Shown here: one piece after another, positions 1-64,000 of the stretch | How positions within the stretch are numbered: the stretch's first letter is position 1 | How the letters are laid out: the number at the start of each line of letters is the position of its first letter | Assembly (NCBI RefSeq): GCF_003966895.1 | Contig: NZ_AP018449.1 | Span: forward strand, 1,422,001-1,486,000 | DNA from: Methylomusa anaerophila | Lineage (GTDB): Bacteria > Bacillota > Negativicutes > Sporomusales > Sporomusaceae | DNA: 64,000 bases | Reading direction: 5' to 3' | The notes under the pieces: generated by a model | Told to the model about the DNA's origin: nothing | The model's database searches: none | The model's input: only the letters and a program-made list of their open reading frames with translations | Made by a program: the position numbers and the translations under genes

Positions 1-1
1 G

Positions 2-160
2 GCGCAAAATGTTGTTGAATATATGCTGGCTTTAGACAGTGAACTCAGAAAACTCATGGCGCCCATCGGCAACAGTTCGCTGCCGGTAGGACGGTCGGAT
101 GCCTTAGTGACAACGGATAAAGCCATTTCCGAGAAATTAGCCATTCAGTACGTCTGTTAG
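2..160 (+). CDS. Glutamate synthase FMN-binding domain protein, C-terminal end (partial)
   Basis: An open frame enters from the left edge and ends at TAG 158-160, giving the last 52 residues of a protein. They include LPVGRSDALVTTDK, which resembles the C-terminal end of the FMN/Fe-S central domain of glutamate synthase. The gene lies 14 bp upstream of the GXGXG/oxidoreductase gene and shares its direction. This fits a split glutamate synthase in which the catalytic FMN domain and the GXGXG domain are separate genes. The family call rests on a short tail plus context, so it is moderately secure. Confidence 0.6.
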   Translation, partial: AQNVVEYMLALDSELRKLMAPIGNSSLPVGRSDALVTTDKAISEKLAIQYVC

Positions 161-174
161 GAGGAGGGTAAGAC

Positions 175-2475
175 ATGTTTAAAATTAATACACTCGACGG
201 TAACAACCGGATGTCTACCCAGGATCTGCTGCAGGCGATACAGGAGGCTCTTGCCCAGGGTGAGACGGAATTTTATATTGAAGCGTCAGGTCAGCACGAT
301 ATTGGCGGGCCACTATGGCATCCGGAAGGAAAAACACTGAAATTTGTGGTAACCAATCCCGGACAAAGGGTAGGGTCCATGTGCCTGCCCGGTACCGAGA
401 TTATTGTTGAAGGGACGGCATCAGCCGATGTCGGCTGGCTGAATGCCGGCGGCAAAATAGTAGTAAAAGGCGACGGCGGTGATACCGCTGCCCACTGCGC
501 CGCGGCCGGCGCCATCTACGTCGGGGGCCGGGCCGGGACTCGCTCCGGGTCGCTGATGAAGCATGATCCGCTGTATGATCCGCCTGAGTTTTGGGTATTA
601 AAGAACTGTGGCAGCTTTTCCTTTGAATTTATGGGCGGCGGTATTGCGGTAGTCTGCGGTTATGACAGCGAGCAGTTTGCATCGGTATTAGGTGATCGGT
701 CCTGTGTCGGCATGGTTGGCGGAGTATTGTACTTCCGTGGACGGGCCAGCGGTATATCCAGGAAGGACACCAAAATTCTGACCCTTGATGCCGGCGACAT
801 CGCCTATCTGGACAGGCAAATGGATGATTTTTTGGCTTCCATTGGCCGGCCGGAATTACGGAACGAACTCAGCCGGTGGGAAGAGTGGCACAAAGTTGTA
901 CCCTTAACTTATGACGAGCGTCCCAAAAAAGCAAATACCAATATTTTTGCTTTCCGTCATGAATCCTGGATACCGGGAGGAATTTTCAGCGACGTCTATG
1001 CTGATGATTTTCAGGTTATCGGCTTGGTAACAACTGACAAATACCGGCGTCAGGTGCCAGTGTGGGAAAATGCCCGTTATAGCGCACCCTGCGAATTTAA
1101 CTGTACTGCATCCATACCGTCCCAGCTGCGTTTTAATTTGCTGCGGGAAGGAAGAATAGAAGAGGCTTATCGATTGGTGCTGGAGTATACTCCCTTTCCC
1201 GGCTCAGTGTGCGGGGCGGTTTGCCCCAATCTTTGCATGGATGAATGTACCCGGAAAAATATTGATATATCGGCCCAAATCGGGATGCTGGGCCGGTATT
1301 CGGCCGCTGTGGAAATGCCGCGGCCGGCAAATAAAACAGGCAAGCGCATAGCCGTAATCGGCGGCGGTGCGGCGGGTCTTACCGCTGCCTGGCAGCTGGC
1401 GCGAATGGGTCACGGAGTAACCGTGTTTGAAGCCGACGCCAAAATGGGCGGTAAAATGGAACAGGTTATTCCCCGCTCCCGCCTGCCGCAGGCGACGCTT
1501 ACCGCTGAAATTGACCGGATCGCGGCCATGGGAGTATCCTTTAGGACCGGCTATAAAATCGACCAAGATAAGTTCAGGGAAATTAAAGAAGAATACCAGG
1601 CAGTGGTGGTAGCTACCGGCTCACATGTTCCCCGGGTGATTAACTGGCCGGGACAGGAACGGCTGGTCAGGGGACTGGAGTTTTTGAAAGCCATCAATAA
1701 GGGTGAGCGGCCAACGGTCGGCAAACAAGTGATTGTCATTGGCTGCGGCAACTCGGGCATGGATGTGGCCGTAGGCGCCTATGCCCTGGGGGCGGAACAG
1801 GTAACCTGCATTGATGTGCAAAAACCGGCTGCTTTCCCCAACGAAATTGACCATGTGAAAAAACTGGGCGGAGAAATTCTCTGGCCGGTCTTTGCCAGGG
1901 AAATAACGGCAGCGGGCGTTATCACCCAGGAAGGTACGCTGATAAGGGGTGACACGGTAATTATCGCCATCGGGGAATCGCCGGACTTAAGCTTCCTGCC
2001 GGCGGAAATAGCAGTGGAGCGCGGCTGCCTGAAACCAGGCGATGACTATCAAGTGGCGAAAGGAATATTTACCGCCGGCGACACCATCCGGCCCGGACGG
2101 CTGGTAGATGCCATCGGGGCGGGGAGGCAGGCGGCGCTGGCTGCAAATGCCTACCTTAATAATGAGGTATATCAAGTTGAGCAAAAGACAAAAATTCCCA
2201 GCGAGAGACTTAGTACCGCCTACTTCAAAAAATGCCACACCTGTGATCTGCCTGACGCCAATAATGACTATACCCGCTGTATCAGCTGCGGCACCTGCCG
2301 TGACTGCCATATGTGCCTGCAATCCTGCCCGGAGAATGCTATTTCCCGCGTCAACAATGACGGTGCCTGGGAATACGTATCTGACGCCGCTAAATGTATT
2401 GGCTGCGGAATTTGCGCCGGCATCTGTCCCTGTGGTATCTGGGCTATGACGCCCAATCAGGCGCCGCTGTCTTAA
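175..2475 (+). CDS. Glutamate synthase GXGXG domain fused to GltD-type FAD/NAD(P) oxidoreductase and 4Fe-4S ferredoxin
   Basis: 766 aa multi-domain protein. Residues about 1-250 are a glutamate synthase alpha-subunit C-terminal (GXGXG) beta-helix. Residues about 300-380 carry a Cys-rich dihydropyrimidine-dehydrogenase/GltD iron-sulfur region (CEFNC, GAVCPNLCMDEC). FAD (AVIGGGAAGLTAAW, near 395) and NAD(P)H (VIVIGCGNSGMD, near 520) Rossmann motifs follow. The last 70 residues hold two 4Fe-4S clusters (CISCGTCRDCHMC and CIGCGICAGIC). It probably passes electrons from NAD(P)H or ferredoxin to the FMN subunit encoded upstream for glutamate synthesis. The start is ATG with a strong GAGGAGGG ribosome site. 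The fusion order is unlike proteobacterial gltBD but is seen in anaerobic Bacillota. Function is inferred from domains; the electron donor is open. Confidence 0.85.
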   Translation: MFKINTLDGNNRMSTQDLLQAIQEALAQGETEFYIEASGQHDIGGPLWHPEGKTLKFVVTNPGQRVGSMCLPGTEIIVEGTASADVGWLNAGGKIVVKGDGGDTAAHCAAAGAIYVGGRAGTRSGSLMKHDPLYDPPEFWVLKNCGSFSFEFMGGGIAVVCGYDSEQFASVLGDRSCVGMVGGVLYFRGRASGISRKDTKILTLDAGDIAYLDRQMDDFLASIGRPELRNELSRWEEWHKVVPLTYDERPKKANTNIFAFRHESWIPGGIFSDVYADDFQVIGLVTTDKYRRQVPVWENARYSAPCEFNCTASIPSQLRFNLLREGRIEEAYRLVLEYTPFPGSVCGAVCPNLCMDECTRKNIDISAQIGMLGRYSAAVEMPRPANKTGKRIAVIGGGAAGLTAAWQLARMGHGVTVFEADAKMGGKMEQVIPRSRLPQATLTAEIDRIAAMGVSFRTGYKIDQDKFREIKEEYQAVVVATGSHVPRVINWPGQERLVRGLEFLKAINKGERPTVGKQVIVIGCGNSGMDVAVGAYALGAEQVTCIDVQKPAAFPNEIDHVKKLGGEILWPVFAREITAAGVITQEGTLIRGDTVIIAIGESPDLSFLPAEIAVERGCLKPGDDYQVAKGIFTAGDTIRPGRLVDAIGAGRQAALAANAYLNNEVYQVEQKTKIPSERLSTAYFKKCHTCDLPDANNDYTRCISCGTCRDCHMCLQSCPENAISRVNNDGAWEYVSDAAKCIGCGICAGICPCGIWAMTPNQAPLS

Positions 2476-2506
2476 TTCTTAAATAATTATATATCCAATT
2501 TCGAAG

Positions 2507-2598
2507 ACACCCACTTCTATAAGTGGGTGTTACCACTTCCAAACTTCGGTGGGGGTAGAGTCCCCCACCGAAGCCCCGAAGTTTAGCAGAAGCTAAAC
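2507..2598. repeat. Cluster of three hairpins, possible transposon-end remnant or structured RNA
   Basis: Three adjacent perfect stems are visible. They are ACACCCACTT/AAGTGGGTGT (2507-2530), a 12-bp stem CTTCGGTGGGGG/CCCCCACCGAAG (2544-2573) and GTTTAGC/GCTAAAC (2581-2598). None is followed by a T tract, so they are not simple terminators. Serial hairpins of this kind resemble ends of IS200/IS605-type elements, but no transposase or tnpB is nearby. The assignment is tentative. Confidence 0.35.
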
Positions 2599-2615
2599 GA
2601 GTTCACTGTCGCCTA

Positions 2616-2650
2616 CCGTTATGGCTGTTATATGGCCGTAACGGTTTTTT
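2616..2650 (+). terminator. Rho-independent terminator after the glutamate synthase operon
   Basis: A 10-bp stem CCGTTATGGC / GCCGTAACGG (one G-U pair) is followed directly by TTTTTT. Confidence 0.75.
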
Positions 2651-2732
2651 ATAACCGAGTCTCTTCCCTATGGCTGGAAGTACGCAATTGATGCACAATA
2701 TGAACATGTCGAATGGGTATTAAAAGATACTA

Positions 2733-2761
2733 TTGACAGCCGGAATGTATACAAATATAAT
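2733..2761 (+). promoter_or_regulatory. Consensus sigma-A promoter for livJ
   Basis: TTGACA at 2733-2738 and TATAAT at 2756-2761, separated by 17 bp: a perfect consensus match. It lies 180 bp upstream of livJ. Confidence 0.8.
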
Positions 2762-2940
2762 AGTAGCGACGACAAGGAGTACATATATCTATCACTGCGG
2801 CACACGTATTTCTTCAAATAGGTCTTGCGCCCGGTAGCGGAAGGAGATGGTGTGTAGTAATTACATGCCAAGAACAAAGATAAATTCACAGGCATCAGGT
2901 ATTCTGAAAATTACAGCAACAGGGGAGAGGGGAACAACAA

Positions 2941-4116
2941 ATGAGCAAAAAATGGCACTCATTCATTGGTTTGGCAGTAATTCTGACCATGGTAGCCGGT
3001 TTGATCGCCGGCTGCGGCGGTAGCGGCGCCCCGGCGGCAGATTCCAAAGATATAAAAGTCGGCGCCAACTTTGAACTGACCGGCAATGTCGCCAACTTCG
3101 GACAACAAACCTTAAATGGTGTTAAGCTTGCCGTCAAAGAAGCCAATGCCGCCGGCGGCGTGCTTGGCAAGCAGTTAACGCTGGTTACAGCCGATAACAA
3201 GTCGGAACCGGCGGAAGCTACCAATGCCATAACCAAATTGATTACCCAGGACAAAGTAGTTGCCGTGCTGGGGCCGGTAACCAGTTCCGATGTTCTTGCC
3301 ACATTGCAAGTGGGTCAGGACAATAAAATTCCTGTGCTTACCGCTACCGCAACCAACCCGAAAATAACGGTTGATAACGGCAAAATACGTCCTTATGCAT
3401 TCCGGGCCTGCTTTATCGATCCGTTCCAGGGCAAGGTAATGGCCGACTTTGCAACGAAGACCATCAAGGCGAAAACCGCTGCGATTTATATTGATAACAG
3501 CTCCGACTACTCCAAAGGTCTGGCGGAAGTATTTGAAAAATCCTTCACCGCCGCCGGCGGTAAAATCGTAGCCAAGGAAGGATTCCTCCAAAAAGACGCT
3601 GATTTTAAAGCAACGCTGACCAAGATTAAAGCTACCAATCCGGAAACTATCTTCATTCCTGCCTATTATGAAGAAGTCGGTAAAATCATAAAGCAAGCCC
3701 GTGAGCTTGGTATTGACATTCCGCTGTTAGGCACTGACGGCTGGGATGACAGCAAGATTGTTGATATTGCCGGCGCCGCGCCGCTGAACAATGGTTTCTT
3801 CAGCAACCACTATTCCTCGCAGGACAAAGATCCTAACATTCAAAAATTCGTAGAAGCCTATAAGAAAGAATACAATCAAGAACCCAGCGCCCTCGCGGCC
3901 CTCGGTTATGACTCGGCCCTTATGCTGATCGACGCCATCAAACGCGCCGGCTCTGCCGATCCGCAAAAAATTCGGGATGCGCTGGAGCAGACCAAAAACC
4001 TGCAAGTCAGTACCGGTATTCTGACCCTTGATGCTGAACACAACCCGGTTAAGAGTGCTGTTGTTATCGAAATGAAAGATGGTAAGCAGGTATTTAAAGA
4101 AAAAATTAATCCGTAA
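2941..4116 (+). CDS. livJ: Branched-chain amino acid ABC transporter substrate-binding lipoprotein
   Basis: 391 aa. The N-terminus is a lipoprotein signal peptide with lipobox LIAG-C near residue 25, so the mature protein should be membrane-anchored. The rest matches the type I periplasmic binding fold of the LivJ/Leu-Ile-Val-binding family (IKVGANFELTGNVANFGQQ..., then GKQLTLVTADNKSEPAEA). It would deliver leucine, isoleucine, valine or a related substrate to LivHMGF. The gene has its own consensus promoter and is followed by a terminator (4201-4232). It is therefore expressed separately from livHMGF, which has a second promoter, a usual way to make binding protein in excess. Exact substrate is unproven. 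Confidence 0.92.
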   Translation: MSKKWHSFIGLAVILTMVAGLIAGCGGSGAPAADSKDIKVGANFELTGNVANFGQQTLNGVKLAVKEANAAGGVLGKQLTLVTADNKSEPAEATNAITKLITQDKVVAVLGPVTSSDVLATLQVGQDNKIPVLTATATNPKITVDNGKIRPYAFRACFIDPFQGKVMADFATKTIKAKTAAIYIDNSSDYSKGLAEVFEKSFTAAGGKIVAKEGFLQKDADFKATLTKIKATNPETIFIPAYYEEVGKIIKQARELGIDIPLLGTDGWDDSKIVDIAGAAPLNNGFFSNHYSSQDKDPNIQKFVEAYKKEYNQEPSALAALGYDSALMLIDAIKRAGSADPQKIRDALEQTKNLQVSTGILTLDAEHNPVKSAVVIEMKDGKQVFKEKINP

Positions 4117-4200
4117 TTGTCCGTAATTGTCGAGGTTAATCATGTTAATATGTTTATAATTAAATAAAGCCAAACAATTTATACCTGTACAAGGGAGTGC

Positions 4201-4232
4201 AAGGGATAAGGCTAAGGTCTTATCCCTTTTTC
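4201..4232 (+). terminator. Terminator after livJ
   Basis: Perfect 10-bp stem AAGGGATAAG / CTTATCCCTT with a short loop and a TTTTT tail. Confidence 0.85.
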
Positions 4233-4313
4233 TTAGTACCGGCAAATTAATACTTGTACGCATTATGTCTTCTTATAATGGACAACGGAGTGGTTAATCC
4301 TTGTTGGTTGGTA

Positions 4314-4342
4314 TTGACAGTGTTAGACAGTGTCTCTATAAT
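4314..4342 (+). promoter_or_regulatory. Consensus sigma-A promoter for livHMGF
   Basis: TTGACA (4314-4319), 17-bp spacer, TATAAT (4337-4342). It is a perfect match about 350 bp upstream of livH. Confidence 0.8.
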
Positions 4343-4447
4343 AAACACTGTATGTGGCACAATATTTGCAATTGGTGGACATTTCCATTGATTGCCATTA
4401 TAGCTTGAGCGTAACTTATCCCACGGAAAGGAGTGTTATGTGAAGTA

Positions 4448-4614
4448 ACTAGTGGTCTGTAAACTCTAAAACTATAGGATGAATTGCGAGAGGTTTTTCG
4501 TCCTGCGAGGCGAAGGAGGCGCGCATATCGGGAATATGTAAGCCGACGACAACAAAGCAGGACGGAAAAGATCTCGCAAGAACACTATAGAATTAGGGTT
4601 TACAGACCACTAGT
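4448..4614. repeat. 167-bp long-hairpin (MITE-like) element in the livH leader
   Basis: The outer arms begin ACTAGTGGTCTGTAAAC and end with its exact reverse complement; 27 of 30 outer positions match. Inner arms (TTGCGAGA...CGTCCTGC against GCAGGACG...TCTCGCAA) continue the inverted repeat around a loop of about 50 bp. No coding capacity is visible. It lies between the livHMGF promoter and livH, so the transcript should fold into a very long stem. Confidence 0.7.
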
Positions 4615-4697
4615 ACCGCACGGCCAATCGATCCGCATGCCTTGCGGTCACAGCGTTCGGTTAGACATAATTTAGGAGAGGGAGAACGAATGGAGTA

Positions 4698-5594
4698 ATG
4701 GAATTAGGAAGCTTGGTTCAACAAATTGTCCAACAATTAATTAACGGTATATCTTTGGGCAGCATATATGCGCTCATAGCCCTAGGCTATACCATGGTGT
4801 ACGGTATCATCAGACTCATCAATTTTGCTCACGGCGACATCTATATGCTGGGTGCTTACGCCGGGTTCTTTGCCACGACGGTATTCAAGATGTCTTTCAT
4901 TCCCGCACTTATCTTTTCTATGGCGGTAGCTGCAGTTATCGGTATGATCATTGAGAGGGCGGCCTACCGTCCATTGCGTAATGCCCCGAAAATCGCCGTA
5001 CTAATTACGGCGATTGGCGTTTCGCTGTTCCTGGAGTATGGCGGCATGCTGCTGGTAACGCCGCAGCCGCGGACTTTCCCGGCTGTATTCACCGCCGAGG
5101 TGTACAAGTTCGGCGGATTGGTAATCAACAGTCAGCAAGTGCTTATATTGTTTATTTCGCTGCTGCTGATGGTGATACTGACTTACATTGTCAATCGAAC
5201 TAAAGTCGGCAAAGCCATGCGGGCGGTCTCCTTTGATACGGATACGGCCAGGCTGATGGGCATTGACGTGGATCTCGTCATATCCTTTACCTTCGGCATT
5301 GGTTCCGCCCTGGCGGCCGCAGCCGGTGTATTGGTTGGCATTTACTACAACTCCATTGATCCTTTAATGGGTCTGATACCGGGACTTAAAGCATTTGTAG
5401 CCGCAGTTCTGGGCGGCATTGGCAATATTCCCGGCGCCATGCTGGGCGGCACCCTACTGGGTGTAATTGAAGCGCTGGTCAGCGGCTTTTGGTCATCCAC
5501 CTTCCGGGACGCAGTTGCCTTTGGTATTTTAATTATTATCCTGCTGTTCAGACCGTCGGGGTTGCTTGGCAGGAATATCCGTGAGAAAGTGTAG
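4698..5594 (+). CDS. livH: Branched-chain amino acid ABC transporter permease LivH
   Basis: 298 aa integral membrane protein of the LivH family. The sequence is almost entirely hydrophobic segments and holds the family signatures NGISLGSIYALIALGYTMVYG near residue 15 and FVAAVLGGIGNIPGAMLGG near 235. It pairs with LivM to form the inner-membrane channel. The ATG is chosen because it follows GGAGAGGGAGAACG. A 2-codon ATG-GAG-TAA frame just before it overlaps the start. First gene of the livHMGF operon. Confidence 0.92.
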   Translation: MELGSLVQQIVQQLINGISLGSIYALIALGYTMVYGIIRLINFAHGDIYMLGAYAGFFATTVFKMSFIPALIFSMAVAAVIGMIIERAAYRPLRNAPKIAVLITAIGVSLFLEYGGMLLVTPQPRTFPAVFTAEVYKFGGLVINSQQVLILFISLLLMVILTYIVNRTKVGKAMRAVSFDTDTARLMGIDVDLVISFTFGIGSALAAAAGVLVGIYYNSIDPLMGLIPGLKAFVAAVLGGIGNIPGAMLGGTLLGVIEALVSGFWSSTFRDAVAFGILIIILLFRPSGLLGRNIREKV

Positions 5595-5603
5595 GTGACA
5601 GGC

Positions 5604-6569
5604 ATGGGATTTAAGGGAAAAATAAAAACGGATCTGATGGCGTTAGGTGCATGCCTGGCTACTTACGCGGTAATTCAAGGATTAATTACCGCGGATATTA
5701 TTAGTCCATTTTGGCAGTTAAATATTATTCTTATCGGTATCAATATTATCTTAGCCGTCAGCCTTAACCTGATTAACGGTTTTACCGGTCAGTTCTCAAT
5801 TGGACATGCCGGATTTATGGCGGTTGGCGCCTATTTAAGCGCTGTATTAACAGTAAAAATGCAGCTTCCCTTTTTGGCAGCCATTGCCGGCGGAGCAATT
5901 GGCGCCGCTGTTTTAGGCTTTGCTATCGGGTTACCCACCCTAAGGCTTACAGGAGATTATCTGGCCATTGCCACCCTGGGTTTGGGCGAGATCATCCGGA
6001 TTTGCATATTAAATATCCAATATGTCGGCGGGGCATCCGGCTTTATGGGCATTTCCCGCTATACTAACTTTACCTGGGTATTTTTCCTTGCGGTGTTAAC
6101 TATCTTCGTCATCAAAAACTTTATTGATTCCACCCATGGCCGGGCGTGTATCTCCATCCGGGAGAATGAAATTGCTGCGGAAGCAATGGGGGTTGACACC
6201 ACTAAATACAAAGTTCTTGCCTTTACAATCGGGGCGGGATTTGCCGGCGTCGCCGGCGCGCTGTTTTCCCACTACTTTTATATTGCCCATCCGGCATCCT
6301 TTACCTTTATGCGGTCATTTGACATCTTAACCATGGTGGTTCTCGGCGGTCTGGGCAGTATCACCGGTTCCATCACCGGCGCCGTTTTACTGACCTTTGT
6401 TTCGGCTGCCTTGGCCAGCTATCCTGAATGGCGCATGGTTATCTATGCGCTATCTTTGATTATTCTCATGATTTATCGGCCGCAAGGTCTGTTTGGCAAT
6501 AAAGAAATCAGTCTTAAAATGCTTAGCCGCTTAATTGGAGGTGGACGCCGTGCTACTCAAGGCAACTAA
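5604..6569 (+). CDS. livM: Branched-chain amino acid ABC transporter permease LivM
   Basis: 321 aa polytopic membrane protein with the LivM signatures NLINGFTGQFSIGHAGFMAVGAY and LRLTGDYLAIATLGLGEIIR. It is the second half of the transporter channel. The ATG at 5604 is preferred because TAGGTGA sits just upstream. An in-frame GTG at 5595 would add three residues and lacks a good ribosome site. The 3' end overlaps livG by 20 bp, which suggests translational coupling. Confidence 0.92.
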   Translation: MGFKGKIKTDLMALGACLATYAVIQGLITADIISPFWQLNIILIGINIILAVSLNLINGFTGQFSIGHAGFMAVGAYLSAVLTVKMQLPFLAAIAGGAIGAAVLGFAIGLPTLRLTGDYLAIATLGLGEIIRICILNIQYVGGASGFMGISRYTNFTWVFFLAVLTIFVIKNFIDSTHGRACISIRENEIAAEAMGVDTTKYKVLAFTIGAGFAGVAGALFSHYFYIAHPASFTFMRSFDILTMVVLGGLGSITGSITGAVLLTFVSAALASYPEWRMVIYALSLIILMIYRPQGLFGNKEISLKMLSRLIGGGRRATQGN

Positions 6570-7311
6570 GCTGTCAAAAGTATTTGGCGGCCTCCGGGCG
6601 GTATCTAACTTTGAAGTTGCTATTGCCCCCGGGGAACTGGCCGGCTTGATCGGTCCCAACGGAGCGGGAAAAACAACGGTATTTAACCTTTTGACAGGGG
6701 TTTATGAACCTACGGAAGGTGAAATTGCGTTTGACGGCAAAAGCGTTATCGGTCTGCGCCCTTATCAGATTACGCAACGGGGCATTGCCCGGACATTCCA
6801 GAACATCCGCCTGTTTAATGACCTAAGTGTACTGGATAACGTAAAGATTGCCTATCACTTTCACGTGAAGTATGGAATTCTGGAAAGCATGTTCCGGTTT
6901 GGCCGCTATCATAAAGAAGAGGCTGAGGTTGAAGAAAAGGCTGTACATTTCCTGGAAATCTTCCAACTGGCCGACAAGAAGGATGAAATAGCGAAAAACC
7001 TCCCCTACGGCGAACAGCGGCGTCTGGAGATTGCCCGCGCCCTGGCGGCTCAGCCGAAACTGCTTTTGCTGGATGAGCCGGCGGCAGGCATGAACCCGCA
7101 GGAAACCCAGCAGCTCATGGAAATGATCCGCTGGATTCGCAAAGAGTTCAACCTTACCATTTTGCTGATTGAGCATGATATGAGTCTGGTTATGGGCGTG
7201 TGCGAACGCATTTATGTATTGGATTACGGCAGTATAATCGCTCACGGCACACCGGCCGAAATCAAGAACAATCCACGGGTTATCGAGGCCTACCTCGGTG
7301 AGGAGGTTTAG
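6550..7311 (+). CDS. livG: Branched-chain amino acid ABC transporter ATP-binding protein LivG
   Basis: 253 aa ABC ATPase. Walker A GPNGAGKTT, signature LPYGEQRRLEIARAL and Walker B LLLLDEPAAG are all present, and the C-terminal region has the LivG-type NPRVIEAYLGEE ending. GTG at 6550 is preferred as start because GGAGGT lies 7 bp upstream; a TTG 15 bp earlier has no ribosome site. The gene overlaps livM and lies 3 bp from livF. Confidence 0.92.
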   Translation: MLLKATKLSKVFGGLRAVSNFEVAIAPGELAGLIGPNGAGKTTVFNLLTGVYEPTEGEIAFDGKSVIGLRPYQITQRGIARTFQNIRLFNDLSVLDNVKIAYHFHVKYGILESMFRFGRYHKEEAEVEEKAVHFLEIFQLADKKDEIAKNLPYGEQRRLEIARALAAQPKLLLLDEPAAGMNPQETQQLMEMIRWIRKEFNLTILLIEHDMSLVMGVCERIYVLDYGSIIAHGTPAEIKNNPRVIEAYLGEEV

Positions 7312-7314
7312 ACT

Positions 7315-8031
7315 ATGGCAAAAACAATGCTGAAAGTAGATAATATTAACGTATACTACGGTGCGATACACGCCCTGAAAGGGATTAGTATTGAGGTTAA
7401 CGAAGGCGAAATCGTCACCCTTATCGGCGCCAACGGGGCCGGCAAGAGTACGACCCTCCGCACTATCTCGGGACTATTGAAACCCAAAAACGGGCAAATT
7501 AGTTTTGAAGGCAAAAGTATTGGCGGCATGCTGGCGCAAAACATCGTAAAATTGGGAATATCCCAAGTCCCTGAGGGCCGCCGGGTATTTGCCCACATGT
7601 CGGTGCAGGAAAACCTGGAACTGGGTGCTTTTATCCGTAAGGACAGCAAAGGGATTAAAGAGGACATGGATATGGTATTTACCCGTTTTCCCCGCCTGGC
7701 TGAACGCCGTACTCAGCTTGCCGGCACTCTTTCCGGCGGTGAGCAGCAAATGCTGGCGATGGGCCGGGCCTTGATGAGCCGTCCGCGCCTGCTGCTTATG
7801 GATGAACCGTCCATGGGTCTGGCGCCGCTATTAGTAAAGGAAATATTCTCTATTATTACCGACATCAACAAAACCGGCACGACCATTTTATTGGTGGAGC
7901 AAAACGCGCATATGGCGCTGTCCATTGCCCATCAAGCGTATGTCCTGGAAACCGGACGGATAACTCTCGCCGGTGATGCCAAAGAACTGGCGGCGAGCGA
8001 GGAAATACGCAAAGCCTATCTTGGCGGCTAG
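7315..8031 (+). CDS. livF: Branched-chain amino acid ABC transporter ATP-binding protein LivF
   Basis: 238 aa ABC ATPase, the partner of LivG. Walker A GANGAGKST, signature LSGGEQQMLAMGRAL and Walker B LLLMDEPSMGL are intact. It ends with the family-typical EIRKAYLGG. The start is ATG after GAGGAGGT. It is the last gene of the operon; a palindromic repeat (8040-8175) rather than a classical terminator follows directly. Confidence 0.92.
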   Translation: MAKTMLKVDNINVYYGAIHALKGISIEVNEGEIVTLIGANGAGKSTTLRTISGLLKPKNGQISFEGKSIGGMLAQNIVKLGISQVPEGRRVFAHMSVQENLELGAFIRKDSKGIKEDMDMVFTRFPRLAERRTQLAGTLSGGEQQMLAMGRALMSRPRLLLMDEPSMGLAPLLVKEIFSIITDINKTGTTILLVEQNAHMALSIAHQAYVLETGRITLAGDAKELAASEEIRKAYLGG

Positions 8032-8039
8032 CTATCAAT

Positions 8040-8175
8040 CCACGAACTGCTTAGAAATTGCCAGCTGCTAGGCGCAACGAGTACTGGAACGCAACAAGCG
8101 TACTGGGATGTACGCTGGAGTGAAGCACGCAGGAGCAACAACGCAGATGGCGGTTTATAAGCAGTTCCCTACTTA
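8040..8175. repeat. Palindromic MITE-like repeat, family A copy 1
   Basis: Starts CCACGAACTGCTTAGAAAT and ends GGCGGTTTATAAGCAGTTC, so its termini are inverted (AACTGCTTA / TAAGCAGTT). The interior shares GGAGCAACAACGCAGATGG with the other copies at 9941, 22367 and 27749. No open frame is conserved. Confidence 0.75.
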
Positions 8176-8209
8176 AAGGCAAATAGTTAAAAAAAGGGGT
8201 TGTTATGCT

Positions 8210-8854
8210 GTGAACGTAGCCAAAAGAATGACGCCCAATCCAGCTACTATTGTGTCAACCATGACCATTATTGATGCACTGCAACTCATGCGCGACAGGA
8301 AAATTCGCCGGTTGCCGGTTGTGGACAACGGCAAATTAGTCGGTATTGTCACGGACCGGGACCTGCGGGAAATATCGGCGTCTCCGGCCACCAGCCTTTC
8401 CATATTTGAGCTCAATTACCTCTTGTCTAAAATGCAAGTAAAGGAAATTATGGCCAAAAACGTAGTTACCATAAGCCCGGAAGCAACTGTGGAAGAGGCA
8501 GCCCTGCAAATGTACAACCATAAAATCGGCGGCCTGGTTGTGCTTGACAGCGGTGGCAAGGTAATCGGCATAATTACTGAAACCGATATTTTTAAAACTT
8601 TCGTCGATGTAATGGGGCTGCCCCAGGGTAAAACCCGTTTAGCTATTGTAGTGCCTGACCGGCTGGGAGTAATCCACGACATCTCAGGCGTATTCAAGGA
8701 ACTTGGCATCAGCATTGGCAGTTTTGCCAGCTATCCTACGGAAGATGGGCAATACGAGATCATTATCCGGGCGGACATTAAGGACCCTAAGCCTGTTACC
8801 GAACAACTGGCCAAAAAAGGATATACGGTTCAGCATATGGTGCAAATCGGTTAG
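8210..8854 (+). CDS. CBS-pair and ACT domain protein (AcuB-like)
   Basis: 214 aa. Two CBS motifs (about residues 1-60 and 75-130: MRDRKIRRLPVVDNGKLVGI and MYNHKIGGLVVLDSGGKVIG) are followed by an ACT-like domain (about 138-210: RLAIVVPDRLGVIHDISGVF). CBS pairs bind adenine nucleotides and ACT domains bind amino acids, so this is a probable regulatory sensor in the cytoplasm. The architecture is that of AcuB-type proteins. It starts with GTG after a GGGG-rich stretch. It sits just downstream of the liv operon, but the repeat in between argues against a single transcript. The partner protein is unknown. Confidence 0.8.
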   Translation: MNVAKRMTPNPATIVSTMTIIDALQLMRDRKIRRLPVVDNGKLVGIVTDRDLREISASPATSLSIFELNYLLSKMQVKEIMAKNVVTISPEATVEEAALQMYNHKIGGLVVLDSGGKVIGIITETDIFKTFVDVMGLPQGKTRLAIVVPDRLGVIHDISGVFKELGISIGSFASYPTEDGQYEIIIRADIKDPKPVTEQLAKKGYTVQHMVQIG

Positions 8855-8988
8855 TTAAAACGGAACAATTTACACACATTTGGCGATGTGCTAATATAAT
8901 GGTAATAGGAACAGGCGACCGGACATTCCGCTCCAGCCGGGCGCAGGTATTTTTACGGTTTTAAATGGTTTCGATGGAGGGACTTATT

Positions 8989-9924
8989 TTGCACCAGGAT
9001 GATAAGAACTTTAATCAGCTTAAGCAATCGGCAGCCCGGCTATCGGTTATATCCAACACTTTATTGGTAGTTCTGAAATTATTGGTAGGTCTTCTGACCG
9101 GTGCGGTCAGTATCGTGTCGGAGGCAGCCCACTCGGCCGTTGATCTTTTTGCCGCCCTTGTTGCCTACCTAGCGGTCAAAAAATCCGGTAAACCGCCGGA
9201 CAAGCAACATGCTTACGGTCATGGCAAAATTGAAAATTTATCGGCCGCGTTTGAAGCAGGGCTTATTGTGATAGCTGCATTATGGATTGTGTATGAAGCG
9301 GTAGCAAAAATAAAAAGTCCGGCAGCACCGGCAATGCTGGAGTACGGTATAGCGGTAATGGCGCTGTCCATTGGCGCCAATTACTGGGTATCAGGGAAGC
9401 TGTACCGGGCTGCCCATCTCACTGCCTCCCATGCGCTTGAGGCCGACGCGCTGCACTTGCGGGCGGATATTTGGACCAGCATGGGAGTTTTAGCCGGCCT
9501 GGCCATAATTGAAGTCACAGGGTTTGTCTGGCTGGATCCGGTCATTGCGATTGCTGTGGCCGTCGTGGTGTTCAAGGCCGGATTTGAAATGACTAAAAAA
9601 AGCCTGTACGAGCTTACTGACATTAGTTTGCCGGCCGAAGAAGAGGAACAAATTCGTCTAATTGTCAACTCCCATCCGACCGTAATCGCCTTTCATCAGC
9701 TTAGAACCAGACGATCCGGCAGCAATAAGTTAATTGATATGCATGTCGTTTTGAAGAAAAACATGCAATTAAATAAGGCGCATTTAGTTTGTGACGAAAT
9801 TGAGATTTCTATTAAGCAAGAACTGGGCCCGTGTGATGTTACCATTCATCTGGAGCCTTGTGATTACTATGAGGATGTTGGCTCCTGTCCGGTGGACATA
9901 TGTGACGGAAAATGCAAAGAGTAA
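8989..9924 (+). CDS. Cation diffusion facilitator (CDF) family exporter with Cys-rich tail
   Basis: About 311 aa with six predicted membrane segments and a cytoplasmic C-terminal domain. Metal-site residues typical of CDF proteins are visible: SEAAHSAVDLFAAL in the second segment and HALEADALHLRADIW in the fifth (HxxxD pattern). A YGHGKIENLSA loop is also present. The likely job is export of Zn(II), Fe(II), Co(II) or Mn(II) in exchange for protons. The tail ends CDYYEDVGSCPVDICDGKC, adding four cysteines not usual in the family that may bind metal. The TTG at 8989 is favoured because GGAGGG lies 7 bp upstream; an in-frame ATG at 8965 has no ribosome site. Confidence 0.85.
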   Translation: MHQDDKNFNQLKQSAARLSVISNTLLVVLKLLVGLLTGAVSIVSEAAHSAVDLFAALVAYLAVKKSGKPPDKQHAYGHGKIENLSAAFEAGLIVIAALWIVYEAVAKIKSPAAPAMLEYGIAVMALSIGANYWVSGKLYRAAHLTASHALEADALHLRADIWTSMGVLAGLAIIEVTGFVWLDPVIAIAVAVVVFKAGFEMTKKSLYELTDISLPAEEEEQIRLIVNSHPTVIAFHQLRTRRSGSNKLIDMHVVLKKNMQLNKAHLVCDEIEISIKQELGPCDVTIHLEPCDYYEDVGSCPVDICDGKCKE

Positions 9925-9940
9925 GTTTTTGTTCTCTTTA

Positions 9941-10110
9941 AGTAGGGAACTGCTTATAAACCGCCATCTGCGTCGTTACTCCTGTGGTCCTCGTTCCAAC
10001 GTACAACCAGTACGTTTCCACTCCGGTCCCCGCACAAACTATTATGCATAGCTAACGAAATCAGAATCGTCGTCGTGCCTAGCAGCTGACGATTTTTAAG
10101 CAGTTCGTGG
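9941..10110. repeat. Palindromic MITE-like repeat, family A copy 2 (inverted)
   Basis: Opposite orientation to the copy at 8040: begins GGGAACTGCTTATAAACCG and ends TTTTTAAGCAGTTCGTGG. The interior contains CATCTGCGTCGTTACTCCTG and GTCGTCGTGCCTAGCAGC. It follows the CDF gene stop by 16 bp. Confidence 0.75.
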
Positions 10111-10144
10111 CATTTGGTGACTTAGCAATACGAATATGAGTACG

Positions 10145-10180
10145 AAAAATTCCCCAAATTTCGGTTAGGGGAATTTTTTT
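10145..10180 (+). terminator. Rho-independent terminator downstream of the CDF gene
   Basis: AAAAATTCCCC / GGGGAATTTTTTT stem with a 12-nt loop. The A/T tracts on both sides make it potentially bidirectional. Confidence 0.8.
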
Positions 10181-10181
10181 G

Positions 10182-10209
10182 TTGTAAGGCAGATAATATA
10201 GGTTATAAT
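10182..10209 (+). promoter_or_regulatory. Probable sigma-A promoter for the aminopeptidase
   Basis: TTGTAA at 10182-10187, 16-bp spacer, TATAAT at 10204-10209, about 34 bp upstream of the start codon. The -35 box is weak. Confidence 0.5.
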
Positions 10210-10242
10210 AGCAAGTAAATGGTATATGGAAGGAGATTGGGA

Positions 10243-11499
10243 ATGAGCTCTGAACTCTTGGAGAAATATGTACGTCTGATTGTTAAGACGGGGATAAATC
10301 TGCAGCAAGGCCAAACCCTTGTTGTTACCTCTCCCATTGAAAGTGCGTCTTTTACCAGGCTTTTGGCTGAAACCGCCTATGAGGAAGGTGCAAGGGACGT
10401 GGTGATCAATTGGCGGGATGAATTGTTTAGCAAAATCCGGTATATGAAGGCGCCGGAAGAGGTTTTTGATGAATTTCCCGATTGGCAGAAGGAATTCTAT
10501 ATGTCCTATGTACGGCAAGACGCAGCTTTCGTAACAATATCCGCCACCGATCCCGAACTCTTAAAAGACGTAAATCCTGCCAGAATCGCCAAAGCGCAGA
10601 AAACCGGCAGCACTGCTCTCAAAGAATACCGGGAACGTTTGATGAGCAACAAGAATACCTGGTGTGTAGTATCCATTCCTACTCAGGCCTGGGCTAAAAA
10701 GGTCTTCCCCGGAATAAGCGGGGAAGACGCAGTTAATAAGCTATGGGCGACTATATTCAAGGTTGTTAGAGTGGATACTGAGAATCCTGTCGCGGCCTGG
10801 GAGGAGCACAAGAAGAACCTGAAAAAAAGCATGGAATTTATGAATTCCCACAATTTCAAATTTCTTCACTACCGTAGTTCTCTTGGTACCGATGTAAAAA
10901 TCGAACTTCCGGAAAACCATGTCTGGCTGGGTGGCTCGGAATATACGCCGGAAGGGCGGGAATTTGTCGCCAACATGCCCACGGAAGAGATCTTCACCTT
11001 GCCGAAAAGAACGGGGGTAAACGGTAAAGTAGTAAGCTCCCGGCCACTAAATTATAACGGCAATCTTATTGAAAACTTCTCCCTAACCTTTAAAGACGGA
11101 AAAATTGTTGACTTTCAGGCGGAAAAAGGCTATGAGACGCTAAAAAACCTTATCGGAACAGATGAAGGCTCACACTATTTGGGCGAGGTAGCCCTGGTTC
11201 CTTTTGACTCCCCCATCTCAAAGTCGAACATTTTATTTTTCAATACTCTTTTTGATGAAAATGCGTCCTGCCATTTGGCCATAGGTAAAGCCTATCCCGT
11301 CTGTATAAAAGACAGCGGCAAGATGACTGAAGATGAACTAGCAAAACTTGGTGTGAACGACTCACTGGTGCATGAAGATTTTATGATAGGTACGGCCGAC
11401 CTGGAAATAACCGGCGTTACTGCTGCGGGCGAGGAAATTCCGGTATTTCGCAACGGAAATTTTGCCTTTGAAAGACTATTTGCGGCGACCAAAAACTAG
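10243..11499 (+). CDS. M29 family (AmpS/PepS type) metallo-aminopeptidase
   Basis: 418 aa cytoplasmic aminopeptidase of family M29. Conserved blocks are present in order: NMPTEEIFTLPKRTGVNG (metal-ligand Glu region), GTDEGSHYLGEVALVP, ILFFNTLFDENASCHLAIG and SLVHEDFMIGTADLEI. These hold the Glu, His and Asp ligands of the two-metal site. It would release N-terminal residues from peptides. ATG 10243 is chosen for the AAGGAGAT site just upstream; an in-frame ATG at 10219 lacks one. Monocistronic, with its own promoter. Confidence 0.9.
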   Translation: MSSELLEKYVRLIVKTGINLQQGQTLVVTSPIESASFTRLLAETAYEEGARDVVINWRDELFSKIRYMKAPEEVFDEFPDWQKEFYMSYVRQDAAFVTISATDPELLKDVNPARIAKAQKTGSTALKEYRERLMSNKNTWCVVSIPTQAWAKKVFPGISGEDAVNKLWATIFKVVRVDTENPVAAWEEHKKNLKKSMEFMNSHNFKFLHYRSSLGTDVKIELPENHVWLGGSEYTPEGREFVANMPTEEIFTLPKRTGVNGKVVSSRPLNYNGNLIENFSLTFKDGKIVDFQAEKGYETLKNLIGTDEGSHYLGEVALVPFDSPISKSNILFFNTLFDENASCHLAIGKAYPVCIKDSGKMTEDELAKLGVNDSLVHEDFMIGTADLEITGVTAAGEEIPVFRNGNFAFERLFAATKN

Positions 11500-11572
11500 C
11501 TGGATAGCGAAATTTGCCGCGAAAGCAACATCGCAATTTAAAAATGAATTACCTATATGGGGCCTTAAAAAA

Positions 11573-11626
11573 TTGACATCCGGGTATTAGGACCGCGCCG
11601 AAGCCTTTCCAATACCCGGATATAAT
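11573..11626 (+). promoter_or_regulatory. Inverted repeat between promoter-like hexamers upstream of selD
   Basis: TTGACA (11573-11578) and TATAAT (11621-11626) are separated by 42 bp, too far for a normal promoter. The space is bounded by an inverted repeat ATCCGGGTATT / AATACCCGGAT. It may be a stem-loop terminator of the aminopeptidase transcript or a control site. Function is unclear. Confidence 0.3.
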
Positions 11627-11770
11627 TTTAACTCTTTGAGAGCAAGTGGCAGGATTCAACGGCAGGAATTTTGGAAAAAGGATTTTGCCGAAGTGGGTAT
11701 AATAAATATATTTAGGAAGTAAAGCAAGTCTTTCCAGGGCAAAGGGCATATGGAGGAGAGGTGAGGGGAA

Positions 11771-12820
11771 ATGGGCAATGTTAAACTGACTGAATTTACC
11801 AAGAGCGGCGGTTGAGCTGCCAAAATCGGGCCGGGGGACCTGGCCGGGATTTTGCGGGGACTGCCGGTGGTAAATCACCCGAACCTCTTAGTTGGCATAC
11901 AATCTTCGGATGACGCCGGTGTTTATAAGCTGAACGACGATACGGCACTGGTTCAGACAGTAGATTTTTTTACCCCCATTGTCGATGATCCCTACCTGTT
12001 TGGACAAATTGCCGCCGCCAACAGTTTGAGCGATATTTACGCCATGGGAGCCAAACCCTTAACTGCCATGAATATTGTCGCCTTTCCCATTTGCTCGCTG
12101 CCGGGAGATGTATTGCGGGACATTCTACGGGGAGGACTGGATAAAATAAACGAGGCGGAAGCAGTGATGGTGGGGGGGCATACTGTGGATGACACCGAGC
12201 CTAAATATGGTCTTAGCGTAACCGGTTTAGTTCATCCGGACAGGGTCTGGACAAATGCCGGTGCCAAACCGGGTGATCATTTAGTATTAACCAAAGCCTT
12301 AGGGACAGGAATCCTCGCCACTGCCGCCAGAGTCGGCCTGTTCGAGGCAGGAGTCCAGGCTGCTGTCAACAGTATGGTGCTGCTCAACCGGACCGCGGCA
12401 CAAGTTGCTTCAAACTATGGTATCCATGCCTGTACCGATATTACCGGCTTTGGACTATTGGGACATGTGTATGAGATGGTTGCTGCCAGCGGCGTGTCGG
12501 TAGAAATTTACAGTACCGGTTTGCCCCTGCTGCCGGCAGCGGCTGAAGCGGCGGGTATGGGTCTTGTACCCGGCGGCGCCTATGCCAACCGGGAATATCT
12601 TAATAATGTCGTTTCTTTTTCCGAGGCTGTTCCTGCCAATATACAGGATATTTGTTTTGACCCTCAGACATCCGGCGGGCTGCTTTTCAGCCTGCCGGAT
12701 ACAGAAGCCGGTGAGCTGGTGGAGGCCTTAAAAGCCGCCGGTATAACCCGGGCGGCAAAAATCGGCAAAGTAACATCCATTGGGATTGAAATTGGGGAGG
12801 GGAATATTTATGTCAGATGA
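11771..12820 (+). CDS. selD: Selenide, water dikinase SelD, itself a selenoprotein (TGA = Sec at codon 15)
   Basis: 349 aa when TGA 11813-11815 is read as selenocysteine. Upstream of it lies an ATG (11771) with a GGAGG-rich ribosome site and the N-terminus MGNVKLTEFTKSGG-U-AAKIGPGDL, which matches the catalytic Cys/Sec-AAK motif of SelD. Without recoding, translation would have to start near 11852 and would lose the catalytic residue and glycine-rich N-terminus. The rest is standard: SSDDAGVY, DFFTPIVDDPY, AANSLSDIYAMG, GGHTVDDTEPKYG, FDPQTSGGLL. It makes selenophosphate from selenide and ATP for Sec-tRNA synthesis. A hairpin starting 5 nt after the TGA is a good bacterial SECIS. It overlaps yedF by 11 bp. 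Confidence 0.93.
11821..11854 (+). promoter_or_regulatory. Bacterial SECIS hairpin in selD
   Basis: Immediately after the UGA, CAAAATC (11821-11827) pairs with GATTTTG (11848-11854). An upper GGCC/GGCC stem closes a 9-nt G-rich loop. Position and shape fit an SelB-binding SECIS inside the coding region. Confidence 0.7.
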
Positions 12821-13418
12821 TAAGGTAATAGACTGCCGGGGGCTGAAATGCCCTCAGCCTGTTATTAATACGAAAAAAACACTGGAGACTTTGCGCGAAG
12901 GACGGGTGACAGTCATTGTTGACAATAACGTTGCCAAAGAGAATGTCCAAAAATTCGCTGTCAGCAATGGCTGCTCGGTGACTCTCGCAGAAAAAAACGG
13001 CCATTATTACATCGATATTATCAAAGGTGTGGGTTCGGGAGCAAAAACCGTGGAATCTCACACGGTGGAATTAACCGCTGCCGGCCCTTGTCCTGTTTAC
13101 CTAATAACCAAAAATACCCTGGGGAGCGGTTCGGATGAACTCGGGGCGGTATTGATGAAATCCTGGGCCTATACTTTACGGGAAACAAAGCCATTGCCGT
13201 CGACAATCATGTTTGTAAACAGCGGTGTCCGTTTAACCTGTGACGGGTCGCCCATTCTGGAACATCTCAGCGCTCTGGCTGACCAGGGGGTGGAAATTTT
13301 GTCCTGCGGCACCTGTCTTGATTATTTCGGCCTCAAGGAGCAGCTTAAGGTCGGCAGCGTTACCAATATGTACACCATTCTGGAAAGACTCAGCGCTGGT
13401 CAAGCTATTACGATCTGA
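12810..13418 (+). CDS. yedF: Sulfurtransferase-like selenium metabolism protein YedF
   Basis: 202 aa. The N-terminal TusA/SirA-like domain has the motif DCRGLKCPQPVI (CPxP). The C-terminal half is DsrE-like (VNSGVRLTCDGSPILEHL, ILSCGTCLDYFGL). YedF proteins co-occur with SelD and are thought to handle selenium or sulfur, though the reaction is not established. ATG 12810 is chosen after GGGGAGGGG. The gene starts inside the last codons of selD and ends overlapping the next ORF, so the three genes are translationally linked. Confidence 0.88.
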   Translation: MSDDKVIDCRGLKCPQPVINTKKTLETLREGRVTVIVDNNVAKENVQKFAVSNGCSVTLAEKNGHYYIDIIKGVGSGAKTVESHTVELTAAGPCPVYLITKNTLGSGSDELGAVLMKSWAYTLRETKPLPSTIMFVNSGVRLTCDGSPILEHLSALADQGVEILSCGTCLDYFGLKEQLKVGSVTNMYTILERLSAGQAITI

Positions 13419-13735
13419 TGACTGCTGGTGTAAAGAGTAGTGGGACAGAACATTATGACTGGCTGATATCGTTTGCTTCCGTGCATCAGGCTATTAAGGC
13501 GGAAAAAATACTGGTCCAGGCCGGTATTAAAGTAACGGCTATGCCTACGCCGCGGGAAATTGATATTAGTTGCGGCCAGTGTCTGCTAATTGCGGCCGGC
13601 GATGAAGCGGCTGCATTCAAGCTTTTCGCCGCGGGGCAGGTGCGCTGGGCGAAACTGTACCGCCGCACTCTTGCCCAGGGGCCTGGCGGCCCGGTGAAGA
13701 TCTATGAGCGTGTTTCCGAAAATACGCAACTATAA
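13418..13735 (+). CDS. DUF3343 putative Se/S carrier protein
   Basis: 105 aa. Contains SFASVHQAIKAEKILVQAGI and DISCGQCLLIA, typical of the DUF3343 family of small proteins found beside selenium genes. The Cys pair CGQC may be the carrier site. The start overlaps the yedF stop (TGATG). Family placement and operon position both point to selenium trafficking; no direct activity can be read from the sequence. Confidence 0.75.
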   Translation: MTAGVKSSGTEHYDWLISFASVHQAIKAEKILVQAGIKVTAMPTPREIDISCGQCLLIAAGDEAAAFKLFAAGQVRWAKLYRRTLAQGPGGPVKIYERVSENTQL

Positions 13736-13766
13736 TTTCTAATTTCTAATGGAGGATGGTTAAAAA

Positions 13767-14678
13767 ATGCTCAGGTGCCGGGCAACAATGCCGCTGAGCA
13801 TTTTGAACCAGCCTCAATGGAGCTTGGGGGATAACGTGGAACATATACTTACTTCTGCCTACTGGATTCAACCTGTGATTACATTCTTTCGCCTCGCGGC
13901 TATCAGCATTGGCGGCCTATTGCTGTTGAAGTTTTTCAACCTGGTGGTGGAGCGCTATTTTACTCCGAAACCCGGGGCAAAAACCTTATATATAGATGAA
14001 AAGCGGGCCCGAACATTAAGCAGCCTGTTAATGAGCATCATCCGGTATATAATTTATTTCATCATAGCAGTAATGGTACTGCAGGAGTTTCGTATCGACA
14101 CCACATCCATTATCGCCGGCGCCGGTATTATCGGCGTGGCTGTGGGCATAGGGGCGCAGGGTCTTATCAAAGATTTTATTACCGGCTTTTACATTATCCT
14201 GGAAGATCAATACGGCGTAGGCGATTATATTGTGAGTGAGAACATGGCCGGTACGGTAGAGGAATTAGGCTTTCGCGTGACCAGGCTGCGGGACGGCAAC
14301 GGCGTACTGCATATAATACCTAACGGCTCTATCGGCCGAATCAGCAACTACACCAGAGGCCACACGCAGGCGGTGGTAACTGTGCCGGTTTCTTACCAGG
14401 CAGACATTGACAAAGTGCTGGCGCTTTTGGATAAGGTTTGCGCTGAGGTTGGCAAGAGTATGCCGGAAGTGCTGGCGGGACCGGTGGTAGTTGGCATCAC
14501 TGATCTTGGCGCCAGCGAAATCATCGTGAAACTTACGGCTAAAACCGTACCTTTGGAGCAGGGAAAAGTAGAAACGGCCATAAGGCACAAAGTAAGAACT
14601 TTGTTTGCTGCGGCCCGGATTCCACCCTTCTGCCCCGGGTGCCCTGATTCGACAGCAGTGGCTGAAGCCCCAAATTAG
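13767..14678 (+). CDS. Small-conductance mechanosensitive channel (MscS family)
   Basis: 303 aa as drawn. Three N-terminal membrane helices are followed by the MscS pore region (IIAGAGIIGVAVGIGAQGLIKDFITGFYIILEDQYGVGDYI). A beta domain (GTVEELGFRVTRLRDGNGVLHIIPNGSIGRISNYTRG) and an alpha/beta C-terminus follow. It releases solutes on hypo-osmotic shock. The start is uncertain: ATG 13767 has GGAGG 11 bp upstream but lies inside an inverted repeat (AAATGCTCAG...CTGAGCATTT). An in-frame GTG at 13836 with GGGGG upstream would give 280 aa. Confidence 0.88.
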   Translation: MLRCRATMPLSILNQPQWSLGDNVEHILTSAYWIQPVITFFRLAAISIGGLLLLKFFNLVVERYFTPKPGAKTLYIDEKRARTLSSLLMSIIRYIIYFIIAVMVLQEFRIDTTSIIAGAGIIGVAVGIGAQGLIKDFITGFYIILEDQYGVGDYIVSENMAGTVEELGFRVTRLRDGNGVLHIIPNGSIGRISNYTRGHTQAVVTVPVSYQADIDKVLALLDKVCAEVGKSMPEVLAGPVVVGITDLGASEIIVKLTAKTVPLEQGKVETAIRHKVRTLFAAARIPPFCPGCPDSTAVAEAPN

Positions 14679-14691
14679 GGAGGTATGGTTC

Positions 14692-14898
14692 ATGAATATT
14701 CGGTATAACTATAAAGTCGGTGATATTGTAAAAATGAAAAAACCTCACCCCTGCGGTGAGTACAATTGGGAAATTACCCGCACAGGCATTGATTTCGGTC
14801 TCAAATGTCTCAAGTGTGGCCGGCAGGTCATGATTCCCCGGCCAAAATTTGAAAAAGGCGTTAAAGCAGTCGTAAGCACAAGGCAGGAGGAAAACTAG
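14692..14898 (+). CDS. DUF951 family small protein
   Basis: 68 aa. Shows the family pattern YKVGDIVKMKKPHPCGEYNWEITRTGIDFGLKCLKCGRQVMIPR, with three cysteines that could form a zinc site (HPCG, CLKCG). Function is unknown; the gene commonly sits next to ychF and mscS-like genes in Bacillota, as here. ATG 14692 follows GGGAGGT; upstream in-frame extension is not supported. Confidence 0.85.
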   Translation: MNIRYNYKVGDIVKMKKPHPCGEYNWEITRTGIDFGLKCLKCGRQVMIPRPKFEKGVKAVVSTRQEEN

Positions 14899-14935
14899 GA
14901 GACTTGAACTATTGTGATAAGGTGGAATTATTGTA

Positions 14936-16042
14936 ATGAGCACAAATTTGGAAGTCGGTATTGTCGGCTTGCCGAATGTCGGCAAGAGTACTTTATTTAA
15001 CGCCATTACCAAAGCTGGCGCTGAAGCGGCCAACTACCCGTTCTGCACTATAGAACCCAACGTGGGGGTAGTAGAGGTTCCGGACGAAAGGCTATGGCGG
15101 CTTACGGAAATGTACCGGCCCAGGAAGACCACTCCCACTGCCATGCGGTTTGTGGATATCGCCGGTCTGGTGAAAGGTGCGGCCCAGGGTGAGGGGCTGG
15201 GAAACAAATTTTTGTCTCATATCCGGCAAGTAGACGCGGTAGTCCAGGTGGTACGGTGCTTTACTGATGAAAACGTTACCCATGTGGCCGGCAGTATTGA
15301 TCCTGTGCGGGATATCGAGATCATCAATACCGAACTATGCTTGGCCGACCTGGAGACAGTGGAAAAACGGATAGAACGGACCCAGAAGATGGTTAAAGGC
15401 GGTGACAAAAAAGCGCAAGCCGAATTGGAAGCCTTGAATACAGTTAAGGCGGCGCTGGAAAAAGCTGAACCCGCCCGCCGGGCGATTCAGTCGGAAGAGG
15501 TGGCGGCCATCCTGCGGGACTTGTTTTTGCTGACGGTAAAACCGACACTGTTTGTTGCCAACGTCAGCGAGGAGGAAGTGGCTGACCCCAGCGGCAATCC
15601 CTATGTACAGCAAGTAAAAGAATACGCTGAAAAAGAAGGCGCGGCGGTTATTGTCGTCTCGGCCAAGGTGGAATCCGAGATTGCCGAGCTTGCTGATGAA
15701 GAAGCCCAGGAATTTCTTGCCGACCTGGGGCTTAACGAATCCGGGCTGGATAAACTGATAAAAGCCAGCTATAACCTTTTGGGGCTGATGACTTTCTTCA
15801 CTGCGGGTGAACCGGAGGTACGCGCCTGGACCATAGTGCGGGGAACCAAAGCGCCCCAGGCTGCCGGTAAAATCCACACCGATATTGAACGCGGCTTCAT
15901 CCGGGCGGAAATCGTATCTTACAATGACCTTATAGCCTGCGGTTCCCACAATGCGGCGCGGGAAAAGGGTCTTGTCCGCCTGGAGGGCAAGGATTACATT
16001 ATGCAGGACGGCGACGTAACCTATTTCCGCTTTAATGTATAG
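14936..16042 (+). CDS. ychF: Redox-regulated ATPase YchF (OLA1/Obg-like)
   Basis: 368 aa, the normal family length. G1 motif [10 protein letters not shown]3 DIAGLVKGA and a C-terminal TGS domain ([31 protein letters not shown], then [10 protein letters not shown]) are present. It is a ribosome-associated P-loop protein that prefers ATP to GTP and acts in translation and stress responses. It lies 37 bp downstream of the DUF951 gene, in the same direction. Confidence 0.95.
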
Positions 16043-16126
16043 ACTTTAGTGTATAAACTGTATAAACATAGAAGCCAGCAAAAGGTATAAGGTATTCTGT
16101 ATGAAATAGCAAGAGGGAGGGAGTGT

Positions 16127-17341
16127 ATGGTGAACAATACCGTGGGCAAGTCCGCCTGGTATAATGTCTCAGTGTTGACTGCCGCCCATTTCATGAGCGA
16201 CTTTTACGCTGTCTTCCTACCGCCTTTATTACCGTTTTTAATGACCAAGCTGGGGATGTCCCTGACCATGAGCGGCATACTGGTCATGGTCAACTCAGTA
16301 GTATCAAGCGTCTTCCAGCCGGTCTGCGGTTACTATATTGATAAAAGCGGCTATAGCTGGCTGCTTATTTTTACCCTGCCTGTCAGCGCCGTTTTTATTT
16401 GTGTTGCCGGTCTGGTTGAAAGCCAGGCAGCTCTTTTTGCCGTTGTTGTTCTTTCCGGGCTGGCGATAACCATTTTTCATCCGCTCGGTTCCAGTCTGGT
16501 GGGGCGGGTTACACCTGAAACAGGTAAAGGAAGGGCTATGTCTGTATTTATTTTCGGGGGTAATGTAGGGTGTGCGGTTTCGCCGGCAGTGGTGGTCTGG
16601 CTGCTTGCAGACTATGGCGCCGGCAGCCTCCTGTGGCTGATTGTCCCGGGGTTAATCGTAACCTGGCTATGTTATCAGGCTGGGTTGCACCAGGTTGCTG
16701 TGGCTTCACCGTCTCTAGAAATTAGTAGTGCGCCCTGTTCTTCCAGGCCCTGGTACAAGTCAGGCAGTTTGCTTTTGCTGAACGCCGTCATGGCCTTGCG
16801 TTCCTGGGCCCAAATCGTTATAAGCACCTTTCTGCCTGTTATGCTTATCCAATTAGGGTACCCGGCGGCGATAAGCGGCAGCATGCTGTTTGTGTTTATG
16901 TTCGCTGCCGCGATTGGCGGTGTGATTGGCGGCCATATCGGCGATAAATTCGGCGGAAAAAATTGTATCGTATGGCTGCTGCTGATCAGTTTGCCGGCAG
17001 CCTATTGGTTTTTTCAGACCCGGGAAATCACTTGGCTGTCCTGGGTCGCGCTGGCGGTAGCGGGAGCTGCTTTGCAAGGTGTACTGCCGCCCTCCATTGT
17101 ATGGGCGCAGGAACTGCTGCCGGATAATGCCGCTATGGCGTCGGGCATGATGCTCGGTCTTTCCTTCGGCTTGGGTGGGATCGGCGCCGCAATAACCGGT
17201 GCTTTGGCTGATCACGCCGGGGTACAGCCGGCGCTTATGTGGACGCTGATTTCCGTCATTCTGGCACTATTGCTGGCGGCTGTAATACCGGACCCAAGGC
17301 GGCAGTCTGCCGCTATAAGGCAAGAAGCAGGTAGCCTTTAA
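16127..17341 (+). CDS. MFS transporter, fosmidomycin-resistance (Fsr) type
   Basis: 404 aa, about 12 membrane helices. The N-terminus AAHFMSDFYAVFLPPLLPFLMTKLGMS and the GHIGDKFGGK cytoplasmic loop resemble the Fsr subgroup of MFS drug exporters. Substrate is unknown. GTG/ATG starts are possible; ATG at 16127 follows GAGGGAGGGAGTGT. No terminator is obvious before the rpsF promoter. Confidence 0.8.
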   Translation: MVNNTVGKSAWYNVSVLTAAHFMSDFYAVFLPPLLPFLMTKLGMSLTMSGILVMVNSVVSSVFQPVCGYYIDKSGYSWLLIFTLPVSAVFICVAGLVESQAALFAVVVLSGLAITIFHPLGSSLVGRVTPETGKGRAMSVFIFGGNVGCAVSPAVVVWLLADYGAGSLLWLIVPGLIVTWLCYQAGLHQVAVASPSLEISSAPCSSRPWYKSGSLLLLNAVMALRSWAQIVISTFLPVMLIQLGYPAAISGSMLFVFMFAAAIGGVIGGHIGDKFGGKNCIVWLLLISLPAAYWFFQTREITWLSWVALAVAGAALQGVLPPSIVWAQELLPDNAAMASGMMLGLSFGLGGIGAAITGALADHAGVQPALMWTLISVILALLLAAVIPDPRRQSAAIRQEAGSL

Positions 17342-17365
17342 TATTTCCGTGCCCTTAAGATTTAC

Positions 17366-17395
17366 TTGCAATTTATGGACAATAAATGATATAAT
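17366..17395 (+). promoter_or_regulatory. Sigma-A promoter for rpsF-ssb-rpsR
   Basis: TTGCAA (17366-17371), 18-bp spacer, TATAAT (17390-17395) with an extended -10 TG. An untranslated leader of about 95 nt follows; I could not confirm a ribosomal-protein autoregulatory motif in it. Confidence 0.65.
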
Positions 17396-17492
17396 AATAT
17401 ATCGTAGGCTGTAGCCTGCATGGTTAGGTTTATTATAATGAACCTTCCCTGCTCCCTTAGGGGGCCATTAGTCCGGAGGAGGAGGTGATTTC

Positions 17493-17777
17493 GTGAGAAA
17501 ATACGAAGTCATGTTCATTGTGAAGCCGGGGGACGAAGAGGTTATCAACAATGCGGTTGCCAAGTTTGAAAACCTCATTAAAAGCACCGGCGGCAATGTG
17601 GATAAGGTAGACCGTTGGGGTAAGCGGCGGCTGGCCTATGAAGTAAAAGACTTCATAGAAGGCTACTACTGCTTGATTACCTTCAGCGCTGAAGCAGCAA
17701 CCGTATTTGAGCTGGAACGGGTGCTGAAGATTACCGATGACGTCATCAAGCACATGATTATTAAGCTGGATGACTGA
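17493..17777 (+). CDS. rpsF: 30S ribosomal protein S6
   Basis: 94 aa. Standard S6 sequence (YEVMFIVKPGDEE, VDRWGKRRLAYEVKDFIEGYY). GTG start after GGAGGAGGAGGTGA. It binds S18 on the 30S platform. First gene of the rpsF-ssb-rpsR unit. Confidence 0.95.
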   Translation: MRKYEVMFIVKPGDEEVINNAVAKFENLIKSTGGNVDKVDRWGKRRLAYEVKDFIEGYYCLITFSAEAATVFELERVLKITDDVIKHMIIKLDD

Positions 17778-17801
17778 TCGTGCCGGGAGGAAAGAATATC
17801 C

Positions 17802-18206
17802 ATGAACAAAGTAATTCTTGTAGGCCGTTTGGCTCAAGACCCGGAAGTCCGCTATACCCAGAGCGGCAAGGCGGTGGCTTCTTTTAGTCTGGCTGTTAAC
17901 CGGCCGGGAGTGCAAGGCCAGCGGGATGCAGACTTCATTCCTATTGTCGCTTGGGAAAAGTTGGCCGAAATTTGTGGCAACAACCTGACCAAGGGTCGTC
18001 TTATCCTGGTGGAAGGCCGGTTGCAAGTCCGCTCTTATGAAACCAGCGATGGGCAAAAGAGACGGGTCACAGAAGTAATTGCAAGCAATATTGAGTTTTT
18101 AGAACGTAAACAAGCGGCGGCACCAGGTTCTGATGCCGGCGGCGTCGACATAAATTCCTTTGGCAAGGATATTCTCGCGGCTGGTGACGAGGAAATTCCG
18201 TTTTAA
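17802..18206 (+). CDS. ssb: Single-stranded DNA-binding protein
   Basis: 134 aa. The OB fold begins MNKVILVGRLAQDPEVRYTQ and the acidic C-terminal tip ends DEEIPF, which recruits replication and repair partners. Located between rpsF and rpsR, as in most Bacillota. Confidence 0.95.
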   Translation: MNKVILVGRLAQDPEVRYTQSGKAVASFSLAVNRPGVQGQRDADFIPIVAWEKLAEICGNNLTKGRLILVEGRLQVRSYETSDGQKRRVTEVIASNIEFLERKQAAAPGSDAGGVDINSFGKDILAAGDEEIPF

Positions 18207-18224
18207 AAAGGAGGTTAAGTAAAT

Positions 18225-18461
18225 ATGGCTGTGAAACGGGAAAGAGGCCGCAAACCGAAAAAGAAAGTTTGCAGTTTCTGCGTTGACAAAATTCAAAACA
18301 TTGACTATAAAGATACAGGCAAACTGCGTCGGTATATTACCGAACGGGGCAAAATTTTGCCGCGCCGCATTTCCGGCAACTGCGCCAAACACCAGCGCCA
18401 AATGACGCTGGCGGTTAAACGGGCAAGAAATATTGCGCTGTTGCCATTTACTGCAGAATAA
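18225..18461 (+). CDS. rpsR: 30S ribosomal protein S18
   Basis: 78 aa with the S18 signature ([34 protein letters not shown]). An N-terminal CSFC pair suggests the zinc-binding (C+) form. A strong GGAGGT site precedes the ATG. Confidence 0.95.
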
Positions 18462-18489
18462 ATTATTTAGGCAATTAACGATAATCAAC

Positions 18490-18528
18490 GATGAGCAAGA
18501 GTGCCTGAGGGGTATTCTTGCTCATTTT
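18490..18528 (+). terminator. Terminator after rpsR
   Basis: Stem ATGAGCAAGA / TCTTGCTCAT followed by TTT. The T tract is short. Confidence 0.6.
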
Positions 18529-18639
18529 ACTATCCGACTTTCTTAGTCAACTCCATGTCTGATTTTTATCCTTGCTTGTGGCAGGAAATAGCCGGTCTTC
18601 CTCCGAATAAACAAAAGATAGGCCTAAGGAGGGATACCA

Positions 18640-18942
18640 GTGTTCTCCCAAGAACCGGACATTCTGCGCAAGCTGCGGTTAATTGAAGGGCTGAAAGCCG
18701 ATCTGTTAATAAATGTGGGTGAAGTCTACCGGGCTATGGCTCAAAACCGGCCGCAGGAAACTGTTGCCGGTGCTTTGGCTGAGGTTATAATCACGGCGTA
18801 TGTGCTTGGGCGCAGATTGGGACTTGATTACGCTGAAATGGATGATATTGTTGTCGCCAGGCTTGGGCAGGATATAAAGAAGGAACCCGAGATAGAAAGA
18901 TGGTTTGGAGATTTAAGCGAATACCGTCGCCATCTTCGCTAG
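18640..18942 (+). CDS. MazG-like family protein
   Basis: 100 aa, all-helical. The segment EPDILRKLRLIEGLKADLLINVGEVYRAMAQ and the later EVIITAYVLGRRLGLDYAEMDD fit short MazG-like proteins found in Bacillota beside the rpsR-yybS region. The acidic metal-binding residues of true MazG pyrophosphatases are only partly visible, so enzymatic activity is uncertain. GTG start after AAGGAGGG. It is followed closely by the DUF2232 gene. Confidence 0.7.
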   Translation: MFSQEPDILRKLRLIEGLKADLLINVGEVYRAMAQNRPQETVAGALAEVIITAYVLGRRLGLDYAEMDDIVVARLGQDIKKEPEIERWFGDLSEYRRHLR

Positions 18943-18956
18943 AAAGGATGAACTAC

Positions 18957-19916
18957 ATGCGCCAAACCAACGTGAGGCCGGTGGTGGAAGGTGGAATTCT
19001 AACCGCCGTCGCCATTATTTTTGGCCTTATCAGCACTTACCTCCCAATTCTTGGCCCCTTTGTCAATTTGATATGGCCTGTGCCCCTGATTCTTTTGGGG
19101 GTGCGTCATGGATACAAATGGAGCATTCTGGCTACTGTTGCGGCCGGCATCATTATTGCCCTTTTGATGCACCCCCTTGCCGCCGTAACGGTAGTAGTAG
19201 GGTTCGGTTTGATAGGTATCGTATTGGGTCATGCTTTACGCCAGGGATACTCGCCATTTTATACTCTTCTTGCCGGCTCGGCGGCATCCCTCTTATCCAA
19301 GGTGGCTGTGCTGGTTATTGGCGCCGCAGTCTTGGGCTTTAACCCGTTAAATATGCAAATTGAAGCCATGGGGAACGCTATCGATCAGGTACTGGCATTC
19401 TACCGGTCTATGGGCCTGAGTGAGGAGGAGCTCAGCCGGATGGACAGCATCCTGCGGCCCATGATTGATCTGATGAAGATCATTCTGCCGGCGAGCTTTG
19501 TCATAGCATCTGTGGTTGACACATATCTTAATTATCATGTTGCGCGGATTGTACTGAAAAAACTTGGGCATACGGTAGGTGCCTTCCCGCCTTTCAAATA
19601 CTGGGTAATGCCACGGCAAACCATCTATGCGCTGGCTGTGGCCATGGTGATGATCTATTGGGGCCAAAGCCGGGAGATAAGCCTATTATACCAGGCCGGA
19701 ATGAATCTGCAGGTTCTAACGATTATGGTACTTTTACTGCAGGGGCTGGCGCTCTTTTACTACCTTGCCGATAAATACAATTTGTCAAGACTGGCCCGAG
19801 GTATTATACTGGTCTTGATATTTTCTAACGGATTCTTTACGCAAGGACTAATCTTCGCCGGCGTATTTGATCTTATTTTCGACTATCGTCGGCTGCGCCA
19901 ACCGCGTACCGATTAA
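18957..19916 (+). CDS. DUF2232 (YybS family) membrane protein
   Basis: 319 aa with about eight membrane segments. The position between rpsR and gdpP and the hydrophobic pattern (ILTAVAIIFGLISTYLPILGPFVNLIWPVPLILLGVRHG) identify it as YybS/DUF2232, a family with weak similarity to ECF-transporter S components. The ATG at 18957 follows AGAAAGGA. Function is unknown. Confidence 0.82.
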   Translation: MRQTNVRPVVEGGILTAVAIIFGLISTYLPILGPFVNLIWPVPLILLGVRHGYKWSILATVAAGIIIALLMHPLAAVTVVVGFGLIGIVLGHALRQGYSPFYTLLAGSAASLLSKVAVLVIGAAVLGFNPLNMQIEAMGNAIDQVLAFYRSMGLSEEELSRMDSILRPMIDLMKIILPASFVIASVVDTYLNYHVARIVLKKLGHTVGAFPPFKYWVMPRQTIYALAVAMVMIYWGQSREISLLYQAGMNLQVLTIMVLLLQGLALFYYLADKYNLSRLARGIILVLIFSNGFFTQGLIFAGVFDLIFDYRRLRQPRTD

Positions 19917-19931
19917 CAGGAGGTACTCTTT

Positions 19932-21968
19932 ATGCCTCAGGGTCCGTCGTTTTGGTTTGATACTCGCGTATATTTGGCTGTAGCTGCCGCCTTGCTTTTA
20001 GTTATTATGTTTTACAATCCCTATGTGGGCGTCTTGGGGACCATACTTTTATATGCCTTGTATCTTTTTGGGCGGGAACGCCACGTGGAGCGGCAAAAGG
20101 CACTGAATGAATACTTATCCTCCATGAGCTGCTATGTGGAAGAAGCAACCGCTCTGGCGCTGTCAAACTTGCCGCTGGCCATTGCCATTGTCGACAACTC
20201 CGGCTTGATTCATTGGCGAAACAGCATTTTGGCAGCGTGGTCCGATAATCCGGCGGCGCCTAATGAGTCACTGCTAAAGATATTTCCGGACCTGGATCTA
20301 AGTAAGATCTGGGATGAGGCCGGTCAGTTCAGGCTGGAATCGGATTCCCGTTTTTTCGATGTCATTCATAAGCCTATCCCTAGCTGTGCTGCCAGCGGGA
20401 GTGATGAACCTGCCCAGGCGTTGATGATACTGTACATTACGGATATTACGCCCTGCGAAGTCTCGAAAATCGCCTGCCAGCAAGCGCGGCCGGTAATGGC
20501 TTATATCCAGATTGATAACTATGATGACGCGTTAAAAGGCCTGAGTGAGACTCAACGCACCAATATTTTGGCTGAGGTCAGTAAACATTTGTCCGAATGG
20601 ATTGCAGAGTTAGGCGGCTTTCTCAAGAAATTTTCCGAAGATACCTATCTGGCTATGATTGACAGAAAAGCCCTGGAGCAAGTTGTCTTCAACGACAAGT
20701 TTGATATTTTGGATAAGATCCGGGCTATTCACGGCGGCAATAAAATACCCGTTACGCTGAGTCTGGGCGTTGCAGCCGGGGACGACTCCATCGCGGCTCT
20801 CAGCCAGGTGGCGCAAGCCGGCCTTGATTTGGCTTTAGGGCGGGGGGGAGATCAGGCCGCCGTAAATATAGACGGTAAAGTCCAGTTTTTCGGCGGCAAA
20901 GCCAAGGCTGTGGAGAAAAACACCCGGGTCAAAGCCCGAATTGTGGCTCATACTTTAAGAGATCTTATCGACCAGGCGGATAGTGTGATTGTTATGGGGC
21001 ATGCCGGCGAAGATTTTGACAGCCTGGGAGCATCCCTTGGTGTGACCCGCATGGTGATGCAGCGCGGTAAGACAGTAAACGTGGTTGTTAGCCAGCCAGG
21101 ACTTGCTGTTGACAAGTTATCCGAACTTCTCCTCGATTATGAGGAATACAGGGAATTATTCATATCACCAGCGGAAGCCGGCGCAATTATCAGCGGGAGA
21201 ACCCTCCTATTTGTTGTGGATACCCATCGCCCCGAACTGGTTGCAGCACCTGAACTGATAAACAGGACGGAACGGATTGTGGTGATTGACCACCATCGCC
21301 GCGCCGAGACATTTATCCCGAATACTTTGCTGGTGTATCTTGAACCTTCGGCATCCTCTGCCAGTGAACTGGTGGCGGAACTGCTTATGTATTTTGACGA
21401 CAAGCTGGAATTGAACCGCCTGGAGGCCTCGGCATTATACGCGGGAGTTGTGGTTGATACCAAGAATTTTGCCGTGCAGACCGGAGTGCGCACCTTTGAA
21501 GCTGCCTCCTATCTTCGCCGGGCGGGAGCCGATCCGATGCTGGTACGGCACTTGTTTAGAATGGATTTGGAAACCATCAAGAGTAGAGCCGCTATTATCG
21601 AGAATACCATTATGCCTTTTGAAGGCGTGGTGGTTGCCGTATGTCCGCCGGAGGTAAAAAACGCCCAGGTTCTAGCGGCTCAGTCGGCCGACACACTGCT
21701 AAACATTGAAGGGGTAAAAGTCAGTTTTGTTTTGTTTACGGCTGAAGACGGGATCGGGGTAAGTGCCAGGTCTAACGGCGATATTAATGTGCAGATTATT
21801 ATGGAACAGCTTGGCGGCGGCGGACATCAGTCGGTAGCCGGCGCCAAAATCAAGAATATGACCGTTGATGACATAATAAAACGCATTATTGCACTCGTCG
21901 CCGACTACATGAAGGAGAGTGACCAACATGAAGTTAATACTGCAACAAGAAGTGAAAAAACTCGGTAA
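19932..21968 (+). CDS. gdpP: Cyclic-di-AMP phosphodiesterase GdpP (DHH family)
   Basis: 678 aa. Two N-terminal membrane helices (about 10-45) lead to a PAS-like region (60-160), a degenerate GGDEF domain (about 180-305), a DHH domain (HAGEDFDSLGASLG near 355, FVVDTHRPE, VIDHHRR, ASALYAGVVVDTKNFAVQTG) and a DHHA1 domain (GGGGHQSVAGAKI). It hydrolyses c-di-AMP at the membrane, setting osmotic and cell-wall homeostasis. The 3' end overlaps rplI by 41 bp. Start ATG after ACAGGAGGT. Confidence 0.93.
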   Translation: MPQGPSFWFDTRVYLAVAAALLLVIMFYNPYVGVLGTILLYALYLFGRERHVERQKALNEYLSSMSCYVEEATALALSNLPLAIAIVDNSGLIHWRNSILAAWSDNPAAPNESLLKIFPDLDLSKIWDEAGQFRLESDSRFFDVIHKPIPSCAASGSDEPAQALMILYITDITPCEVSKIACQQARPVMAYIQIDNYDDALKGLSETQRTNILAEVSKHLSEWIAELGGFLKKFSEDTYLAMIDRKALEQVVFNDKFDILDKIRAIHGGNKIPVTLSLGVAAGDDSIAALSQVAQAGLDLALGRGGDQAAVNIDGKVQFFGGKAKAVEKNTRVKARIVAHTLRDLIDQADSVIVMGHAGEDFDSLGASLGVTRMVMQRGKTVNVVVSQPGLAVDKLSELLLDYEEYRELFISPAEAGAIISGRTLLFVVDTHRPELVAAPELINRTERIVVIDHHRRAETFIPNTLLVYLEPSASSASELVAELLMYFDDKLELNRLEASALYAGVVVDTKNFAVQTGVRTFEAASYLRRAGADPMLVRHLFRMDLETIKSRAAIIENTIMPFEGVVVAVCPPEVKNAQVLAAQSADTLLNIEGVKVSFVLFTAEDGIGVSARSNGDINVQIIMEQLGGGGHQSVAGAKIKNMTVDDIIKRIIALVADYMKESDQHEVNTATRSEKTR

Positions 21969-22377
21969 GAAAGGCGACATAATCGATGTCGCCGAAGGGT
22001 ATGCCCGCAATTACCTTTTGCCGCAAAAACTGGCCATACCGGCTACAAATAATAACATCAATCAGATTACCCAGCAGAAGGCGTCTGAAGCCCGTAAAAA
22101 AGAACAGCAGCTGGACGAGGCCAAAGTGATGGCTGGGCAAATGTCCAAGGTGGAAGTGACCATTCCTGTAAAAATGGGTGAAGGCGGTAAGTTATTTGGT
22201 TCGGTGACCGCTAAGGATATTGCCGATGCTTTGGCCAGTCAACACAAGATTGAAATGGATAAGCGGAAAATCGAACTCAAAGACGCTATCAAATCACTAG
22301 GATCCTATCCGGTAACCATTAAGCTCCATCCGGAAGTGAGCACTCAAATTACCGTGCACGTAGCGACAACTGATTGA
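21928..22377 (+). CDS. rplI: 50S ribosomal protein L9
   Basis: 149 aa, normal for L9 (MKLILQQEVKKLGKKGDIIDVAEGYARNYLLPQKLA). ATG 21928 follows AAGGAGAGTGA. The last codons and the stop lie inside the terminal inverted repeat of the downstream palindromic element (22367-22526), so the element sits exactly at the gene end. Confidence 0.95.
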   Translation: MKLILQQEVKKLGKKGDIIDVAEGYARNYLLPQKLAIPATNNNINQITQQKASEARKKEQQLDEAKVMAGQMSKVEVTIPVKMGEGGKLFGSVTAKDIADALASQHKIEMDKRKIELKDAIKSLGSYPVTIKLHPEVSTQITVHVATTD

Positions 22378-22526
22378 AAACGCCAATCTGCGTCGTTGCT
22401 CCTGCGGGCGTTCCCTTCAGCGTACGTCCAGTACGCTTCCGGTCACGTCCCCGCGCAAACTAATGCCAGAGTTATTCTGCACAGAATCGTCGTCGCGCCT
22501 AGCATCTCGGCATTTTGAATCAGTTG
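22367..22526. repeat. Palindromic MITE-like repeat, family A copy 3 (variant ends)
   Basis: Terminal inverted repeat CAACTGATTGAAAA / TTTTGAATCAGTTG. The interior has CAATCTGCGTCGTTGCTCCTG and GAATCGTCGTCGCGCCTAGC, shared with copies at 8040, 9941 and 27749. It overlaps the rplI stop codon. Confidence 0.75.
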
Positions 22527-22660
22527 TCTGTACCTTACCGCTATTAGCCAATCTGGGCTTCAGGGTGAGAATAGATTCGAGTGTAATAAGTAATTTCGGT
22601 GTACCCTTTCCATTGTACCCTTTCCTTAATTTTAAAATATCGAAAGGACATCAATCGCAA

Positions 22661-24601
22661 ATGAAAGAATTCTTTAACAAATTTGTCGGCCGACGCCGTA
22701 GTATGGATTCAGCTTCCAACAGCAATAAAGAAGATCAACTCAAACGGCAGGTGGCTGCCCTATATGGGTTGTATACCGGCGTGATGGGCGCTGAGCGAGT
22801 GGTATTGAAAGCCGGCAAGCTTGGTGCCCTCGACCTTATGCGGTCAGAGTTCATGCCGGAACGGGTGCTGGCCTTGCAAAAGCTGGTATTTGAAGACCCT
22901 ACAGTGGAAAAATTGCCAACTTTTCAGGAAATCCCGGATATTCTTAATGAAATCGAGGATGAGCTGGCCGACTTATGTGCCCGGCGGACAGTGGAAGATC
23001 GGATCGAAAAGAAGATCGCCGAAAAAATGGAAGAGCGTCATCAGGAGTATATCCAGGAAATCCGCGCTCAAGTATTAAAAGAAGAAAGCGATTCCAATGC
23101 CGAAAACCCTCAGACCCTTAAAAAATACGCCATGCTGGAGAAACTGGAAAGCCGTAAGCTAACCAAATCGGCGATGGAACTCCTGCGCCCAGCCAGACTT
23201 GATGAGATTGTGGGGCAGGAGCGGGCGATTGAGGCTTTGAGAGCCAAGCTGGCATCGCCTTATCCGCAGCATCTTATTCTTTATGGCCCGCCGGGAGTAG
23301 GCAAAACAACCGCAGCCCGTTTAGTCTTGGAAGAAGCGAAAAATTTAAAGACTACCCCTTTTCCTAAAGATGCTCCTTTTGTTGAAGCGGACGGCACTAC
23401 CCTCCGCTGGGACCCCCGGGATGTTACCAATCCCCTTCTCGGTTCGGTTCATGATCCCATTTACCAAGGTGCGAGGCGGGATTTGGCTGAAACAGGCGTT
23501 CCGGAGCCCAAACCGGGAATGGTTACCGACGCCCACAGCGGCATACTGTTTATTGATGAAATCGGAGAAATGGACCCCATGCTGCAAAATAAACTCTTAA
23601 AGGTATTGGAAGACAAACGGGTTCGTTTCGACTCCGCCTATTATGATCCTTCCGATCCCAGCGTGCCGAAATATATCAGAAAGCTATTCGAAGAAGGGGC
23701 TCCCGCCGATTTTGTACTTATCGGCGCCACTACGCGGGATGCACAGGACATTATGTCGGCGGTACGTTCGCGGTGCGCCGAAATCTATTTTGAACCTTTG
23801 GCTCCGAAAAATATCGAAGAAATCGTATATAACGCCGCCGCCAAGCTGGGAGTAATCATTGAAGCCGAAGTGCCGCGCTTAATTAGTGAATACACCATTG
23901 AGGGGCGAAAAGCCGTTAACATCCTGGCGGATGCTTATAGTCTGGCCCTGCTGGATAAGGGGCACAAAACCACTGATGTCACCATTAGCGCCCAAAATGT
24001 CTATCGTGTGGCCCAAGTCAGCCGTTTGACACCTTATGTCAATTTAAAGGCTTCAGCCACCGCCGAAGTAGGAAAGGTCTTCGGTCTTGGCGTCTCCGGC
24101 TATTTGGGCTCCGTACTGGAGATCGAAGCCATAGCCTTTGCCACAGAAAAAGGAAGAGGCAACATACGTTTTAATGACACTGCCGGCACTATGGCCAAAG
24201 ATTCAGTATTCAACGCCGCCGCGGTTGTGCGAAAAATTACCGGCGAAGATTTGGCCAATTATGATATTCACGTAAATATTATCGGCGGCGGTCGTATTGA
24301 CGGTCCTTCCGCCGGCACAGCCATTCTGGCGGCAATTATTTCCGCCATCACCGGCCGTCCTATTCGCCAGGATGTAGCCGTTACCGGCGAAGTGTCCATC
24401 CAGGGGCGGGTGAAAGCCGTCGGCGGGGTATTTGAAAAGGCCTATGGCGCCAAGCAGGCTGGAATCCGCATAATGATAATCCCTGCGGAAAACAAGGTGG
24501 ATATCCCCGAAGCACATCTGGGTTTGGACATTCGTCCCATCGCCACCGTAGAAGAAGCCCTGGCCATCTTACTTGTTGATGAACAAAAATCCATAGCTTA
24601 A
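22661..24601 (+). CDS. lonC: Lon family ATP-dependent protease, LonC type
   Basis: 646 aa. An N-terminal helical domain (1-175) replaces the usual Lon substrate domain. The AAA+ module follows with Walker A LYGPPGVGKTT, Walker B ILFIDEIGEM and an arginine-finger region VRSRCAEIYF. The C-terminal Lon protease domain has the catalytic Ser in GGGRIDGPSAGTAI and Lys in VFEKAYGAKQAGI. This is the spore-former Lon subclass usually found beside dnaB. ATG 22661 follows GAAAGGA. The frame stays open upstream, but that stretch is the palindromic repeat and is unlikely to be translated. Confidence 0.88.
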   Translation: MKEFFNKFVGRRRSMDSASNSNKEDQLKRQVAALYGLYTGVMGAERVVLKAGKLGALDLMRSEFMPERVLALQKLVFEDPTVEKLPTFQEIPDILNEIEDELADLCARRTVEDRIEKKIAEKMEERHQEYIQEIRAQVLKEESDSNAENPQTLKKYAMLEKLESRKLTKSAMELLRPARLDEIVGQERAIEALRAKLASPYPQHLILYGPPGVGKTTAARLVLEEAKNLKTTPFPKDAPFVEADGTTLRWDPRDVTNPLLGSVHDPIYQGARRDLAETGVPEPKPGMVTDAHSGILFIDEIGEMDPMLQNKLLKVLEDKRVRFDSAYYDPSDPSVPKYIRKLFEEGAPADFVLIGATTRDAQDIMSAVRSRCAEIYFEPLAPKNIEEIVYNAAAKLGVIIEAEVPRLISEYTIEGRKAVNILADAYSLALLDKGHKTTDVTISAQNVYRVAQVSRLTPYVNLKASATAEVGKVFGLGVSGYLGSVLEIEAIAFATEKGRGNIRFNDTAGTMAKDSVFNAAAVVRKITGEDLANYDIHVNIIGGGRIDGPSAGTAILAAIISAITGRPIRQDVAVTGEVSIQGRVKAVGGVFEKAYGAKQAGIRIMIIPAENKVDIPEAHLGLDIRPIATVEEALAILLVDEQKSIA

Positions 24602-24674
24602 GGGAATTTCCGGGTGTAATCGGTAATAACCTGGTTCTCCTCCTGTTGACGATATGAGGCTGGGAGGTTATGCA

Positions 24675-26009
24675 GTGCTTGACAGAGTACCGCCCCAGAA
24701 TGTAGAGGCCGAACAAGCCGTTCTGGGGGCAATGATGATAGAACGCGAGGCCATCTCTAAGGTGGCCGAATTTTTACGCCCGGAGGACTATTACCGGGAA
24801 GCTCACCGGCTAATCTATAATGCCGTACTTGAATTGTATAATAAAAATGACGCCGTTGATATGGTTACGGTGGTGGAAATATTGCGCCGTGACGAAAAGC
24901 TGGAAGCTGCAGGCGGCATAGCATACATCACCGCCCTGGCCAATAGTGTGCCCACAGCCGCCAACGTCATGTACCATGCCCGGATCGTGGAAGAGAAAGC
25001 GCTGCTCCGAAAGCTGATCAGCACGGCAACCAATGTAGCAGGCATGGGCTACGAAGCCAATGAAGAAGTGTCCGTTATCATGGATAAGGCGGAGAAAATG
25101 ATTCTTGAGGTCTCCAGCCGGCGGAGCGGACAAGAATTTGCCTCAATCAAAAACATTATATTTGACGTATTTGACAAAGTGTCGGAACTGTATTCCGCCA
25201 AGGGCGGAATTACCGGTCTTTCCACCGGGTTCAAGGACCTGGATAAACTAACCTCCGGCTTGCAGCCGTCCGACCTGATTCTGATAGCTGCCCGGCCCAG
25301 TATGGGTAAAACCGCCTTTGTCCTCAATATTGCCCAGCATGTGGCGGTGCGCGACAAAAAGCCGGTAGCTTTTTTCAGCCTAGAGATGTCAAAAGAGCAG
25401 TTGGTGCAGCGGATGCTTTGCGCCGAAGCGCCTATTGACGCTCAGCGGCTGCGTATTGGCGAACTGGAACATGAAGACTGGAACAAACTTGTGCGGGCGG
25501 CCGACCGGCTGGCAGCGGCGCCTATCTTCATTGACGACACCGCCGATGTTTCCGTTATGGAGATGCGCTCTAAGGCCCGCCGTCTCAAAATCGATCATGA
25601 TTTAAGCCTGATCATCATCGATTACCTGCAGCTTATGCAGGGGGGAGTCAACGGCGGACGAAGTGAAAACCGCCAGCAGGAAATATCGGAAATTTCCCGC
25701 TCTCTGAAAGCCCTGGCCCGGGAACTTAAGGTGCCGGTTGTTGCCCTGTCCCAGCTTAGCCGCAGTGTGGAATCACGGCAATCCAAAAAGCCAATGCTTA
25801 GTGATCTCCGGGAATCCGGATCACTGGAGCAGGATGCCGATATTGTGGCCTTCCTGTACCGGGAAGACTATTATGATCCGGAAACCGACAAGAAAAACAT
25901 TACCGAAGTCATTATCGCCAAGCACCGGAACGGTCCGGTGGATAGCCTCCAATTATTCTTCCATAAACAATTTACTAAATTCAGTGATCTATCCCGCATA
26001 CCCGGCTAA
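24675..26009 (+). CDS. dnaB: Replicative DNA helicase DnaB
   Basis: 444 aa. The N-terminal DnaB domain starts RVPPQNVEAEQAVLGAMM. The RecA-like domain has Walker A AARPSMGKTAF, EMSKEQLVQRM, Walker B LIIIDYLQLM and ALSQLSRSVESR. It unwinds DNA at the replication fork; the Bacillus name is dnaC. GTG 24675 is chosen because GGAGGT lies 6 bp upstream. The ATG at 24654 overlaps that site. Confidence 0.95.
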   Translation: MLDRVPPQNVEAEQAVLGAMMIEREAISKVAEFLRPEDYYREAHRLIYNAVLELYNKNDAVDMVTVVEILRRDEKLEAAGGIAYITALANSVPTAANVMYHARIVEEKALLRKLISTATNVAGMGYEANEEVSVIMDKAEKMILEVSSRRSGQEFASIKNIIFDVFDKVSELYSAKGGITGLSTGFKDLDKLTSGLQPSDLILIAARPSMGKTAFVLNIAQHVAVRDKKPVAFFSLEMSKEQLVQRMLCAEAPIDAQRLRIGELEHEDWNKLVRAADRLAAAPIFIDDTADVSVMEMRSKARRLKIDHDLSLIIIDYLQLMQGGVNGGRSENRQQEISEISRSLKALARELKVPVVALSQLSRSVESRQSKKPMLSDLRESGSLEQDADIVAFLYREDYYDPETDKKNITEVIIAKHRNGPVDSLQLFFHKQFTKFSDLSRIPG

Positions 26010-26030
26010 ACAAGCAGCCGGGTATATATT
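25997..26030 (+). terminator. Terminator-like hairpin at the end of dnaB
   Basis: Perfect 10-bp stem ATACCCGGCT / AGCCGGGTAT that holds the dnaB stop codon in its loop. It is followed by ATATTT, a weak T tract. Confidence 0.5.
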
Positions 26031-26116
26031 TCCTGCAGACCAAAATGTTTTATGGGTTTTTTACGGCATAATCCGAACATTTTTGATATATCGACAAAAA
26101 ATATTCGATTTTGCAA

Positions 26117-26145
26117 TTGACATTAAGCTACTGAGGTGCTATGAT
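26117..26145 (+). promoter_or_regulatory. Sigma-A promoter for the FAD-dependent protein
   Basis: TTGACA (26117-26122), 17-bp spacer, TATGAT (26140-26145). Confidence 0.7.
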
Positions 26146-26151
26146 AAGCAA

Positions 26152-26310
26152 GGGAAAAAGCGTAATAAATTCGTTTATTTCCCTGAGAGCTCAACTATTG
26201 CCAGGCCATAGCAACTATTTGAGTTTTTTTGGTCTGCCCGAAACCCGAAAGTTGATAAGTTGCGCGGCTCACAACCCAATGACCCAATGAATTGAAGTTT
26301 TTGGGCAGCT
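26152..26310 (+). promoter_or_regulatory. Structured leader, candidate attenuator or riboswitch
   Basis: After the predicted transcription start come a hairpin AATAAA-TTCG-TTTATT nested in GGGA/TCCC, and a weak terminator AGCTCAA/TTGAGTT followed by TTTTT (ending near 26231). A domain of about 75 nt closed by CTGCCC / GGGCAG (26234-26308) follows. A terminator placed between a promoter and its gene suggests conditional read-through. I recognise no known riboswitch class. Confidence 0.35.
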
Positions 26311-26336
26311 AAACTTAAGGGCTAGAGGTGAAGTAA

Positions 26337-27719
26337 TTGAAGCAGTATGATGTAATTGTGATCGGAGCTGGTCCGGCAGGAATTTTTACTGCCTTGGAAC
26401 TGGCGGATAAAGGGCTTGAGATATTGGTGCTGGAGAAAGGGCGGGACATTCGCAAACGTCACTGTTACTCCAGCAGTGAAAAAAGCACCTGCATTAATTG
26501 CAAACCCTGCGATATCGTCTGTGGCTGGGGCGGGGCGGGAGCATTCAGTGACGGCAAGCTGACCCTGACTACGGAATTCGGCGGCATTCTGGATGCCTAC
26601 ATGGAAAAAACTAAAGTTGCTGAACTTATTGAATATATTGACGGAATATACTTAAAATTCGGCGCCACAACAACTGTGTACGGTGGTGAGCATAAAGAAG
26701 AAATTCGCAAACTGCAGCGGATAGCGGCAGCTGCTGACCTAAGTTTTATTCCTGCCCGCATCCGGCATTTGGGAACAGAGAAGTGCCTGGAAATCTTAAC
26801 CCGAATGCGTGATTATCTGGAAGATAAATGTGAAATCCGCACCATGACACCGGTTGAACATATTTTGGTTAAAGACGGGAAATACGAAGGCGTTGAACTG
26901 GTGAACGGCGAAATCGTCAGGAGTAAGTATCTGGTAGTCGCTCCCGGGCGGGAAGGCTCCGAGTGGTTTGCCGCTCAGGCTGCCCAACTGGGGCTTAGTA
27001 TGGTCACCAATCCGGTGGATATTGGCGTGCGGGTGGAATTGCCGGCAACTATTATGGAACATATTACCGAAACTGTTTATGAATCCAAGCTGGTATATTA
27101 TACGAAATCTTTTGATGATAGAATAAGGACCTTCTGCATGAATCCCTATGGGGTAGTGTCTACGGAAAACAATTCCGGACTTGTGACGGTTAACGGCCAC
27201 AGCTATGCAGAAAAAAGGACCCAGAACACCAACTTCGCCCTGTTGGTCTCCAAGAGCTTTACCCAGCCGTTTAAAGAGCCTATTACCTATGGCAAGTCAA
27301 TTGCCAAACTGGCCAATCTGCTTGGCGGCGGCGTAATCGTGCAGCGGCTGGGGGATCTTCTCGACGGCCGTCGTTCTACTGCCGAGCGGATTACCCGCGG
27401 TCTGGTTGAACCCACTTTAAAAGATGCCACTCCCGGTGACTTGAGTCTGGTCCTGCCCTATCGGCATATGGTGGCGATAACCGAGATGCTGGAAGCTCTC
27501 GATATAGTGGCTCCCGGTGTTAACTCCCGGCATACATTGCTTTACGGTGTGGAGGTAAAATTTTATTCTTCCCGTCCGAATTTGACCAATAATTTGGAAA
27601 CGCAAATATCTAACTTATTTGCCATCGGTGACGGCGCCGGCGTTACCAGAGGGCTTGCGCAGGCTTCGGCCGCCGGTGTGGTCGTTGCGCGGGAGATTCA
27701 ATGCCGCACCGGAAAATAA
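26337..27719 (+). CDS. FAD-dependent dehydrogenase-like protein (COG2509 type)
   Basis: 460 aa. The N-terminal FAD motif is DVIVIGAGPAGIFTALELADKG. Next comes a Cys-rich insert with CINCKPCDIVCGWGGAGAFSDGK, typical of the uncharacterised COG2509 family. The C-terminal FAD-contact motif is NLFAIGDGAGVTRGLAQASAAG. Substrate is unknown. TTG start after AGAGGTGAAG. The gene has its own promoter and a structured leader and is followed by a palindromic repeat, so it is probably monocistronic. Confidence 0.82.
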   Translation: MKQYDVIVIGAGPAGIFTALELADKGLEILVLEKGRDIRKRHCYSSSEKSTCINCKPCDIVCGWGGAGAFSDGKLTLTTEFGGILDAYMEKTKVAELIEYIDGIYLKFGATTTVYGGEHKEEIRKLQRIAAAADLSFIPARIRHLGTEKCLEILTRMRDYLEDKCEIRTMTPVEHILVKDGKYEGVELVNGEIVRSKYLVVAPGREGSEWFAAQAAQLGLSMVTNPVDIGVRVELPATIMEHITETVYESKLVYYTKSFDDRIRTFCMNPYGVVSTENNSGLVTVNGHSYAEKRTQNTNFALLVSKSFTQPFKEPITYGKSIAKLANLLGGGVIVQRLGDLLDGRRSTAERITRGLVEPTLKDATPGDLSLVLPYRHMVAITEMLEALDIVAPGVNSRHTLLYGVEVKFYSSRPNLTNNLETQISNLFAIGDGAGVTRGLAQASAAGVVVAREIQCRTGK

Positions 27720-27748
27720 TTTAATCTCTTTTCTGTGCAACTCAAATG

Positions 27749-27945
27749 CCACGAACTGCTTAGAAATCGTCAGATACCGTTGCATATGAAAAAAAATTAT
27801 TGCAATAATATTGGCTGATTACGGTTCTACTATCATAGTCAGACCGCCGAGGCGTGACGAGGACCGGAACGGAGGCGTACTGGACGTACGTCGAAGTGAG
27901 GACCGCAGGAACAACGACGCAGATGGCGGTTTATAAGCAGTTCCC
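27749..27945. repeat. Palindromic MITE-like repeat, family A copy 4 (longest)
   Basis: Begins CCACGAACTGCTTAGAAAT and ends GATGGCGGTTTATAAGCAGT, the same termini as the copy at 8040. The middle is longer and different, carrying GGACGTACGTC and an AT-rich stretch near 27790. Confidence 0.75.
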
Positions 27946-27990
27946 AACTTATTGTAAAATAGTCTCTAATATGAAGGTGGGCGATATATA

Positions 27991-29283
27991 ATGATCGAAC
28001 GTTATACCTTGCCGGAAATGGGCCGGATATGGACTGATGAAAACGAGTTTCAAACTATGCTGGCTATTGAAATCGCAGCTTGCGAAGCCATGGCCAAAAT
28101 TGGTCAGATCCCGGCGGACGCCGTGCCTGCCATCAAAGCTAAGGCAAAATTTTCGGTGGAGCGCATCCGGGAAATCGAAAAGGAAACCCGTCACGACATT
28201 CTGGCATTTCTCACGGCTGTTGCCGAAAATGTAGGCGATCCAGCCAAATACATACACATGGGACTTACTTCCAGCGATGTGAAAGATACAGCGCTGGGAT
28301 ATATGATGAAACAGGCGGCAGACATCATTATTGCCGACCTCCTCAAATTTCGGGACGTTTTAAGGCGGCGAGCGGGGGAACATAAGCATACCCCCATGAT
28401 TGGAAGAACTCACGGCATTCACGCCGAACCCATCACCCTGGGTCTTAAATTTGCTCTTTGGATGGATGAAACCGAGCGCAATATTGAACGGGTCAAACGG
28501 GCCCGGGAGGCTGTAGCGATCGGCAAGCTGTCCGGAGCTGTGGGAACTTACGCCAGTATAGACCCTTCCATTGAAGTGTATGTATGCGAAAAGATGGGCT
28601 TAAAATCGGCCAAACTGGCAACTCAGGTCATTCAGCGGGACCGCCATGCCGAATTCATGACTACCTTGGCTATTGTCGGCGGATCGCTGGATAAAATGGC
28701 GACAGAAGTAAGAAACCTGCAGCGTACCGATATCCGGGAAGTGGAAGAATATTTTCACCCCGGTCAAAAAGGCTCGTCCGCGATGCCGCATAAACGCAAC
28801 CCGATTACCTGCGAACGGGTAAGCGGTCTGGCCCGGGTAGTACGGGGCAATGCCCTGGCGGCCCTGGAAGATATGCCGCTGTGGCATGAGCGGGATATCT
28901 CTCATTCCTCGGTCGAGCGCGTTATTCTGCCTGACAGCACTATTTTGATTGATTACATGCTGCACATTTTTACGGATATTGTCGATCGGCTTTTGGTCTA
29001 TCCGGAAGCCATGAAAGCCAACATCGAGAAAACCGGCGGGCTTATTTTCAGTCAGCGGGTGCTGTTAAAACTTGTCGACAAGGGTGTAGCGCGGGAAGAA
29101 GCCTACCGCTGGGTTCAGCGGAACGCCATGGCCAAATGGCTGGAAGGCGCTGATTTTAAAACCAACGTTATTAACGATCCCGATATTCAGAAGTATCTGT
29201 CGCCGGCCGAGATAGAAGAATGTTTCAACTATGCTTGGCATTTGCGGCACATAGATACCATTATGGCCAGATTTGGACTATAG
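27991..29283 (+). CDS. purB: Adenylosuccinate lyase
   Basis: 430 aa. The fumarase/ASL superfamily signature GSSAMPHKRNP is present, with TSSDVKDTALG and GRTHGIHAEPITLGLK. It performs two fumarate-releasing steps in AMP and IMP synthesis. It starts 45 bp after a palindromic repeat. It lies 21 bp upstream of purA, so the two are one transcription unit. Confidence 0.96.
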   Translation: MIERYTLPEMGRIWTDENEFQTMLAIEIAACEAMAKIGQIPADAVPAIKAKAKFSVERIREIEKETRHDILAFLTAVAENVGDPAKYIHMGLTSSDVKDTALGYMMKQAADIIIADLLKFRDVLRRRAGEHKHTPMIGRTHGIHAEPITLGLKFALWMDETERNIERVKRAREAVAIGKLSGAVGTYASIDPSIEVYVCEKMGLKSAKLATQVIQRDRHAEFMTTLAIVGGSLDKMATEVRNLQRTDIREVEEYFHPGQKGSSAMPHKRNPITCERVSGLARVVRGNALAALEDMPLWHERDISHSSVERVILPDSTILIDYMLHIFTDIVDRLLVYPEAMKANIEKTGGLIFSQRVLLKLVDKGVAREEAYRWVQRNAMAKWLEGADFKTNVINDPDIQKYLSPAEIEECFNYAWHLRHIDTIMARFGL

Positions 29284-29301
29284 CGAAAATGGGGGGAATA
29301 G

Positions 29302-30588
<1,287 letters not shown>

Positions 30589-30650
30589 ATATCTTTGACA
30601 TTTGACATATGTTTAAATATGTTTAAGGGTTGGGATTCCGTTAATAGGTG

Positions 30651-30680
30651 TTGACAGGGATCATTTCATTAATGTATAAT
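30651..30680 (+). promoter_or_regulatory. Sigma-A promoter for tRNA-Lys
   Basis: TTGACA (30651-30656), 18-bp spacer, TATAAT (30675-30680), ending 13 bp before the tRNA. Confidence 0.8.
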
Positions 30681-30693
30681 TTTGTCTTGTAGT

Positions 30694-30769
30694 GACCCAC
30701 TAGCTCAGTCGGTAGAGCACCTGACTTTTAATCAGGGTGTCCCGCGTTCGAGTCGCGGGTGGGTCACCA
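30694..30769 (+). tRNA. tRNA-Lys (anticodon TTT)
   Basis: 76 nt cloverleaf. Acceptor GACCCAC/GTGGGTC, anticodon arm CCTGA-CTTTTAA-TCAGG, T arm CCGCG-TTCGAGT-CGCGG, encoded CCA. Confidence 0.97.
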
Positions 30770-30802
30770 AAGCAGTTTTTAGTCAGCAGGCGCTAGTTCG
30801 AT

Positions 30803-30831
30803 GCTCATCCGTTACTGGATGAGCTTTTTAT
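30803..30831 (+). terminator. Terminator after tRNA-Lys
   Basis: GCTCATCC / GGATGAGC stem followed by TTTTT. Confidence 0.85.
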
Positions 30832-30847
30832 TAGTAACATAACTCTC

Positions 30848-30876
30848 TTGACTTATGTAAAAATGTAATATATAAT
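30848..30876 (+). promoter_or_regulatory. Sigma-A promoter for tRNA-Asp/tRNA-Phe
   Basis: TTGACT (30848-30853), 17-bp spacer, TATAAT (30871-30876). Confidence 0.75.
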
Positions 30877-30893
30877 AACTAAGTCAGTTAATT

Positions 30894-30970
30894 GGCCCTG
30901 TGGTGTAGCGGTCTAACATGCCGCCCTGTCACGGCGGAGATCGACGGTTCAAATCCGTTCAGGGTCGCCA
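30894..30970 (+). tRNA. tRNA-Asp (anticodon GTC)
   Basis: 77 nt. Acceptor GGCCCTG/CAGGGTC, anticodon arm CCGCC-CTGTCAC-GGCGG, T-loop TTCAAAT, encoded CCA. Confidence 0.97.
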
Positions 30971-31050
30971 ATTTATTCCTTATTGTTGATCATGATCAGC
31001 CTTGCGGCTGATTATAAATGCCGAGATGCGTTTGGAATCTGGCGCAACTT

Positions 31051-31126
<76 letters not shown>

Positions 31127-31139
31127 TTTATGAATCGTA

Positions 31140-31174
31140 GCAGCCTATAAACCACCATATAGGTTGTTTTTTTT
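31140..31174 (+). terminator. Terminator after tRNA-Phe
   Basis: CAGCCTATA / TATAGGTTG stem followed by eight T. Confidence 0.8.
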
Positions 31175-31279
31175 ATTTTTGAATTTATAAAAAGATAGCA
31201 TGAAAACTTCCTTTAATACAAATTCTATATACAGGTATTTATTAAACCTGTGCCGCGTATATCAAGGGAGGGAGACAAC

Positions 31280-31930
31280 ATGTTTAATAATCGTACTCAT
31301 GCCGGTGAATTATTGGCGGAAAGGTTAGCGGAACTTCACCTTAACAATCCTTATATTTTAGCGGTGCCCCGGGGAGGATTGGCTGTTGCAGCGCCGATCG
31401 CCGCTAAACTGCAAGCTAAAGTCGGGGTACTAATTGCTAAGAAGATCGGACACCCGCTGAATCCGGAAGTGGCAATAGGAGCAATGATGCCGGACGGCAG
31501 CCTGATTCACGACAATCAGTATGTCAGCGGTATCGGTGTCAAGCAAGAAGCGTTCGATGAGATTCTTAACAAAGTACGCAGGGATCTAAATGAACGTTTG
31601 CAAGCTTACAGTCATATCGTGGTAAAAAACCATGAAGTTAAAGGCCGGCACATCATCATTGTTGACGATGGGATTGCCACCGGCTACACCATGCAAGCCG
31701 CTGTAAAGTGGCTCAAGAAATGGGGACCATCCAGTATAACGGTTGCTGTACCGGTAGCGGCCAACGACGTGTTGGCCAAGTTAAAAAAAGAAGTAGACAA
31801 TCTCGCCGTTTTGGATCAACGGGACGTCTTTGAAGCCGTGGGGGCCTATTACAAAGATTTTGGCCAGATGACCGACAAAGAAGCGCTGGAATACCATCGT
31901 TATAGCGAAAACGCAGTTGTCAGACCGTGA
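31280..31930 (+). CDS. Phosphoribosyltransferase-domain protein
   Basis: 216 aa. The PRPP-binding signature HIIIVDDGIATGYTM is intact, and the N-terminal half has ILAVPRGGLAVAAPIAAKL and GAMMPDGS, typical of stand-alone PRTase-fold proteins. The substrate is not predictable; it is not a recognisable purine or pyrimidine salvage enzyme. ATG 31280 follows AAGGGAGGGAG. Confidence 0.8.
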   Translation: MFNNRTHAGELLAERLAELHLNNPYILAVPRGGLAVAAPIAAKLQAKVGVLIAKKIGHPLNPEVAIGAMMPDGSLIHDNQYVSGIGVKQEAFDEILNKVRRDLNERLQAYSHIVVKNHEVKGRHIIIVDDGIATGYTMQAAVKWLKKWGPSSITVAVPVAANDVLAKLKKEVDNLAVLDQRDVFEAVGAYYKDFGQMTDKEALEYHRYSENAVVRP

Positions 31931-32029
31931 CTCTTAACAAAAAGTTTACATTGAATTAAAAGACCGGAAATATTTCTATGATACACTGATTTAGGAGCCA
32001 CGAATAAGCAAACAAGCTAAGGAGGGGCT

Positions 32030-32527
32030 ATGAAAAACTTTGAAATTAGTACCGGGCTTTTAATGTACCGGATTCATACCGGCAGGCTGGAAATACTTTT
32101 GGGCCATCCGGGCGGACCACTTTATGAAAACAAGGATTTGGGCTACTGGGGGATACCCAAAGGCGGCCTGGAGCCGGGGGAGACCCTTTTGGACGGAGCA
32201 GTACGGGAATTCGCAGAAGAGACGGGAATCACGCCTCAGTATAACGAACTGATACCTTTGGGAAGAGTACTGGAACGTCCCCGGAAATTTGTCTATATTT
32301 GGGCCTTTCCCGGTGATTGCGACACCTCTGAGCCGGTAAGCAGCAATCTTTTTGAAATGGAATGGCCGAGACATTCCGGTATTATTCAATCTTTCCCCGA
32401 ACTGGATCAGGTTGCGTTTTTTGCAGCAGTTACGGCCAGGAAAAAAATAGAAAAATATCAGAGCCCGTTTGTTGACCGGCTGGAGCAAATTCTGCTCGAC
32501 CTTAGTACCGGCGGCCGTACGGCCTAA
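32030..32527 (+). CDS. NUDIX hydrolase
   Basis: 165 aa. The Nudix box GGLEPGETLLDGAVREFAEE (pattern GX5EX7REUXEEXGU) is complete and preceded by GYWGIPK. These enzymes cleave nucleoside diphosphate derivatives; an Ap4A-type substrate is possible but unproven. It has AAGGAGG before ATG and a strong terminator after it. Confidence 0.88.
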   Translation: MKNFEISTGLLMYRIHTGRLEILLGHPGGPLYENKDLGYWGIPKGGLEPGETLLDGAVREFAEETGITPQYNELIPLGRVLERPRKFVYIWAFPGDCDTSEPVSSNLFEMEWPRHSGIIQSFPELDQVAFFAAVTARKKIEKYQSPFVDRLEQILLDLSTGGRTA

Positions 32528-32542
32528 GAGTGAATAAAAAGG

Positions 32543-32588
32543 AAAAAAGGCATTTCAATCCCGGTTGCCAGGATTGAAATGCCTTTTC
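32543..32588 (+). terminator. Strong terminator after the NUDIX gene
   Basis: 17-bp perfect stem AAAAGGCATTTCAATCC / GGATTGAAATGCCTTTT. Confidence 0.9.
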
Positions 32589-32729
32589 CTGTGCTATTAA
32601 TCAGGTCCTGACTACTACCGCTTTATACTTTATAGCTGAAACAAATAAGTGCTAAAGCTTTAGAGTAAATATAGTAATATTTTTCATACATGGGTTAGGC
32701 TGTAATTCTTTGGAAATAGCTGCCGGACA

Positions 32730-32758
32730 TTGATTTACCACGATTCTTGTGATATAAT
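32730..32758 (+). promoter_or_regulatory. Promoter for tRNA-Gly(CCC)
   Basis: TTGATT (32730-32735), 17-bp spacer, TATAAT (32753-32758) with an extended -10 TG. Confidence 0.7.
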
Positions 32759-32820
32759 TATCTGCGGCGGGAAGTAGGCCTTGAACACTTCTTACCAACC
32801 CAACTATTATATATGTATAT

Positions 32821-32894
32821 GCGGGTGTAGCTTAATGGCAAAGTCCTAGCTTCCCAAGCTAGTTACGTGGGTTCGATTCCCATCACCCGCTCCA
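32821..32894 (+). tRNA. tRNA-Gly (anticodon CCC)
   Basis: 74 nt. Acceptor GCGGGTG/CACCCGC, anticodon arm CTAGC-TTCCCAA-GCTAG, encoded CCA. Confidence 0.95.
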
Positions 32895-32901
32895 AAAAAA
32901 T

Positions 32902-32937
32902 CCAGCCTTCCGGCATTTTTGCCGGAAGGCTTTTTCA
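32902..32937 (+). terminator. Terminator after tRNA-Gly(CCC)
   Basis: AGCCTTCCGGCA / TGCCGGAAGGCT followed by TTTT. Confidence 0.9.
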
Positions 32938-32938
32938 A

Positions 32939-33030
32939 GTCTAACAGAAAGTATAAATACTTTCTGTTAGACCTAAGTGCAACCAACGGCTATCGCTTTC
33001 GTTTAGGCTCGGCGTTAGCCGGGTTTTTTA
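32939..33030. repeat. Perfect 15-bp palindrome followed by a terminator-like stem
   Basis: GTCTAACAGAAAGTA / TACTTTCTGTTAGAC around a TAAA loop (32939-32972). It is followed by AACGGCTA...TAGCCGGG and TTTTTT (to about 33030). It lies between a tRNA terminator and the next gene and has no coding content. It may be a repeat element; other copies are not seen in this window. Confidence 0.5.
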
Positions 33031-33108
33031 ATAAAAGATCAACTAGAAAAATCTTTCTGGTAATGAAGGGTGTAATAATTGGCAATACTATCATTGGAGG
33101 TGATAAAT

Positions 33109-33369
33109 TTGTTAGGGAATGCAATATGGTTTCTGATCATCGGCGCAATCGCCGGATGGGCAGCCGGTAAATTGACCCGGGGCCAAGGCTTCGGCCTGTG
33201 GGTGGATATGATTTTAGGAATCGTCGGTGCGTACATCGGCGGCTTTGCACTCTCTATGCTGGGCTTCGCGGCCTATGGTACAATCGGCCAGTTAATTACC
33301 AGCATAATCGGAGCTGTCCTCGTATTATGGATTTCTCGCCTATTTGTCGATACTACTAAAAAAACTTGA
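33109..33369 (+). CDS. GlsB/YeaQ/YmgE-type small membrane protein
   Basis: 86 aa with three hydrophobic helices. The family pattern FLIIGAIAGWAAGKLTRGQGFGLWVDMILGIVGAYIGGF identifies the transglycosylase-associated/YeaQ group, often stress-induced, of unknown biochemistry. The TTG start at 33109 is chosen because GGAGGTGATAAA directly precedes it. Confidence 0.85.
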   Translation: MLGNAIWFLIIGAIAGWAAGKLTRGQGFGLWVDMILGIVGAYIGGFALSMLGFAAYGTIGQLITSIIGAVLVLWISRLFVDTTKKT

Positions 33370-33472
33370 AGTCGGACCTAGGACTACGTAAAGTTTGGAA
33401 TTAATTTCTATAATTTTGTTATTTGTTATATTTAAGCCTGCCGGTGTTTTTTTGTCGGGGGCTATTATTTTT

Positions 33473-33931
33473 TTAGCGCAAATCCTTTTTATAAAAATAT
33501 TGTGAATGGCCAACCCCGGGAAAGTCATCGAGCTTGCCATAGAGTTCATAACCGCGTTTGGCGTAGAAATGCGGCGCCTGAAAGCTAAATGTGTCTACCA
33601 GGATGATCTTGCAGTCGGCGGCGACTGCCATTTGCTCCATAGTCTGAAGAAGTTTGGTCCCAAAACCTTGACCGCGCAGCTTGGCATCTGTCCAAAGCAT
33701 GTCAATATAGCAGCGGGCCCGGAAATAATTAATTGTGGCGGTAATGCCGCCGACAATGTTGCCGTCGTCGTCTTTCAGGGCAAGCTGCACCGGATCAGTG
33801 ACGAACGGCCCGTCCGGCGGAACATGGCCGGCGTTGTATTCGAGCAGCTGGCGTCGGATAAAACATGCAGTTTCTTCATTACCGGGATTTATAGTGATGT
33901 TTTTGTATTGACAGTCAGGCAAGGTGCTCAT
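33473..33931 (-). CDS. GNAT family N-acetyltransferase
   Basis: 152 aa. The acetyl-CoA-binding motif A is DAKLRGQGFGTKLLQTMEQMA, followed by APHFYAKRGYELYG. The acceptor is unknown. The ATG lies very close to an AAAGGGG site. Transcribed against its neighbours, convergent with the GlsB-like gene. Confidence 0.85.
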   Translation of the reverse strand: MSTLPDCQYKNITINPGNEETACFIRRQLLEYNAGHVPPDGPFVTDPVQLALKDDDGNIVGGITATINYFRARCYIDMLWTDAKLRGQGFGTKLLQTMEQMAVAADCKIILVDTFSFQAPHFYAKRGYELYGKLDDFPGVGHSQYFYKKDLR

Positions 33932-34054
33932 TCCCCTTTATACACTCATTCTATATTTGAGTATATAGGAACCTATTCTGCAGAATTTGTAAATTGGCGT
34001 CGTCAGGGGACCAATAATTGGACAAACACAGTCGGAGAGTATTGCGAAAAAATA

Positions 34055-34080
34055 GAAGCCTAGGCGCTAAACCTAGGCTT
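34055..34080 (-). terminator. Terminator for the small gene at 34091 (minus strand)
   Basis: AAGCCTAGG / CCTAGGCTT stem, followed on the minus strand by TCTATTTTTT. Confidence 0.75.
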
Positions 34081-34090
34081 AAGGTTAGTG

Positions 34091-34234
34091 TTAGTCTTCC
34101 ATCATGTGATGGATAGCTTTAGCGCCGATCCAGACCAAGGCACCGACAGCTAGAACTTTAAATAATGTTGAATCCATCATGTCACCCATATCCAACATTT
34201 TGGACCTGTGATAACGTGAAGGATAATTGAACAT
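34091..34234 (-). CDS. Small hypothetical protein with one hydrophobic helix
   Basis: 47 aa. ATG at 34234 with a strong AAGGGGAGGTG site; terminator downstream. The peptide ends STLFKVLAVGALVWIGAKAIHHMMED, one possible membrane helix, and its middle is Met/Asp rich (MLDMGDMMD). Not a family I recognise. Signals on both sides make it likely real. Confidence 0.6.
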   Translation of the reverse strand: MFNYPSRYHRSKMLDMGDMMDSTLFKVLAVGALVWIGAKAIHHMMED

Positions 34235-34363
34235 TATACAACACCTCCCCTTGATATTAGTTTTTCCGGCAATCAAAATTATCAATCCCGAGATATATTG
34301 GAACTAAATTATTTCCTTTCAGCAAAATGGTTTTTCAAAAAAATGCGAAAACTGCTATTGGTG

Positions 34364-34392
34364 TTTACAAAAATTAGGAAATGTTTTATAAT
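34364..34392 (+). promoter_or_regulatory. Promoter upstream of gpgS
   Basis: TTTACA (34364-34369), 17-bp spacer, TATAAT (34387-34392). Confidence 0.6.
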
Positions 34393-34435
34393 TAAATTTA
34401 AAAGGTATGCTCAAATATATCTATTTCAATTGAAT

Positions 34436-34459
34436 GAGTCTGCACAGAGGCTCTTTTTT
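34436..34459 (+). terminator. Weak terminator/attenuator in the gpgS leader
   Basis: 6-bp stem GAGTCT / AGGCTC followed by TTTTTT, about 70 bp upstream of the gpgS start and downstream of its probable promoter. Confidence 0.45.
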
Positions 34460-34528
34460 GTTTTTCACGTGTGGACTATAGGTGAGTACATACCTATTGA
34501 TAAGTATTAATAACGGAGGGGATGTGAC

Positions 34529-35956
34529 ATGCCAGGGGATCTTAGAGAACAGTGGCCTGTTGGCAAATTAGGGGAAGAAGAGTCCAGGATTCATATTAAG
34601 GCAATACAGGATATAGATAATTATGAAGAACATCCGGATGACATTATCGCTATCACCGACGGTTGGCGGCAGGGACCGGTAGCTGCCGTTCTCAGGGGAG
34701 GGATAAACGCTAATGCTGTACTTACTGTTTTAGCGCAAGCCGACGTTCCTGAACTTAAAATATTTCACCTGGAAGAGAAAATAGCCGATTTGGAAGATGT
34801 GTTTATTTCAACGGTGGTAGGTCCGGCGCACGCTATGTTTGACAGTGTATCTATCAATTGGCGGCGGGAACATTCGGTATATGACCTGATAAAAAATATT
34901 GGCAAAGACTATAGTATGTTATTTTTCGGAGCACCATTGGCGCATTCAGAGCTTCTCCCCTTTTACCAAAACCTAAAAGAAAATTTTGACGGCGGCATCA
35001 CTATCGTCCGGGGGCCGATAGCTGATATCGATTTTGATGAAAGCGACGAAATCTTTAAGTGGGTCAGGGACCGGACTTTTGAAGCGGATGCATTTTCCCT
35101 GCCGGCTCTTCTGCGCAGCTATAAGAAAAAGCTTAGTGTTAAAGTTGCCGTTGTGCTGCCAAGTCTCAATGAAGAAAAAACAGTGGGAAATGTTATCAGA
35201 ACGGTACTGGAAGTGAAAAAAACCGGTGTAATTGATGAAGTAATACTTGTTGATTCCATGTCGACGGATCAAACAGTGGCAATTGCCAGGTCCTTTGACA
35301 TACCTGTGTATATTCATCAGGAAATAGAACCGGATCGCGGCAGCTATCGGGGCAAAGGCGAGGCTATGTTCAAAAGCGCATTTATTACCGATGCGGATAT
35401 CATCGCCTGGGTAGATACCGATGTGGAAAACATTGCGCCCCATTTTTTTTACGGACTGCTTGGACCGATACTCGCTTTCCCGGATATTCGCTTTACCAAA
35501 GGGTATTTTTCCCGGCCGGTGCGAGTCGAGGCGTCAGGGGTAGAACTTGGCGGCGGCAGGGTAACCGAGATATTGGCCCGTCCCTGGATTAACACATTTT
35601 TGCCGATATTATCAGGATATATTCAGCCTCTGGCAGGCACAGTTGCTATTTACCGGGATTTGCTTCTCAAGATGCGGATACCGGTCAATTACGGTGTGGA
35701 AATCGCCATGCTGGCCCAGGCAGTGACTTTAGGCGGGTTATGGTCGACTTGTCAGGTCAATTTAGGAGAAGTGGTTCATAAGTCCAAGGATGTCATCGGG
35801 CTGAGCGAGATGGCCTTTCAAATTTTACAGATACTGGTCGATATGGAACAGATACCAAATGCGGGAAACAAGGACGTATTGCGGCGGGTATACTCTGCCC
35901 ACGGAAATTTTGAAATTGGCATCAAACGGTTTACGACTGTATGGCGTCAATACTAG
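34529..35956 (+). CDS. gpgS: Glucosyl-3-phosphoglycerate synthase-like glycosyltransferase with N-terminal extension
   Basis: 475 aa. From about residue 205 the GT-A catalytic domain matches GpgS (GT81): VVLPSLNEEKTVGNVI, LVDSMSTDQTVAIA, GSYRGKGEAMFKS, AWVDTDVENI (metal-binding DxD), KGYFSRP and GGGRVTEILARPWI. It would transfer glucose from an NDP-sugar to 3-phosphoglycerate, the first step to glucosylglycerate, an osmolyte. The first 200 residues form an extra domain, alpha/beta-like and possibly universal-stress-protein-like (VAAVLRGGINANAVLTVLAQADVPELKIF). No phosphatase partner gene is adjacent. Start ATG after ACGGAGGGG. Confidence 0.82.
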   Translation: MPGDLREQWPVGKLGEEESRIHIKAIQDIDNYEEHPDDIIAITDGWRQGPVAAVLRGGINANAVLTVLAQADVPELKIFHLEEKIADLEDVFISTVVGPAHAMFDSVSINWRREHSVYDLIKNIGKDYSMLFFGAPLAHSELLPFYQNLKENFDGGITIVRGPIADIDFDESDEIFKWVRDRTFEADAFSLPALLRSYKKKLSVKVAVVLPSLNEEKTVGNVIRTVLEVKKTGVIDEVILVDSMSTDQTVAIARSFDIPVYIHQEIEPDRGSYRGKGEAMFKSAFITDADIIAWVDTDVENIAPHFFYGLLGPILAFPDIRFTKGYFSRPVRVEASGVELGGGRVTEILARPWINTFLPILSGYIQPLAGTVAIYRDLLLKMRIPVNYGVEIAMLAQAVTLGGLWSTCQVNLGEVVHKSKDVIGLSEMAFQILQILVDMEQIPNAGNKDVLRRVYSAHGNFEIGIKRFTTVWRQY

Positions 35957-36045
35957 CGTTGCGATATAATAAAAAGAGATGCCGTCTGTAACTAATAAAT
36001 GTTCTTAATATTTATATTAGTGACTATCTGAAGGAGATTCGTGTC

Positions 36046-37416
36046 ATGGTCACGTTGGAAGCCATACTCGCAGCCAAAGAGGCGCGGCAATCGCGGCAAG
36101 CGGTGTTTAGAAAACAACATCCGCAAACGATGGTCAGCATTACTATCAATATGCCGGGTCCGGTCAAAGATACTCCGGTTATCAGACAGTTGGCCGATTA
36201 CGCCGGACAAGAACTGAAAAAAAAGCTGAACATTATAGCTGACGAACGGATTTATCTTTTCACCGGGCCGGAAATTCTTCTGGCCGTTGCCGAAGATGCA
36301 CATCACGTCAAACGGATATGCATGAGCCTGGAGGAGCAGCAGTCCTTTGGGCGGCTGCTGGATTTAGACGTATTTTCCGCCGGGGGCGGCCGCTTGTCAC
36401 GCCAGGATAATGGACAAGCAAGAGGCTGTTTGGTTTGCGGTGATCCGGCTGTTGTTTGCCGGCGGGAAGGCAGACACCAGCTTGCCGGTGTACTTGCTGC
36501 CGCCAACAAGCTGCTTGACTTGTTCAGCGCTTATCAGACCAGGTGGATTAGTGAGTCTGCCGGGGAAATAGGAACCGCCGCCGTCGAGGCCATGCTGTTT
36601 GAAGTGGCCGCAACTCCGGCACCGGGCCTTGTTGACCGAGTGAACGCCGGTGCGCATACCGACATGGACTTCTTTACATTCATGTCGGGTACGGCTGCTT
36701 TGTCCACGACCATGGCCCGTTGCGCCCAGGCGGGATATAATCACACCGGTGAGCTGCCGCAATTGCTGCCGGTGCTTCGTTGTATCGGCAGGGAAGGTGA
36801 AGCGGCCATGCGAGCCGCCACCCAGGGAATCAATACTCAGAAAGGACTAGTATTTTCACTGGGAATTACGGCGGCGGCGGCCGGCTGGCTGATACGCCGG
36901 CAGGGGCGGGCAAACTCCGGGGAAGTACTTAATACGGTTGCTGCGATTACGGCTGGAATCGTAGCCCGCGAGCTGGCAGGCAAACATGATGGCGAAAAAA
37001 CCGAACCAACCGCTGGGGAACGGTTATACCTAACCCATGGTATCACCGGGATACGGGGAGAAATGGAACAGGGATTACCTGTCGTACGGCAGTGGGGTCT
37101 GCCAACTCTGAAAAAAGCTGTTGCCGCCGGGCTTACGATTAACGATGCGCTGATCGACGCTCTGTTGGCAATCATGACGGTTGTGGAAGACACAACCGTC
37201 ATGCATCGTTGCGGTCCTGAGAAAATGCACGTTTGGGTCAGGCAAAAAGCAAAGGAAGCGTTAGCTGCCGGTGGCATGGGATCAGCAGCGGGACGGGACA
37301 TAATTCATAGTCTGGATGCGGAGTTCATTGCCCGCAATGTCAGCCCTGGCGGGGCGGCAGACTTACTTGCGGTTACCTGGTTTTTGTACAGATTGGACAC
37401 AATGGTATTTGGCTGA
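36046..37416 (+). CDS. citXG: CitX-CitG fusion: citrate lyase prosthetic-group biosynthesis protein
   Basis: 456 aa. The N-terminal part (about 1-165) is CitX-like (apo-citrate lyase phosphoribosyl-dephospho-CoA transferase: SFGRLLDLDVF). The C-terminal part is CitG (triphosphoribosyl-dephospho-CoA synthase: ATPAPGLVDRVNAGAHTDMDFFTFM, LTHGITGIRGEMEQGLP). Together they make and attach the citrate-lyase cofactor. No citDEF genes are in this window, so the target enzyme must be encoded elsewhere. Start ATG after GAAGGAGAT. Confidence 0.88.
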   Translation: MVTLEAILAAKEARQSRQAVFRKQHPQTMVSITINMPGPVKDTPVIRQLADYAGQELKKKLNIIADERIYLFTGPEILLAVAEDAHHVKRICMSLEEQQSFGRLLDLDVFSAGGGRLSRQDNGQARGCLVCGDPAVVCRREGRHQLAGVLAAANKLLDLFSAYQTRWISESAGEIGTAAVEAMLFEVAATPAPGLVDRVNAGAHTDMDFFTFMSGTAALSTTMARCAQAGYNHTGELPQLLPVLRCIGREGEAAMRAATQGINTQKGLVFSLGITAAAAGWLIRRQGRANSGEVLNTVAAITAGIVARELAGKHDGEKTEPTAGERLYLTHGITGIRGEMEQGLPVVRQWGLPTLKKAVAAGLTINDALIDALLAIMTVVEDTTVMHRCGPEKMHVWVRQKAKEALAAGGMGSAAGRDIIHSLDAEFIARNVSPGGAADLLAVTWFLYRLDTMVFG

Positions 37417-37489
37417 GTAGAGCGGGACCGCAAGGTAACAATCGCAATATATGAGCTTATCTGACGTAGTGAAATAAGGGGTGGAGAGA

Positions 37490-38737
37490 ATGCAGTTTAA
37501 TATTTACCCTGGCAACTTGATAAGTGCCTTATCCATTGCACTTGAATTATCAACCGACGGGCTATCCAGGCACCATTGGCGAACAGCCCTTATTGCGTCC
37601 AGGATTGCGGAACGCCTGGGGGTGGATGAACGGCAGCGCCAGATACTGATTTATGCCGCGCTGCTTCATGATATTGGGGCAGTGTCCAATTGGACGGAAA
37701 GAAGAATTTTAACTCAGTTCAATCCCGGCAACGAAGTCTACCGCCACGCCGAGGACGGATATCACCTGTTAAAAGATTCAAATCAGTTCGGCATGTTGGC
37801 GGAAACCATCCGTTACCATCATGACCGGTGGGATGGTGCGAATCCGTCAGCTCTTGCCGGCAAGGATATACCTTTGACCAGCCGAATTATCAATCTTGCA
37901 GACCGGCTGGAAATATCATTGAACGATAAAAGAGACATTTTCGATCAGCGGTCAGTAATTTTGCAGGTGATTAGAGAACACAGCGGGACATTCTTTGATC
38001 CGGAACTGGTGAGAGTTCTCCACGAACTTGCGCGACAGGAAAGTTTTTGGCTGGATTTGACCAATCCCCATTATTACCAGAACTTCTTCCGCCAAATTGA
38101 CGCTTATGGGCGAGTAGCTTTTACAATGGACGATGTGGTGAATATCGCCGAAATATTTGCCACCATAATTGACCGCACCAGCGAATTTACCGGTGTTCAC
38201 TCCCGCAGTGTGGCAAGGGTGGCCGCCTTTTTAGCCAAGTCCAGAGGTTATAGTGCGGAGGAAATCAAAATGATGCGCATCGCCGGACTATTTCATGACC
38301 TGGGAAAACTGGCCATTCCCAACGCGATACTGGAAAAACCGGCAAGACTAACCGATCAGGAGTTTTCCCTCATTAAAAAGCATCCTTACTATACCTATCG
38401 AATCCTGGAGCAAATTGACGGCTTTGCCACCATCAGCGACTGGGCGGCCTTTCATCACGAAACCATAGATGGCTCCGGCTACCCCTTTCGGGTATCCGGT
38501 TCCTCGTTACGCCTGGGTTCCAGGATTGTCAGCGCCGCCGACGTATTTGTGGCCCTGACGGAAAATCGTCCGTACCGCAAACCACTGCCGCTAATCGAAG
38601 TGGAAAAGATTATGCGCAGCATGGTGGACAACCGCAAGCTTGACGGGAGCTGTGTCGCCGACCTGTTTTCCAGCCGGTCTGAGGTTTTGTCGCTTATTGA
38701 CCAGATTGCCCATGTTGATTATACGGAGCAGGAATAA
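37490..38737 (+). CDS. HD-GYP domain protein with two HD modules
   Basis: 415 aa. The first HD-type module (about 10-200) has HHWRTALIASRIAERLG, LLHDIGAVS and IRYHHDRWDG. The second (about 225-410) is a canonical HD-GYP domain: HSRSVARVAAFLA, GLFHDLGKLAIPNAILEKPARLT, HHETIDGSGYP and DVFVALTENRPYRK. HD-GYP domains hydrolyse c-di-GMP. No sensor domain is visible. ATG 37490 is preferred over GTG 37481 because AAGGGGTGGAG precedes it. Confidence 0.85.
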   Translation: MQFNIYPGNLISALSIALELSTDGLSRHHWRTALIASRIAERLGVDERQRQILIYAALLHDIGAVSNWTERRILTQFNPGNEVYRHAEDGYHLLKDSNQFGMLAETIRYHHDRWDGANPSALAGKDIPLTSRIINLADRLEISLNDKRDIFDQRSVILQVIREHSGTFFDPELVRVLHELARQESFWLDLTNPHYYQNFFRQIDAYGRVAFTMDDVVNIAEIFATIIDRTSEFTGVHSRSVARVAAFLAKSRGYSAEEIKMMRIAGLFHDLGKLAIPNAILEKPARLTDQEFSLIKKHPYYTYRILEQIDGFATISDWAAFHHETIDGSGYPFRVSGSSLRLGSRIVSAADVFVALTENRPYRKPLPLIEVEKIMRSMVDNRKLDGSCVADLFSSRSEVLSLIDQIAHVDYTEQE

Positions 38738-38766
38738 TATGTTTAAGTATATATAAGGTGCAATTG

Positions 38767-38795
38767 TTGACTTTTATCTATCGGCGCAGTAAAAT
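38767..38795 (+). promoter_or_regulatory. Promoter for the tRNA-Thr locus
   Basis: TTGACT (38767-38772), 17-bp spacer, TAAAAT (38790-38795). Confidence 0.6.
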
Positions 38796-38810
38796 GATAA
38801 TGTCCAATTT

Positions 38811-38864
38811 GCGGTATAGCTCAGCTGGTAGAGCAGCTCATTCGTAATGAGCGGGTTGGAGGTT
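38811..38864 (+). pseudogene. Truncated tRNA-Thr(CGT) gene, 5' two-thirds only
   Basis: Begins GCGGTATAGCTCAGCTGGTA and has a perfect anticodon arm GCTCA-TTCGTAA-TGAGC. The sequence departs from tRNA after GGAGGTT, in the T arm, so the T-loop and 3' acceptor are missing. A promoter precedes it. An intact tRNA-Thr(CGT) of different sequence lies 70 bp downstream. Confidence 0.8.
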
Positions 38865-38933
38865 GTTGATAAGGTAGTATAAGTTAATATAATAAAATTG
38901 AAAACGAGGGGGGGCAGTCCCGTCCTCAAACAT

Positions 38934-39009
38934 GCTGGCATAGCTCAGTCGGTAGAGCAGCTGATTCGTAATCAGCAGGTCGGGTGTTCAAGTCACCTTG
39001 CCAGCTCCA
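38934..39009 (+). tRNA. tRNA-Thr (anticodon CGT)
   Basis: 76 nt. Acceptor GCTGGCA/TGCCAGC, anticodon arm GCTGA-TTCGTAA-TCAGC, T arm GGGTG-TTCAAGT-CACCT, encoded CCA. Confidence 0.95.
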
Positions 39010-39011
39010 TG

Positions 39012-39049
39012 AAAAAACCGTGTAGTTTCAATGGATACACGGTTTTTGT
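39012..39049 (+). terminator. Terminator after tRNA-Thr
   Basis: AAAACCGTGTA / TACACGGTTTTT with an 11-nt loop. Confidence 0.85.
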
Positions 39050-39249
39050 TGTCTTATTGTATATCCATTTATCTGGCAAATCTATGTTGTATTATTCGCT
39101 TGAGAGATGTATCGTTACTCCTGCGTCTGTGGTGGAGGCTGTTGCTGAAAGTGAGCAAAAGGTAACCGAGGGAACGGCAGAAAAAGAAACAGGGTCTTAA
39201 ATTACTTCGCTGCGAGGTAATTTATTTTATATGCGGGAGGGCAACACAA

Positions 39250-39474
39250 ATGGAGCATGAAGATAAGATAATTTTATATACGACTGGCAGCGGCAAAGTG
39301 ACTGTTTCAGTTCGCTTTGAGGATGAAAACTTTTGGATGACACAAAAAGCAATCGCGGATCTCTTTGAGACCACGACTGCCAACATAAATATTCATATTA
39401 AAAACATTCTGGATGATGAAGAACTTGATTCAAATTCAACTATTAAGGTGAAAAAGTTTAGTAATAAGGCTTGA
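39250..39474 (+). pseudogene. RhuM-family N-terminal fragment
   Basis: 74 aa. ILYTTGSGKVTVSVRFEDENFWMTQKAIADLFETTTANINIHIKNILDDEEL matches the N-terminus of RhuM-type virulence/antitoxin-like proteins, which are normally over 300 aa. The frame stops after KKFSNKA, and the C-terminal body is absent. A good ribosome site (GGGAGGG) remains. It is most likely a decayed gene. Confidence 0.7.
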
Positions 39475-39558
39475 TCCTTGTGATTGCTCTAACCATAAAC
39501 AAAAAAGTAATGTCCTATTTTGGATTCTGTTTTGCTTTTAAAGGATTCTCCAAAAATA

Positions 39559-39586
39559 AACCCCTGCTGACTTTGCAGCAGGGGTT
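39559..39586. terminator. Hairpin between the RhuM remnant and the XRE remnant
   Basis: 11-bp stem AACCCCTGCTG / CAGCAGGGGTT, followed by ACAAAAATA rather than a T tract. It reads as a terminator better on the minus strand (TTTTT upstream of it). Confidence 0.4.
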
Positions 39587-39621
39587 ACAAAAATAATAGA
39601 CGCCAGTAAGAGGTGAGTTTC

Positions 39622-39809
39622 ATGGGGCAAAGAGTCCGAGAAGTTCGGAAAGAATATAAAATAACATTGAGAGAGCTTGGGGAACGGATTGGCAAGTCAA
39701 AGCAATGGCTTTCAGAACTGGAACGCGGAATATTAGGCTTACGTATGAAATGGCGGTTAAAATTGCAAAGGTTTTTGGAAAGACACCGGATATATTTTTA
39801 CCCATTTAG
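39622..39809 (+). pseudogene. Frameshifted XRE-family regulator
   Basis: The start MGQRVREVRKEYKITLRELGERIGKSKQWLSELERG is a clean helix-turn-helix. Near 39728 one base appears to be missing. The continuation of the family fold (NIRLTYEMAVKIAKVFGKTPDIFLPI, TAG at 39807-39809) is read in another frame. The 188-nt span is one nucleotide short of a whole number of codons, as a single deletion predicts. The in-frame product beyond that point is not XRE-like. Confidence 0.75.
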
Positions 39810-39891
39810 TCCAATAAAATTGGTCAAAAGGACAAGCAATTTAGTTTACCATGTGACGCTAGAAACTTATCAGATATGGAGTGAGTTAATC

Positions 39892-40005
39892 ATGTCCGAA
39901 CAGCATTTAAGCGATTTTGAGATAGGCTATAATTACGCCCGACAACGGTATGCGGTGGTTAAACATAGATCTTATCGTTTAATTCCAAATGAATTGTTGT
40001 GTTAA
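39892..40005 (+). CDS. Hypothetical 37-aa peptide
   Basis: MSEQHLSDFEIGYNYARQRYAVV start, ATG after TGGAGTGAG. It shares no family I know. It lies in a decayed region, so it may be a remnant rather than a gene. Confidence 0.25.
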   Translation: MSEQHLSDFEIGYNYARQRYAVVKHRSYRLIPNELLC

Positions 40006-40026
40006 AAAATTGCAGAATCCGGGTTG

Positions 40027-40055
40027 TTGACAAAATTGAATTATACTGATAGAAT
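40027..40055 (+). promoter_or_regulatory. Promoter for tRNA-Gly(GCC)-rnpB
   Basis: TTGACA (40027-40032), 17-bp spacer, TAGAAT (40050-40055). Confidence 0.7.
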
Positions 40056-40082
40056 ATTATTCTATCCTGTAAAAACGGTAAT

Positions 40083-40157
40083 GCGGAAATAGCTCAGCGG
40101 TAGAGCATCGCCTTGCCAAGGCGAGGGTCGCGAGTTCAAATCTCGTTTTCCACTCCA
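40083..40157 (+). tRNA. tRNA-Gly (anticodon GCC)
   Basis: 75 nt. Anticodon arm TCGCC-TTGCCAA-GGCGA, T arm GCGAG-TTCAAAT-CTCGT, encoded CCA. The acceptor GCGGAAA/TTTCCAC has a C-A mismatch at position 2-71. Confidence 0.93.
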
Positions 40158-40195
40158 TACAGGGGGATATCTAATATTCATTTAAAAACAACTCC

Positions 40196-40550
40196 AGCTT
40201 TCCTTAAAAACGGGAATTTGCGGTACCGTTTGATTTCGGTACTGAGGAAAGTCCAGACTGCCACAGCCTGAGATGGCTGTAATGTTTGTGCCCATCGCAA
40301 GATGGGGCGGAACAAAAGTTCTGACGACGGCCAAATCGACTCACGCAGTCGAAAGTAACCATAAAGTGCACAGAGAATGAGTAGGCTGGCGACAGCCTAG
40401 TGAAAAGTGGTAAACTCCGCAAGGCAGAAACCCAAATTATGGTAGGGGAACTTCCTATAGGGAATAATGAACCGAAGGGAAGAACGTATTTACACGTTAG
40501 ACAAATGAATTCCTAAAACAGAAACTGGCTTACGGTTTTTAAGGAAGGCT
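40196..40550 (+). ncRNA. rnpB: RNase P RNA
   Basis: The ends pair as P1 (AGCTTTCCTTAAAAAC with GTTTTTAAGGAAGGCT). Inside are the conserved blocks GAGGAAAGTCCAGACT, AAAGTGCACAGAGAA, CTCCGCAAGGCAGAAACCC and the 3' ACAGAAACTGGCTTAC. Length about 355 nt is normal. It forms the catalytic RNA that matures tRNA 5' ends; here it is flanked by tRNA genes and likely shares the promoter at 40027. Confidence 0.93.
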
Positions 40551-40571
40551 GTGTATATATAATTTTTGCGA

Positions 40572-40648
40572 GACTCCGTAGCTCAGCTGGATAGAGCGTT
40601 TGACTACGAATCAAAAGGTCGCAGGTTCGAATCCTGCCGGGGTCGCCA
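40572..40648 (+). tRNA. tRNA-Arg (anticodon ACG), probable island attachment site
   Basis: 77 nt. Acceptor GACTCCG/CGGGGTC, anticodon arm TTTGA-CTACGAA-TCAAA, T-loop TTCGAAT, encoded CCA. Its last 49 nt recur at 59810-59858 with 43 identical bases in a row. Confidence 0.96.
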
Positions 40649-40657
40649 TAGATATTT

Positions 40658-40692
40658 CAAAGGTTTTACGATACTTTCGTAAAGCCTTTTTT
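40658..40692 (+). terminator. Terminator after tRNA-Arg
   Basis: AAAGGTTTTACGA / TTCGTAAAGCCTTT stem followed by TTTT. Confidence 0.8.
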
Positions 40693-40882
40693 GTCGTTTT
40701 TATAGCAATTTGACAACAACCGTGACAACAACGCGGCCGAATTGCTTTTTGTACATTTTCATTGCAGTGGTGTTTCATGGTCGGTCGGGGCAGCCGGAAA
40801 GGAAGAATTGAGCCATAAGGCGAACTTACCAGCGCGATTAACCAGATGTGTAATTGTGTCGAAAGGATGGGGTCCCGAAGAA

Positions 40883-41053
40883 ATGATGCTGAAAACTGTG
40901 TACGGTCCGCCGCCGAAGGACGAGGAACGGATTGAGGATTGTGAGTTTACGAAGAAAGTGCTATACAAGAGGAAAAGATTACGAAAGAAATACCTGACAA
41001 ACAGCAGTCGTAAAATGGCATTGGTGATTCAGAAACTACCGGATAATTTGTGA
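40883..41053 (+). CDS. Doubtful small hypothetical protein
   Basis: 56 aa from ATG 40883, very basic toward the end (KKVLYKRKRLRKKYL). No good ribosome site and no family. The only support is the terminator just downstream (41057-41088). It could be a fragment left by island turnover. Confidence 0.2.
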   Translation: MMLKTVYGPPPKDEERIEDCEFTKKVLYKRKRLRKKYLTNSSRKMALVIQKLPDNL

Positions 41054-41056
41054 TTT

Positions 41057-41088
41057 AAAAACAGCGTGTCAAGCGGCACGCTGTTTTT
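41057..41088. terminator. Bidirectional terminator between 41053 and the SDR gene
   Basis: AAACAGCGTG / CACGCTGTTT stem with A and T tracts on either side, placed between convergent reading frames. Confidence 0.8.
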
Positions 41089-41102
41089 GTTGAAAAATTA
41101 TT

Positions 41103-41939
41103 TTAAAAATCGGTTTTAGGTGAAATATATTTGTTTTGTTCGAGTTCTCTGGTTAAAAATCCGATTTTTTCCAAAGCGCGCTGGTACGCATCGCTGCCTA
41201 AAAACAACCGCACTGGAGGGTTGGGGGATTCAACCAGTTCGATGAACACATCGGCTGCTTTATCCGGGTCTCCGAGCTGTTTGCCGTCAAACGATACGAA
41301 ACGATTGCATGCTTCATGAACGTCTTTATAATCGTCAATCTTATTTGCTGCGAGAACGAGAGAATCCTTTTTGTTAAATTGAGTTCTAAATCCACCGGGT
41401 GCTACTACGGTTACTTTAATTCCCAGAGATTTTACGTCATCGGCGAGTACTTCCGATAATCCCATAATGGAATATTTGGTTGCGGCATATATACTCCAGC
41501 CTGTATGCGGGGCAAAGCCGGCAATGGAAGAAATATTGATGATATGGCCTGATTTTTGCTTCCGCATAACGGGTAACACACTCTGGATTACGTGGATCGG
41601 ACCAAATACGTTTACATTAAAGCTGGAGAGTATCTCACTATCCGATAACTCTTCTACTGCACCGCCAATTCCATAACCGGCATTATTCAGTACAACATCA
41701 ACAGTTCCAAAAGTTTGCTGTGTTTCATTTATGGATTGGGTAATAGACTGGTGACTGGTAAGATCAACCTGCAGCGGTAAAAATTGATCTTTGGCCACAT
41801 CTCCGACCGCCTGTTTTAGTTCTTCCAAATTGCGTGATGTTGCGGCAACTTTATAGCCATTCGTGATTAGTTTTTTTACCAGGGCAAGTCCTAACCCTTT
41901 TGATGCTCCGGTGACATACCATACTTTTTTACTTTCCAT
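41103..41939 (-). CDS. Short-chain dehydrogenase/reductase (classical SDR)
   Basis: 278 aa. Cofactor motif TGASKGLGLAL, NNAG motif (VVLNNAGYG), catalytic Ser in NISSIAGF and YAATK (Tyr and Lys). It is an NAD(P)-dependent oxidoreductase of unknown substrate. It reads away from the AraC gene with the lipoprotein gene between them. SDRs of this type are often controlled by a neighbouring AraC_N regulator, as the layout suggests here. Confidence 0.88.
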   Translation of the reverse strand: MESKKVWYVTGASKGLGLALVKKLITNGYKVAATSRNLEELKQAVGDVAKDQFLPLQVDLTSHQSITQSINETQQTFGTVDVVLNNAGYGIGGAVEELSDSEILSSFNVNVFGPIHVIQSVLPVMRKQKSGHIINISSIAGFAPHTGWSIYAATKYSIMGLSEVLADDVKSLGIKVTVVAPGGFRTQFNKKDSLVLAANKIDDYKDVHEACNRFVSFDGKQLGDPDKAADVFIELVESPNPPVRLFLGSDAYQRALEKIGFLTRELEQNKYISPKTDF

Positions 41940-42009
41940 CTGTATCAGCTCCAGTTCATAGAATTAATAAACATCAGATTGGTACTTGTGTGAGCAGTCT
42001 GTTTTGTAA

Positions 42010-42441
42010 TCATGGCTGAGACTTCTCACGGTACAATACCATTCCCGCATGGTATAGAATTCCGTCCCGGAATTCACCATCGGCGCTAAAGCCAGTATCA
42101 TCCACATAATCAATGTGATTACCCTTGATCGTGTAGCTGCCGGTATAGGCGCTTTTTTTAGTGCCACGGGCTTCATCGTAGCGGCCGTTAGGCAGAAGTT
42201 CCTGACGAACGGAACCGTCTTTGGTAACCCACATTCCAATATACGATGGCTGGGTGTTTGCTTGTTTTTCCATTTTTCCCACTTCCCCTATATTAGAGTT
42301 ACTTCCGGTAGATTTCATAGTGCTTTCTGAAGATGCTTGTGATGGCTTATCTACTGAGCAGCCCTGTAAAACGAAAAAGCACAATAACAAACTGGTAAAT
42401 AATAAGAAAAACCTGATTTTTTCATAAATGTTTTTTATCAC
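42010..42441 (-). CDS. Atu4866-like domain lipoprotein
   Basis: 143 aa. The signal peptide ends with lipobox VLQG-C (Cys near 28), then a Ser-rich linker. A domain follows with GMWVTKDGSVRQELLPNGRYDEARG and GNHIDYVDDTGFSADGEFRDGILYHAGMVLYRE, matching the small Atu4866 family of unknown function. It is probably anchored on the outer face of a membrane. Same strand as the SDR gene, 70 bp upstream of it, and divergent from araC. Confidence 0.75.
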   Translation of the reverse strand: MIKNIYEKIRFFLLFTSLLLCFFVLQGCSVDKPSQASSESTMKSTGSNSNIGEVGKMEKQANTQPSYIGMWVTKDGSVRQELLPNGRYDEARGTKKSAYTGSYTIKGNHIDYVDDTGFSADGEFRDGILYHAGMVLYREKSQP

Positions 42442-42598
42442 ACCTTGCTGTCCTCCCTTGTTTGATAGTAGTTGTTACAACGTCATTATGCATCAAAAGT
42501 CATGACAGGAGGTAATCCGATTTTAGAAAATGATTGCCTGATTCTCCAAACGATATTAAAATATAAATAATTATTTGGGTAACGGCGGGGGAAATGTT

Positions 42599-43516
42599 GT
42601 GAAAAAAGAAGTACAGAACGATATTGTGATAATGCAGCAACAAAAAGAACTGGCGCAGCTTATAGAAGCTTTTACCGGGGAAGACGGGATGCATCCTACA
42701 GCGATTCCGGCATTACGTTTGCTGCGGGCTTCACAAAAATCACAGCCGATATATTCTGTTCACACCCCGGTTCTGTGTATTGTGGCCCAGGGAAGAAAAC
42801 TGGTGGTGCTGGCTCAGGAAAGTTATTACTATGATCCTTCCCAGTATCTTGTCATTTCGGTGGATCTGCCAATTTCAGGGCAGGTTCTGGAAGCAAGTCC
42901 GCAATGTCCTCACCTATGTATGCTTTTGGATTTTCATCCGGATCAGATTTTTGACATTCTGAAAGAAGCGGACCCGTCATGGCGCAAAAAAGGCGACTCA
43001 AAAAGAGGGCTTTTTGTCAGTAATTCGAATGCTTCACTTCTGGATGCCGCATTACGACTTCTCCGGCTCCTGGACACACCCAGTGATATTCCCATCCTGG
43101 CTCCCTTAATCATTCGGGAAATTCTGTATAGAATTCTGCAAGGCGAGCAGGGAGACACTGTGAAACAAATAGCGATAGTGAGTAGTCATGTATACTATAT
43201 CGCGGAAGTCATTCGCTTGATAAAACAGGATTTTGCCAAGCCTCTGGAGATTGACAAGCTGGCCTTATCCGTAAATATGGGAATATCATCACTATATCAG
43301 CATTTTAAAACGGTCACGGCAATGAGCCCTTTGCAATTTCAAAAGCAGTTGCGGCTTCATGAGGCCCGGCGCCTGCTGCTGACGGGAGTAGCGGATGCGG
43401 CAAATGCCGGATTTCAGGTTGGTTATGAGAGTCCGTCCCAGTTTAGCCGCGAATATGCACGCATGTTTGGTTTGCCTCCCATCAGTGATATGAAACGTTT
43501 GCGCGATTTAGGGTGA
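42599..43516 (+). CDS. AraC family transcriptional regulator
   Basis: 305 aa. The N-terminal cupin-like AraC_N domain (PIYSVHTPVLCIVAQGRKLVVLAQESYYYDPSQYLVISVDLPI) is followed by two helix-turn-helix motifs (LSVNMGISSLYQHFKTVTAMSPLQFQKQLRL and FQVGYESPSQFSREYARMFG). It likely controls the divergent SDR/lipoprotein genes. GTG 42599 is chosen for GGCGGGGGA upstream. Confidence 0.88.
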   Translation: MKKEVQNDIVIMQQQKELAQLIEAFTGEDGMHPTAIPALRLLRASQKSQPIYSVHTPVLCIVAQGRKLVVLAQESYYYDPSQYLVISVDLPISGQVLEASPQCPHLCMLLDFHPDQIFDILKEADPSWRKKGDSKRGLFVSNSNASLLDAALRLLRLLDTPSDIPILAPLIIREILYRILQGEQGDTVKQIAIVSSHVYYIAEVIRLIKQDFAKPLEIDKLALSVNMGISSLYQHFKTVTAMSPLQFQKQLRLHEARRLLLTGVADAANAGFQVGYESPSQFSREYARMFGLPPISDMKRLRDLG

Positions 43517-43656
43517 AATACAAAATGTTTTAGTGATACCTTCATTCAGTAAGGCTGGAGAATTAGACAATTATTTTCCAAAATAAGATTACCGCTCCTG
43601 ACTAATTTTCATGCATAATTGCATTGAGTTAATTAAGTTAGGGGATGAGGGTATTT

Positions 43657-44538
43657 ATGCCGCAGCTTTCTCGGTCTAAAACTACTTTATATTTGACATT
43701 TTTAGTGTTCGTTTGGGGCATTAACTGGCCGTTAAGCAAATATGCACTGAATTATATCTCGCCGCTATTATTTGCAGGGTTGCGTACCTTATTCGGGGGT
43801 CTAATATTACTTGGCTTTGCCCTAAGAAGGCTGGAGTTACTCCGGCTGAAAAAAACCTGGAGGATGTATCTTATCTCATCGTTTTTGAATATTATTCTGT
43901 TTTATGGTCTTCAAACTGTTGGATTGCAATATATGCCTGCCGGGTTATTTTCAGCGATTGTATTTCTTCAGCCTGTGTTGCTCGGAGTGCTTTCCTGGTT
44001 GTGGCTGGGAGAAGCCATGTATTTTTTGAAAGCGGTGGGATTAGTGCTGGGCTTTGTGGGCGTTGCTTTTATCAGCAGCGGAGGGCTGAGCGGGGATATT
44101 TCTTTGCACGGCATATTGTTTGCTATTGGCACAGCTGCCAGTTGGGCGTTGGGAACTGTATATATTAAAAAAATTGCAATGGATGTGGATATCCTCTGGC
44201 TGACTGCCGCACAGCTTACGACCGGCGGACTGATTATGCTAATTTGCGGATTCCTGTTTGAAGATTGGTCCGGCGTCATTTGGAACCGAATATTTATTTA
44301 TGATATCGCGTTTATCTCTATTTTCGTTATTGCTCTGGGCTGGTTGGTTTACTTTGTTTTGATTAACACTGGGGAAGCAAGTAAAATAGCATCTTACACG
44401 TTTCTTATACCGTTGGTTTCTGTCAGTAGTAGCGTTCTTTTTCTTGATGAGCGAGTGAGTATCAATTTAGCAGCAGGATTATTGCTAATCGTATTGAGTA
44501 TTGTGCTAGTGAATTATAAAAAAGTATCCGGCGTGTAG
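43657..44538 (+). CDS. EamA family (DMT) transporter
   Basis: 293 aa, ten predicted membrane helices in two EamA repeats (FLVFVWGINWPLSKYALNYI and GILFAIGTAASWALGTVYIK). It is a metabolite or drug exporter of unknown substrate. ATG 43657 is preferred for GAGGG upstream; ATG 43645 is an alternative that overlaps its own ribosome site. Confidence 0.85.
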   Translation: MPQLSRSKTTLYLTFLVFVWGINWPLSKYALNYISPLLFAGLRTLFGGLILLGFALRRLELLRLKKTWRMYLISSFLNIILFYGLQTVGLQYMPAGLFSAIVFLQPVLLGVLSWLWLGEAMYFLKAVGLVLGFVGVAFISSGGLSGDISLHGILFAIGTAASWALGTVYIKKIAMDVDILWLTAAQLTTGGLIMLICGFLFEDWSGVIWNRIFIYDIAFISIFVIALGWLVYFVLINTGEASKIASYTFLIPLVSVSSSVLFLDERVSINLAAGLLLIVLSIVLVNYKKVSGV

Positions 44539-44873
44539 TGCGGAGAAAGCACAGTCGGTAGCGTTAAGTTTATATCATCATAGGTTTGGCGGTAATAGGT
44601 GATCTTTCACTTAAACGGGAAATTTTCCGCTCCAGACCGTCGACTAAAAGGCACTTTACGCGAAACGTAAAGTGCCTTTTAGTCGACGGTTGTAATATTT
44701 ATTTAGATAACTATACCTAGTTGGAATACATACTGGTAAGAATAAGCGTTTAATTATATGTTGCTTTGCCAGGTTACCTGTAGTGGTGCTCTGTCTACCA
44801 GGCGTTTATGCCGATGTTGGGGGTAGCCTACCATTAGCGCACCGGCGACGCACATGTTACGCGAATTCATAAG
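44539..44873. other. 335-bp intergenic stretch with a long perfect hairpin
   Basis: Apart from the 25-bp perfect hairpin at 44636-44690 I see no promoter or gene. The base composition is AT-rich. Confidence 0.5.
44636..44690. terminator. 25-bp perfect inverted repeat, probable bidirectional terminator
   Basis: ACCGTCGACTAAAAGGCACT... (44636-44660) pairs without mismatch with 44666-44690 around the loop CGAAA. The inner core AAAAGGCACTTTACG / CGTAAAGTGCCTTTT is a terminator shape with A and T tracts. The extra GTCGAC ends make it longer than usual. Confidence 0.65.
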
Positions 44874-45527
44874 TTGAGTAAGCGTTTTCATAAAGCTTTT
44901 AGAGATCCAAATTTGGATGAAGTCTATTGTTTACACCAAGTTAAGGTTGAAATGATTGATTTTGCCTATGCGTCTTATCGAAGGATGCTTGAAAGATCCA
45001 CATTACGTGTTACCAGTATAACGGATATACTACGTGAGAAAGAGCAACTTGTCGTACTAGAAAATATCTTAGACGAGTGCAGTGTCCACGGCGAGTTAAA
45101 TGACTTTTTTGGTCACAGTTGGTCGGTACTGGGGCTTGACAAGATGCGTGCAAATATGGAACAAAATTTTACTTTGAAAGTTGCTAGATTGTCAGAGATA
45201 CGTGGTTTCAAGATCCAACGGTTTGGCTGGATACTATCTATTCTTTTTGGTTTATCAGGAGCTGTAAACTTAGCACAAAATTTCATAGCAATTTTACAAC
45301 AACGCAGAAGACGCTTGGTACCGTCAGTCTTGACATTTTTGAACGCCGGGTATTCTGTGAGTGTAGATATTGAGAGCAGTTTCAGTGGTGTCTGCTCCGC
45401 CTGCAGGTATTCCAAAGAGCGCCATTTTCTGCGATGGCAACAAAACCGGCAGTTGGAAATTATAAAAAATATTGGGAAAGCGTGTAATACAGACAAGACT
45501 CCAACGTATTACCTTTATGATAAGTAG
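44874..45527 (+). CDS. Hypothetical protein, possible remnant, one membrane helix
   Basis: 217 aa with a TTG start and no clear ribosome site. The N-terminal two-thirds look like a helical soluble protein (REKEQLVVLENILDEC...). A hydrophobic segment FGWILSILFGLSGAVNLAQNFIAIL lies near residue 125. After that the sequence turns basic and Cys-rich and may have slipped out of its original frame. No family is recognised. The surroundings suggest decay. Confidence 0.35.
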   Translation: MSKRFHKAFRDPNLDEVYCLHQVKVEMIDFAYASYRRMLERSTLRVTSITDILREKEQLVVLENILDECSVHGELNDFFGHSWSVLGLDKMRANMEQNFTLKVARLSEIRGFKIQRFGWILSILFGLSGAVNLAQNFIAILQQRRRRLVPSVLTFLNAGYSVSVDIESSFSGVCSACRYSKERHFLRWQQNRQLEIIKNIGKACNTDKTPTYYLYDK

Positions 45528-45543
45528 TAAAGCGAAAAGATAA

Positions 45544-45969
45544 TTGACGGAGTTTAGTCCTACGAAAGGCGGTGGTTACCATTTATATGGCGCCATGCGC
45601 AACAATATCCTGGATGAGTTAATCGCCGATTACATAGGCATCGTGGCGGCGGGACACTATGAGGCCGGCTGGTTTTTACGTTTTACCGGACTGGAGAATT
45701 ATCCGCTCTACCGGGACGGCGGCCGGCTGGAAATTTACCGGGGCAATCCGTCGCTTTCCGACGAAGCTTTCCGTGTTTTGCAGACTCTTGTGAAAAGAGC
45801 GGCGGAAAATCTGGCGCGATTTGACCGGGAAAACAGAATGCATTTGCACAAGCCGGCCGGGCAAACGGCGCTGCTGGCGGCGCTGACCCGCCTGACACTG
45901 GAGGAACTGGCCGGTGAAGAGGCTGGGATTTATCTGGCGCGGTCTTTAAGGCTTAAAAAAAATTTCTAA
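45544..45969 (+). pseudogene. C-terminal fragment of an unidentified protein
   Basis: 141 aa. Starts abruptly at TTG without a ribosome site, with SPTKGGGYHLYGAMRNNILDELIADYIGI, which reads like the middle of a larger enzyme. The rest (GWFLRFTGLENYPLYRDGGRLEIYRG, AFRVLQTLVKRAAENL) is well-formed and GC-rich, unlike the preceding gene. I take it as a 5'-truncated gene; the parent family is not identified. Confidence 0.45.
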
Positions 45970-46093
45970 AATTGTGTGTATCGTGGTGTAATGAAAATGC
46001 GTTTGGCACGTATTAACAAATAGTTAGACAAAGAGGACGAGCTTTTTATTATAAGTATTTTGCGGAATATACCCCCATGAGGAGATGGTTGTG

Positions 46094-47440
46094 GTGAAAC
46101 CTTCCATATACAATTTTATCTGGCCGGCAGAACAACAGGACAAAGTAATTGTTTTTAACAGCATGACTACCGCCTTGATCGAACTGGACAAGGACTGCGC
46201 GGCAGTCTTGAATAAACCCGGCTTTGCCCTTGAAGAATTGTCTTTTGGTGACAGGCTGCTTGTCGCAGGCTTGAAAGAAGGCGGCTTCGTGCTGGATGAT
46301 GAAATCGACGAATTGCAAGTTCTGAAGTTCAATTATAACCGGCAAAAATATGACCCTGGCAGGATGGGCCTTACCATTGCCCCGACTATGCTGTGCAATT
46401 TTGCCTGCACCTATTGCTTCGAGCAACCCGGTGAGGGCGACAGGCGTGACGGCGGCCATAGTATAATGCCTGAACCGGTCCGGCAGGAGTTAGTTGACTT
46501 TGTCGCCAGGGCTGCCAAGAATTTAAAAAGCCTACAGGTCATATGGTACGGAGGCGAACCACTTTTAGCCCAGGATGTTATTGTTGAGCTGTCGGAAAAA
46601 TTTATTAGCCTGGCTGCCGAAAATAACATTGCTTACTCGGCTTATATGGTTACGAACGGGTATCTGGCTGACGAAAATCGCTGGACCGTTCAAAAGTTAA
46701 AAGAAAACAGAATCAGCACTATCCAGGTCACTCTGGATGGTCCGCCGGAGGTCCACAACCGGAGGCGGATGCTTAAGTCCGGCCGGGGTTCCACCTTCGA
46801 GCGAATCCTGAACAACATTAAATTGCTTTTAAGCCAGGGGCTGGCAGTTCACCTGCGCATCAACGTGGACCGGTCCAATATGGAAAACGCGGAGGAACTG
46901 CTCGATATCCTGGAAGCAGAAAACTTAAAGGATATCCAGAATATATATCTCGGACAAGTTCATGCGGACACGGCAGGCTGCAAGTCTGTGGAAAGCTCAT
47001 GCGCCACCACGGAAGAATTTACCCGTTTTAGCTGCGCCTTTCACAGGACTCTGGCCCACAGGGGCTTTAAGGCGGGCCGCTATCCCCGTTCCGCGGTCAG
47101 CTGTTCGGCCAATTATCTGAACGCCTTTGTAATCGACCCGGACGGTGATATGTATAAGTGCTGGCATGAAGTCGGCAATAAGCCGCTTGCTGTCGGCAAT
47201 ATCGCCGGATTTGACAAACCCCGGGACAGACAGCAGCGCATGCGGGAAATCCGCTGGCTGACCTGGGAGCCCTTTGCCTATGCCGGCTGCCTTTCCTGCA
47301 AGCTGGTGCCTGTCTGTATGGGCGGATGCAGCTATCGGGCGATGCATGCCGGTGACAACCAACCGGATTGTTTGGAGTGGAAGTACGGCCTGGAGGATTA
47401 TATCAAATTGCGCTGCCGCCCGACAGAAATGAACCAATAA
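46094..47440 (+). CDS. Radical SAM/SPASM peptide maturase for an NHLP-leader RiPP
   Basis: 448 aa. The radical SAM motif CNFACTYC lies near residues 101-108, followed by a (beta/alpha) barrel with VIWYGGEPLLA and VTLDGPPEVHNRRR. The C-terminal SPASM domain supplies many cysteines (CSANYLNAFVIDPDGDMYKCW, CLSCKLVPVCMGGC, PDC) for two auxiliary 4Fe-4S clusters. Proteins like this modify Nif11/NHLP-type precursors, for example by thioether or carbon-carbon cross-links. It lies directly upstream of the precursor gene and is presumably the first gene of the operon. GTG 46094 is chosen 8 bp after GAGGAGA; ATG 46085 overlaps that site. Confidence 0.88.
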   Translation: MKPSIYNFIWPAEQQDKVIVFNSMTTALIELDKDCAAVLNKPGFALEELSFGDRLLVAGLKEGGFVLDDEIDELQVLKFNYNRQKYDPGRMGLTIAPTMLCNFACTYCFEQPGEGDRRDGGHSIMPEPVRQELVDFVARAAKNLKSLQVIWYGGEPLLAQDVIVELSEKFISLAAENNIAYSAYMVTNGYLADENRWTVQKLKENRISTIQVTLDGPPEVHNRRRMLKSGRGSTFERILNNIKLLLSQGLAVHLRINVDRSNMENAEELLDILEAENLKDIQNIYLGQVHADTAGCKSVESSCATTEEFTRFSCAFHRTLAHRGFKAGRYPRSAVSCSANYLNAFVIDPDGDMYKCWHEVGNKPLAVGNIAGFDKPRDRQQRMREIRWLTWEPFAYAGCLSCKLVPVCMGGCSYRAMHAGDNQPDCLEWKYGLEDYIKLRCRPTEMNQ

Positions 47441-47507
47441 TCCGACTAAAAAATTTATATAAAAAATGTTGGCTCCAATCGTTTATATAGAAAGGAGGTG
47501 AGTACAA

Positions 47508-47786
47508 ATGAGTCAGGAAAATCAAAATGCTTTATTTGAGAAAATTGTTAAGAAAGCCTGGGAAAACGATAATTTCAAAAAGTCATTGATAGCTGATCCT
47601 AAAGCAGCTATAGAGGCCGAATTCGGCGTCAAGGTTCCTGCCGGTATTGAACTCAAAGTTGTTGAACAAACGGCTAAACTGAGGTATATCGTTATGCCCG
47701 AGAAGGCAGGAACGCTCTCGGAAGAGCAGCTTGATAACGTAGCAGGCGGTGGATGCACTGGATACTTCTGCCCGATCTACTGGTAA
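47508..47786 (+). CDS. RiPP precursor with nitrile-hydratase-like (NHLP) leader peptide
   Basis: 92 aa. Residues 1-80 are an NHLP leader: EKIVKKAWENDNFKKSLIAD, FGVKVPAGIELKVVEQT, RYIVMPEK. It ends LSEEQLDNVAGGG, a double-glycine protease site. The remaining core is CTGYFCPIYW, 10 residues (11 if cut one Gly earlier), with two Cys, two Tyr, one Phe and one Trp. A very strong site AAAGGAGGTGAG precedes ATG. The gene sits between its maturase and exporters, with a hairpin downstream (47870-47911) that could give the precursor transcript excess. The product is likely a small cross-linked peptide; its activity is unknown. Confidence 0.9.
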   Translation: MSQENQNALFEKIVKKAWENDNFKKSLIADPKAAIEAEFGVKVPAGIELKVVEQTAKLRYIVMPEKAGTLSEEQLDNVAGGGCTGYFCPIYW

Positions 47787-47869
47787 CAACGTATTATTAT
47801 GCTCCAGGTTAAATTAAATCAGGCCTATCTGAGACACTAAAAGTGTTCAGACGTGGTGGTTCTTTCCTT

Positions 47870-47911
47870 TATCAAGGGGTTATCGATTTTTAGGGCGGTA
47901 ACCTCTTGATA
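47870..47911 (+). terminator. Hairpin downstream of the precursor gene, possible partial terminator
   Basis: 16-bp stem TATCAAGGGGTTATCG / CGGTAACCTCTTGATA (two G-U pairs) around a 10-nt loop. It has no T tract, so it may act as a processing or stabilising stem that sets precursor against transporter expression. Confidence 0.5.
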
Positions 47912-48064
47912 TTCTTGCATGCGCAATGACAGCTTTGGCAAGGCTGCCGGCGGGGAAAGCGGTTATATTGCGCTTTGATCCGGTTAGGAGGACGCCGGAT
48001 TGGAGCATTTTAAGGGCTATACGCTTGATTGCTCCTATAGGCTGTGTGGGCAGGGGGGAGTGCG

Positions 48065-49237
48065 ATGCAGAAACAATACGTTTATGCGTTTTTTGGCAGC
48101 GCCATTGTCCTGATTGGGTTACTGGCGGGGTACGGCATCTACGTCAATGCCACCAGCAGCGCCCATGTGGCGAAAATGGCGGCTGCCCAGTATGTCCGGG
48201 TGCGCAGCGCGCCGGCTCTAATCCGGGAAATTGCGCCGGCGGTCTATTTTTCGGTCGTAAATATCTATTCTCCGAACATGCTGGACGTGCATTTTGAGCT
48301 GGACGGCATGTTGACTAAAGTCTTTGTCAAGCCGGGCGACCGGGTGCGGGCCGGCCAATTGCTGGGCGAAATCGTCAATACGGAACTGCCGTCGCAACTG
48401 TTGCAGGCGGAAGGGAAAATTCATTCCAGCGAAGCCACTGTTGTAAAATGGGAGAATACCTTACGGCGGTATCAGGCCCTGGCGACTCAGAATGCAATTT
48501 CCCAGCAGCAACTGGATGAGGCGTCTACCAGCCTGAAAGCGGCCGGAGGAGAACTTACCTCAGCCCGGGCGTACCATGGAGAACTGATTACCCGGCTGGG
48601 GAAGCAGCAGATCGTGGCGCCCTGTGACGGCGATATCCTGCAGGTGTATCAAGGGCCGGGGGCGGTAGTGCGCAGCGGGGGCTCACTGGTAATGATCGGT
48701 GAACTGGCATCTTTGTATTTTCGCAACGATGTTGCCGGTGATATTCTGGAACAATTGCAGCCGCTGACAGGGCGCTTCAAGCTGGCGGTGCATCGAGGCG
48801 ATGTTATGGAGAAGGCTTACTCTTCCTCGCTCAAGGACGGAGGAACTACCGGCGGAACAGATGCTTTTGACCTGCAGATTACAGGAGTGTCACCCCCGCC
48901 GGAGACGCCGGCCCGATACCGTACCGTGGAGTACCGAATTAATAATTCCGCCGGTTTGCTGGAACCGGGCACTTATTATCAGGTCAGGATTTACAGCACA
49001 GAAAAACGGCAGGTATTGTGCGTGCCCCAAGATGCCGTCATGGGTGGCGCGGCGCCCTTTGTGTTCGTAGTCGGGCCGGACAGCCGTCTGGAACAGCGGC
49101 CGGTCAGGACCGGGATACAGGATGACGAATATGTGGAAGTGCAATCTGGTTTATCAGAAAATGAAGTGGTTGTGGTGGCCGGGAAGTATGCCGAGTTCGT
49201 GCCGGGCATGAAAGTACAGGCCATTCAGGCGCCGTAA
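48065..49237 (+). CDS. RND/MFP-type periplasmic adaptor subunit
   Basis: 390 aa. One N-terminal membrane helix (YVYAFFGSAIVLIGLLAGYGIYV) is followed by a biotinyl-lipoyl half motif (LDGMLTKVFVKPGDRVRAGQLLGEI), a coiled-coil hairpin (about 110-180), the second lipoyl half (QQIVAPCDGDIL) and a C-terminal barrel (VPQDAVMGGAAPFVFVVGPD). This is an AcrA/HlyD-type adaptor. No RND pump or MacB is adjacent, so it presumably serves the NHLM exporters and would span the periplasm of a diderm cell. Start ATG after GGGGGGAGT. Confidence 0.82.
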   Translation: MQKQYVYAFFGSAIVLIGLLAGYGIYVNATSSAHVAKMAAAQYVRVRSAPALIREIAPAVYFSVVNIYSPNMLDVHFELDGMLTKVFVKPGDRVRAGQLLGEIVNTELPSQLLQAEGKIHSSEATVVKWENTLRRYQALATQNAISQQQLDEASTSLKAAGGELTSARAYHGELITRLGKQQIVAPCDGDILQVYQGPGAVVRSGGSLVMIGELASLYFRNDVAGDILEQLQPLTGRFKLAVHRGDVMEKAYSSSLKDGGTTGGTDAFDLQITGVSPPPETPARYRTVEYRINNSAGLLEPGTYYQVRIYSTEKRQVLCVPQDAVMGGAAPFVFVVGPDSRLEQRPVRTGIQDDEYVEVQSGLSENEVVVVAGKYAEFVPGMKVQAIQAP

Positions 49238-49256
49238 GCGAGAAGGGGCTGGAGCG

Positions 49257-50228
49257 ATGCAAAAAGAGCAAAGTCAGGGATTATTCCGGCAGGAAGCGCT
49301 GGAGAAGCTGCGCTCGCCGGATCAACTGGATAAATTGTTTGCGCCGGCTACACCCGTGGCCTGGATTGCCCTGGCCACCATGCTGCTGCTGGTATTTTCC
49401 GCGCTGGTGTGGTCGGTTTTCGGCGTGATGGCCACCAAAGTGAACGGGACCGGTATGATCATTGATGCCGACGGTTTGGTCAATATCAGTTCAGCGACCA
49501 GTGGACGGCTGGCTGAAATACGGGTGAAGGTCGGTGACCGGATACAGCGCGGGCAGGTTGTGGCCACAGTGGAGCAGCCGGACCTGGAAGCGCAGATTGC
49601 CCGGATCAACCGGGAACTGAATACCGCCATGTCCCGTGAAGATATGGCGAACATGGTGGCCAACCTGAATGAACTGCAGGACAAACTGGAGCGAAACAGC
49701 CGGGTGATCAGCCCGGTGGAAGGGATTGTCGCCGACTGGGTGGCAAGCGGGGTAGGTGACATTTTGGCGCCCGGTACGCCGCTCTTGAACGTGCGCATCG
49801 ACGAAGAGGCCCGGGGTGAAATCAAGGTCTTGCTGTATGTGCCGGTGCTGGAGGGCAAAAAAATCCGGCCGGGAATGACGGTACAGATCGCGCCCGGTTC
49901 GGTGGACGCCACGGAATACGGCACTCTGGTTGGACAGGTGCACAGTGTATCGAATTATCCCCTCCAGGCCGACAGCATGACCAACTGGACAGGCAACAAG
50001 GACCTGACCACCTGGATTCTACGGCAAACCGGCGGCGCGGCTATGGAGGTCCAGGTTGACTTGATCAAGGACAATGACACGGCGACCGGCTATCTGTGGT
50101 CGTCCATTCATGGCGCGCCGGAGAAAATTACAGCGGGGACGGCTTGTACGGGCAGTATTGTGGTGAAGCGGCAGGCACCGATTACCAAGGCTTTTCTAAA
50201 ATTGAACCAGTGGCTGCGGAGTGATTGA
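49257..50228 (+). CDS. NHLM bacteriocin system secretion protein (HlyD-like)
   Basis: 323 aa. N-terminal cytoplasmic segment with RQEALEKLRSPDQLDKLFAPATPVAW, one membrane helix (about 30-55), then HlyD-like barrel parts (GRLAEIRVKVGDRIQRGQVVATVEQPDLE). This matches the HlyD-type adaptor of NHLM microcin export systems. It is short compared with classical HlyD. Its stop overlaps the next gene. Confidence 0.87.
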   Translation: MQKEQSQGLFRQEALEKLRSPDQLDKLFAPATPVAWIALATMLLLVFSALVWSVFGVMATKVNGTGMIIDADGLVNISSATSGRLAEIRVKVGDRIQRGQVVATVEQPDLEAQIARINRELNTAMSREDMANMVANLNELQDKLERNSRVISPVEGIVADWVASGVGDILAPGTPLLNVRIDEEARGEIKVLLYVPVLEGKKIRPGMTVQIAPGSVDATEYGTLVGQVHSVSNYPLQADSMTNWTGNKDLTTWILRQTGGAAMEVQVDLIKDNDTATGYLWSSIHGAPEKITAGTACTGSIVVKRQAPITKAFLKLNQWLRSD

Positions 50229-50230
50229 CC

Positions 50231-52390
50231 ATGATGAAACCACGACGTATTAAAACTCCGACGGTTTTACAAATGGAAGCGGTGGAATGCGGCGCTGCCT
50301 CCCTAGGCATAATTCTGGCCTACTATGGGCTGTTCCTTCCCCTGGAGCGGCTGCGGCTGGAATGCGGCGTGTCCCGCGACGGCAGCAAGGCCAGCAATAT
50401 GATGAGAGCCGCCCGGCGCCTGGGACTGGAGGGCGCGGGCTTCCGTGACAGCGCAGCAGGACTGCGGGACCAGGAGCTGCCCTTGATCATTCACTGGGAT
50501 TTCAACCATTTTCTCGTATTGGAAGGTTTCAAAGACAACCTTGTGTATCTGAATGATCCGTGCGCCGGTCACCGGACGGTGACCTGGGACGAATTTACCG
50601 CCTCCTTCACCGGTGTCGCGCTCCGGCTGAAGCCCGGCCCGGATTTTCAAAAAGGCGGCTCGACTCCGGGGATTATCCCGGTTCTAGCCAGACGGTTGCG
50701 TGGTCAGAACAAAGTGCTGGTTTTTGCCTTGCTGACCGGTGCCGGCCTGATCATTCCCGGACTGGCCATTCCGGTGTTCAGTCAGGTGTTTTTGGATGAT
50801 ATTCTGTCCTTGAAACATGCGGACTGGCTGTTTAATTTGCTGCTGGCCATGGGGTTCGCGGCGGTGCTGCAGGGGGCGCTGACCTGGCTGCGTTCCTGGT
50901 GCCTCACCCGTTGGCAGGGCGCGCTTACCGTCGGGGAGTCCAGCCGCTTTTTCTGGCATCTGCTCCGGCTGCCGATGGAGTTCTTTCAACAGCGCTACGG
51001 TGGAGAAGTAGCTTCCCGGGTACAGTTCAATGAAGAGGTGGCAGCGGTGTTAACCGGTCAGGCCGCCACGGCGGTTCTGGATGTGTTGGTAGCGCTGTTT
51101 TATCTAAATCTCTTGTTTCAGTACGATGTGTCCTTAACCCTTATCGGCATTGTGTTCAGCTTGCTGAATGTGAGCATTCTCTATTTGATGTTCCGCTGGA
51201 TGACCGAGCAGCAGATGAAAATCCAGCAGGATAGGGGCAAAGCCTATGGTACGGCTATCGCCGGTATTCAGATCATCGAAACCTTGAAGGCCAGTGGCAA
51301 CGAGGGCGATTTTTTCAATAAGTGGGCGGGCTATCAGAGCAAATTACTGGAAACGCAGCAAAAAATCGAATTATCCGCACAGACGCTCATGCTTGCGCCG
51401 GCTTTTCTGGCCGGTTTGAATACCGCCGTCATTATGGCGGTGGGTGGCTTTCAAATCATGGACGGACTAATGACCGCTGGTATTTTTGTGGCGTTTCAGC
51501 ATTTGATGGGTAAATTTCAGGAACCGCTGACGAATCTGCTCAATCTAAGCCAGGCGCTGCAGACGACTCAGATGCAGATGCAGCGCCTTGATGATGTATT
51601 CCGTTATCAGACTGACCAGGCCAACTATCCGGCGGAGCCGCCGCCGGCCATCGACCGTACCAAACTGTCCGGCCGCGTGGAACTGCGGCAGGTAACCTTT
51701 GGCTATAGCCGGCTGGAAGCGCCGCTGATTGAAGATTTCACTCTAACCATCGAGCCGGGGCGCTGGGTGGCACTGGTCGGCGGATCGGGCAGCGGCAAGT
51801 CCACGGTGGCCAAATTGGTAGGCGGTCTGTATCAGCCCTGGACAGGGGAAGTCATGTTTGACGGCTTGCCGCGCCGCCGCATTCCCCGGGAGGTCATTGT
51901 TAACTCGGTAGCGGCGGTAGATCAGGAGATCATCTTGTTCGCCGGTACGGTGGCGGAGAATATTTCCCTGTTCGATACCACCCTGGCACGCTTCGAAATT
52001 ACGCGCGCGGCCAAAGACGCCGCCATTCACGGCGATATTACCGCACTGCAGGACGGCTACGACGCCAAGGTGGCGGAGGGAGGACGGAATTTCAGCGGCG
52101 GACAGCGGCAGCGACTGGAAATTGCCAGAGCCCTGGCCGGAAGCCCGTCCGTGCTTGTGCTTGACGAAGCGACCAGTGCTTTGGACCCCTTGACGGAACA
52201 AGCGGTTATTAACAATATCCGCCGCCGCGGCTGCGCCTGTCTGGTGGTTGCTCACCGTTTGAGCACCATCAGGGATTGTGATGAAATTATTGTTATGCAG
52301 CATGGCAAAGTCGTACAGCGTGGCAGGCATGAGGAAATGATGGCAACCGAGGGGCCGTACCGGCAACTGGTTGCCCATGATGCCGGGTGA
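50231..52390 (+). CDS. NHLM bacteriocin export ABC transporter with C39 peptidase domain
   Basis: About 719 aa. Residues 1-140 form a C39 peptidase with catalytic Cys in VECGAASLG (near 20), His in HWDFNHFLVLEGF and Asp in YLNDPCAG. The permease follows (about 160-450). The ATPase has Walker A GGSGSGKST near 515, signature NFSGGQRQRLEIARAL and Walker B VLVLDEATSAL. It should cut the leader after the Gly-Gly site and carry the product across the inner membrane. ATG 50231 overlaps no ribosome site; TTG 50225 is less likely. Confidence 0.92.
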   Translation: MMKPRRIKTPTVLQMEAVECGAASLGIILAYYGLFLPLERLRLECGVSRDGSKASNMMRAARRLGLEGAGFRDSAAGLRDQELPLIIHWDFNHFLVLEGFKDNLVYLNDPCAGHRTVTWDEFTASFTGVALRLKPGPDFQKGGSTPGIIPVLARRLRGQNKVLVFALLTGAGLIIPGLAIPVFSQVFLDDILSLKHADWLFNLLLAMGFAAVLQGALTWLRSWCLTRWQGALTVGESSRFFWHLLRLPMEFFQQRYGGEVASRVQFNEEVAAVLTGQAATAVLDVLVALFYLNLLFQYDVSLTLIGIVFSLLNVSILYLMFRWMTEQQMKIQQDRGKAYGTAIAGIQIIETLKASGNEGDFFNKWAGYQSKLLETQQKIELSAQTLMLAPAFLAGLNTAVIMAVGGFQIMDGLMTAGIFVAFQHLMGKFQEPLTNLLNLSQALQTTQMQMQRLDDVFRYQTDQANYPAEPPPAIDRTKLSGRVELRQVTFGYSRLEAPLIEDFTLTIEPGRWVALVGGSGSGKSTVAKLVGGLYQPWTGEVMFDGLPRRRIPREVIVNSVAAVDQEIILFAGTVAENISLFDTTLARFEITRAAKDAAIHGDITALQDGYDAKVAEGGRNFSGGQRQRLEIARALAGSPSVLVLDEATSALDPLTEQAVINNIRRRGCACLVVAHRLSTIRDCDEIIVMQHGKVVQRGRHEEMMATEGPYRQLVAHDAG

Positions 52391-52411
52391 TGTACCGGGG
52401 AGGAGGTATAT

Positions 52412-55351
52412 ATGGGAGCGGACATGACAGGAAACCGGCAGCTTATACTAAGTAACAGCCAGGTTGCATGGCTGGATGATCAGGACAAGGTATGGCGGGT
52501 GGACGAAGGAACGGTGGACATCTATGCCGTCACCGCTGCGGAAAGCCACCATTACCGGCAGCTTTTTCTAGCCCAGGCCGGGGAGGGGCGGCTGCTGTTC
52601 GGCTTGTCCCCGGAAACAGCCGGCGGTATCCGGCTGATGGCCATCGCTGTTAAGGCGGCGAAGCTTTGTGCGATGCCGCGGGCGGATTTGCTGCAAACAG
52701 CCCGGGAAGCCGGCGAATGTAAGCCGGAGGAGATATTGCCCGCCATTGAAGCATGGTTGGAAGCGCTGCTGGCCGGACCGGAACCACCGGCCGGTCCGAC
52801 AGCTTTTTCCCTGCTGTCGCCGGGAGAAACCCTGTCTTTGCCGGCGGGGCAGGCGGTCAGAACAGGCCGGGACATAACCTGGGCGCGTGCCGTGTCGGGA
52901 GAAATAAGCCTCGGCGCCAGGCCGGAGGATGGCCTGGCGCCGGATATGGCGATTCCGCTGGTTAAGGAGACCTGGCTGGTGGCGAACAGCGAGGCCGTAA
53001 TACAGGGGCTGACCACGGCAGATATTTTCGTTCCGGCGCAAATGGAGAATCCACAGCGGTTCTGGCAGCCCTTGGACCGCTGTCAGCAATTGTTTGCGAC
53101 CTTGATGGCCGGCTGGTTTACTGGTGAAGACCGGCGCGACGGCGAACGGCTGGCGGCAAGAGGGCGGCTGAAGGAGCAGTTGCTGTATGGCGCCGCCAAT
53201 CATCTGCTGCGTACCGATATGCCGGATTTGCCTCCGGCGGCGGTGCCAGACGGCCCGTATTCACCGTTATTAATGGTGGTGAGAGCGGCGGCCGGCCATC
53301 TGGGCATTGCGGAGCGGCAGGTGCGCCTGCCGGCCGGAGCGGATCCGCTGAGGCAGGATCCGGCCCTGCTCCGCAGTGTGGCCCGGCTGGCCGGAATACA
53401 GGTGCGTCAGGTATGCCTGGAACCGGGCTGGCAGCAGCGGGACAATGGCCCGCTCATCGCTTTCCGGGGACCGGACCGGCATCTGGTGACGTTATTGCCG
53501 GTGTCGCCGCGCAAATACCGCCTGTTTGATCCCGGCCAGGCGGAGATGGTAATGATCGAAGACGGAACAGGCCTCGGGATTGAGCCGCTTGCGTATATCC
53601 TATATGCCGGGTTGCCCGGCAGAGCGCGAAGTTTGCCCGACTTGCTGAATTTCATGCTCGGGAAGTGCTGGTCCGGCGATGGCTGGAGTATTGTTCTGAT
53701 CAGTATGCTGGCCGGTCTTATTCCGGTGCTGACCCCGTTTATTACGCAGACGATTTTTGAACATATCATTCCGATTAACGACCGCCAGGGCCTGGTGATG
53801 GTGGTGCAGGTCATGCTGGTAGCCGCTTTTGCCACGGCCGGTGTTTCTTTTGCCCGGAGTGTCGCTTTTCTGCGGTTGAAAAGCCGGTCGCAGTTGGTTG
53901 CCGAGGCTGCTTTGTGGCTGCGGCTGCTGGCTTTGCCTGCCGGCTTTTTCCGGCGTTATGAGGCCGGCGATTTAGCTCAGCGCATGCATAGTGTCACGCA
54001 AATATTCACGCTGCTCTCCAATTCAACCGTGTCGGCCCTGTTCAATGCGCTTTTTTCCTTTTGGAGCCTGCTGGCCATGCTGTATTACAGTTGGAAGCTG
54101 ACCTTTATGGCCGGGGCGGTGTGGATCGGTTATCTTGGTGTGGCTATTTTTCTCCAATGGCGCATGGTGGCGGCCAAGCGCCGGATGATGGAAGCAATGG
54201 GCGAAACGGCCGGTCAAGTGCTCCAGATCTTTAACGGCTTAAGCAAGTTCCGTATTCAGGGGGCGGAAGCCCAGGCGTTTTATTTATGGTCCCGGAAATT
54301 CGGCGAACAATGGAAATGGAACAGGGAGTTTCGCTGGAAGGCCAATTGGCTGGAACTCGTTAATACGCTGCAGCCGTTGCTGCTGACCATGCTGATTTTC
54401 TGGCTGACAATGGACTGGCTGGAACAAGGGGCCGGGACGCAGACACCGTTCATCACCTTGCCGCAATTTATGGCCTTCAATGCGGCACTGACCGGCTTTA
54501 GCGCCACCATAACGGGACTGATGGTATTGAGCGTGAATTTGCTTGAAATCGTGCCCCAGTTGGAACGGCTGCGTCCCATCCTGGAAGCTGAACCCGAAGT
54601 AACCGAGGATAAGGCCGAGGTCGGCGCGTTAAGCGGCAGGGTCGAAATCAGCAACGTGTCTTTTCGTTACGGTCCTGATCTGCCGCCGATATTACGTAAT
54701 GTGTCCATGAATATTCGCCCGGGGCAATTTGCCGCCATTGTGGGGTCTTCCGGCAGCGGCAAATCTACCTTGCTGCGCCTCCTGCTGGGGTTTGAGAAAC
54801 CGGAGACAGGGTCCATTTACTATGACGGACAGGAATTGGCGGAGGTGAATATTACCTCCGTACGGACACAAATGGGGGTAGTGCTGCAAAACGGGCAGTT
54901 GATGGCCGGTGATATCCTCACCAATATTATCGGCTCGCTGCCGCTGACCATTGATGACGCATGGGAAGCGGCGGAAATGGTGGGATTGGCTGAGGATATT
55001 CGCGCTATGCCCATGGGTATGCATACCCTGATCAGCGAGGGGGCTTCCAATATTTCCGGCGGACAGCGGCAACGGATTCTAATCGCCCGTTCCGTTGTCC
55101 ACCGTCCGCGAATTATTGTGTTCGATGAGGCTACCAGCGCGCTCGACAACAAGACCCAGCGAATGGTGACCGAAAGCCTGGACCGGATGCACGCCACCCG
55201 CATCGTGGTGGCGCACCGGCTGAGCACGGTAATGAATGCCGATGTTATCTATGTATTGGATAAGGGCGAGATCGTGGAGAGCGGGACTTATGCCGAATTG
55301 ATGGCGGAAAAAGGCTTATTTGCCACGCTGGCTTACCGGCAGATGGCGTAG
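52412..55351 (+). CDS. NHLM bacteriocin system ABC transporter, ATPase/permease without active peptidase
   Basis: 979 aa. A long N-terminal region (about 1-400) contains a divergent domain and a degenerate peptidase-like part (LAGIQVRQVCLEPGW, FRGPDRHLVTLLP). It is followed by six membrane helices and an ATPase with Walker A GSSGSGKST near 780, signature NISGGQRQRILIARS and Walker B IIVFDEATSAL. This is the second NHLM ABC protein that always accompanies the first; its separate task is not established. Start ATG after GGGGAGGAGGT. Confidence 0.9.
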   Translation: MGADMTGNRQLILSNSQVAWLDDQDKVWRVDEGTVDIYAVTAAESHHYRQLFLAQAGEGRLLFGLSPETAGGIRLMAIAVKAAKLCAMPRADLLQTAREAGECKPEEILPAIEAWLEALLAGPEPPAGPTAFSLLSPGETLSLPAGQAVRTGRDITWARAVSGEISLGARPEDGLAPDMAIPLVKETWLVANSEAVIQGLTTADIFVPAQMENPQRFWQPLDRCQQLFATLMAGWFTGEDRRDGERLAARGRLKEQLLYGAANHLLRTDMPDLPPAAVPDGPYSPLLMVVRAAAGHLGIAERQVRLPAGADPLRQDPALLRSVARLAGIQVRQVCLEPGWQQRDNGPLIAFRGPDRHLVTLLPVSPRKYRLFDPGQAEMVMIEDGTGLGIEPLAYILYAGLPGRARSLPDLLNFMLGKCWSGDGWSIVLISMLAGLIPVLTPFITQTIFEHIIPINDRQGLVMVVQVMLVAAFATAGVSFARSVAFLRLKSRSQLVAEAALWLRLLALPAGFFRRYEAGDLAQRMHSVTQIFTLLSNSTVSALFNALFSFWSLLAMLYYSWKLTFMAGAVWIGYLGVAIFLQWRMVAAKRRMMEAMGETAGQVLQIFNGLSKFRIQGAEAQAFYLWSRKFGEQWKWNREFRWKANWLELVNTLQPLLLTMLIFWLTMDWLEQGAGTQTPFITLPQFMAFNAALTGFSATITGLMVLSVNLLEIVPQLERLRPILEAEPEVTEDKAEVGALSGRVEISNVSFRYGPDLPPILRNVSMNIRPGQFAAIVGSSGSGKSTLLRLLLGFEKPETGSIYYDGQELAEVNITSVRTQMGVVLQNGQLMAGDILTNIIGSLPLTIDDAWEAAEMVGLAEDIRAMPMGMHTLISEGASNISGGQRQRILIARSVVHRPRIIVFDEATSALDNKTQRMVTESLDRMHATRIVVAHRLSTVMNADVIYVLDKGEIVESGTYAELMAEKGLFATLAYRQMA

Positions 55352-55381
55352 CTGGAAGGCGCGAAGCTCAAATATGTAGAC

Positions 55382-55414
55382 AAAAAGGAACTTCCCTGAT
55401 GGAGTTCCTTTTTG
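55382..55414. terminator. Terminator between the RiPP operon and the regulator gene
   Basis: AAAAAGGAACT / AGTTCCTTTTT stem, symmetrical A/T tracts, placed between convergent genes. Confidence 0.9.
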
Positions 55415-55445
55415 GTTGCGGATTTATACTCCGCCGTTATAAAAA

Positions 55446-58400
55446 CTAAAGTATGGTATGTCCGTGGTAGCTCAGGGCGGTACAGCGCCGCCGCAGTTCC
55501 GTGGCCTTGGCCCTTTCCCCTGCGGCCCGGTAACTTGCCAGCAGGGTTTGGGCTGCCGCCAGAAAGCTGTCCTCGTAGGCCAGCCTGGTACTTTCAGCCC
55601 ACAGTGTCTCCATATCATCCAGATACCGGCCGGTATAACAGTCAACTACTTTTTGGGCAGTTGCGGGTTCGGGCCGTTGCCGGAATTCTTCCGTTGCCTG
55701 CCGGAACAGGTCGAGATCGCAGATGATTTCTTCCCTATTCAGGCGATATAAGCCGTTTTCATGCAAAACGGGATTTGCTGCTCCCAGGCTTTCGAAAGCT
55801 CGCCGGATTTCACCCCGGCGGGTGTGGAACAGGTTGACGGCATCAGCCTCGCTATTTTCCCATATGTCTCGGCAGACTTGCTCCCGGGTAACTCCCTTGC
55901 GGTGTTCCATTAAGTAGGCCAGAAGTTCCCGCGCCTTTTGCGTGCGGATTTTAACCCGGTTTTTCCTGTTGTGGGCGGGGGCGATATAGAAAGCGCCCAG
56001 AGTATGCATATAAACCCGTTCTATTGTATATCCGCCATAGGACAGCATTTCCTGAGTAAACTCGGGATTGATGCCGCAATCTGCGGCCAGCTTGAGGACC
56101 GGGGCGAAGAGGGGCTTGAAGCGGATGTAATAGCGGTGATCGTATTGCTGGGAAAGCGCCAAAAAGCGCTGGGTGTATTCTTTGGCTGTGACTATATTCC
56201 CTTCCCGCAGGTAAATCGCTGCCAGCCTTCCATAAGCGACAGTAGGGTAAGCATAGCTGCCGATGTCTTCACCAATCCGGATGGCTTCGTGGAGAAAGTG
56301 CTTGCATTGCTCGCTGTCCAGATGCAGTGTGTCCAAGGCATTGGCCATACGCCCATAGGCCATAATTTGGAAAAAGGGGGTTGTCCCTTTTAAGAGAGTA
56401 AGAATTTCGCTGATAATGTGACCGGCCTTTTCCGGCTGTGTCAGCAGTCCGGCGCAAAGCGCCCATATTTTTATGAATAGGTAATGATCGCGGGTGCTGC
56501 GGTTCAGAACGGCATATTCCTTCGCCAGGCTGAGATACCGGTCAATAATGGAGAAATCGAAGGGCAGGCCGCAGTAACATTTCAAAAGCTCTTCCGAATG
56601 GAGGATCTCCACACGAGAGAGGTAGTGGATACTATAATCTTCGTAAAGTTCCAGTTGTTTCAGACGCGTCAGTTCCGTGTCCAGCAAGGGCAGCACCTTT
56701 TCTTCCCGTCCGGTAACCTGATAAGCCTTGGCCGCATAGGCGCCTACGCTGTGGCGCAGCAGCCAGTCCCGTTCTTCCTGGGGGATGGAGAGGGATTTTT
56801 CATAAGCTTTCAGACAATTTTTGAAATCGCCACAGTAAAAATAAATGGCGGTTAAATAGCGTTCAAACCATGCCTTCACTCCGACCGCTCCCGTGCTCAG
56901 ACATTGATCCATCATAGTCATGGTCAGTTCCATTGCCTCGGAGAGCCGGGAGGTCATGGTAAGATTGTAGATTTTTTCGATGACCACAGCATACCAATCC
57001 TGCATGGGGGCGTCCGGCGGCAACGGCAGCAGGGAGTCAAGGCAGCGGGTGCTTTCCTCGAACGAGACCTTGTTGCGCAGTACTCTGGCTATATGGGTCA
57101 TAGCGTACCGGTAGAGGGTTTGATCATCGTCGCTTAAATGGGGGATTGCAGCGCGTAAATATTTTTCCGCCTGATGAAAATCTCCCAGATTAGATAAAAT
57201 CATGCCTTTGGCCAGCATGACCCGGGGAGATAAATCGGCGGCGCGTTCTTCCAGAAAGTCAAGGTATTTTTTCAGGCTGCGGATGCGGTTCCGGGCAAAC
57301 GGCAGGGCCAAGATGGCGCCGATGCAATTCTGAATCGCCCTGCCGTCCTCCAAAAGCAAGGCATACTCGGCGGCCTGAGCGTAATCTCCTTCTTCGTAAG
57401 AAAGAGCCAGGGCTCGCTTTAGGGTTTCCTTGTACAGTCCCTCGCTAATTTGCCGCAGAAAAGCCCGGAATAAGACGTGGTGGCGATAAGCCGAGGCAGA
57501 ATGGCGTACTGTGAAGATGTTGTGCTGGACAAGGTTCTCCAATATTTCCCGGCTATTGCCAATGCCAAGGAGGGTATCGCAGAAGGCGGGCTCCAGCACA
57601 GGCAGACCGGAGGCGGCCTTCAAAAAAAACTGGACCTCTGCGGGCAACTGCAGGATGATCTCATTTAAGAGATAGCGGTAGAGGTCTTGTTCGGCGTAGA
57701 GTCTCGATACAGGAAGGGTCCGGCTGCCTTTTGCGGCCAGACGGTAGGATTGGAGGGCTAACGTCCAGCCTTCGGTGGCCTCGTAAATATCTTCATCAAA
57801 AAAACCTAAAAGATGCTCAGCCTCTTCCCGGCTGAAACATAAATCCTGTTTGTTAAATTCAGCCATTCCGCCAGTCAGCTTCAACGGGAGAAGCCCATCC
57901 CACGGGGCATGGCGGCTGGCTATGATCAGGGAGAGGGTGGAAGGGCAAGCCACTGCCCACGCAGTAAGCAAGGCGGTTATGGTATGGTTATGAATCACAT
58001 GAACATCATCCATCAGGATCGACAATCTTCGCTGCCCGATTGCTTCCAACAGGGCGGGCAACAGGAGGGCTGTGAAGCGCTCGCTTAGGGCAAAAGGGAT
58101 ATAGTCTGCGGCGTAAAACTCAAAGCTTCCCAGCTTCTTCCGGATGGACGACTCCAGATGGCCCAGAAAATACGGTATATCACTGTCCCTGTCATCCAGG
58201 GAAAGCCAGACCACATCATTCCGGTTCTGGGCGTATTGCAGCATCAGGATGGTTTTTCCATATCCCGCCCCGGCATGAATATAGGTGAGTTTGCTGCCGG
58301 GAGGGCAAATATTCTCCACCAGGCGGGAACGGAAAATGATTCCGTCGCCTGGGGCTAAAAGCGGAAGGTCCTTCTTTTGCTTCAGGTAACCGCCTGATTT

Positions 58401-58559
58401 AACTCTGGCATCGTCCGGTTTGGTTGCTGTTTTAGGAATCAGCCACGTCCAGCCATGGCGCTCCGCACCTTTGATCCTGCCTTTCTGGCAGAGGGTGTGG
58501 ACCCGGCGCTGAGAGATTCCCCACTTTGCTGCGGCTTCTTTGGGAGTGATATATTGCAC
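55446..58559 (-). CDS. STAND-type transcriptional regulator (MalT-like) with BTAD domain
   Basis: 1037 aa. The N-terminal 45 residues are an excisionase/MerR-like DNA-binding fold (TPKEAAAKWGISQRRVHTLCQKGRIKGAERHG). A NTPase domain follows with P-loop AGAGYGKT (residues 96-103) and Walker B LSILMDDVHVI. The middle is helical TPR-like repeats (about 420-850). The C-terminus has an OmpR-like winged helix (KARELLAYLMEHRKGVTREQVCRDIWENSE) and a bacterial transcriptional activation domain. It probably senses a signal by its TPR region and activates the RiPP operon. GTG start after GGAGGAGGATAAAG. Convergent with the operon. Confidence 0.85.
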   Translation of the reverse strand: MQYITPKEAAAKWGISQRRVHTLCQKGRIKGAERHGWTWLIPKTATKPDDARVKSGGYLKQKKDLPLLAPGDGIIFRSRLVENICPPGSKLTYIHAGAGYGKTILMLQYAQNRNDVVWLSLDDRDSDIPYFLGHLESSIRKKLGSFEFYAADYIPFALSERFTALLLPALLEAIGQRRLSILMDDVHVIHNHTITALLTAWAVACPSTLSLIIASRHAPWDGLLPLKLTGGMAEFNKQDLCFSREEAEHLLGFFDEDIYEATEGWTLALQSYRLAAKGSRTLPVSRLYAEQDLYRYLLNEIILQLPAEVQFFLKAASGLPVLEPAFCDTLLGIGNSREILENLVQHNIFTVRHSASAYRHHVLFRAFLRQISEGLYKETLKRALALSYEEGDYAQAAEYALLLEDGRAIQNCIGAILALPFARNRIRSLKKYLDFLEERAADLSPRVMLAKGMILSNLGDFHQAEKYLRAAIPHLSDDDQTLYRYAMTHIARVLRNKVSFEESTRCLDSLLPLPPDAPMQDWYAVVIEKIYNLTMTSRLSEAMELTMTMMDQCLSTGAVGVKAWFERYLTAIYFYCGDFKNCLKAYEKSLSIPQEERDWLLRHSVGAYAAKAYQVTGREEKVLPLLDTELTRLKQLELYEDYSIHYLSRVEILHSEELLKCYCGLPFDFSIIDRYLSLAKEYAVLNRSTRDHYLFIKIWALCAGLLTQPEKAGHIISEILTLLKGTTPFFQIMAYGRMANALDTLHLDSEQCKHFLHEAIRIGEDIGSYAYPTVAYGRLAAIYLREGNIVTAKEYTQRFLALSQQYDHRYYIRFKPLFAPVLKLAADCGINPEFTQEMLSYGGYTIERVYMHTLGAFYIAPAHNRKNRVKIRTQKARELLAYLMEHRKGVTREQVCRDIWENSEADAVNLFHTRRGEIRRAFESLGAANPVLHENGLYRLNREEIICDLDLFRQATEEFRQRPEPATAQKVVDCYTGRYLDDMETLWAESTRLAYEDSFLAAAQTLLASYRAAGERAKATELRRRCTALSYHGHTIL

Positions 58560-58852
58560 CTTTATCCTCCTCCACGACCTGTGCGACCGTCTTCAATGCT
58601 AATTATTTTCTTTCATTATAAGCGAACTTTCGAACAATATCGAGCTGAACTTACAGAATGTGAGACAAATTTCCCCTTTTATGGCTTGCAAATGCATGAA
58701 TGAGTCGAACCATAGGATAAATTGTCGAAAATGGTGGCTGGCGGCAGTTTTGGTGGTAGGCGGCTTTCTATAATCAATATAGTGCAGTAAGGTTCTTTCT
58801 GTGGCAAAGACAGAAGGACAAGCCGGTGTATTGGTCGGGAGGCGGGTTATGG

Positions 58853-59413
58853 ATGACGACGGTCAGGCTGACGCAAATGGAGGAAGAGGCATGGAGTAAG
58901 TCGGATGATGAGCGGTTTTTTGGCGAAATCTACAGAGAGTACTTTCCACGGATATACAATTATGTCCTTTATCGCGTGAACAACCACCATGACGCAGATG
59001 ATTTGAGCAATGAGATCTTCGTCAAAATTTTTACCAGCCTGAACCGCTATCAGGCGGAAAAGGCTTCCCTGCCGGTATGGATCTTCAGTATAGCCCGCAA
59101 CTCGGTAATTGATCATTATCGACGAGGCCTGCAGCCAGCCACATCTTTAGATGTAATTTCCGACCTCTCCGATTCCCGGCCAGGGCCTGACGACACGGTG
59201 GCCTCCCGTGAGCTGTGGCAGCATTTGCGGGAAGCTTTGGCCTCTTTATCCCAACGGGAACGGGAAATTATTGCGCTTAAGTTCTGGAGCGGTTTTTCCA
59301 ACAGGGAGATTGCCGGAGTTATCGGCATCAGCGAAAGCAATACGGGCGTTACCCTGTTCCGGGCCATGCGGCGGCTTCGCCTGATTTTGGAAAGCCAGGG
59401 GGTTGAATATTGA
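58853..59413 (+). CDS. ECF-type sigma factor
   Basis: 186 aa. Region 2 (FFGEIYREYFPRIYNYVLYRVNNHHDADDLSNEIFVKIF, PVWIFSIARNSVIDHYRRG) and region 4 (LREALASLSQREREIIALKFWSGFSNREIAGVIGISESNTGVTLFRAMRRL) are typical of group 4 sigma factors. ATG 58853 follows GGGAGGCGGG; the upstream GTG is not supported. It overlaps the next gene by one base (TGATG), a sign of sigma/regulator pairing. It reads divergently from the STAND regulator and may drive part of the island. Confidence 0.9.
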   Translation: MTTVRLTQMEEEAWSKSDDERFFGEIYREYFPRIYNYVLYRVNNHHDADDLSNEIFVKIFTSLNRYQAEKASLPVWIFSIARNSVIDHYRRGLQPATSLDVISDLSDSRPGPDDTVASRELWQHLREALASLSQREREIIALKFWSGFSNREIAGVIGISESNTGVTLFRAMRRLRLILESQGVEY

Positions 59414-59784
59414 TGACGGAACGGACTAAGGCCGAACTGTACCTGACCTATCTGGACCGGATCCTGGCCGGGGAAAAAGATATCGAGCCGGTAGAGGACG
59501 GCGAGATAGCCGAGCTCATCAGGCTGGCCCAAACCATGATTGCTGCAGATTTCAGCAGTAAAAGCAAAATCAGGGAGATATTGCGAAAACAACTTCTGGG
59601 CAGGCTGTCGCCGGAAGATAAAGCCATCCTGGCTGTTATGGCTAACGACGGCAGGAAAGAAGGAGAACTGCTGGAAGAGGAGCTGAACTTTGTAACCGCC
59701 GCAGGGCAGGGAGTGGGAAACATTTGCCCCCGCTGTGGGGCAAATATGGGCTGGGTGCAAAGGAAATGCCCGTTCTGCCGATAA
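59413..59784 (+). CDS. Small zinc-ribbon protein, possible anti-sigma partner
   Basis: 123 aa, soluble, helical, ending in a zinc ribbon CPRCGANMGWVQRKCPFC. No membrane helix. Translational coupling to the sigma gene suggests it controls that sigma factor, although it is not a classical zinc anti-sigma (no HxxxCxxC motif). Function is inferred from position only. Confidence 0.6.
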   Translation: MTERTKAELYLTYLDRILAGEKDIEPVEDGEIAELIRLAQTMIAADFSSKSKIREILRKQLLGRLSPEDKAILAVMANDGRKEGELLEEELNFVTAAGQGVGNICPRCGANMGWVQRKCPFCR

Positions 59785-59809
59785 GTAATCCCGGGGGTTA
59801 TGCCTAGAC

Positions 59810-59858
59810 TTGACTACGAATCAAAAGGTCGCAGGTTCGAATCCTGCCGGGGCCGCCG
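59810..59858 (+). pseudogene. 3' fragment of tRNA-Arg(ACG), right attachment repeat
   Basis: Runs from the 5' side of the anticodon arm (TTGACTACGAATCAAAAGGT) through the T arm to GGGGCCGCC. It lacks the D arm, 5' acceptor strand and CCA. 43 nt are identical to 40600-40642. Confidence 0.85.
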
Positions 59859-60051
59859 TATGTATTTAAAGGGTTTGCGAGGTTTCTCGTAAAGAGTCGA
59901 GGCTGATCGTTATTCAAAGCATCAAGTTGAAGAAGTTATTGCGACTATTGCGAGTTGGGAAAATCCCGCAAAAGTGAAGATGCTTGAAAGATATCACAGA
60001 GTTTTAATTGTATTGTATGGTATCATTCGGTAATTTGAGTTTAACATTTGA

Positions 60052-60100
60052 GTAAAAATTACTCACATTATATTAACGTGAGTAATTTTTACTTTTTTTT
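60052..60100 (+). terminator. 15-bp inverted repeat followed by a T tract
   Basis: GTAAAAATTACTCAC / GTGAGTAATTTTTAC with an 11-nt loop and eight T after it. It may be a terminator for transcripts leaving the island. The GTAATTAC-like half sites could also serve as an operator for fic. Confidence 0.6.
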
Positions 60101-60112
60101 ACCCGTATTATA

Positions 60113-60141
60113 TTGATATAGGAAGTAATTACCCATATAAT
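60113..60141 (+). promoter_or_regulatory. Promoter for the fic gene
   Basis: TTGATA (60113-60118), 17-bp spacer, TATAAT (60136-60141), 20 bp before the start codon. Confidence 0.7.
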
Positions 60142-60161
60142 GGAATGGAAGGGGCGATACG

Positions 60162-61235
60162 ATGCAAGATAGCATGTTAAAATGTTTACCGCCTGATATT
60201 GACCTTGAGACTAAAAAAGTTCTAAAACAGCTTGCCAGATCACATAGAGCACTGGCGGAGTTAAAAGGTTTTGCCGATACGATGCCGAATAAGAACATTT
60301 TGCTCAATGCAGTGACCACCAATGAGGCGAAGGATAGTTCCGAAATAGAAAATATCATAACCACTCACGACGAATTGTTTAAGGCTATGTCCCAAGCAAA
60401 TTATCATAACCCCGCGGCCAAGGAAGTTGTAAACTATCGGACGGCTCTCTGGAAGGGGTATGAGCTCGTCAAAGCCAAAAAAATGATGACCACGAATATG
60501 ATTGTTGAAATTCAACAAGACATTGAGAAAAATCGGGCCGGTATCAGAAAGTTACCGGGAACGGTTTTGCAAAACCAGACGACGGGTGAAGTGATTTATA
60601 CACCACCCAGTAGTGAACAAGAAATTCTTGCCCTCATGTCAAACCTGGAAAGATATATAAATGATGATTATGATACGATTGACCCGCTGATAAAGTTGGC
60701 AGTAATTCATTACCAGTTTGAATCGATCCACCCGTTTTATGATGGGAATGGACGCACCGGAAGAATCATAAATGTTTTATACCTGGTTCTTAAAGAACTG
60801 TTAGATAGTCCCATTCTATATCTTAGTAAATACATCATACGCAACAAAAGCGCCTATTATCGGCTGCTACAGGAAGTGCGGACGAAAGAGGCTTGGGAGG
60901 AATGGGTTCTTTTTATCCTGGATGGCATTGAACAAACCGCCGAAGAGACATTGCTATTGGTGAAAAAAATTAATGCAGTGGTGGACAAGACTGCAGAAGA
61001 CATAAAAAATACGCTGCCACGGGTTTATTCAAAAGAATTGGTGGAGCTGTTATTTTATGAGTTTTATACCAAAACCGCCTACATTGAAGCAGGTCTCGGC
61101 GTTTCGCGCAAGACAGCGGCCGGTTATTTGTCGGCTCTAGAAGAAACTGGCTTCCTTGTATCGCAGAAAATTGGCAAGGAGCGAATTTATCTCAACAAGC
61201 AATTATTTGAGGTGGTTCAGGCGGCAGGGGCCTAA
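60162..61235 (+). CDS. Fic family protein (class II AMP-transferase)
   Basis: 357 aa. The N-terminal region contains the inhibitory helix motif SSEIENI near residue 60. The Fic core has HPFYDGNGRTGR near 195 with catalytic His and the phosphate-binding loop. The C-terminus is a winged-helix module (YIEAGLGVSRKTAAGYLSALEETGFLVSQKIG), so DNA binding or autoregulation is plausible. Fic enzymes AMPylate protein targets and are held inactive by the inhibitory Glu. Target unknown. Start ATG after GGAAGGGG. Confidence 0.9.
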   Translation: MQDSMLKCLPPDIDLETKKVLKQLARSHRALAELKGFADTMPNKNILLNAVTTNEAKDSSEIENIITTHDELFKAMSQANYHNPAAKEVVNYRTALWKGYELVKAKKMMTTNMIVEIQQDIEKNRAGIRKLPGTVLQNQTTGEVIYTPPSSEQEILALMSNLERYINDDYDTIDPLIKLAVIHYQFESIHPFYDGNGRTGRIINVLYLVLKELLDSPILYLSKYIIRNKSAYYRLLQEVRTKEAWEEWVLFILDGIEQTAEETLLLVKKINAVVDKTAEDIKNTLPRVYSKELVELLFYEFYTKTAYIEAGLGVSRKTAAGYLSALEETGFLVSQKIGKERIYLNKQLFEVVQAAGA

Positions 61236-61293
61236 AAGGTGCCTAGGCTGTGACGCCAAAGTTCAGGGATAATTCTATGGTTTGAGGTGACGT

Positions 61294-61656
61294 ATGGAAG
61301 ATTTATTATGCGATATGTGCGAGGAGCGCTGCGAGCATCCTGAGACAATATGCCGCGCGAAAGCCGAAATGCTGCCGGAAAATACGGTGCAGCAATTGGC
61401 GGAAACTTTCAAGGTCTTAGGCGATGGCACCCGGATTAAAATACTGCAGCTCTTAACCAAGCGGGAAATGTGCGTGTGCGATATTGCCGAGACGCTCTCC
61501 ATGGGCCAGTCGGCCATTTCCCACCAGCTCCGGGTGCTGCGGGCCGCCAGGCTGGTCAAATTCCGGAAGGTCGGCAAGGAGGCCTGGTATTCGTTGGACG
61601 ATGACCATGTGGTGGACCTGATGCGTCAGGGGCTGGAGCATATCAGCCACACCTAG
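61294..61656 (+). CDS. ArsR/SmtB family metal-responsive repressor (CadC-like), copy 1
   Basis: 120 aa. N-terminal Cys-rich segment CDMCEERCEHPETIC, then a winged helix with EMCVCDIAETLSMGQSAISHQLRVLR. The ELCVCD-type motif plus N-terminal cysteines is the alpha-3N metal site of CadC repressors (Cd, Pb, Zn). It is 120 aa against 124 for the paralogue at 62332, with matching N-terminal Cys pattern. It lies just upstream of the Cys-rich peptide gene. Confidence 0.9.
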   Translation: MEDLLCDMCEERCEHPETICRAKAEMLPENTVQQLAETFKVLGDGTRIKILQLLTKREMCVCDIAETLSMGQSAISHQLRVLRAARLVKFRKVGKEAWYSLDDDHVVDLMRQGLEHISHT

Positions 61657-61745
61657 TGGGTAAAACTTGTAAGTAACTCATTTCTAGAAACAACATAGAA
61701 TATTACATAAGACGTTCCCGCACATCATGATAGGGAGGACTCATT

Positions 61746-61934
61746 TTGAAAAAGGTTTGGGATGAGCCAGAAATAGAGGAATGGCCAAATGAGTTTGAAG
61801 TACGGCAAATATGTGCACCCAATTGTATGCCAAACTGTTTGCCAAGCTGCAGGCCGCTTTGTTATCCTTCGTGCAGACCTAGAAAACCGCCTGCCTGCAA
61901 TCCGGCTTTTACTAAGTACTATAACCCATATTAG
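61746..61934 (+). CDS. Cys/Pro-repeat small peptide with PqqA-like N-terminus
   Basis: 62 aa. TTG start after a clear GGGAGGAC site. The first 22 residues (MKKVWDEPEIEEWPNEFEV) look like a RiPP leader; the W-x-x-P...E...FEV pattern recalls PqqA. From residue 23 six Cys follow with period four as Cys-x-Pro-x units (positions 23, 27, 31, 35, 39, 43), then Cys 51 and a Tyr-rich tail KYYNPY. It lies between two CadC-like repressors and near a metal-exporting ATPase, so metal binding is one reading. A RiPP precursor is the other, but no maturase is adjacent. I do not recognise a described family. Confidence 0.6.
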   Translation: MKKVWDEPEIEEWPNEFEVRQICAPNCMPNCLPSCRPLCYPSCRPRKPPACNPAFTKYYNPY

Positions 61935-62331
61935 AGTGCATTTCACCTGCAGTATTTCTGTTTCCACTCATGCCCCGGAAACGGTGAATCAATCCCAAAT
62001 TCTTAGCCAATCAGCTCGAAGAAGATGAGTACCCCACTGATTGCTAAGAGTATGCCGGCAATGCGCTGTACCATATGCAGCCGGTATGAAAACTAATTGC
62101 CTCCGGAAAGCAATAGGGAAAATATAATAATCAACTCCTCTACACGCCTAAACAGGCAGAAGCGGCAGAGTTTTTTTCGACAAGATTCGGTTTTGACTTC
62201 GAGTTGATGCAAACCGTTTTTTTAATCATCGCATTTTTTCATGAACATGCCCTGGTAACCAGGACCGCTCTATTGACAGCAGGGAAAAGAACAGATATAT
62301 TTTAAATGACTATATATTCAGGCGGTGTGTG
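61935..62331. other. 397-bp stretch with decayed coding traces
   Basis: On the minus strand a 23-codon tail MVQRIAGILLAISGVLIFFE ends near 62003, like the C-terminus of a membrane protein. On the plus strand an open stretch (YTPKQAEAAEFFSTRFGFDF...) from about 62125 to 62305 has no start signal. Both may be remnants of lost transporter genes. A promoter for the next repressor lies at 62273-62301. Confidence 0.4.
62273..62301 (+). promoter_or_regulatory. Promoter with AT-rich operator-like repeat for the second repressor
   Basis: TTGACA (62273-62278), 17-bp spacer, TATATT (62296-62301). Just downstream ATATATT...TATATAT repeats overlap the start region and could be the repressor operator. Confidence 0.6.
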
Positions 62332-62706
62332 ATGAAAAAGTATGCCTGTGATTCCGATATGTGTGAACAGCTATGTGAACATCCTCAGACTATCTGTCTG
62401 GCGAAAAGCGAGATGATGCCGGAAAGGGAAGTGCAGCAAGTGACGGAAATTTTCCGGTTATTGGGTGATATAACCCGGTTTAAAATCCTGCAAGCGTTAT
62501 CCAGCCGGGAGTTATGCGTCTGTGATATTGCAGCGGTGGTTGATATGGCGCAATCGGCTGTATCTCATCAGCTTCGTCTGCTGCGCGGGGCCCGCTTGGT
62601 AAAGTACCGCAAAGAAGGGACGCTGGCCTGGTATTCGCTTAATGATGATAATATTGCCGTCCTGCTGCAGCATGGGATCCATCATATCCAGCAAAATGAG
62701 AAGTAA
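62332..62706 (+). CDS. ArsR/SmtB family metal-responsive repressor (CadC-like), copy 2
   Basis: 124 aa. Cys-rich N-terminus CDSDMCEQLCEHPQTIC and winged helix with ELCVCDIAAVVDMAQSAVSHQLRLLRG. Same design as the gene at 61294, with similar spacing of cysteines. It is convergent with the P-type ATPase and separated from it by a perfect 22-bp terminator hairpin, so it does not share an mRNA with it. It likely responds to Cd, Pb or Zn. Confidence 0.9.
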   Translation: MKKYACDSDMCEQLCEHPQTICLAKSEMMPEREVQQVTEIFRLLGDITRFKILQALSSRELCVCDIAAVVDMAQSAVSHQLRLLRGARLVKYRKEGTLAWYSLNDDNIAVLLQHGIHHIQQNEK

Positions 62707-62713
62707 ATGACCG

Positions 62714-62760
62714 GATAAACAAGAGGACTGACCGCTATGCGGTCAGTCCTCTTGTTTATC
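62714..62760. terminator. 22-bp perfect bidirectional terminator
   Basis: GATAAACAAGAGGACTGACC... pairs over 22 bp without mismatch around a TAT loop (62714-62735 with 62739-62760). It lies between convergent genes. Confidence 0.85.
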
Positions 62761-62763
62761 TAT

Positions 62764-64000
62764 CTAACGCAGCCTTTGCATAAGGCGCATTCCGTTTAGT
62801 GTCACCAGAATGGAGGACCCCATGTCGGCTAATACCGCCAGCCACAAGTCAACATAACCCCAAAAGGTAAAGATCACAAATACGATTTTGGTCAACAGAG
62901 AAAAGCCGATGTTTTGTTTGATAATCGCAACCGTTTTGCGGCTTAGGTTAATGACATAGGCCAGTTTGCCCAGATCATCGGCCATTAAAGCGATATCGGC
63001 CGTTTCCAGCGCCGTATCCGAGCCGGCCACGCCCATGGCTACGCCAACACTGGCGGCGGCCAGTGCCGGAGCGTCGTTGACGCCGTCCCCGACCATTACG
63101 ACGGTGCCGTATTCCTTGGTCAGCTTTTGCACGGTAGTCACTTTGTCCTGGGGCAACAACTCGCTGTAGTAGGCGTCCAGATTCAGGGTCTTGGAAATAA
63201 AGGCGGCAACCCGGCTGTTGTCCCCGGACAGCATGGCGATGTGTTTCATGCCGGCCTGCCGCAGTTCCCGGATGGCGTCTTTACTGTTGTGCCGCAGTGT
63301 GTCCGCTACGGCGATCAATCCCCAAATGGACGTTTGGGAGCCGATGAGCATGACCGTCTTTCCTTGCTCTTCCAGGCTGATCATGACTTCTTTATGTTGC
63401 TTAAGGCTTAGGCCCAGTTCTTCAAATAACCGGGGGTTGCCGACATAGACCGTTTGCCCGTTGACATCGGCCTGCGCGCCGCGGCCCACCAGGGCCTTGA
63501 AATTGGTAGCCGGCGGCAGGGGAAGCTGCTTCGCTTTTTCCACAATTGCTACGGCCAACGGATGTTCGGACCATTTTTCCACGGCCGCCGCCAGGGTCAG
63601 CAGCTCGTGTTCCTTTTTTTCACCCAGTGGCAGCAGCTCGGTAACGACCGGACGGCCATAGGTAAGGGTGCCGGTCTTATCAAAGGCAATGGCCTGAATA
63701 CCGCCCATTTGTTCCAAATGAGCGCCGCCTTTAATGAGTACGCCGTTGCGGGAGGCATTGCCAATCGCCGACACAATGGAAACCGGCGTGGAGATGACCA
63801 AGGCGCAGGGGCAGGAAATGACCAGCAGCACCAGGCCCTTATAAAACCAGGGGGCAAACGGCTGATTAAACAGCAGCCACGGCAGTACCATGATACCGGC
63901 AGCAACAAGTAGGACCGCCGGGGTATAGTACTTGGCGAAAACATCGACAAATTGCTGGGACGGCGCTTTCTGGGCCTGGGCCTCTTCCACCAGGTGCATA
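62764..64000 (-). CDS. Heavy-metal P1B-type ATPase (ZntA/CadA-like), partial
   Basis: 411 residues visible; the N-terminal part runs past the window end. Seen motifs: transmembrane metal site SCPCALVIS, phosphorylation site DKTGTLT, HP motif SEHPLAVAI, and MVGDGVNDAPAL. CPC with this context suggests export of Zn, Cd or Pb; copper transport is less likely given the CadC-like neighbours. The C-terminal two helices end LNGMRLMQRLR. The missing part should include HMA domain(s) and the first membrane helices. Confidence 0.92.
   Translation of the reverse strand, partial: MHLVEEAQAQKAPSQQFVDVFAKYYTPAVLLVAAGIMVLPWLLFNQPFAPWFYKGLVLLVISCPCALVISTPVSIVSAIGNASRNGVLIKGGAHLEQMGGIQAIAFDKTGTLTYGRPVVTELLPLGEKKEHELLTLAAAVEKWSEHPLAVAIVEKAKQLPLPPATNFKALVGRGAQADVNGQTVYVGNPRLFEELGLSLKQHKEVMISLEEQGKTVMLIGSQTSIWGLIAVADTLRHNSKDAIRELRQAGMKHIAMLSGDNSRVAAFISKTLNLDAYYSELLPQDKVTTVQKLTKEYGTVVMVGDGVNDAPALAAASVGVAMGVAGSDTALETADIALMADDLGKLAYVINLSRKTVAIIKQNIGFSLLTKIVFVIFTFWGYVDLWLAVLADMGSSILVTLNGMRLMQRLR

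What the first reader, a model, noticed from the sequence alone, without database searches (positions are those of the whole stretch)
40600..59858. 19.2-kb genomic island bounded by a tRNA-Arg(ACG) duplication
A 43-nt exact direct repeat, offset by 19,210 bp, covers the tRNA 3' half from the anticodon arm, the usual crossover site of tyrosine recombinases. The interior is accessory and includes the whole RiPP cluster and its regulators. No integrase remains.
Basis: seen in the sequence. Interest (0 to 1): 0.75.

Follow-up and report, generated by a model that had tools for sequence, protein, structure and literature searches.

The report
Decayed tRNA-Arg island carrying peptide genes
A block of acquired genes, including a full set for making and exporting a small modified peptide, sits behind an arginine tRNA gene that mobile DNA of this bacterial class uses repeatedly as a landing site; the enzyme that inserted such DNA here has decayed to a fragment, so this is a solid but fairly ordinary worn-out genomic island.

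Summary
A 43-nt exact direct repeat (40600-40642 and 59810-59852) copies the 3' part of an intact tRNA-Arg(ACG); it is the only exact repeat of 30 nt or more in the window. The island reading holds, with two corrections.

(1) An integrase does remain, as a scrap: its last 22 codons (40762-40827, minus strand) are 95% identical to a tyrosine integrase lying about 100 nt from tRNA-Arg(ACG) in relatives. All 12 sampled integrases at least 73% identical to it sit at that site. The left end beyond the tRNA is 98.9% identical over 175 bp to another genome's island end.

(2) The 19.2 kb is probably not one self-contained unit but part of a decayed composite or tandem array. The sequence beyond the right repeat resembles element left ends, and the SoFic gene just past it is 96.6% identical to one inside another genome's tRNA-Arg array. 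That genome carries the same export and regulatory cluster, in the same order, about 16 kb beyond its last att relic, at a different tRNA-Arg copy.

The RNase P-tRNA-Arg site is occupied in three family members and vacant in four. No same-genus genome was available. New member of a known kind.

The parts
40206..40537 (+). RNase P RNA (class B), chromosomal neighbour upstream of the target tRNA
   Evidence: Rfam RF00011, 216 bits
40572..40648 (+). intact tRNA-Arg(ACG), the insertion target
   Evidence: ARAGORN, Rfam 70.5 bits
40600..40642 (+). left copy of the 43-nt repeat (att core; the core shared with intact relatives runs to 40648)
40649..40758 (.). element left end: terminator and GACAACAACCGTGACAACAA repeats (possible integrase arm sites, inferred)
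   Evidence: 40649-40823 is 98.9% identical to L059 and L241, both from G011, 80-92% to most other element ends
40759..40827 (-). 3' stub of the tyrosine integrase gene (last 22 codons and stop)
   Evidence: tblastn 95% over 22 aa to L066 residues 393-414, E=2e-8
40821..40937 (+). remnant of the element's YvrJ (holin-like) region, joined to the stub by a deletion
   Evidence: 85.6% DNA identity to L066 6156-6273; YvrJ by Pfam
41103..44538 (.). cargo block: short-chain dehydrogenase (-), Atu4866-domain lipoprotein (-), AraC regulator (+), EamA transporter (+)
   Evidence: Pfam
45336..45398 (-). second, more diverged integrase scrap around the catalytic-tyrosine motif
   Evidence: 57% over 21 aa, E=0.02; 83% over 48 nt; weak on its own
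45445..45521 (+). conserved upstream (promoter) region of the RiPP operon
   Evidence: 76.6% to the region upstream of HlyD1 in G001; 85% over 45466-45519 to L096/G317
45544..45969 (+). truncated 3' part of a DUF7005 gene, scar of an earlier biosynthetic cassette
   Evidence: Pfam PF22541 profile positions 247-360 of 361; 85.5% DNA identity to L096 5277-5518
46085..47440 (+). radical SAM/SPASM peptide maturase
   Evidence: best NCBIfam match TIGR04334 Clo7bot maturase, 438 bits, below its cut-off of 600
47508..47786 (+). NHLP-leader RiPP precursor ending VAGG-GCTGYFCPIYW
   Evidence: TIGR03793, 91 bits against cut-off 50.9; translation
48044..55351 (+). export module: HlyD-type adaptor, NHLM HlyD, C39 peptidase-ABC, NHLM ABC2
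   Evidence: NCBIfam RND_mfp, TIGR03794, TIGR03796, TIGR03797, all above cut-off
55446..58559 (-). MalT-like regulator (1037 aa)
   Evidence: NCBIfam MalT partial match, 134.9 bits, below its cut-off of 537; TPR and HTH_17; 80% to G001, 83% to G317
58826..59784 (+). ECF sigma factor and a 124-aa protein, conserved with the cluster in G001
   Evidence: Pfam for the sigma factor; 81% and 71% to G001; DNA homology to G001 ends at 59784
59810..59852 (+). right copy of the repeat: displaced, decayed 3' fragment of tRNA-Arg
59853..59894 (.). flank resembling a degenerate element left end (possible tandem junction)
   Evidence: 59810-59894 is 84-91% identical to element left ends, best L061 and L075; unlike the flank of the vacant tRNA-Arg in G317
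60059..61236 (+). SoFic gene with its upstream region, outside the reported interval but cargo of a tRNA-Arg array in G001
   Evidence: 91.8% DNA identity over 1179 bp to L071 5568-4390; 96.6% protein identity; PADLOC SoFic 395 bits

Best explanation
Bases 40600-59852 are part of a decayed, composite genomic island at tRNA-Arg(ACG). A tyrosine integrase of a lineage specific to this tRNA inserted an element whose att core is the 3' part of the tRNA, keeping the gene intact at the left and displacing a 3' fragment to the right (inferred from the signature and from intact relatives). The element's own genes (integrase, repressor, excisionase-like, replication, SSB, YvrJ) were then lost, leaving the left end, 22 codons of integrase and a piece of the YvrJ region (shown). 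What persists is cargo: an oxidoreductase/AraC/EamA block and an NHLP-type RiPP cluster whose precursor, maturase, exporter and regulators are all open reading frames. The right repeat is most likely a junction within a tandem array, because SoFic just beyond it is also array cargo (inferred). The island can no longer excise by its own integrase; loss by recombination between the 43-nt repeats, or mobilisation by a related integrase in trans, remains possible (not tested).
For: Repeat and tRNA. Left end 98.9% identical over 175 bp to L059 and L241 (both G011). Integrase stub. All 12 integrases at least 73% identical in 380 class genomes adjoin tRNA-Arg(ACG) or its att core, while 6 at 42-52% do not. 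Intact example: a 29.5-kb island in G011 between two exact 49-nt cores, integrase at one end, defence cargo. Orthologous RNase P-tRNA-Arg occupied in G006, G008, G011 and vacant in G001, G003, G004, G009. Same export and regulatory cluster in the same order in G001, about 16 kb past the last att relic of a tandem tRNA-Arg array, at the hexokinase-linked tRNA-Arg copy. SoFic 96.6% identical to one in that array. Horizontal signal: cluster proteins are mostly closer to G317, another family (75-90%), than to G001, same family (70-84%), although a conserved 428-aa protein beside the other tRNA-Arg copy gives 74% and 82%.
Against: No same-genus genome is held, so flank-to-flank comparison with an empty site was not possible. 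The conserved right arm found before five other array cores is absent before 59810, so the right repeat cannot be tied to this element. In G317 the cluster has no tRNA or att core on its 118-kb contig, so the cluster also moves, or is inherited, without this site. In G001 no att core was found distal to the cluster. The claim that the right repeat's 3' flank is element-derived rests on 42 nt at moderate identity; a native terminator of similar sequence is not excluded.
Confidence: 0.82

Rival explanations
1. One reading: one 19.2-kb island that arrived as a single unit, with 40600 and 59852 as its attL and attR, and later lost its integrase.
For: Exact repeat in the right orientation and configuration. 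Homology of the RiPP cluster to G001 stops 26 bp before the right core. The intact G011 island has the same layout: element genes by one core, then cargo, then the second core.
Against: No element right arm before 59810. The flank after it resembles element left ends. SoFic beyond it is array cargo elsewhere. The two integrase scraps differ in divergence (95% and 57%), which suggests more than one element.
Confidence: 0.3
2. Two unrelated histories: a small integrase element at tRNA-Arg decayed, and the RiPP cluster was inserted next to it later by another route, so the repeat does not mark how the cluster arrived.
For: G317 has the cluster without tRNA or att core. The window cluster lacks a right arm before the repeat. 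The cluster order is permuted between G317 and the window.
Against: In G001 the same cluster is also linked to a tRNA-Arg array, at a different tRNA copy; by chance this is unlikely.
Confidence: 0.2
3. The repeat is a plain segmental duplication of part of a tRNA gene, without an integrase.
For: No intact integrase in the interval; a relic of the same kind lies at 1.79 Mb.
Against: Element left end, integrase stub, site preference of the lineage and intact relatives.
Confidence: 0.03

Closest known systems
tRNA-targeted genomic islands as defined by Islander (PMC4383910)
   Same: intact tRNA at one end, displaced 3' tRNA fragment in the same orientation, anticodon-side crossover class, size within 2-200 kb, tandem arrays known
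   Different: no intact integrase gene, which Islander requires; a degraded displaced fragment; probably composite
Grounded (defective) prophages or degraded integrative elements (PMC6379469, abstract only)
   Same: integration remnant kept at the site while mobility genes decay
   Different: the related elements carry int, XRE repressor, excisionase-like gene, replication gene, SSB and YvrJ; no structural genes were recognised in the one intact G011 island by the ORFs inspected, so phage origin is not shown
NHLP/NHLM RiPP clusters (Haft et al. 2010, PMC2887384)
   Same: NHLP-leader precursor with Gly-Gly, NHLM HlyD and two NHLM ABC transporters
   Different: radical SAM/SPASM maturase close to but below the Clo7bot cut-off; MalT-like regulator, sigma factor and 124-aa gene attached; located in a tRNA island

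Membership tests
tRNA-targeted genomic island (Islander definition, PMC4383910) | intact tRNA plus displaced 3' fragment, same orientation, fragment downstream | tested here: met
tRNA-targeted genomic island (Islander definition, PMC4383910) | integrase open reading frame inside | tested here: not met
   only a 22-codon stub and a weaker scrap; no PF00589 match in this interval. Hence filed as a decayed island, not an active one
tRNA-targeted genomic island (Islander definition, PMC4383910) | the integrase lineage uses this tRNA in intact relatives | tested here: met
   12 of 12 at tRNA-Arg(ACG) or its core
tRNA-targeted genomic island (Islander definition, PMC4383910) | accessory: absent from most relatives | tested here: met
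tRNA-targeted genomic island (Islander definition, PMC4383910) | empty site with rejoined flanks in a close relative | tested here: inconclusive
   vacant orthologous tRNA sites in four genomes of other genera, but flanks differ; no same-genus genome held
tRNA-targeted genomic island (Islander definition, PMC4383910) | excision and transfer | not testable with these tools
   needs wet-lab or read data
NHLP/NHLM RiPP export system | NHLP leader precursor with NHLM HlyD, ABC1 and ABC2 | tested here: met
   TIGR03793, 03794, 03796, 03797 above cut-off
Clo7bot radical SAM maturase (TIGR04334) | score above the equivalog cut-off | tested here: not met
   438 bits against 600

The most novel reading that the evidence does not exclude
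An apparently undescribed tRNA-Arg(ACG)-specific integrase lineage builds tandem arrays of defence and RiPP cargo across several families of this class, with near-identical ends; a mobile RiPP export and regulation chassis travels in these arrays while its modifying enzymes are swapped behind it (PoyD-type in G001, Nif11/PoyD-related/DUF7005 in G317, radical SAM/SPASM plus NHLP here, with a DUF7005 scar).
Probability: 0.4. Interest if true: 0.55.

Novelty: new member of a known kind. Interest (0 to 1): 0.38.

Why it matters
It ties a RiPP cluster to a recurrent landing site whose integrase lineage can be recognised by sequence, so the same tRNA can be used to find further RiPP and defence cargo in related genomes. 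It is also a clear case of an island that outlived its own integrase and is better read as a composite array than as one insertion.

Tried and rejected
Searching for the distal chromosomal end by synteny failed: glycogen synthase and a left-flank protein are only about 50% identical in the family and lie elsewhere. An IMG/VR contig (L241) at first suggested a phage attP between integrase and lysis genes; its first 6.7 kb are 100% identical to G011 and its other end carries the L063-type integrase, so it is two adjacent elements of a tandem array, and I dropped the attP reading. The third genomic core-like site at 1.79 Mb is a relic without a tRNA and was not explained. Paper searches for this element family found nothing specific.

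Full report
What is there. The window lies at 1,422,001-1,486,000 of a complete 4.78-Mb genome. An intact tRNA-Arg(ACG) at 40572-40648 follows a class B RNase P RNA gene. The 43-nt repeat is exact, lies 19,210 bp away in the same orientation, and is the only exact repeat of 30 nt or more in the window. The right copy is not a tRNA gene, and its last bases have drifted.

Which element made it. The sequence just past the tRNA (40649-40823) is not ordinary tRNA flank. It occurs at up to 98.9% identity over 175 bp next to tRNA-Arg or its core in other genomes of the class, while in other genomes similarity stops at the tRNA end. The two 98.9% matches, L059 and L241, come from the same genome, G011: L241 is identical to its chromosome at another place. 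In intact copies a tyrosine integrase of about 415 aa runs towards the tRNA and ends about 100 nt from it. The window keeps its last 22 codons at 40762-40827 (95% identical to L066) and, fused to it by a deletion, 117 bp from the element's YvrJ region. A weaker integrase scrap lies at 45336-45398. Of 18 integrases found in 380 class genomes, the 12 that are at least 73% identical all adjoin tRNA-Arg(ACG) or its att core, and the 6 at 42-52% do not. This lineage therefore appears specific for this tRNA.

Intact relatives. In G011 a 29.5-kb island lies between two exact 49-nt cores. Next to one core are the integrase, a repressor and, further in, an amidase; then come an MFS transporter, a universal stress protein, an RmrA homologue and a Gabija GajA with a shortened GajB. 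G001 has a chain of three cores over 50 kb. Tandem arrays are thus usual at this site. A second, different integrase (L063) also uses it.

Occupied and vacant sites. At the orthologous RNase P-tRNA-Arg locus the left end is present in G006, G008 and G011, and absent in G001, G003, G004 and G009. In G001, G003 and G009 another tRNA gene follows at once; in G004 the next is about 140 nt away. No same-genus genome was held, so the two flanks could not be compared with a true empty site.

Cargo. The RiPP cluster has an NHLP-leader precursor (core GCTGYFCPIYW), a radical SAM/SPASM maturase and the NHLM export genes. A MalT-like regulator, an ECF sigma factor and a 124-aa gene follow; export and regulatory genes are conserved in the same order in G001, about 16 kb beyond its last core. 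G001's array is at the hexokinase-linked tRNA-Arg, the orthologue of this genome's other tRNA-Arg at 570 kb, not at RNase P. The same cargo is thus found near two different copies of the target tRNA. Cluster proteins are mostly closer to G317, a different family, than to G001, whereas a conserved 428-aa protein beside the 570-kb tRNA-Arg shows the reverse; this fits horizontal transfer.

Limits of the 19.2-kb unit. Before the right repeat there is no trace of the right arm that precedes five other array cores. After it, 59853-59894 continues like an element left end, unlike the flank of the vacant tRNA-Arg in G317. The next gene, SoFic, is 96.6% identical to one inside G001's array. I therefore favour a composite or tandem array whose true distal end lies beyond 61236 and was not located.

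Verdict. A genuine, decayed tRNA-Arg genomic island; a new member of a known kind. Shown: the repeat, the element left end, the integrase stub, the site preference of the lineage, and patchy occupancy. Inferred: the order of insertions, the tandem nature of the right repeat, and present immobility.

Noticed in passing
window 45466-58825; L096 1-12942: The RiPP cluster in G317 is a cyclic permutation of the window's: the MalT-like gene precedes the operon there and follows it here, same orientations, with window 58825 abutting 45466 exactly in L096. Unexplained; a circular or tandem-duplication intermediate would fit.
   Followed up: partly
window 45544-48044; L198 15151-16563; L096 2296-5314: The biosynthetic genes behind a conserved export and regulation chassis differ: PoyD-type in G001, Nif11 precursor with a PoyD-related enzyme and DUF7005 in G317, radical SAM/SPASM plus NHLP in the window, which keeps a DUF7005 3' scar.
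   Followed up: partly
L059 16250-16579 and L063 16755-17087 (G011): G011 has two full-length class B RNase P RNA genes, each next to a tRNA-Arg(ACG); G006, G008 and G009 also show two or more matches.
   Followed up: partly
window 44636-44690: Perfect 25-bp inverted repeat with a 5-nt loop between the EamA gene and the integrase scrap; possibly a terminator or an insertion scar.
   Followed up: no
window 60051-60093: Inverted repeat AGTAAAAATTACTCACATTA / TAACGTGAGTAATTTTTACT just before SoFic, at the start of the stretch shared with G001; a possible operator or transfer boundary.
   Followed up: no
genome position 1,792,179 (L008 9180-9268): A third att-like relic of tRNA-Arg with an element-like terminator and no tRNA gene, 310 kb away in the same orientation.
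   Followed up: partly
L071 1424-14142 (G001 array): The array segment holding SoFic also carries a Dsr1-like SIR2 gene and a Mokosh-like gene, so these tRNA-Arg arrays look like defence islands.
   Followed up: partly

What the first reader, a model, noticed from the sequence alone, without database searches (positions are those of the whole stretch)
46094..55351. Complete NHLP/NHLM RiPP cluster with an unusually short aromatic, two-cysteine core
Seen: one radical SAM/SPASM maturase, one 92-aa precursor with NHLP leader ending VAGGG, and a core of only CTGYFCPIYW, then two adaptors and two ABC proteins in one direction. Known: NHLP leaders are cut by C39-ABC exporters, and SPASM enzymes form thioether or carbon links. 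Inference: the product is a very small macrocycle, with Cys1 and Cys6 linked to Tyr, Phe or Trp positions. I know of no described peptide with this core.
Basis: partly seen in the sequence, partly recalled or inferred. Interest (0 to 1): 0.9.

Follow-up and report, generated by a model that had tools for sequence, protein, structure and literature searches.

The report
NHLP-leader radical-SAM peptide gene cluster
This is a real gene cluster for a very small exported peptide that a radical enzyme probably ties into rings through its two cysteines; it belongs to an unnamed enzyme group, found in anaerobic bacteria and methane-making archaea, whose chemistry has not been tested.

Summary
In detail: a radical SAM/SPASM maturase (46094-47440), a 92-aa NHLP precursor (47508-47786), two adaptors and both NHLM ABC proteins. 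All ten radical-SAM and SPASM cysteines are invariant among relatives; the model best matches the thioether-forming maturase CteB. The maturase passes no curated family cut-off (Clo7bot: 438 bits of 600). Eighteen loci with 47-60% identical maturases occur in Desulfotomaculia-type bacteria and methanogens; in 17 an NHLP precursor lies just upstream. They form one clade, the window deepest. The core is probably GCTGYFCPIYW (11 residues); relatives have cores as short. New here: precursors of the wider maturase family begin M-x-[FYW][ILV][VIK]-x-P, resembling the NHLP segment YLVLP (window YIVMP); three methanogen precursors lost other leader parts but kept it, suggesting a docking strand. The residue three after Cys is enriched for N/D/F/Y/W/H; both window cysteines have Tyr there. 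I propose Cys-S to Tyr(+3) thioethers, then C39 cleavage and export. Thioether type is likely; the position is tentative, as held-out sets were not significant. NHLP-radical SAM pairing was noted in 2014.

The parts
46094..47440 (+). Radical SAM/SPASM peptide maturase, 448 aa, with an N-terminal domain of RRE-like topology (residues 1-85). CX3CX2C = C101/C105/C108; SPASM Cys C337, C356, C399, C402, C408, C412, C426.
   Evidence: TIGR04334 438 bits, under the 600 cut-off; these ten Cys invariant in 19 clade members and in 41 relatives; AlphaFold model pLDDT 88.5, best match CteB 5why Z 29.2 over 386 residues
47508..47786 (+). NHLP precursor, 92 aa (stop codon included in the coordinates)
   Evidence: TIGR03793 91.1 bits, cut-off 50.9; only NHLP in the genome; SD AAGGAGGTGA before the ATG
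47685..47699 (+). Candidate docking strand YIVMP in the leader (residues 60-64), counterpart of YLVLP in relatives and of M-x-[FYW][ILV][VIK]-x-P at the start of non-NHLP precursors
   Evidence: docking itself is inferred
47751..47783 (+). Core peptide GCTGYFCPIYW (residues 82-92): two C-x-x-Y-[F/W] units
   Evidence: NHLP profile ends at residue 81; masses
47870..47911 (+). Hairpin with a 16-pair stem (two G-U) between the precursor and the export genes (possible attenuator)
   Evidence: region z-score -2.55; function inferred
48065..49237 (+). RND-type membrane-fusion protein
   Evidence: TIGR01730 175 bits
49257..50228 (+). NHLM HlyD-type adaptor, 323 aa (profile is 421 long)
   Evidence: TIGR03794 272 bits, cut-off 156
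50228..52390 (+). NHLM ABC1: C39 peptidase/permease/ATPase, expected leader peptidase and exporter
   Evidence: TIGR03796 1034 bits, cut-off 853; Peptidase_C39 1.3e-29
52412..55351 (+). NHLM ABC2 permease/ATPase
   Evidence: TIGR03797 809 bits, cut-off 709
45544..45969 (+). Remnant of DUF7005 (C-terminal third only). Complete copies in related clusters carry HE[AC][AT]H and DE[LI][LI]AD, as in zinc peptidases; the window copy lacks the HExxH half
   Evidence: PF22541 match to profile 247-360 of 361; tblastn finds no N-terminal part
58826..59784 (+). ECF-type sigma factor (58826-59413) and overlapping 124-aa protein (59410-59784) with a leader-like ELLEEELNFVTAAG helix; likely regulator of the cluster
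   Evidence: Sigma70_r2/r4; sigma homologues near other NHLP loci L010, L041, L042, L046, L053, L111

Best explanation
A RiPP pathway of the NHLP/NHLM type whose maturase is of the Clo7bot/CefB/PapB-related radical SAM/SPASM group. Step 1 (inferred): the maturase's N-terminal RRE-like domain binds the leader strand KVVEQTAKLRYIVMP. Step 2 (thioether likely, exact bond tentative): the SPASM enzyme abstracts a hydrogen from an acceptor side chain and closes S-C thioethers from C83 and C88 of the precursor, most likely to the beta-carbon of the residue three positions later, Y86 and Y91, giving two small rings in GCTGYFCPIYW. Step 3 (follows from the family): C39-ABC1 cuts after VAGG and ABC1/ABC2 with the adaptors export the product, expected [M+H]+ 1305.507 with two crosslinks (1309.538 unmodified). 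The ECF sigma factor and MalT-like regulator next to it probably control expression.
For: Family scores for every gene. In 18 of the 19 clade loci first examined (17 found by the scan, plus the window) an NHLP precursor lies immediately beside the maturase; the maturases form one clade (100/99), so the pairing is old and kept. All rSAM and SPASM cysteines invariant in 41 relatives. The model matches CteB, a thioether-forming SCIFF maturase, including its N-terminal domain (model residues 5-442, Z 29.2). Every member scanned hits the Clo7bot, TIGR04463 and CefB models, whose substrates are Cys-rich. Twelve of the 13 cores of the initial set have at least two Cys. Cys+3 enrichment for N/D/F/Y/W/H: NHLP 30/59 against 19.1 expected, the only enriched offset of 12; Clo7bot 27/38 against 15; other relatives 42/91 against 23. 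Docking motif: 21 same-strand ORFs against 0 of 482 on the other strand; retained in methanogen leaders that lost other parts.
Against: No chemistry is shown. The Cys+3 class was chosen after looking; two held-out sets lean the same way but are not significant (10/23 against 7.6, p 0.18; 13/39 against 10.5, p 0.21). Peptides from one locus are paralogues, so counts are not independent; with one core per locus p is 0.0085. One adjacent core (SCRVIF) has a single Cys, and L046 shows no NHLP precursor nearby. YLVLP is ancestral to nitrile hydratase and occurs in NHLPs served by other enzymes, so its likeness to the Clo7bot start could be coincidence. Most relatives, notably the methanogens, have no NHLM exporter beside the pair.
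Confidence: 0.6

Rival explanations
1. The maturase joins aromatic side chains by C-C or C-O bonds (cyclophane type), with the cysteines left as a disulfide or free.
For: The core has Y, F, Y, W close together; some relatives have paired aromatics, CTGWWC, CGTWYC, CSPYYC.
Against: At least one Cys is in every adjacent core found while aromatics vary; methanogen cores have a single aromatic (GCDGVGGCGFCEC). The nearest families (Clo7bot, CefB, PapB) have Cys-rich substrates, and cyclophane models (AmcB, YhhB, GrrM) score only 54-75 bits.
Confidence: 0.12
2. Thioether to an alpha-carbon (sactipeptide) or to a residue other than +3, for example the aromatic just before the second Cys.
For: [FYW]C is frequent; C-x(0-3)-[FYW]-C in 9 of 13 loci against 1.8 in shuffles. 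CefA repeats often have only Ala/Gly around Cys.
Against: The C-x(0-3)-[FYW]-C motif is post hoc and absent from the later cores of L124-L128; position -1 is not significantly enriched while +3 is.
Confidence: 0.25
3. The product is not an exported antibiotic-like peptide but an intracellular redox or metal-binding peptide; the exporter in the window is a later association.
For: In methanogens, Formimonas and Desulfosporosinus the precursor-maturase pair stands without NHLM genes; methanogen leaders lost the LTDEQL helix.
Against: In the window, L036, L038, L039 and L053 NHLM ABC genes lie close by and the window precursor keeps a full VAGGG site.
Confidence: 0.15

Closest known systems
Clo7bot peptides and their maturase CtpM (TIGR04334)
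   Same: Nearest named maturase: 40% identity, 438 bits, same full-length architecture; substrates Cys-rich, start with M-x-[FYW][ILV][VIK]-x-P, Cys+3 rich in N/Y/D/F
   Different: Under the equivalog cut-off; Clo7bot precursors are about 50 aa with no NHLP domain and no GG site; the window maturase lies in a separate clade
NHLP/NHLM RiPP systems (TIGR03793/03794/03796/03797; Haft, Basu and Mitchell 2010, PMC2887384)
   Same: Leader, GG site, HlyD, C39-ABC1 and ABC2 all over their cut-offs
   Different: That paper tied NHLPs to cyclodehydratases and LanM and has no occurrence of the term radical SAM; here a SPASM maturase is the only modifying enzyme
NHLP clusters with radical SAM genes in anaerobes (Letzel et al. 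2014, PMC4289311)
   Same: Same general pairing noted, with peptidase-bearing transporters
   Different: The passages read do not classify the maturases; cores 14-59 aa; no Methanosarcina in the text; this clade not delimited
Ranthipeptides and sactipeptides (CteB/SCIFF, PapB/freyrasin, NxxC)
   Same: RRE-like + radical SAM + SPASM fold, CteB is the best structural match; Cys-dependent crosslinking expected
   Different: PapB model only 119 bits of 340 and SCIFF model 86 of 425; acceptor Tyr would be unusual against Asp/Asn/Thr; different leader
Proteusins (PoyA, PlpA) with radical SAM epimerases or spliceases
   Same: NHLP leader plus a radical SAM enzyme
   Different: [quoted passage not shown] here SPASM and an N-terminal RRE-like domain

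Membership tests
NHLP precursor (TIGR03793) | Profile score over curated cut-off, GG cleavage site | tested here: met
   91.1 bits against 50.9; VAGGG
NHLM export system | HlyD, C39-ABC1 and ABC2 over cut-offs | tested here: met
   272/156, 1034/853, 809/709 bits
Radical SAM/SPASM peptide maturase | CX3CX2C and seven SPASM cysteines conserved | tested here: met
   Invariant in 19 and 41 relatives
Radical SAM/SPASM peptide maturase | N-terminal RRE (PqqD-like) leader-binding domain | tested here: inconclusive
   Model residues 1-85 are three strands then helices and align with CteB and TigE from residue 1-5; Pfam PqqD not hit at E 0.01; binding not tested
Clo7bot maturase (TIGR04334) | Equivalog cut-off 600 bits | tested here: not met
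   438.6 bits
Clo7bot system | Short Cys-rich Clo7bot precursor beside the maturase | tested here: not met
   Precursor is an NHLP
PapB-family ranthipeptide maturase (NF047865) | Equivalog cut-off 340 bits | tested here: not met
   119.2 bits
Ranthipeptide (as chemistry) | S-C-beta or S-C-gamma thioether in the product | not testable with these tools
   Needs MS/NMR; Cys+3 enrichment is only suggestive

The most novel reading that the evidence does not exclude
An unnamed, cross-domain class of NHLP-leader ranthipeptides in which a Clo7bot-type maturase, docking on the YLVLP strand, joins each Cys to the beta-carbon of whatever sp2-bearing residue sits at +3; the window peptide would be a bicyclic 11-mer with two S-C-beta(Tyr) bonds, an acceptor I do not know from described ranthipeptides, and methanogens would make a strictly conserved version.
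Probability: 0.25. Interest if true: 0.7.

Novelty: new variant of a known kind. Interest (0 to 1): 0.5.

Why it matters
It defines a coherent maturase clade, shared by sulfate reducers, syntrophs and methanogens, that current family models do not name, and gives its natural substrates. The small core makes the chemistry easy to test by mass. If the docking strand is right, it explains how an enzyme group with short substrates took over a large ready-made export leader, which would be useful for joining leaders and enzymes at will.

Tried and rejected
The motif C-x(0-3)-[FYW]-C as the family signature: strong in the first set but absent from later cores, so dropped as general. Cys next to an aromatic: weak trend only. 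Viral contigs: no relative of the maturase. Phage records: no match to the precursor. Plasmid records: only Clo7bot, TIGR04463 and more distant maturases, and NHLP leaders that, in the one annotated region inspected, sit with LanM. Relatives in the window's own order: none among 27 other genomes. First structure model with 19 sequences was poor (pLDDT 63) and not used. One further genome search met a class of only 15 genomes. Rfam found nothing inside the cluster. Literature searches for Clo7bot, or for NHLP with SPASM, returned nothing.
Full report
What is there. The maturase start at GTG 46094 is supported by an AGGAG 9 nt upstream and by the start of its relatives. The first adaptor is an RND-type membrane-fusion protein; only the second is the NHLM HlyD. 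The genome has a single NHLP gene.

Relatives. A search of 150 related genomes found no close maturase, but an NHLP search in the phylum turned up a partner locus (L015/L027) with a 55% identical maturase and a core ending VVCMYCPFHP. An alignment of the two found 18 loci: Pelotomaculum, Desulfotruncus, Desulfocucumis, Desulfosporosinus, Formimonas, several MAGs, and methanogenic archaea. In 17 an NHLP precursor lies just upstream of the maturase; in L046 none was found in the stretch held. In the window the precursor is downstream. Whole-genome searches added members, among them a 3.03-Mb genome with three copies, one interrupted by a stop. Only 1 of 28 genomes of the window's order, its own, carries it, which fits lateral gain.

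Tree. Twenty NHLP-linked maturases form one group with 100/99 support; the window is the deepest branch; Clo7bot CtpM and a few others lie nearest outside; the archaeal enzymes nest inside the bacterial ones, so they were probably acquired by transfer.

Enzyme. C101/C105/C108 and C337, C356, C399, C402, C408, C412, C426 are invariant in 41 relatives. The model (pLDDT 88.5) aligns best with CteB, a thioether-forming SCIFF maturase (Z 29.2, 386 residues), with anSME, ChlB and TigE following. The N-terminal 85 residues are three strands then helices, as in RRE domains, and are covered by the CteB and TigE matches. Family models: Clo7bot 438 of 600, TIGR04463 310 of 525, CefB 245 of 600, PapB 119 of 340: related to these groups, member of none.

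Docking strand. In maturase loci outside the NHLP clade, Cys-containing small ORFs begin M-x-[FYW][ILV][VIK]-x-P: 21 same-strand ORFs in 10 of 17 loci, none among 482 on the opposite strand. NHLP leaders hold YLVLP (window YIVMP) ahead of the GG helix. Three methanogen precursors share a deletion of about two dozen residues in the NHLP domain and, with all archaeal ones, lack the LTDEQL helix, yet keep KVxEESAD[IV]VHL[VI]LPQKL and an invariant GCDGVGGCGFCEC core. I infer that this strand is what the maturase needs. The caveat is that YLVLP is inherited from nitrile hydratase and is general to NHLPs.

Where the bond may be. With Cys fixed and other residues shuffled, only offset +3 of twelve is enriched for N/D/F/Y/W/H in the NHLP cores (30/59 against 19.1), as also in Clo7bot (27/38 against 15) and other relatives (42/91 against 23, where -2 is enriched too). 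These residues share a beta-carbon next to an sp2 carbon, where a radical is stabilised (general chemistry); Asp and Asn are known acceptors in freyrasin and NxxcA (PMC8326336). The window core is two C-x-x-Y-[F/W] units. The class was chosen after inspection and two later sets were not significant (p 0.18; p 0.21), so I hold the exact position at about one in three.

Export and control. C39-ABC1 is expected to cut after GG. Four other loci carry NHLM ABC genes near the pair (L036, L038, L039, L053), most others do not. Full-length DUF7005 proteins in L038, L041 and L053 carry HE[AC][AT]H and DE[LI][LI]AD, suggesting a zinc peptidase; the window retains only the C-terminal third, which fits loss of a redundant protease, an inference. 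An ECF-type sigma factor lies downstream and near several related loci.

Known or new. NHLP/NHLM is known (PMC2887384); radical SAM genes beside NHLPs in anaerobes were noted in 2014 (PMC4289311). New here, as far as the papers held show, are the delimited maturase clade, its archaeal members, the docking-strand correspondence and the Cys+3 proposal. Verdict: a sound, modestly novel RiPP system, not a unique oddity.

Noticed in passing
window 59410-59784; L053:5667-6053; L010:2501-2833; L111:520-855: Beside the ECF sigma factor lies a small protein of no Pfam family with an NHLP-type cleavage helix ([DE]EL..V[TAS]AG or VAGG); in the window its tail has two CxxC. Possibly an anti-sigma whose tail is a substrate of the exporter peptidase.
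   Followed up: partly
L053:6081-7241, L038:10480-11595, L041:12330-13658; remnant at window 45544-45969: DUF7005 (PF22541, unknown function) has HE[AC][AT]H and DE[LI][LI]AD, suggesting a zinc metallopeptidase linked to NHLP clusters.
   Followed up: partly
L126, L127, L128 (G638): A 3,025,375-bp genome with three clade maturases (one with an internal stop) and many NHLPs; by size I think it is Pelotomaculum thermopropionicum SI, whose NHLPs were earlier ascribed to a thiazole/oxazole pathway.
   Followed up: partly
L048:8642-9004, L133:2862-3224, L134:2334-2678: Methanogen precursors end in tandem QIKNQAQIKN-like repeats after an invariant core; the L134 maturase is broken by a TGA.
   Followed up: no
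L018-L022: Paenibacillus-type NHLPs whose profile match stops before the GG region, e.g. L019 ending NPSKVNYDVNCGPWRD.
   Followed up: no
window 40083-40645: RNase P class B RNA flanked by two tRNA genes.
   Followed up: no
window 55446-58559 (-): MalT-like STAND/TPR regulator with an HTH_17 start, on the opposite strand next to the cluster.
   Followed up: no
window 47870-47911: Hairpin with a 16-pair stem (two G-U) and no T-run between precursor and export genes.
   Followed up: partly
L161 (G294): Two maturase-type genes with precursors of the form CITPxxxxRCWxYSPC; one precursor ORF overlaps the start of the maturase frame.
   Followed up: no

Follow-up and report, generated by a model that had tools for sequence, protein, structure and literature searches.

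RiPPs have been studied mostly as secreted antibiotics, signals or cofactors. In the StsA/StsB/StsC system, the W-x-x-P leader is bound by an RRE: the RRE StsC loses the leader once the W-x-x-P of StsA is changed, the recognition motif of StsA was extended to KPxWxxP, and the RREs of lasso systems read YxxP (PMC12710340). The maturases SkfB, CteB and SuiB have an RRE, a radical SAM and a SPASM architecture, and the model TIGR04117 (Syntroph_Cxxx) describes peptides with Cys at every fourth residue that are, by name, radical SAM targets. Bufferins, the products of MNIO enzymes, are modified peptides that are linked to copper and chelate it (PMC12452194).

The peptide studied here shares the W-x-x-P leader with StsA and the four-residue Cys period with TIGR04117, and the enzyme linked to it has the SkfB/CteB/SuiB architecture, its RRE being a predicted one. 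The StsA leader was the only NCBIfam match of the peptide, a weak one (E 0.15), and StsB was among the matches of the enzyme; neither reached the cut-offs of NF045558 and NF045574 (12 vs 42 bits for the peptide, 82 vs 625 bits for the enzyme). Moreover, StsC is a separate RRE, whereas the predicted RRE is fused to the enzyme here, and the C-x-P core differs from that of StsA. TIGR04117 did not match the window peptide, and among six longer family members the top score was 11.2 bits against its cut-off of 50. Unlike the SkfB, CteB and SuiB systems, to which the fold matches showed 13-20% identity, the enzyme is accompanied by tandem C-x-P repeat precursors and by no conserved export genes; unlike the MNIO of bufferins, it is a radical SAM protein. 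An earlier sequence-only reading of this DNA had called the leader PqqA-like. A leader of the W/Y-x-x-P kind is indeed present, but no PqqA model was found among the matches of the peptide up to E 10, and membership of PqqA was rejected. The core of PqqA is Glu-Tyr, while that of the window peptide is made of Cys units; the predicted RRE of the enzyme resembles the PqqD fold and a PqqE-like core is also seen in the enzyme model, although the RRE is a fused domain here.

The window, by which we mean the whole 64,000-nucleotide stretch of Methylomusa anaerophila DNA analysed, encodes the 62-amino-acid precursor-like peptide at 61746-61934 on the + strand (MKKVWDEPEIEEWPNEFEVRQICAPNCMPNCLPSCRPLCYPSCRPRKPPACNPAFTKYYNPY, with the TTG start read as M). 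It consists of a leader (MKKVWDEPEIEEWPNEFEVRQI), a core of seven C-x-P units and the tail AFTKYYNPY. Alignment of family members placed the leader motif W-x-x-P-E-I-E-E at 61758-61781 (+), and the core spans 61812-61904 (+). The seven Cys, at positions 23, 27, 31, 35, 39, 43 and 51, are spaced by four residues for the first six, exactly as noticed earlier, and Pro stands at +2 after all seven rather than after six. The ribosome binding site AGGGAGG (61732-61738, +) lies 7 bp ahead of the TTG codon, and this start, also proposed earlier, is supported by the ATG found at the same codon in one orthologue (L026).

A chance ORF was ruled out by shuffling, dN/dS and orthologues. None of 200,000 amino-acid shuffles of the peptide reached seven C-x-P; elsewhere in the six reading frames of the window, open segments had three at most. 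Close orthologues with 73-83% identity occur in genomes G005, G007 and G015, which appear to be Sporomusa malonica, S. acidovorans and Anaerospora hongkongensis, respectively; pairwise dN/dS among the four copies, that of the window included, was 0.085-0.23. The window ORF is therefore real and conserved, and its gene is under purifying selection in four genomes. One orthologue (L027) is longer by exactly one C-x-P-x unit. The window subtype is rare, since matches at E <= 1e-6 were found in only 5 of 300 genomes of the class; a more distant member, with 45% identity, is present in G068. A search of 72,556 plasmid records returned no plasmid-borne copy, and no Rfam element was found at 61000-63000 of the window. 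The Pfam matches LELP1 and C_tripleX were below cut-off and probably compositional, and they were discarded.

The window gene is one of six paralogues in its own genome, found by a profile search (the profile was built from 20 chosen family members) on contig C1 at 567482 (beside the enzyme described below), 663605, 684292, 1483749 (the window copy), 1837548 and 3053081. In all six, a W-x-x-P-E leader precedes a (C-x-P-x)n core, and longer peptides with W-x-x-P, then acidic residues, then (C-x-P-x)n occur in this genome and in relatives. Thus, homologues that keep the repeat, on which the sequence-only reading had staked its case, exist both as the four-genome orthologue set and as family precursors in many relatives. 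In the alignment of the 20 members W5 and P8 were invariant, apart from the core Cys and Pro, and the leader motif was common to solo and enzyme-adjacent precursors. Repeat number varies freely and the genes are scattered, so that the family has what is looked for in a RiPP precursor: a short peptide, a conserved leader and a core of variable repeats. We found no paper describing this radical SAM RiPP-like family in the open-licence PMC literature, and it has no name in the libraries searched; the 22 putative pathways of PMC9062424 may include a C-x-P pathway. Two further arrangements were seen among the precursors. In L056, two adjacent peptides with CWPWRGGGGG and CWPRRRPPCSP repeat cores lie at +1788 to +2607 from the enzyme end. 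In L098 (Pelosinus fermentans JBW45; +28 to +390 from the enzyme end) and in L071, a CWPRQQ tract is out of frame with the leader ORF, which looks like a frameshift within the repeat; the relative in L100 is a single frame.

As one of two options, the sequence-only reading had taken the peptide for a RiPP precursor on which a distant radical SAM enzyme acts, and inspection of neighbours in relatives bore this out well. In L031 and L036 a C-x-P gene lies directly behind a radical SAM/SPASM gene, whose counterpart in M. anaerophila (G000:C1:566241-567482, with its own C-x-P partner) is 0.92 Mb from the solo window gene. Of 60 relatives, 41 have a homologue of this enzyme (E <= 1e-30), usually just one, and its presence predicts precursors elsewhere in the genome: precursors (profile E <= 0.001) were present in 37 of the 41 enzyme-positive and 0 of the 19 enzyme-negative genomes (Fisher 4e-12), counts that become 36/40 and 1/20 if G027, positive through a distant homologue only, is taken as negative. 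At 40 close-clade enzyme loci, some on cut contigs, a peptide with four or more C-x-P was found directly 3' in 27, directly 5' in 2 and within 2.4 kb in 1, with none in the other 10. Among 79 named enzyme loci, such a peptide lay within 2 kb in 24 of the 31 close relatives and 33 of the 48 distant ones, compared with none of 107 control segments taken 3.5-6 kb away. With 27-40% identity, the distant relatives range from Clostridia to Patescibacteria, Latescibacterota and Bacteroidetes and carry C-x-P cores behind quite different leaders. Such recurrence of C-x-P under changing leaders argues that it is C-x-P on which the enzyme family acts. Radical_SAM matched 36 of 36 family members scanned and SPASM 35 of 36, and neither of two enzymes reached an NCBIfam cut-off among its best 25 matches; the window gene itself being solo, its genetic link to this peptide-modifying radical SAM/SPASM enzyme is through the precursor family and co-occurrence. 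From these patterns, modification of the window peptide in trans by the distant enzyme appears very likely. Apart from the peptide itself, only four divergent genes, by eye tig, clpP, clpX and lon, are widely conserved beside the enzyme; no conserved transporter, exporter or peptidase was found there.

The S. malonica enzyme as modelled by AlphaFold (pLDDT 91.8) was closest to the structures of SkfB (Z 24.9, rmsd 9.0, 305 residues aligned), CteB, which we take to be entries 5wgg/5why (Z 23.2, rmsd 6.3, 353 aligned), and SuiB (Z 22.8, rmsd 3.5, 299 aligned), these being the top PDB matches. Residues 1-85 modelled alone (pLDDT 90.9) matched the leader-bound lasso B1 proteins 6jx3 (Z 10.0, rmsd 1.9, 75 aligned) and 5v1u (Z 9.4, rmsd 2.5, 75 aligned), as well as PqqD 5sxy (Z 8.0, rmsd 2.7, 74 aligned). 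The N-terminal domain is thus modelled as an RRE fold of the type that binds RiPP leaders. The sequence xPKWExPE is common among the leaders of the family, which makes the W-x-x-P-E in the window peptide a plausible, though putative, handle for such an RRE.

A sigmaK-type promoter candidate, kept in all four orthologues, was found upstream of the window gene at 61676-61702 (+): an AC at 61676-61677, 16 bp, and CATAGAATA at 61694-61702. In the four orthologues the region from about -70 to -35 conserves GTAACyCATT..CTA.A.CAACATA..ATA between flanks that differ more, and the conserved stretch reads AC-N16-17-CATANNNTA. According to PMC3789822, sigmaE and sigmaK share a common -10 and differ in the -35, which is ATA for sigmaE and AC for sigmaK; the sigmaK promoter of sigK is CATATAAT with AC, and in C. 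difficile a YabG-like gene is under sigmaK and spoIVA under sigmaE. In our data, spoIVA of the nearest genomes is preceded by the sigmaE-like GTAATATT..CATATATTT, and yabG in the clade by CATAGTATGTA or CATAGGATGTA. We used yabG (27/27) as the sigmaK yardstick because dpaA (dipicolinate synthase A, TIGR02853) was absent from all 27 genomes searched (G000-G026).

Within 100 bp upstream, the strict literature form AC-N15-18-CATANNNTA was found at 6 of 10 solo precursors, 4 of 38 enzyme genes and 8 of 363 control ORFs. A relaxed form (AC-N14-18-CATANNNT[AG], that is, ending in T[AG]) was found at 9/10, 31/38 and 17/363, respectively, with one positive control ORF overlapping the L029 precursor. 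As the relaxed form had been set after the enzyme upstream regions were inspected, it was run on further loci, of which 28 of 30 were parsed: it occurred at 10 of 13 solo precursors (6 of 9 without the four window-type ones) and at 0 of 15 precursors directly behind the enzyme, whose position means that they need no promoter of their own. The relaxed motif was also found at 9 of the 17 yabG loci located (out of 26) and at 1 of 20 spoIVA; 7 of the 8 other yabG kept CATANNATGTA without an AC at that spacing. In the M. anaerophila genome, five of six precursor units had the motif upstream, two of them beyond 100 bp, at -123 for the enzyme operon and at -157 for the L022 unit, and the L299 unit had none. 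The window gene thus carries, judged from its upstream DNA, the sigmaE/sigmaK-type promoter looked for in a spore-coat gene, and we infer that it is probably controlled by sigmaK in vivo.

The distribution of the enzyme tracks sporulation, but the association is phylogenetically confounded. Of 300 genomes searched within the class, 50 have the enzyme (E <= 1e-90) and 52 have SpoIVA: both in 47, the enzyme alone in 3 (G024, 65% complete; G061; G085), SpoIVA alone in 5 (G012, G027, G032, G050, G089) and neither in 245. The missing SpoIVA of G024 is probably an assembly gap, since this genome has yabG. On an rpoB tree of 57 of the 60 genomes (three had no usable rpoB), with G024 treated as a spore-former and G027 as lacking the enzyme, the spore trait changed about five times; of 3 independent pairs, the enzyme moved with it in 2.4 and against it in none, and the sign test for correlated loss was not significant (median p 0.5). 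Far relatives of the enzyme also occur in groups not known to sporulate, so that a spore role would be a specialisation.

From these results, a hypothesis may be put forward to which we give a probability of roughly 0.6: the window ORF would encode a RiPP-like solo precursor that is modified in trans, produced by the mother cell and probably destined for the spore surface. It would belong to a two-component system with one radical SAM/SPASM enzyme, whose predicted N-terminal RRE would hold the W-x-x-P-E leader and which would act in trans on the (C-x-P-x)n core. To judge from SkfB and CteB, the nearest solved relatives, the chemistry would most likely be cross-linking of the Cys sulfur to a nearby carbon, the kind of thioether bond that marks sactipeptides and ranthipeptides. 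Given the sigmaK-type promoters of the enzyme gene and the solo precursors, the set would be made late in sporulation, in the mother cell. The product would probably stay there and join the spore surface layers, as no conserved exporter or peptidase accompanies the enzyme. Coat proteins assemble from the mother-cell cytoplasm and need no exporter, and the missing export genes therefore fit a coat role. For location of the window peptide at the spore surface itself we see about even odds, and a pure coat role leaves unexplained the metal-gene setting of the four window-type copies.

This setting favours another explanation, that the peptide is a RiPP which binds and buffers metal as part of a heavy-metal resistance island, with a bufferin-like role, possibly exerted in vegetative cells under metal stress. 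The gene lies between two ArsR/SmtB metalloregulators (61294-61656 and 62329-62706, both +; NF033788, 101 and 91.8 bits against a cut-off of 55); the sequence-only reading had named both as CadC repressors, of which the family stood and the name CadC was given by no model. The C-terminal part of a heavy-metal P1B ATPase follows at 62764-64000 on the - strand (885 aa in full, L210:1765-4422; heavy-metal and cadmium subfamilies matched). This ATPase has a long Cys-rich N-terminal stretch ahead of two HMA matches, and just upstream of the first regulator a 357-aa ORF (60162-61235, +) contains HPFYDGNGRTGR, presumably a Fic-like motif. Metal genes surround all four close orthologues, the window copy (G000) included: two P1B ATPases, LspA and a DsbD-like protein in L027, a multicopper oxidase, a histidine kinase, a partial LspA match and a DsbD-like protein in L025, and an HMA-DsbD protein with homologues of the L025 kinase and oxidase in L026. 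Furthermore, seven Cys would suit soft metals, and the bufferins offer a precedent (PMC12452194). However, no obvious metal genes were seen by eye in 15 kb around the G068 member. The ATPase operon is preceded by a TTGACT box and nested inverted repeats, whereas the upstream region of the peptide has no inverted repeat and shares nothing beyond single 8-mers with those of the regulators and the ATPase, which, at the level of sequence, led us to reject a shared CadC-type operator. As the gene lacks these repeats and has a promoter of the sporulation type, we do not expect it to be co-induced with the pump. Of the metal-chelating, ATPase-induced peptide proposed earlier, the association with metal genes holds, and the induction with the ATPase is not supported. 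We consider the metal-buffering explanation unlikely; in our view, the window paralogue has travelled with metal islands and may bind metal without being co-induced with the pump.

Alternatively, the peptide may be an unmodified Cys/Pro-rich coat protein held by disulphides, the enzyme acting only on its own neighbour peptide. Cys-rich coat proteins exist, and many C-x-P precursors are solo; yet solo and enzyme-adjacent precursors share one leader motif, and precursors were found in none of the 19 genomes without the enzyme, which makes this explanation rather improbable. A secreted antimicrobial or signalling RiPP, for instance a sactipeptide, for which the sactipeptide maturases SkfB and CteB as nearest solved relatives would speak, is the least probable, given the freely varying repeat number, the scattered genes and the absence of a conserved transporter or peptidase beside the enzyme; the evidence at the sequence level points to a spore peptide rather than an antibiotic.

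If the reading as a mother-cell spore peptide is true, RiPP chemistry would serve as spore building material, which would account for one enzyme serving many scattered substrates. The culturable Sporomusa and Pelosinus provide a compact two-gene system for testing the action of radical SAM/SPASM enzymes on C-x-P repeats. Speculatively, and as a rather doubtful extension, the peptides may represent a previously unnamed, phylum-spanning family of radical SAM RiPPs with a tandem Cys-x-Pro core and a new cross-link around each unit, which spore-forming Negativicutes would use as structural material of the endospore surface, one enzyme modifying the scattered precursors under sigmaK in the mother cell without export, and one precursor having been recruited into metal-resistance islands for metal-binding spores. 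Three related genomes (L081, L082, L083) have a multi-precursor cassette in which a second radical SAM homologue, distant in sequence (33-35% identity), is accompanied by at least two short C-x-P-core peptides with a double-glycine type leader (LTDEKLDKVSGG). Finally, a close-clade enzyme (61% identity) was found in a clostridial genome, that of Ruminiclostridium sufflavum (L113), possibly as a result of horizontal transfer; a C-P-rich peptide, its repeat partly masked as N, lies upstream of it.
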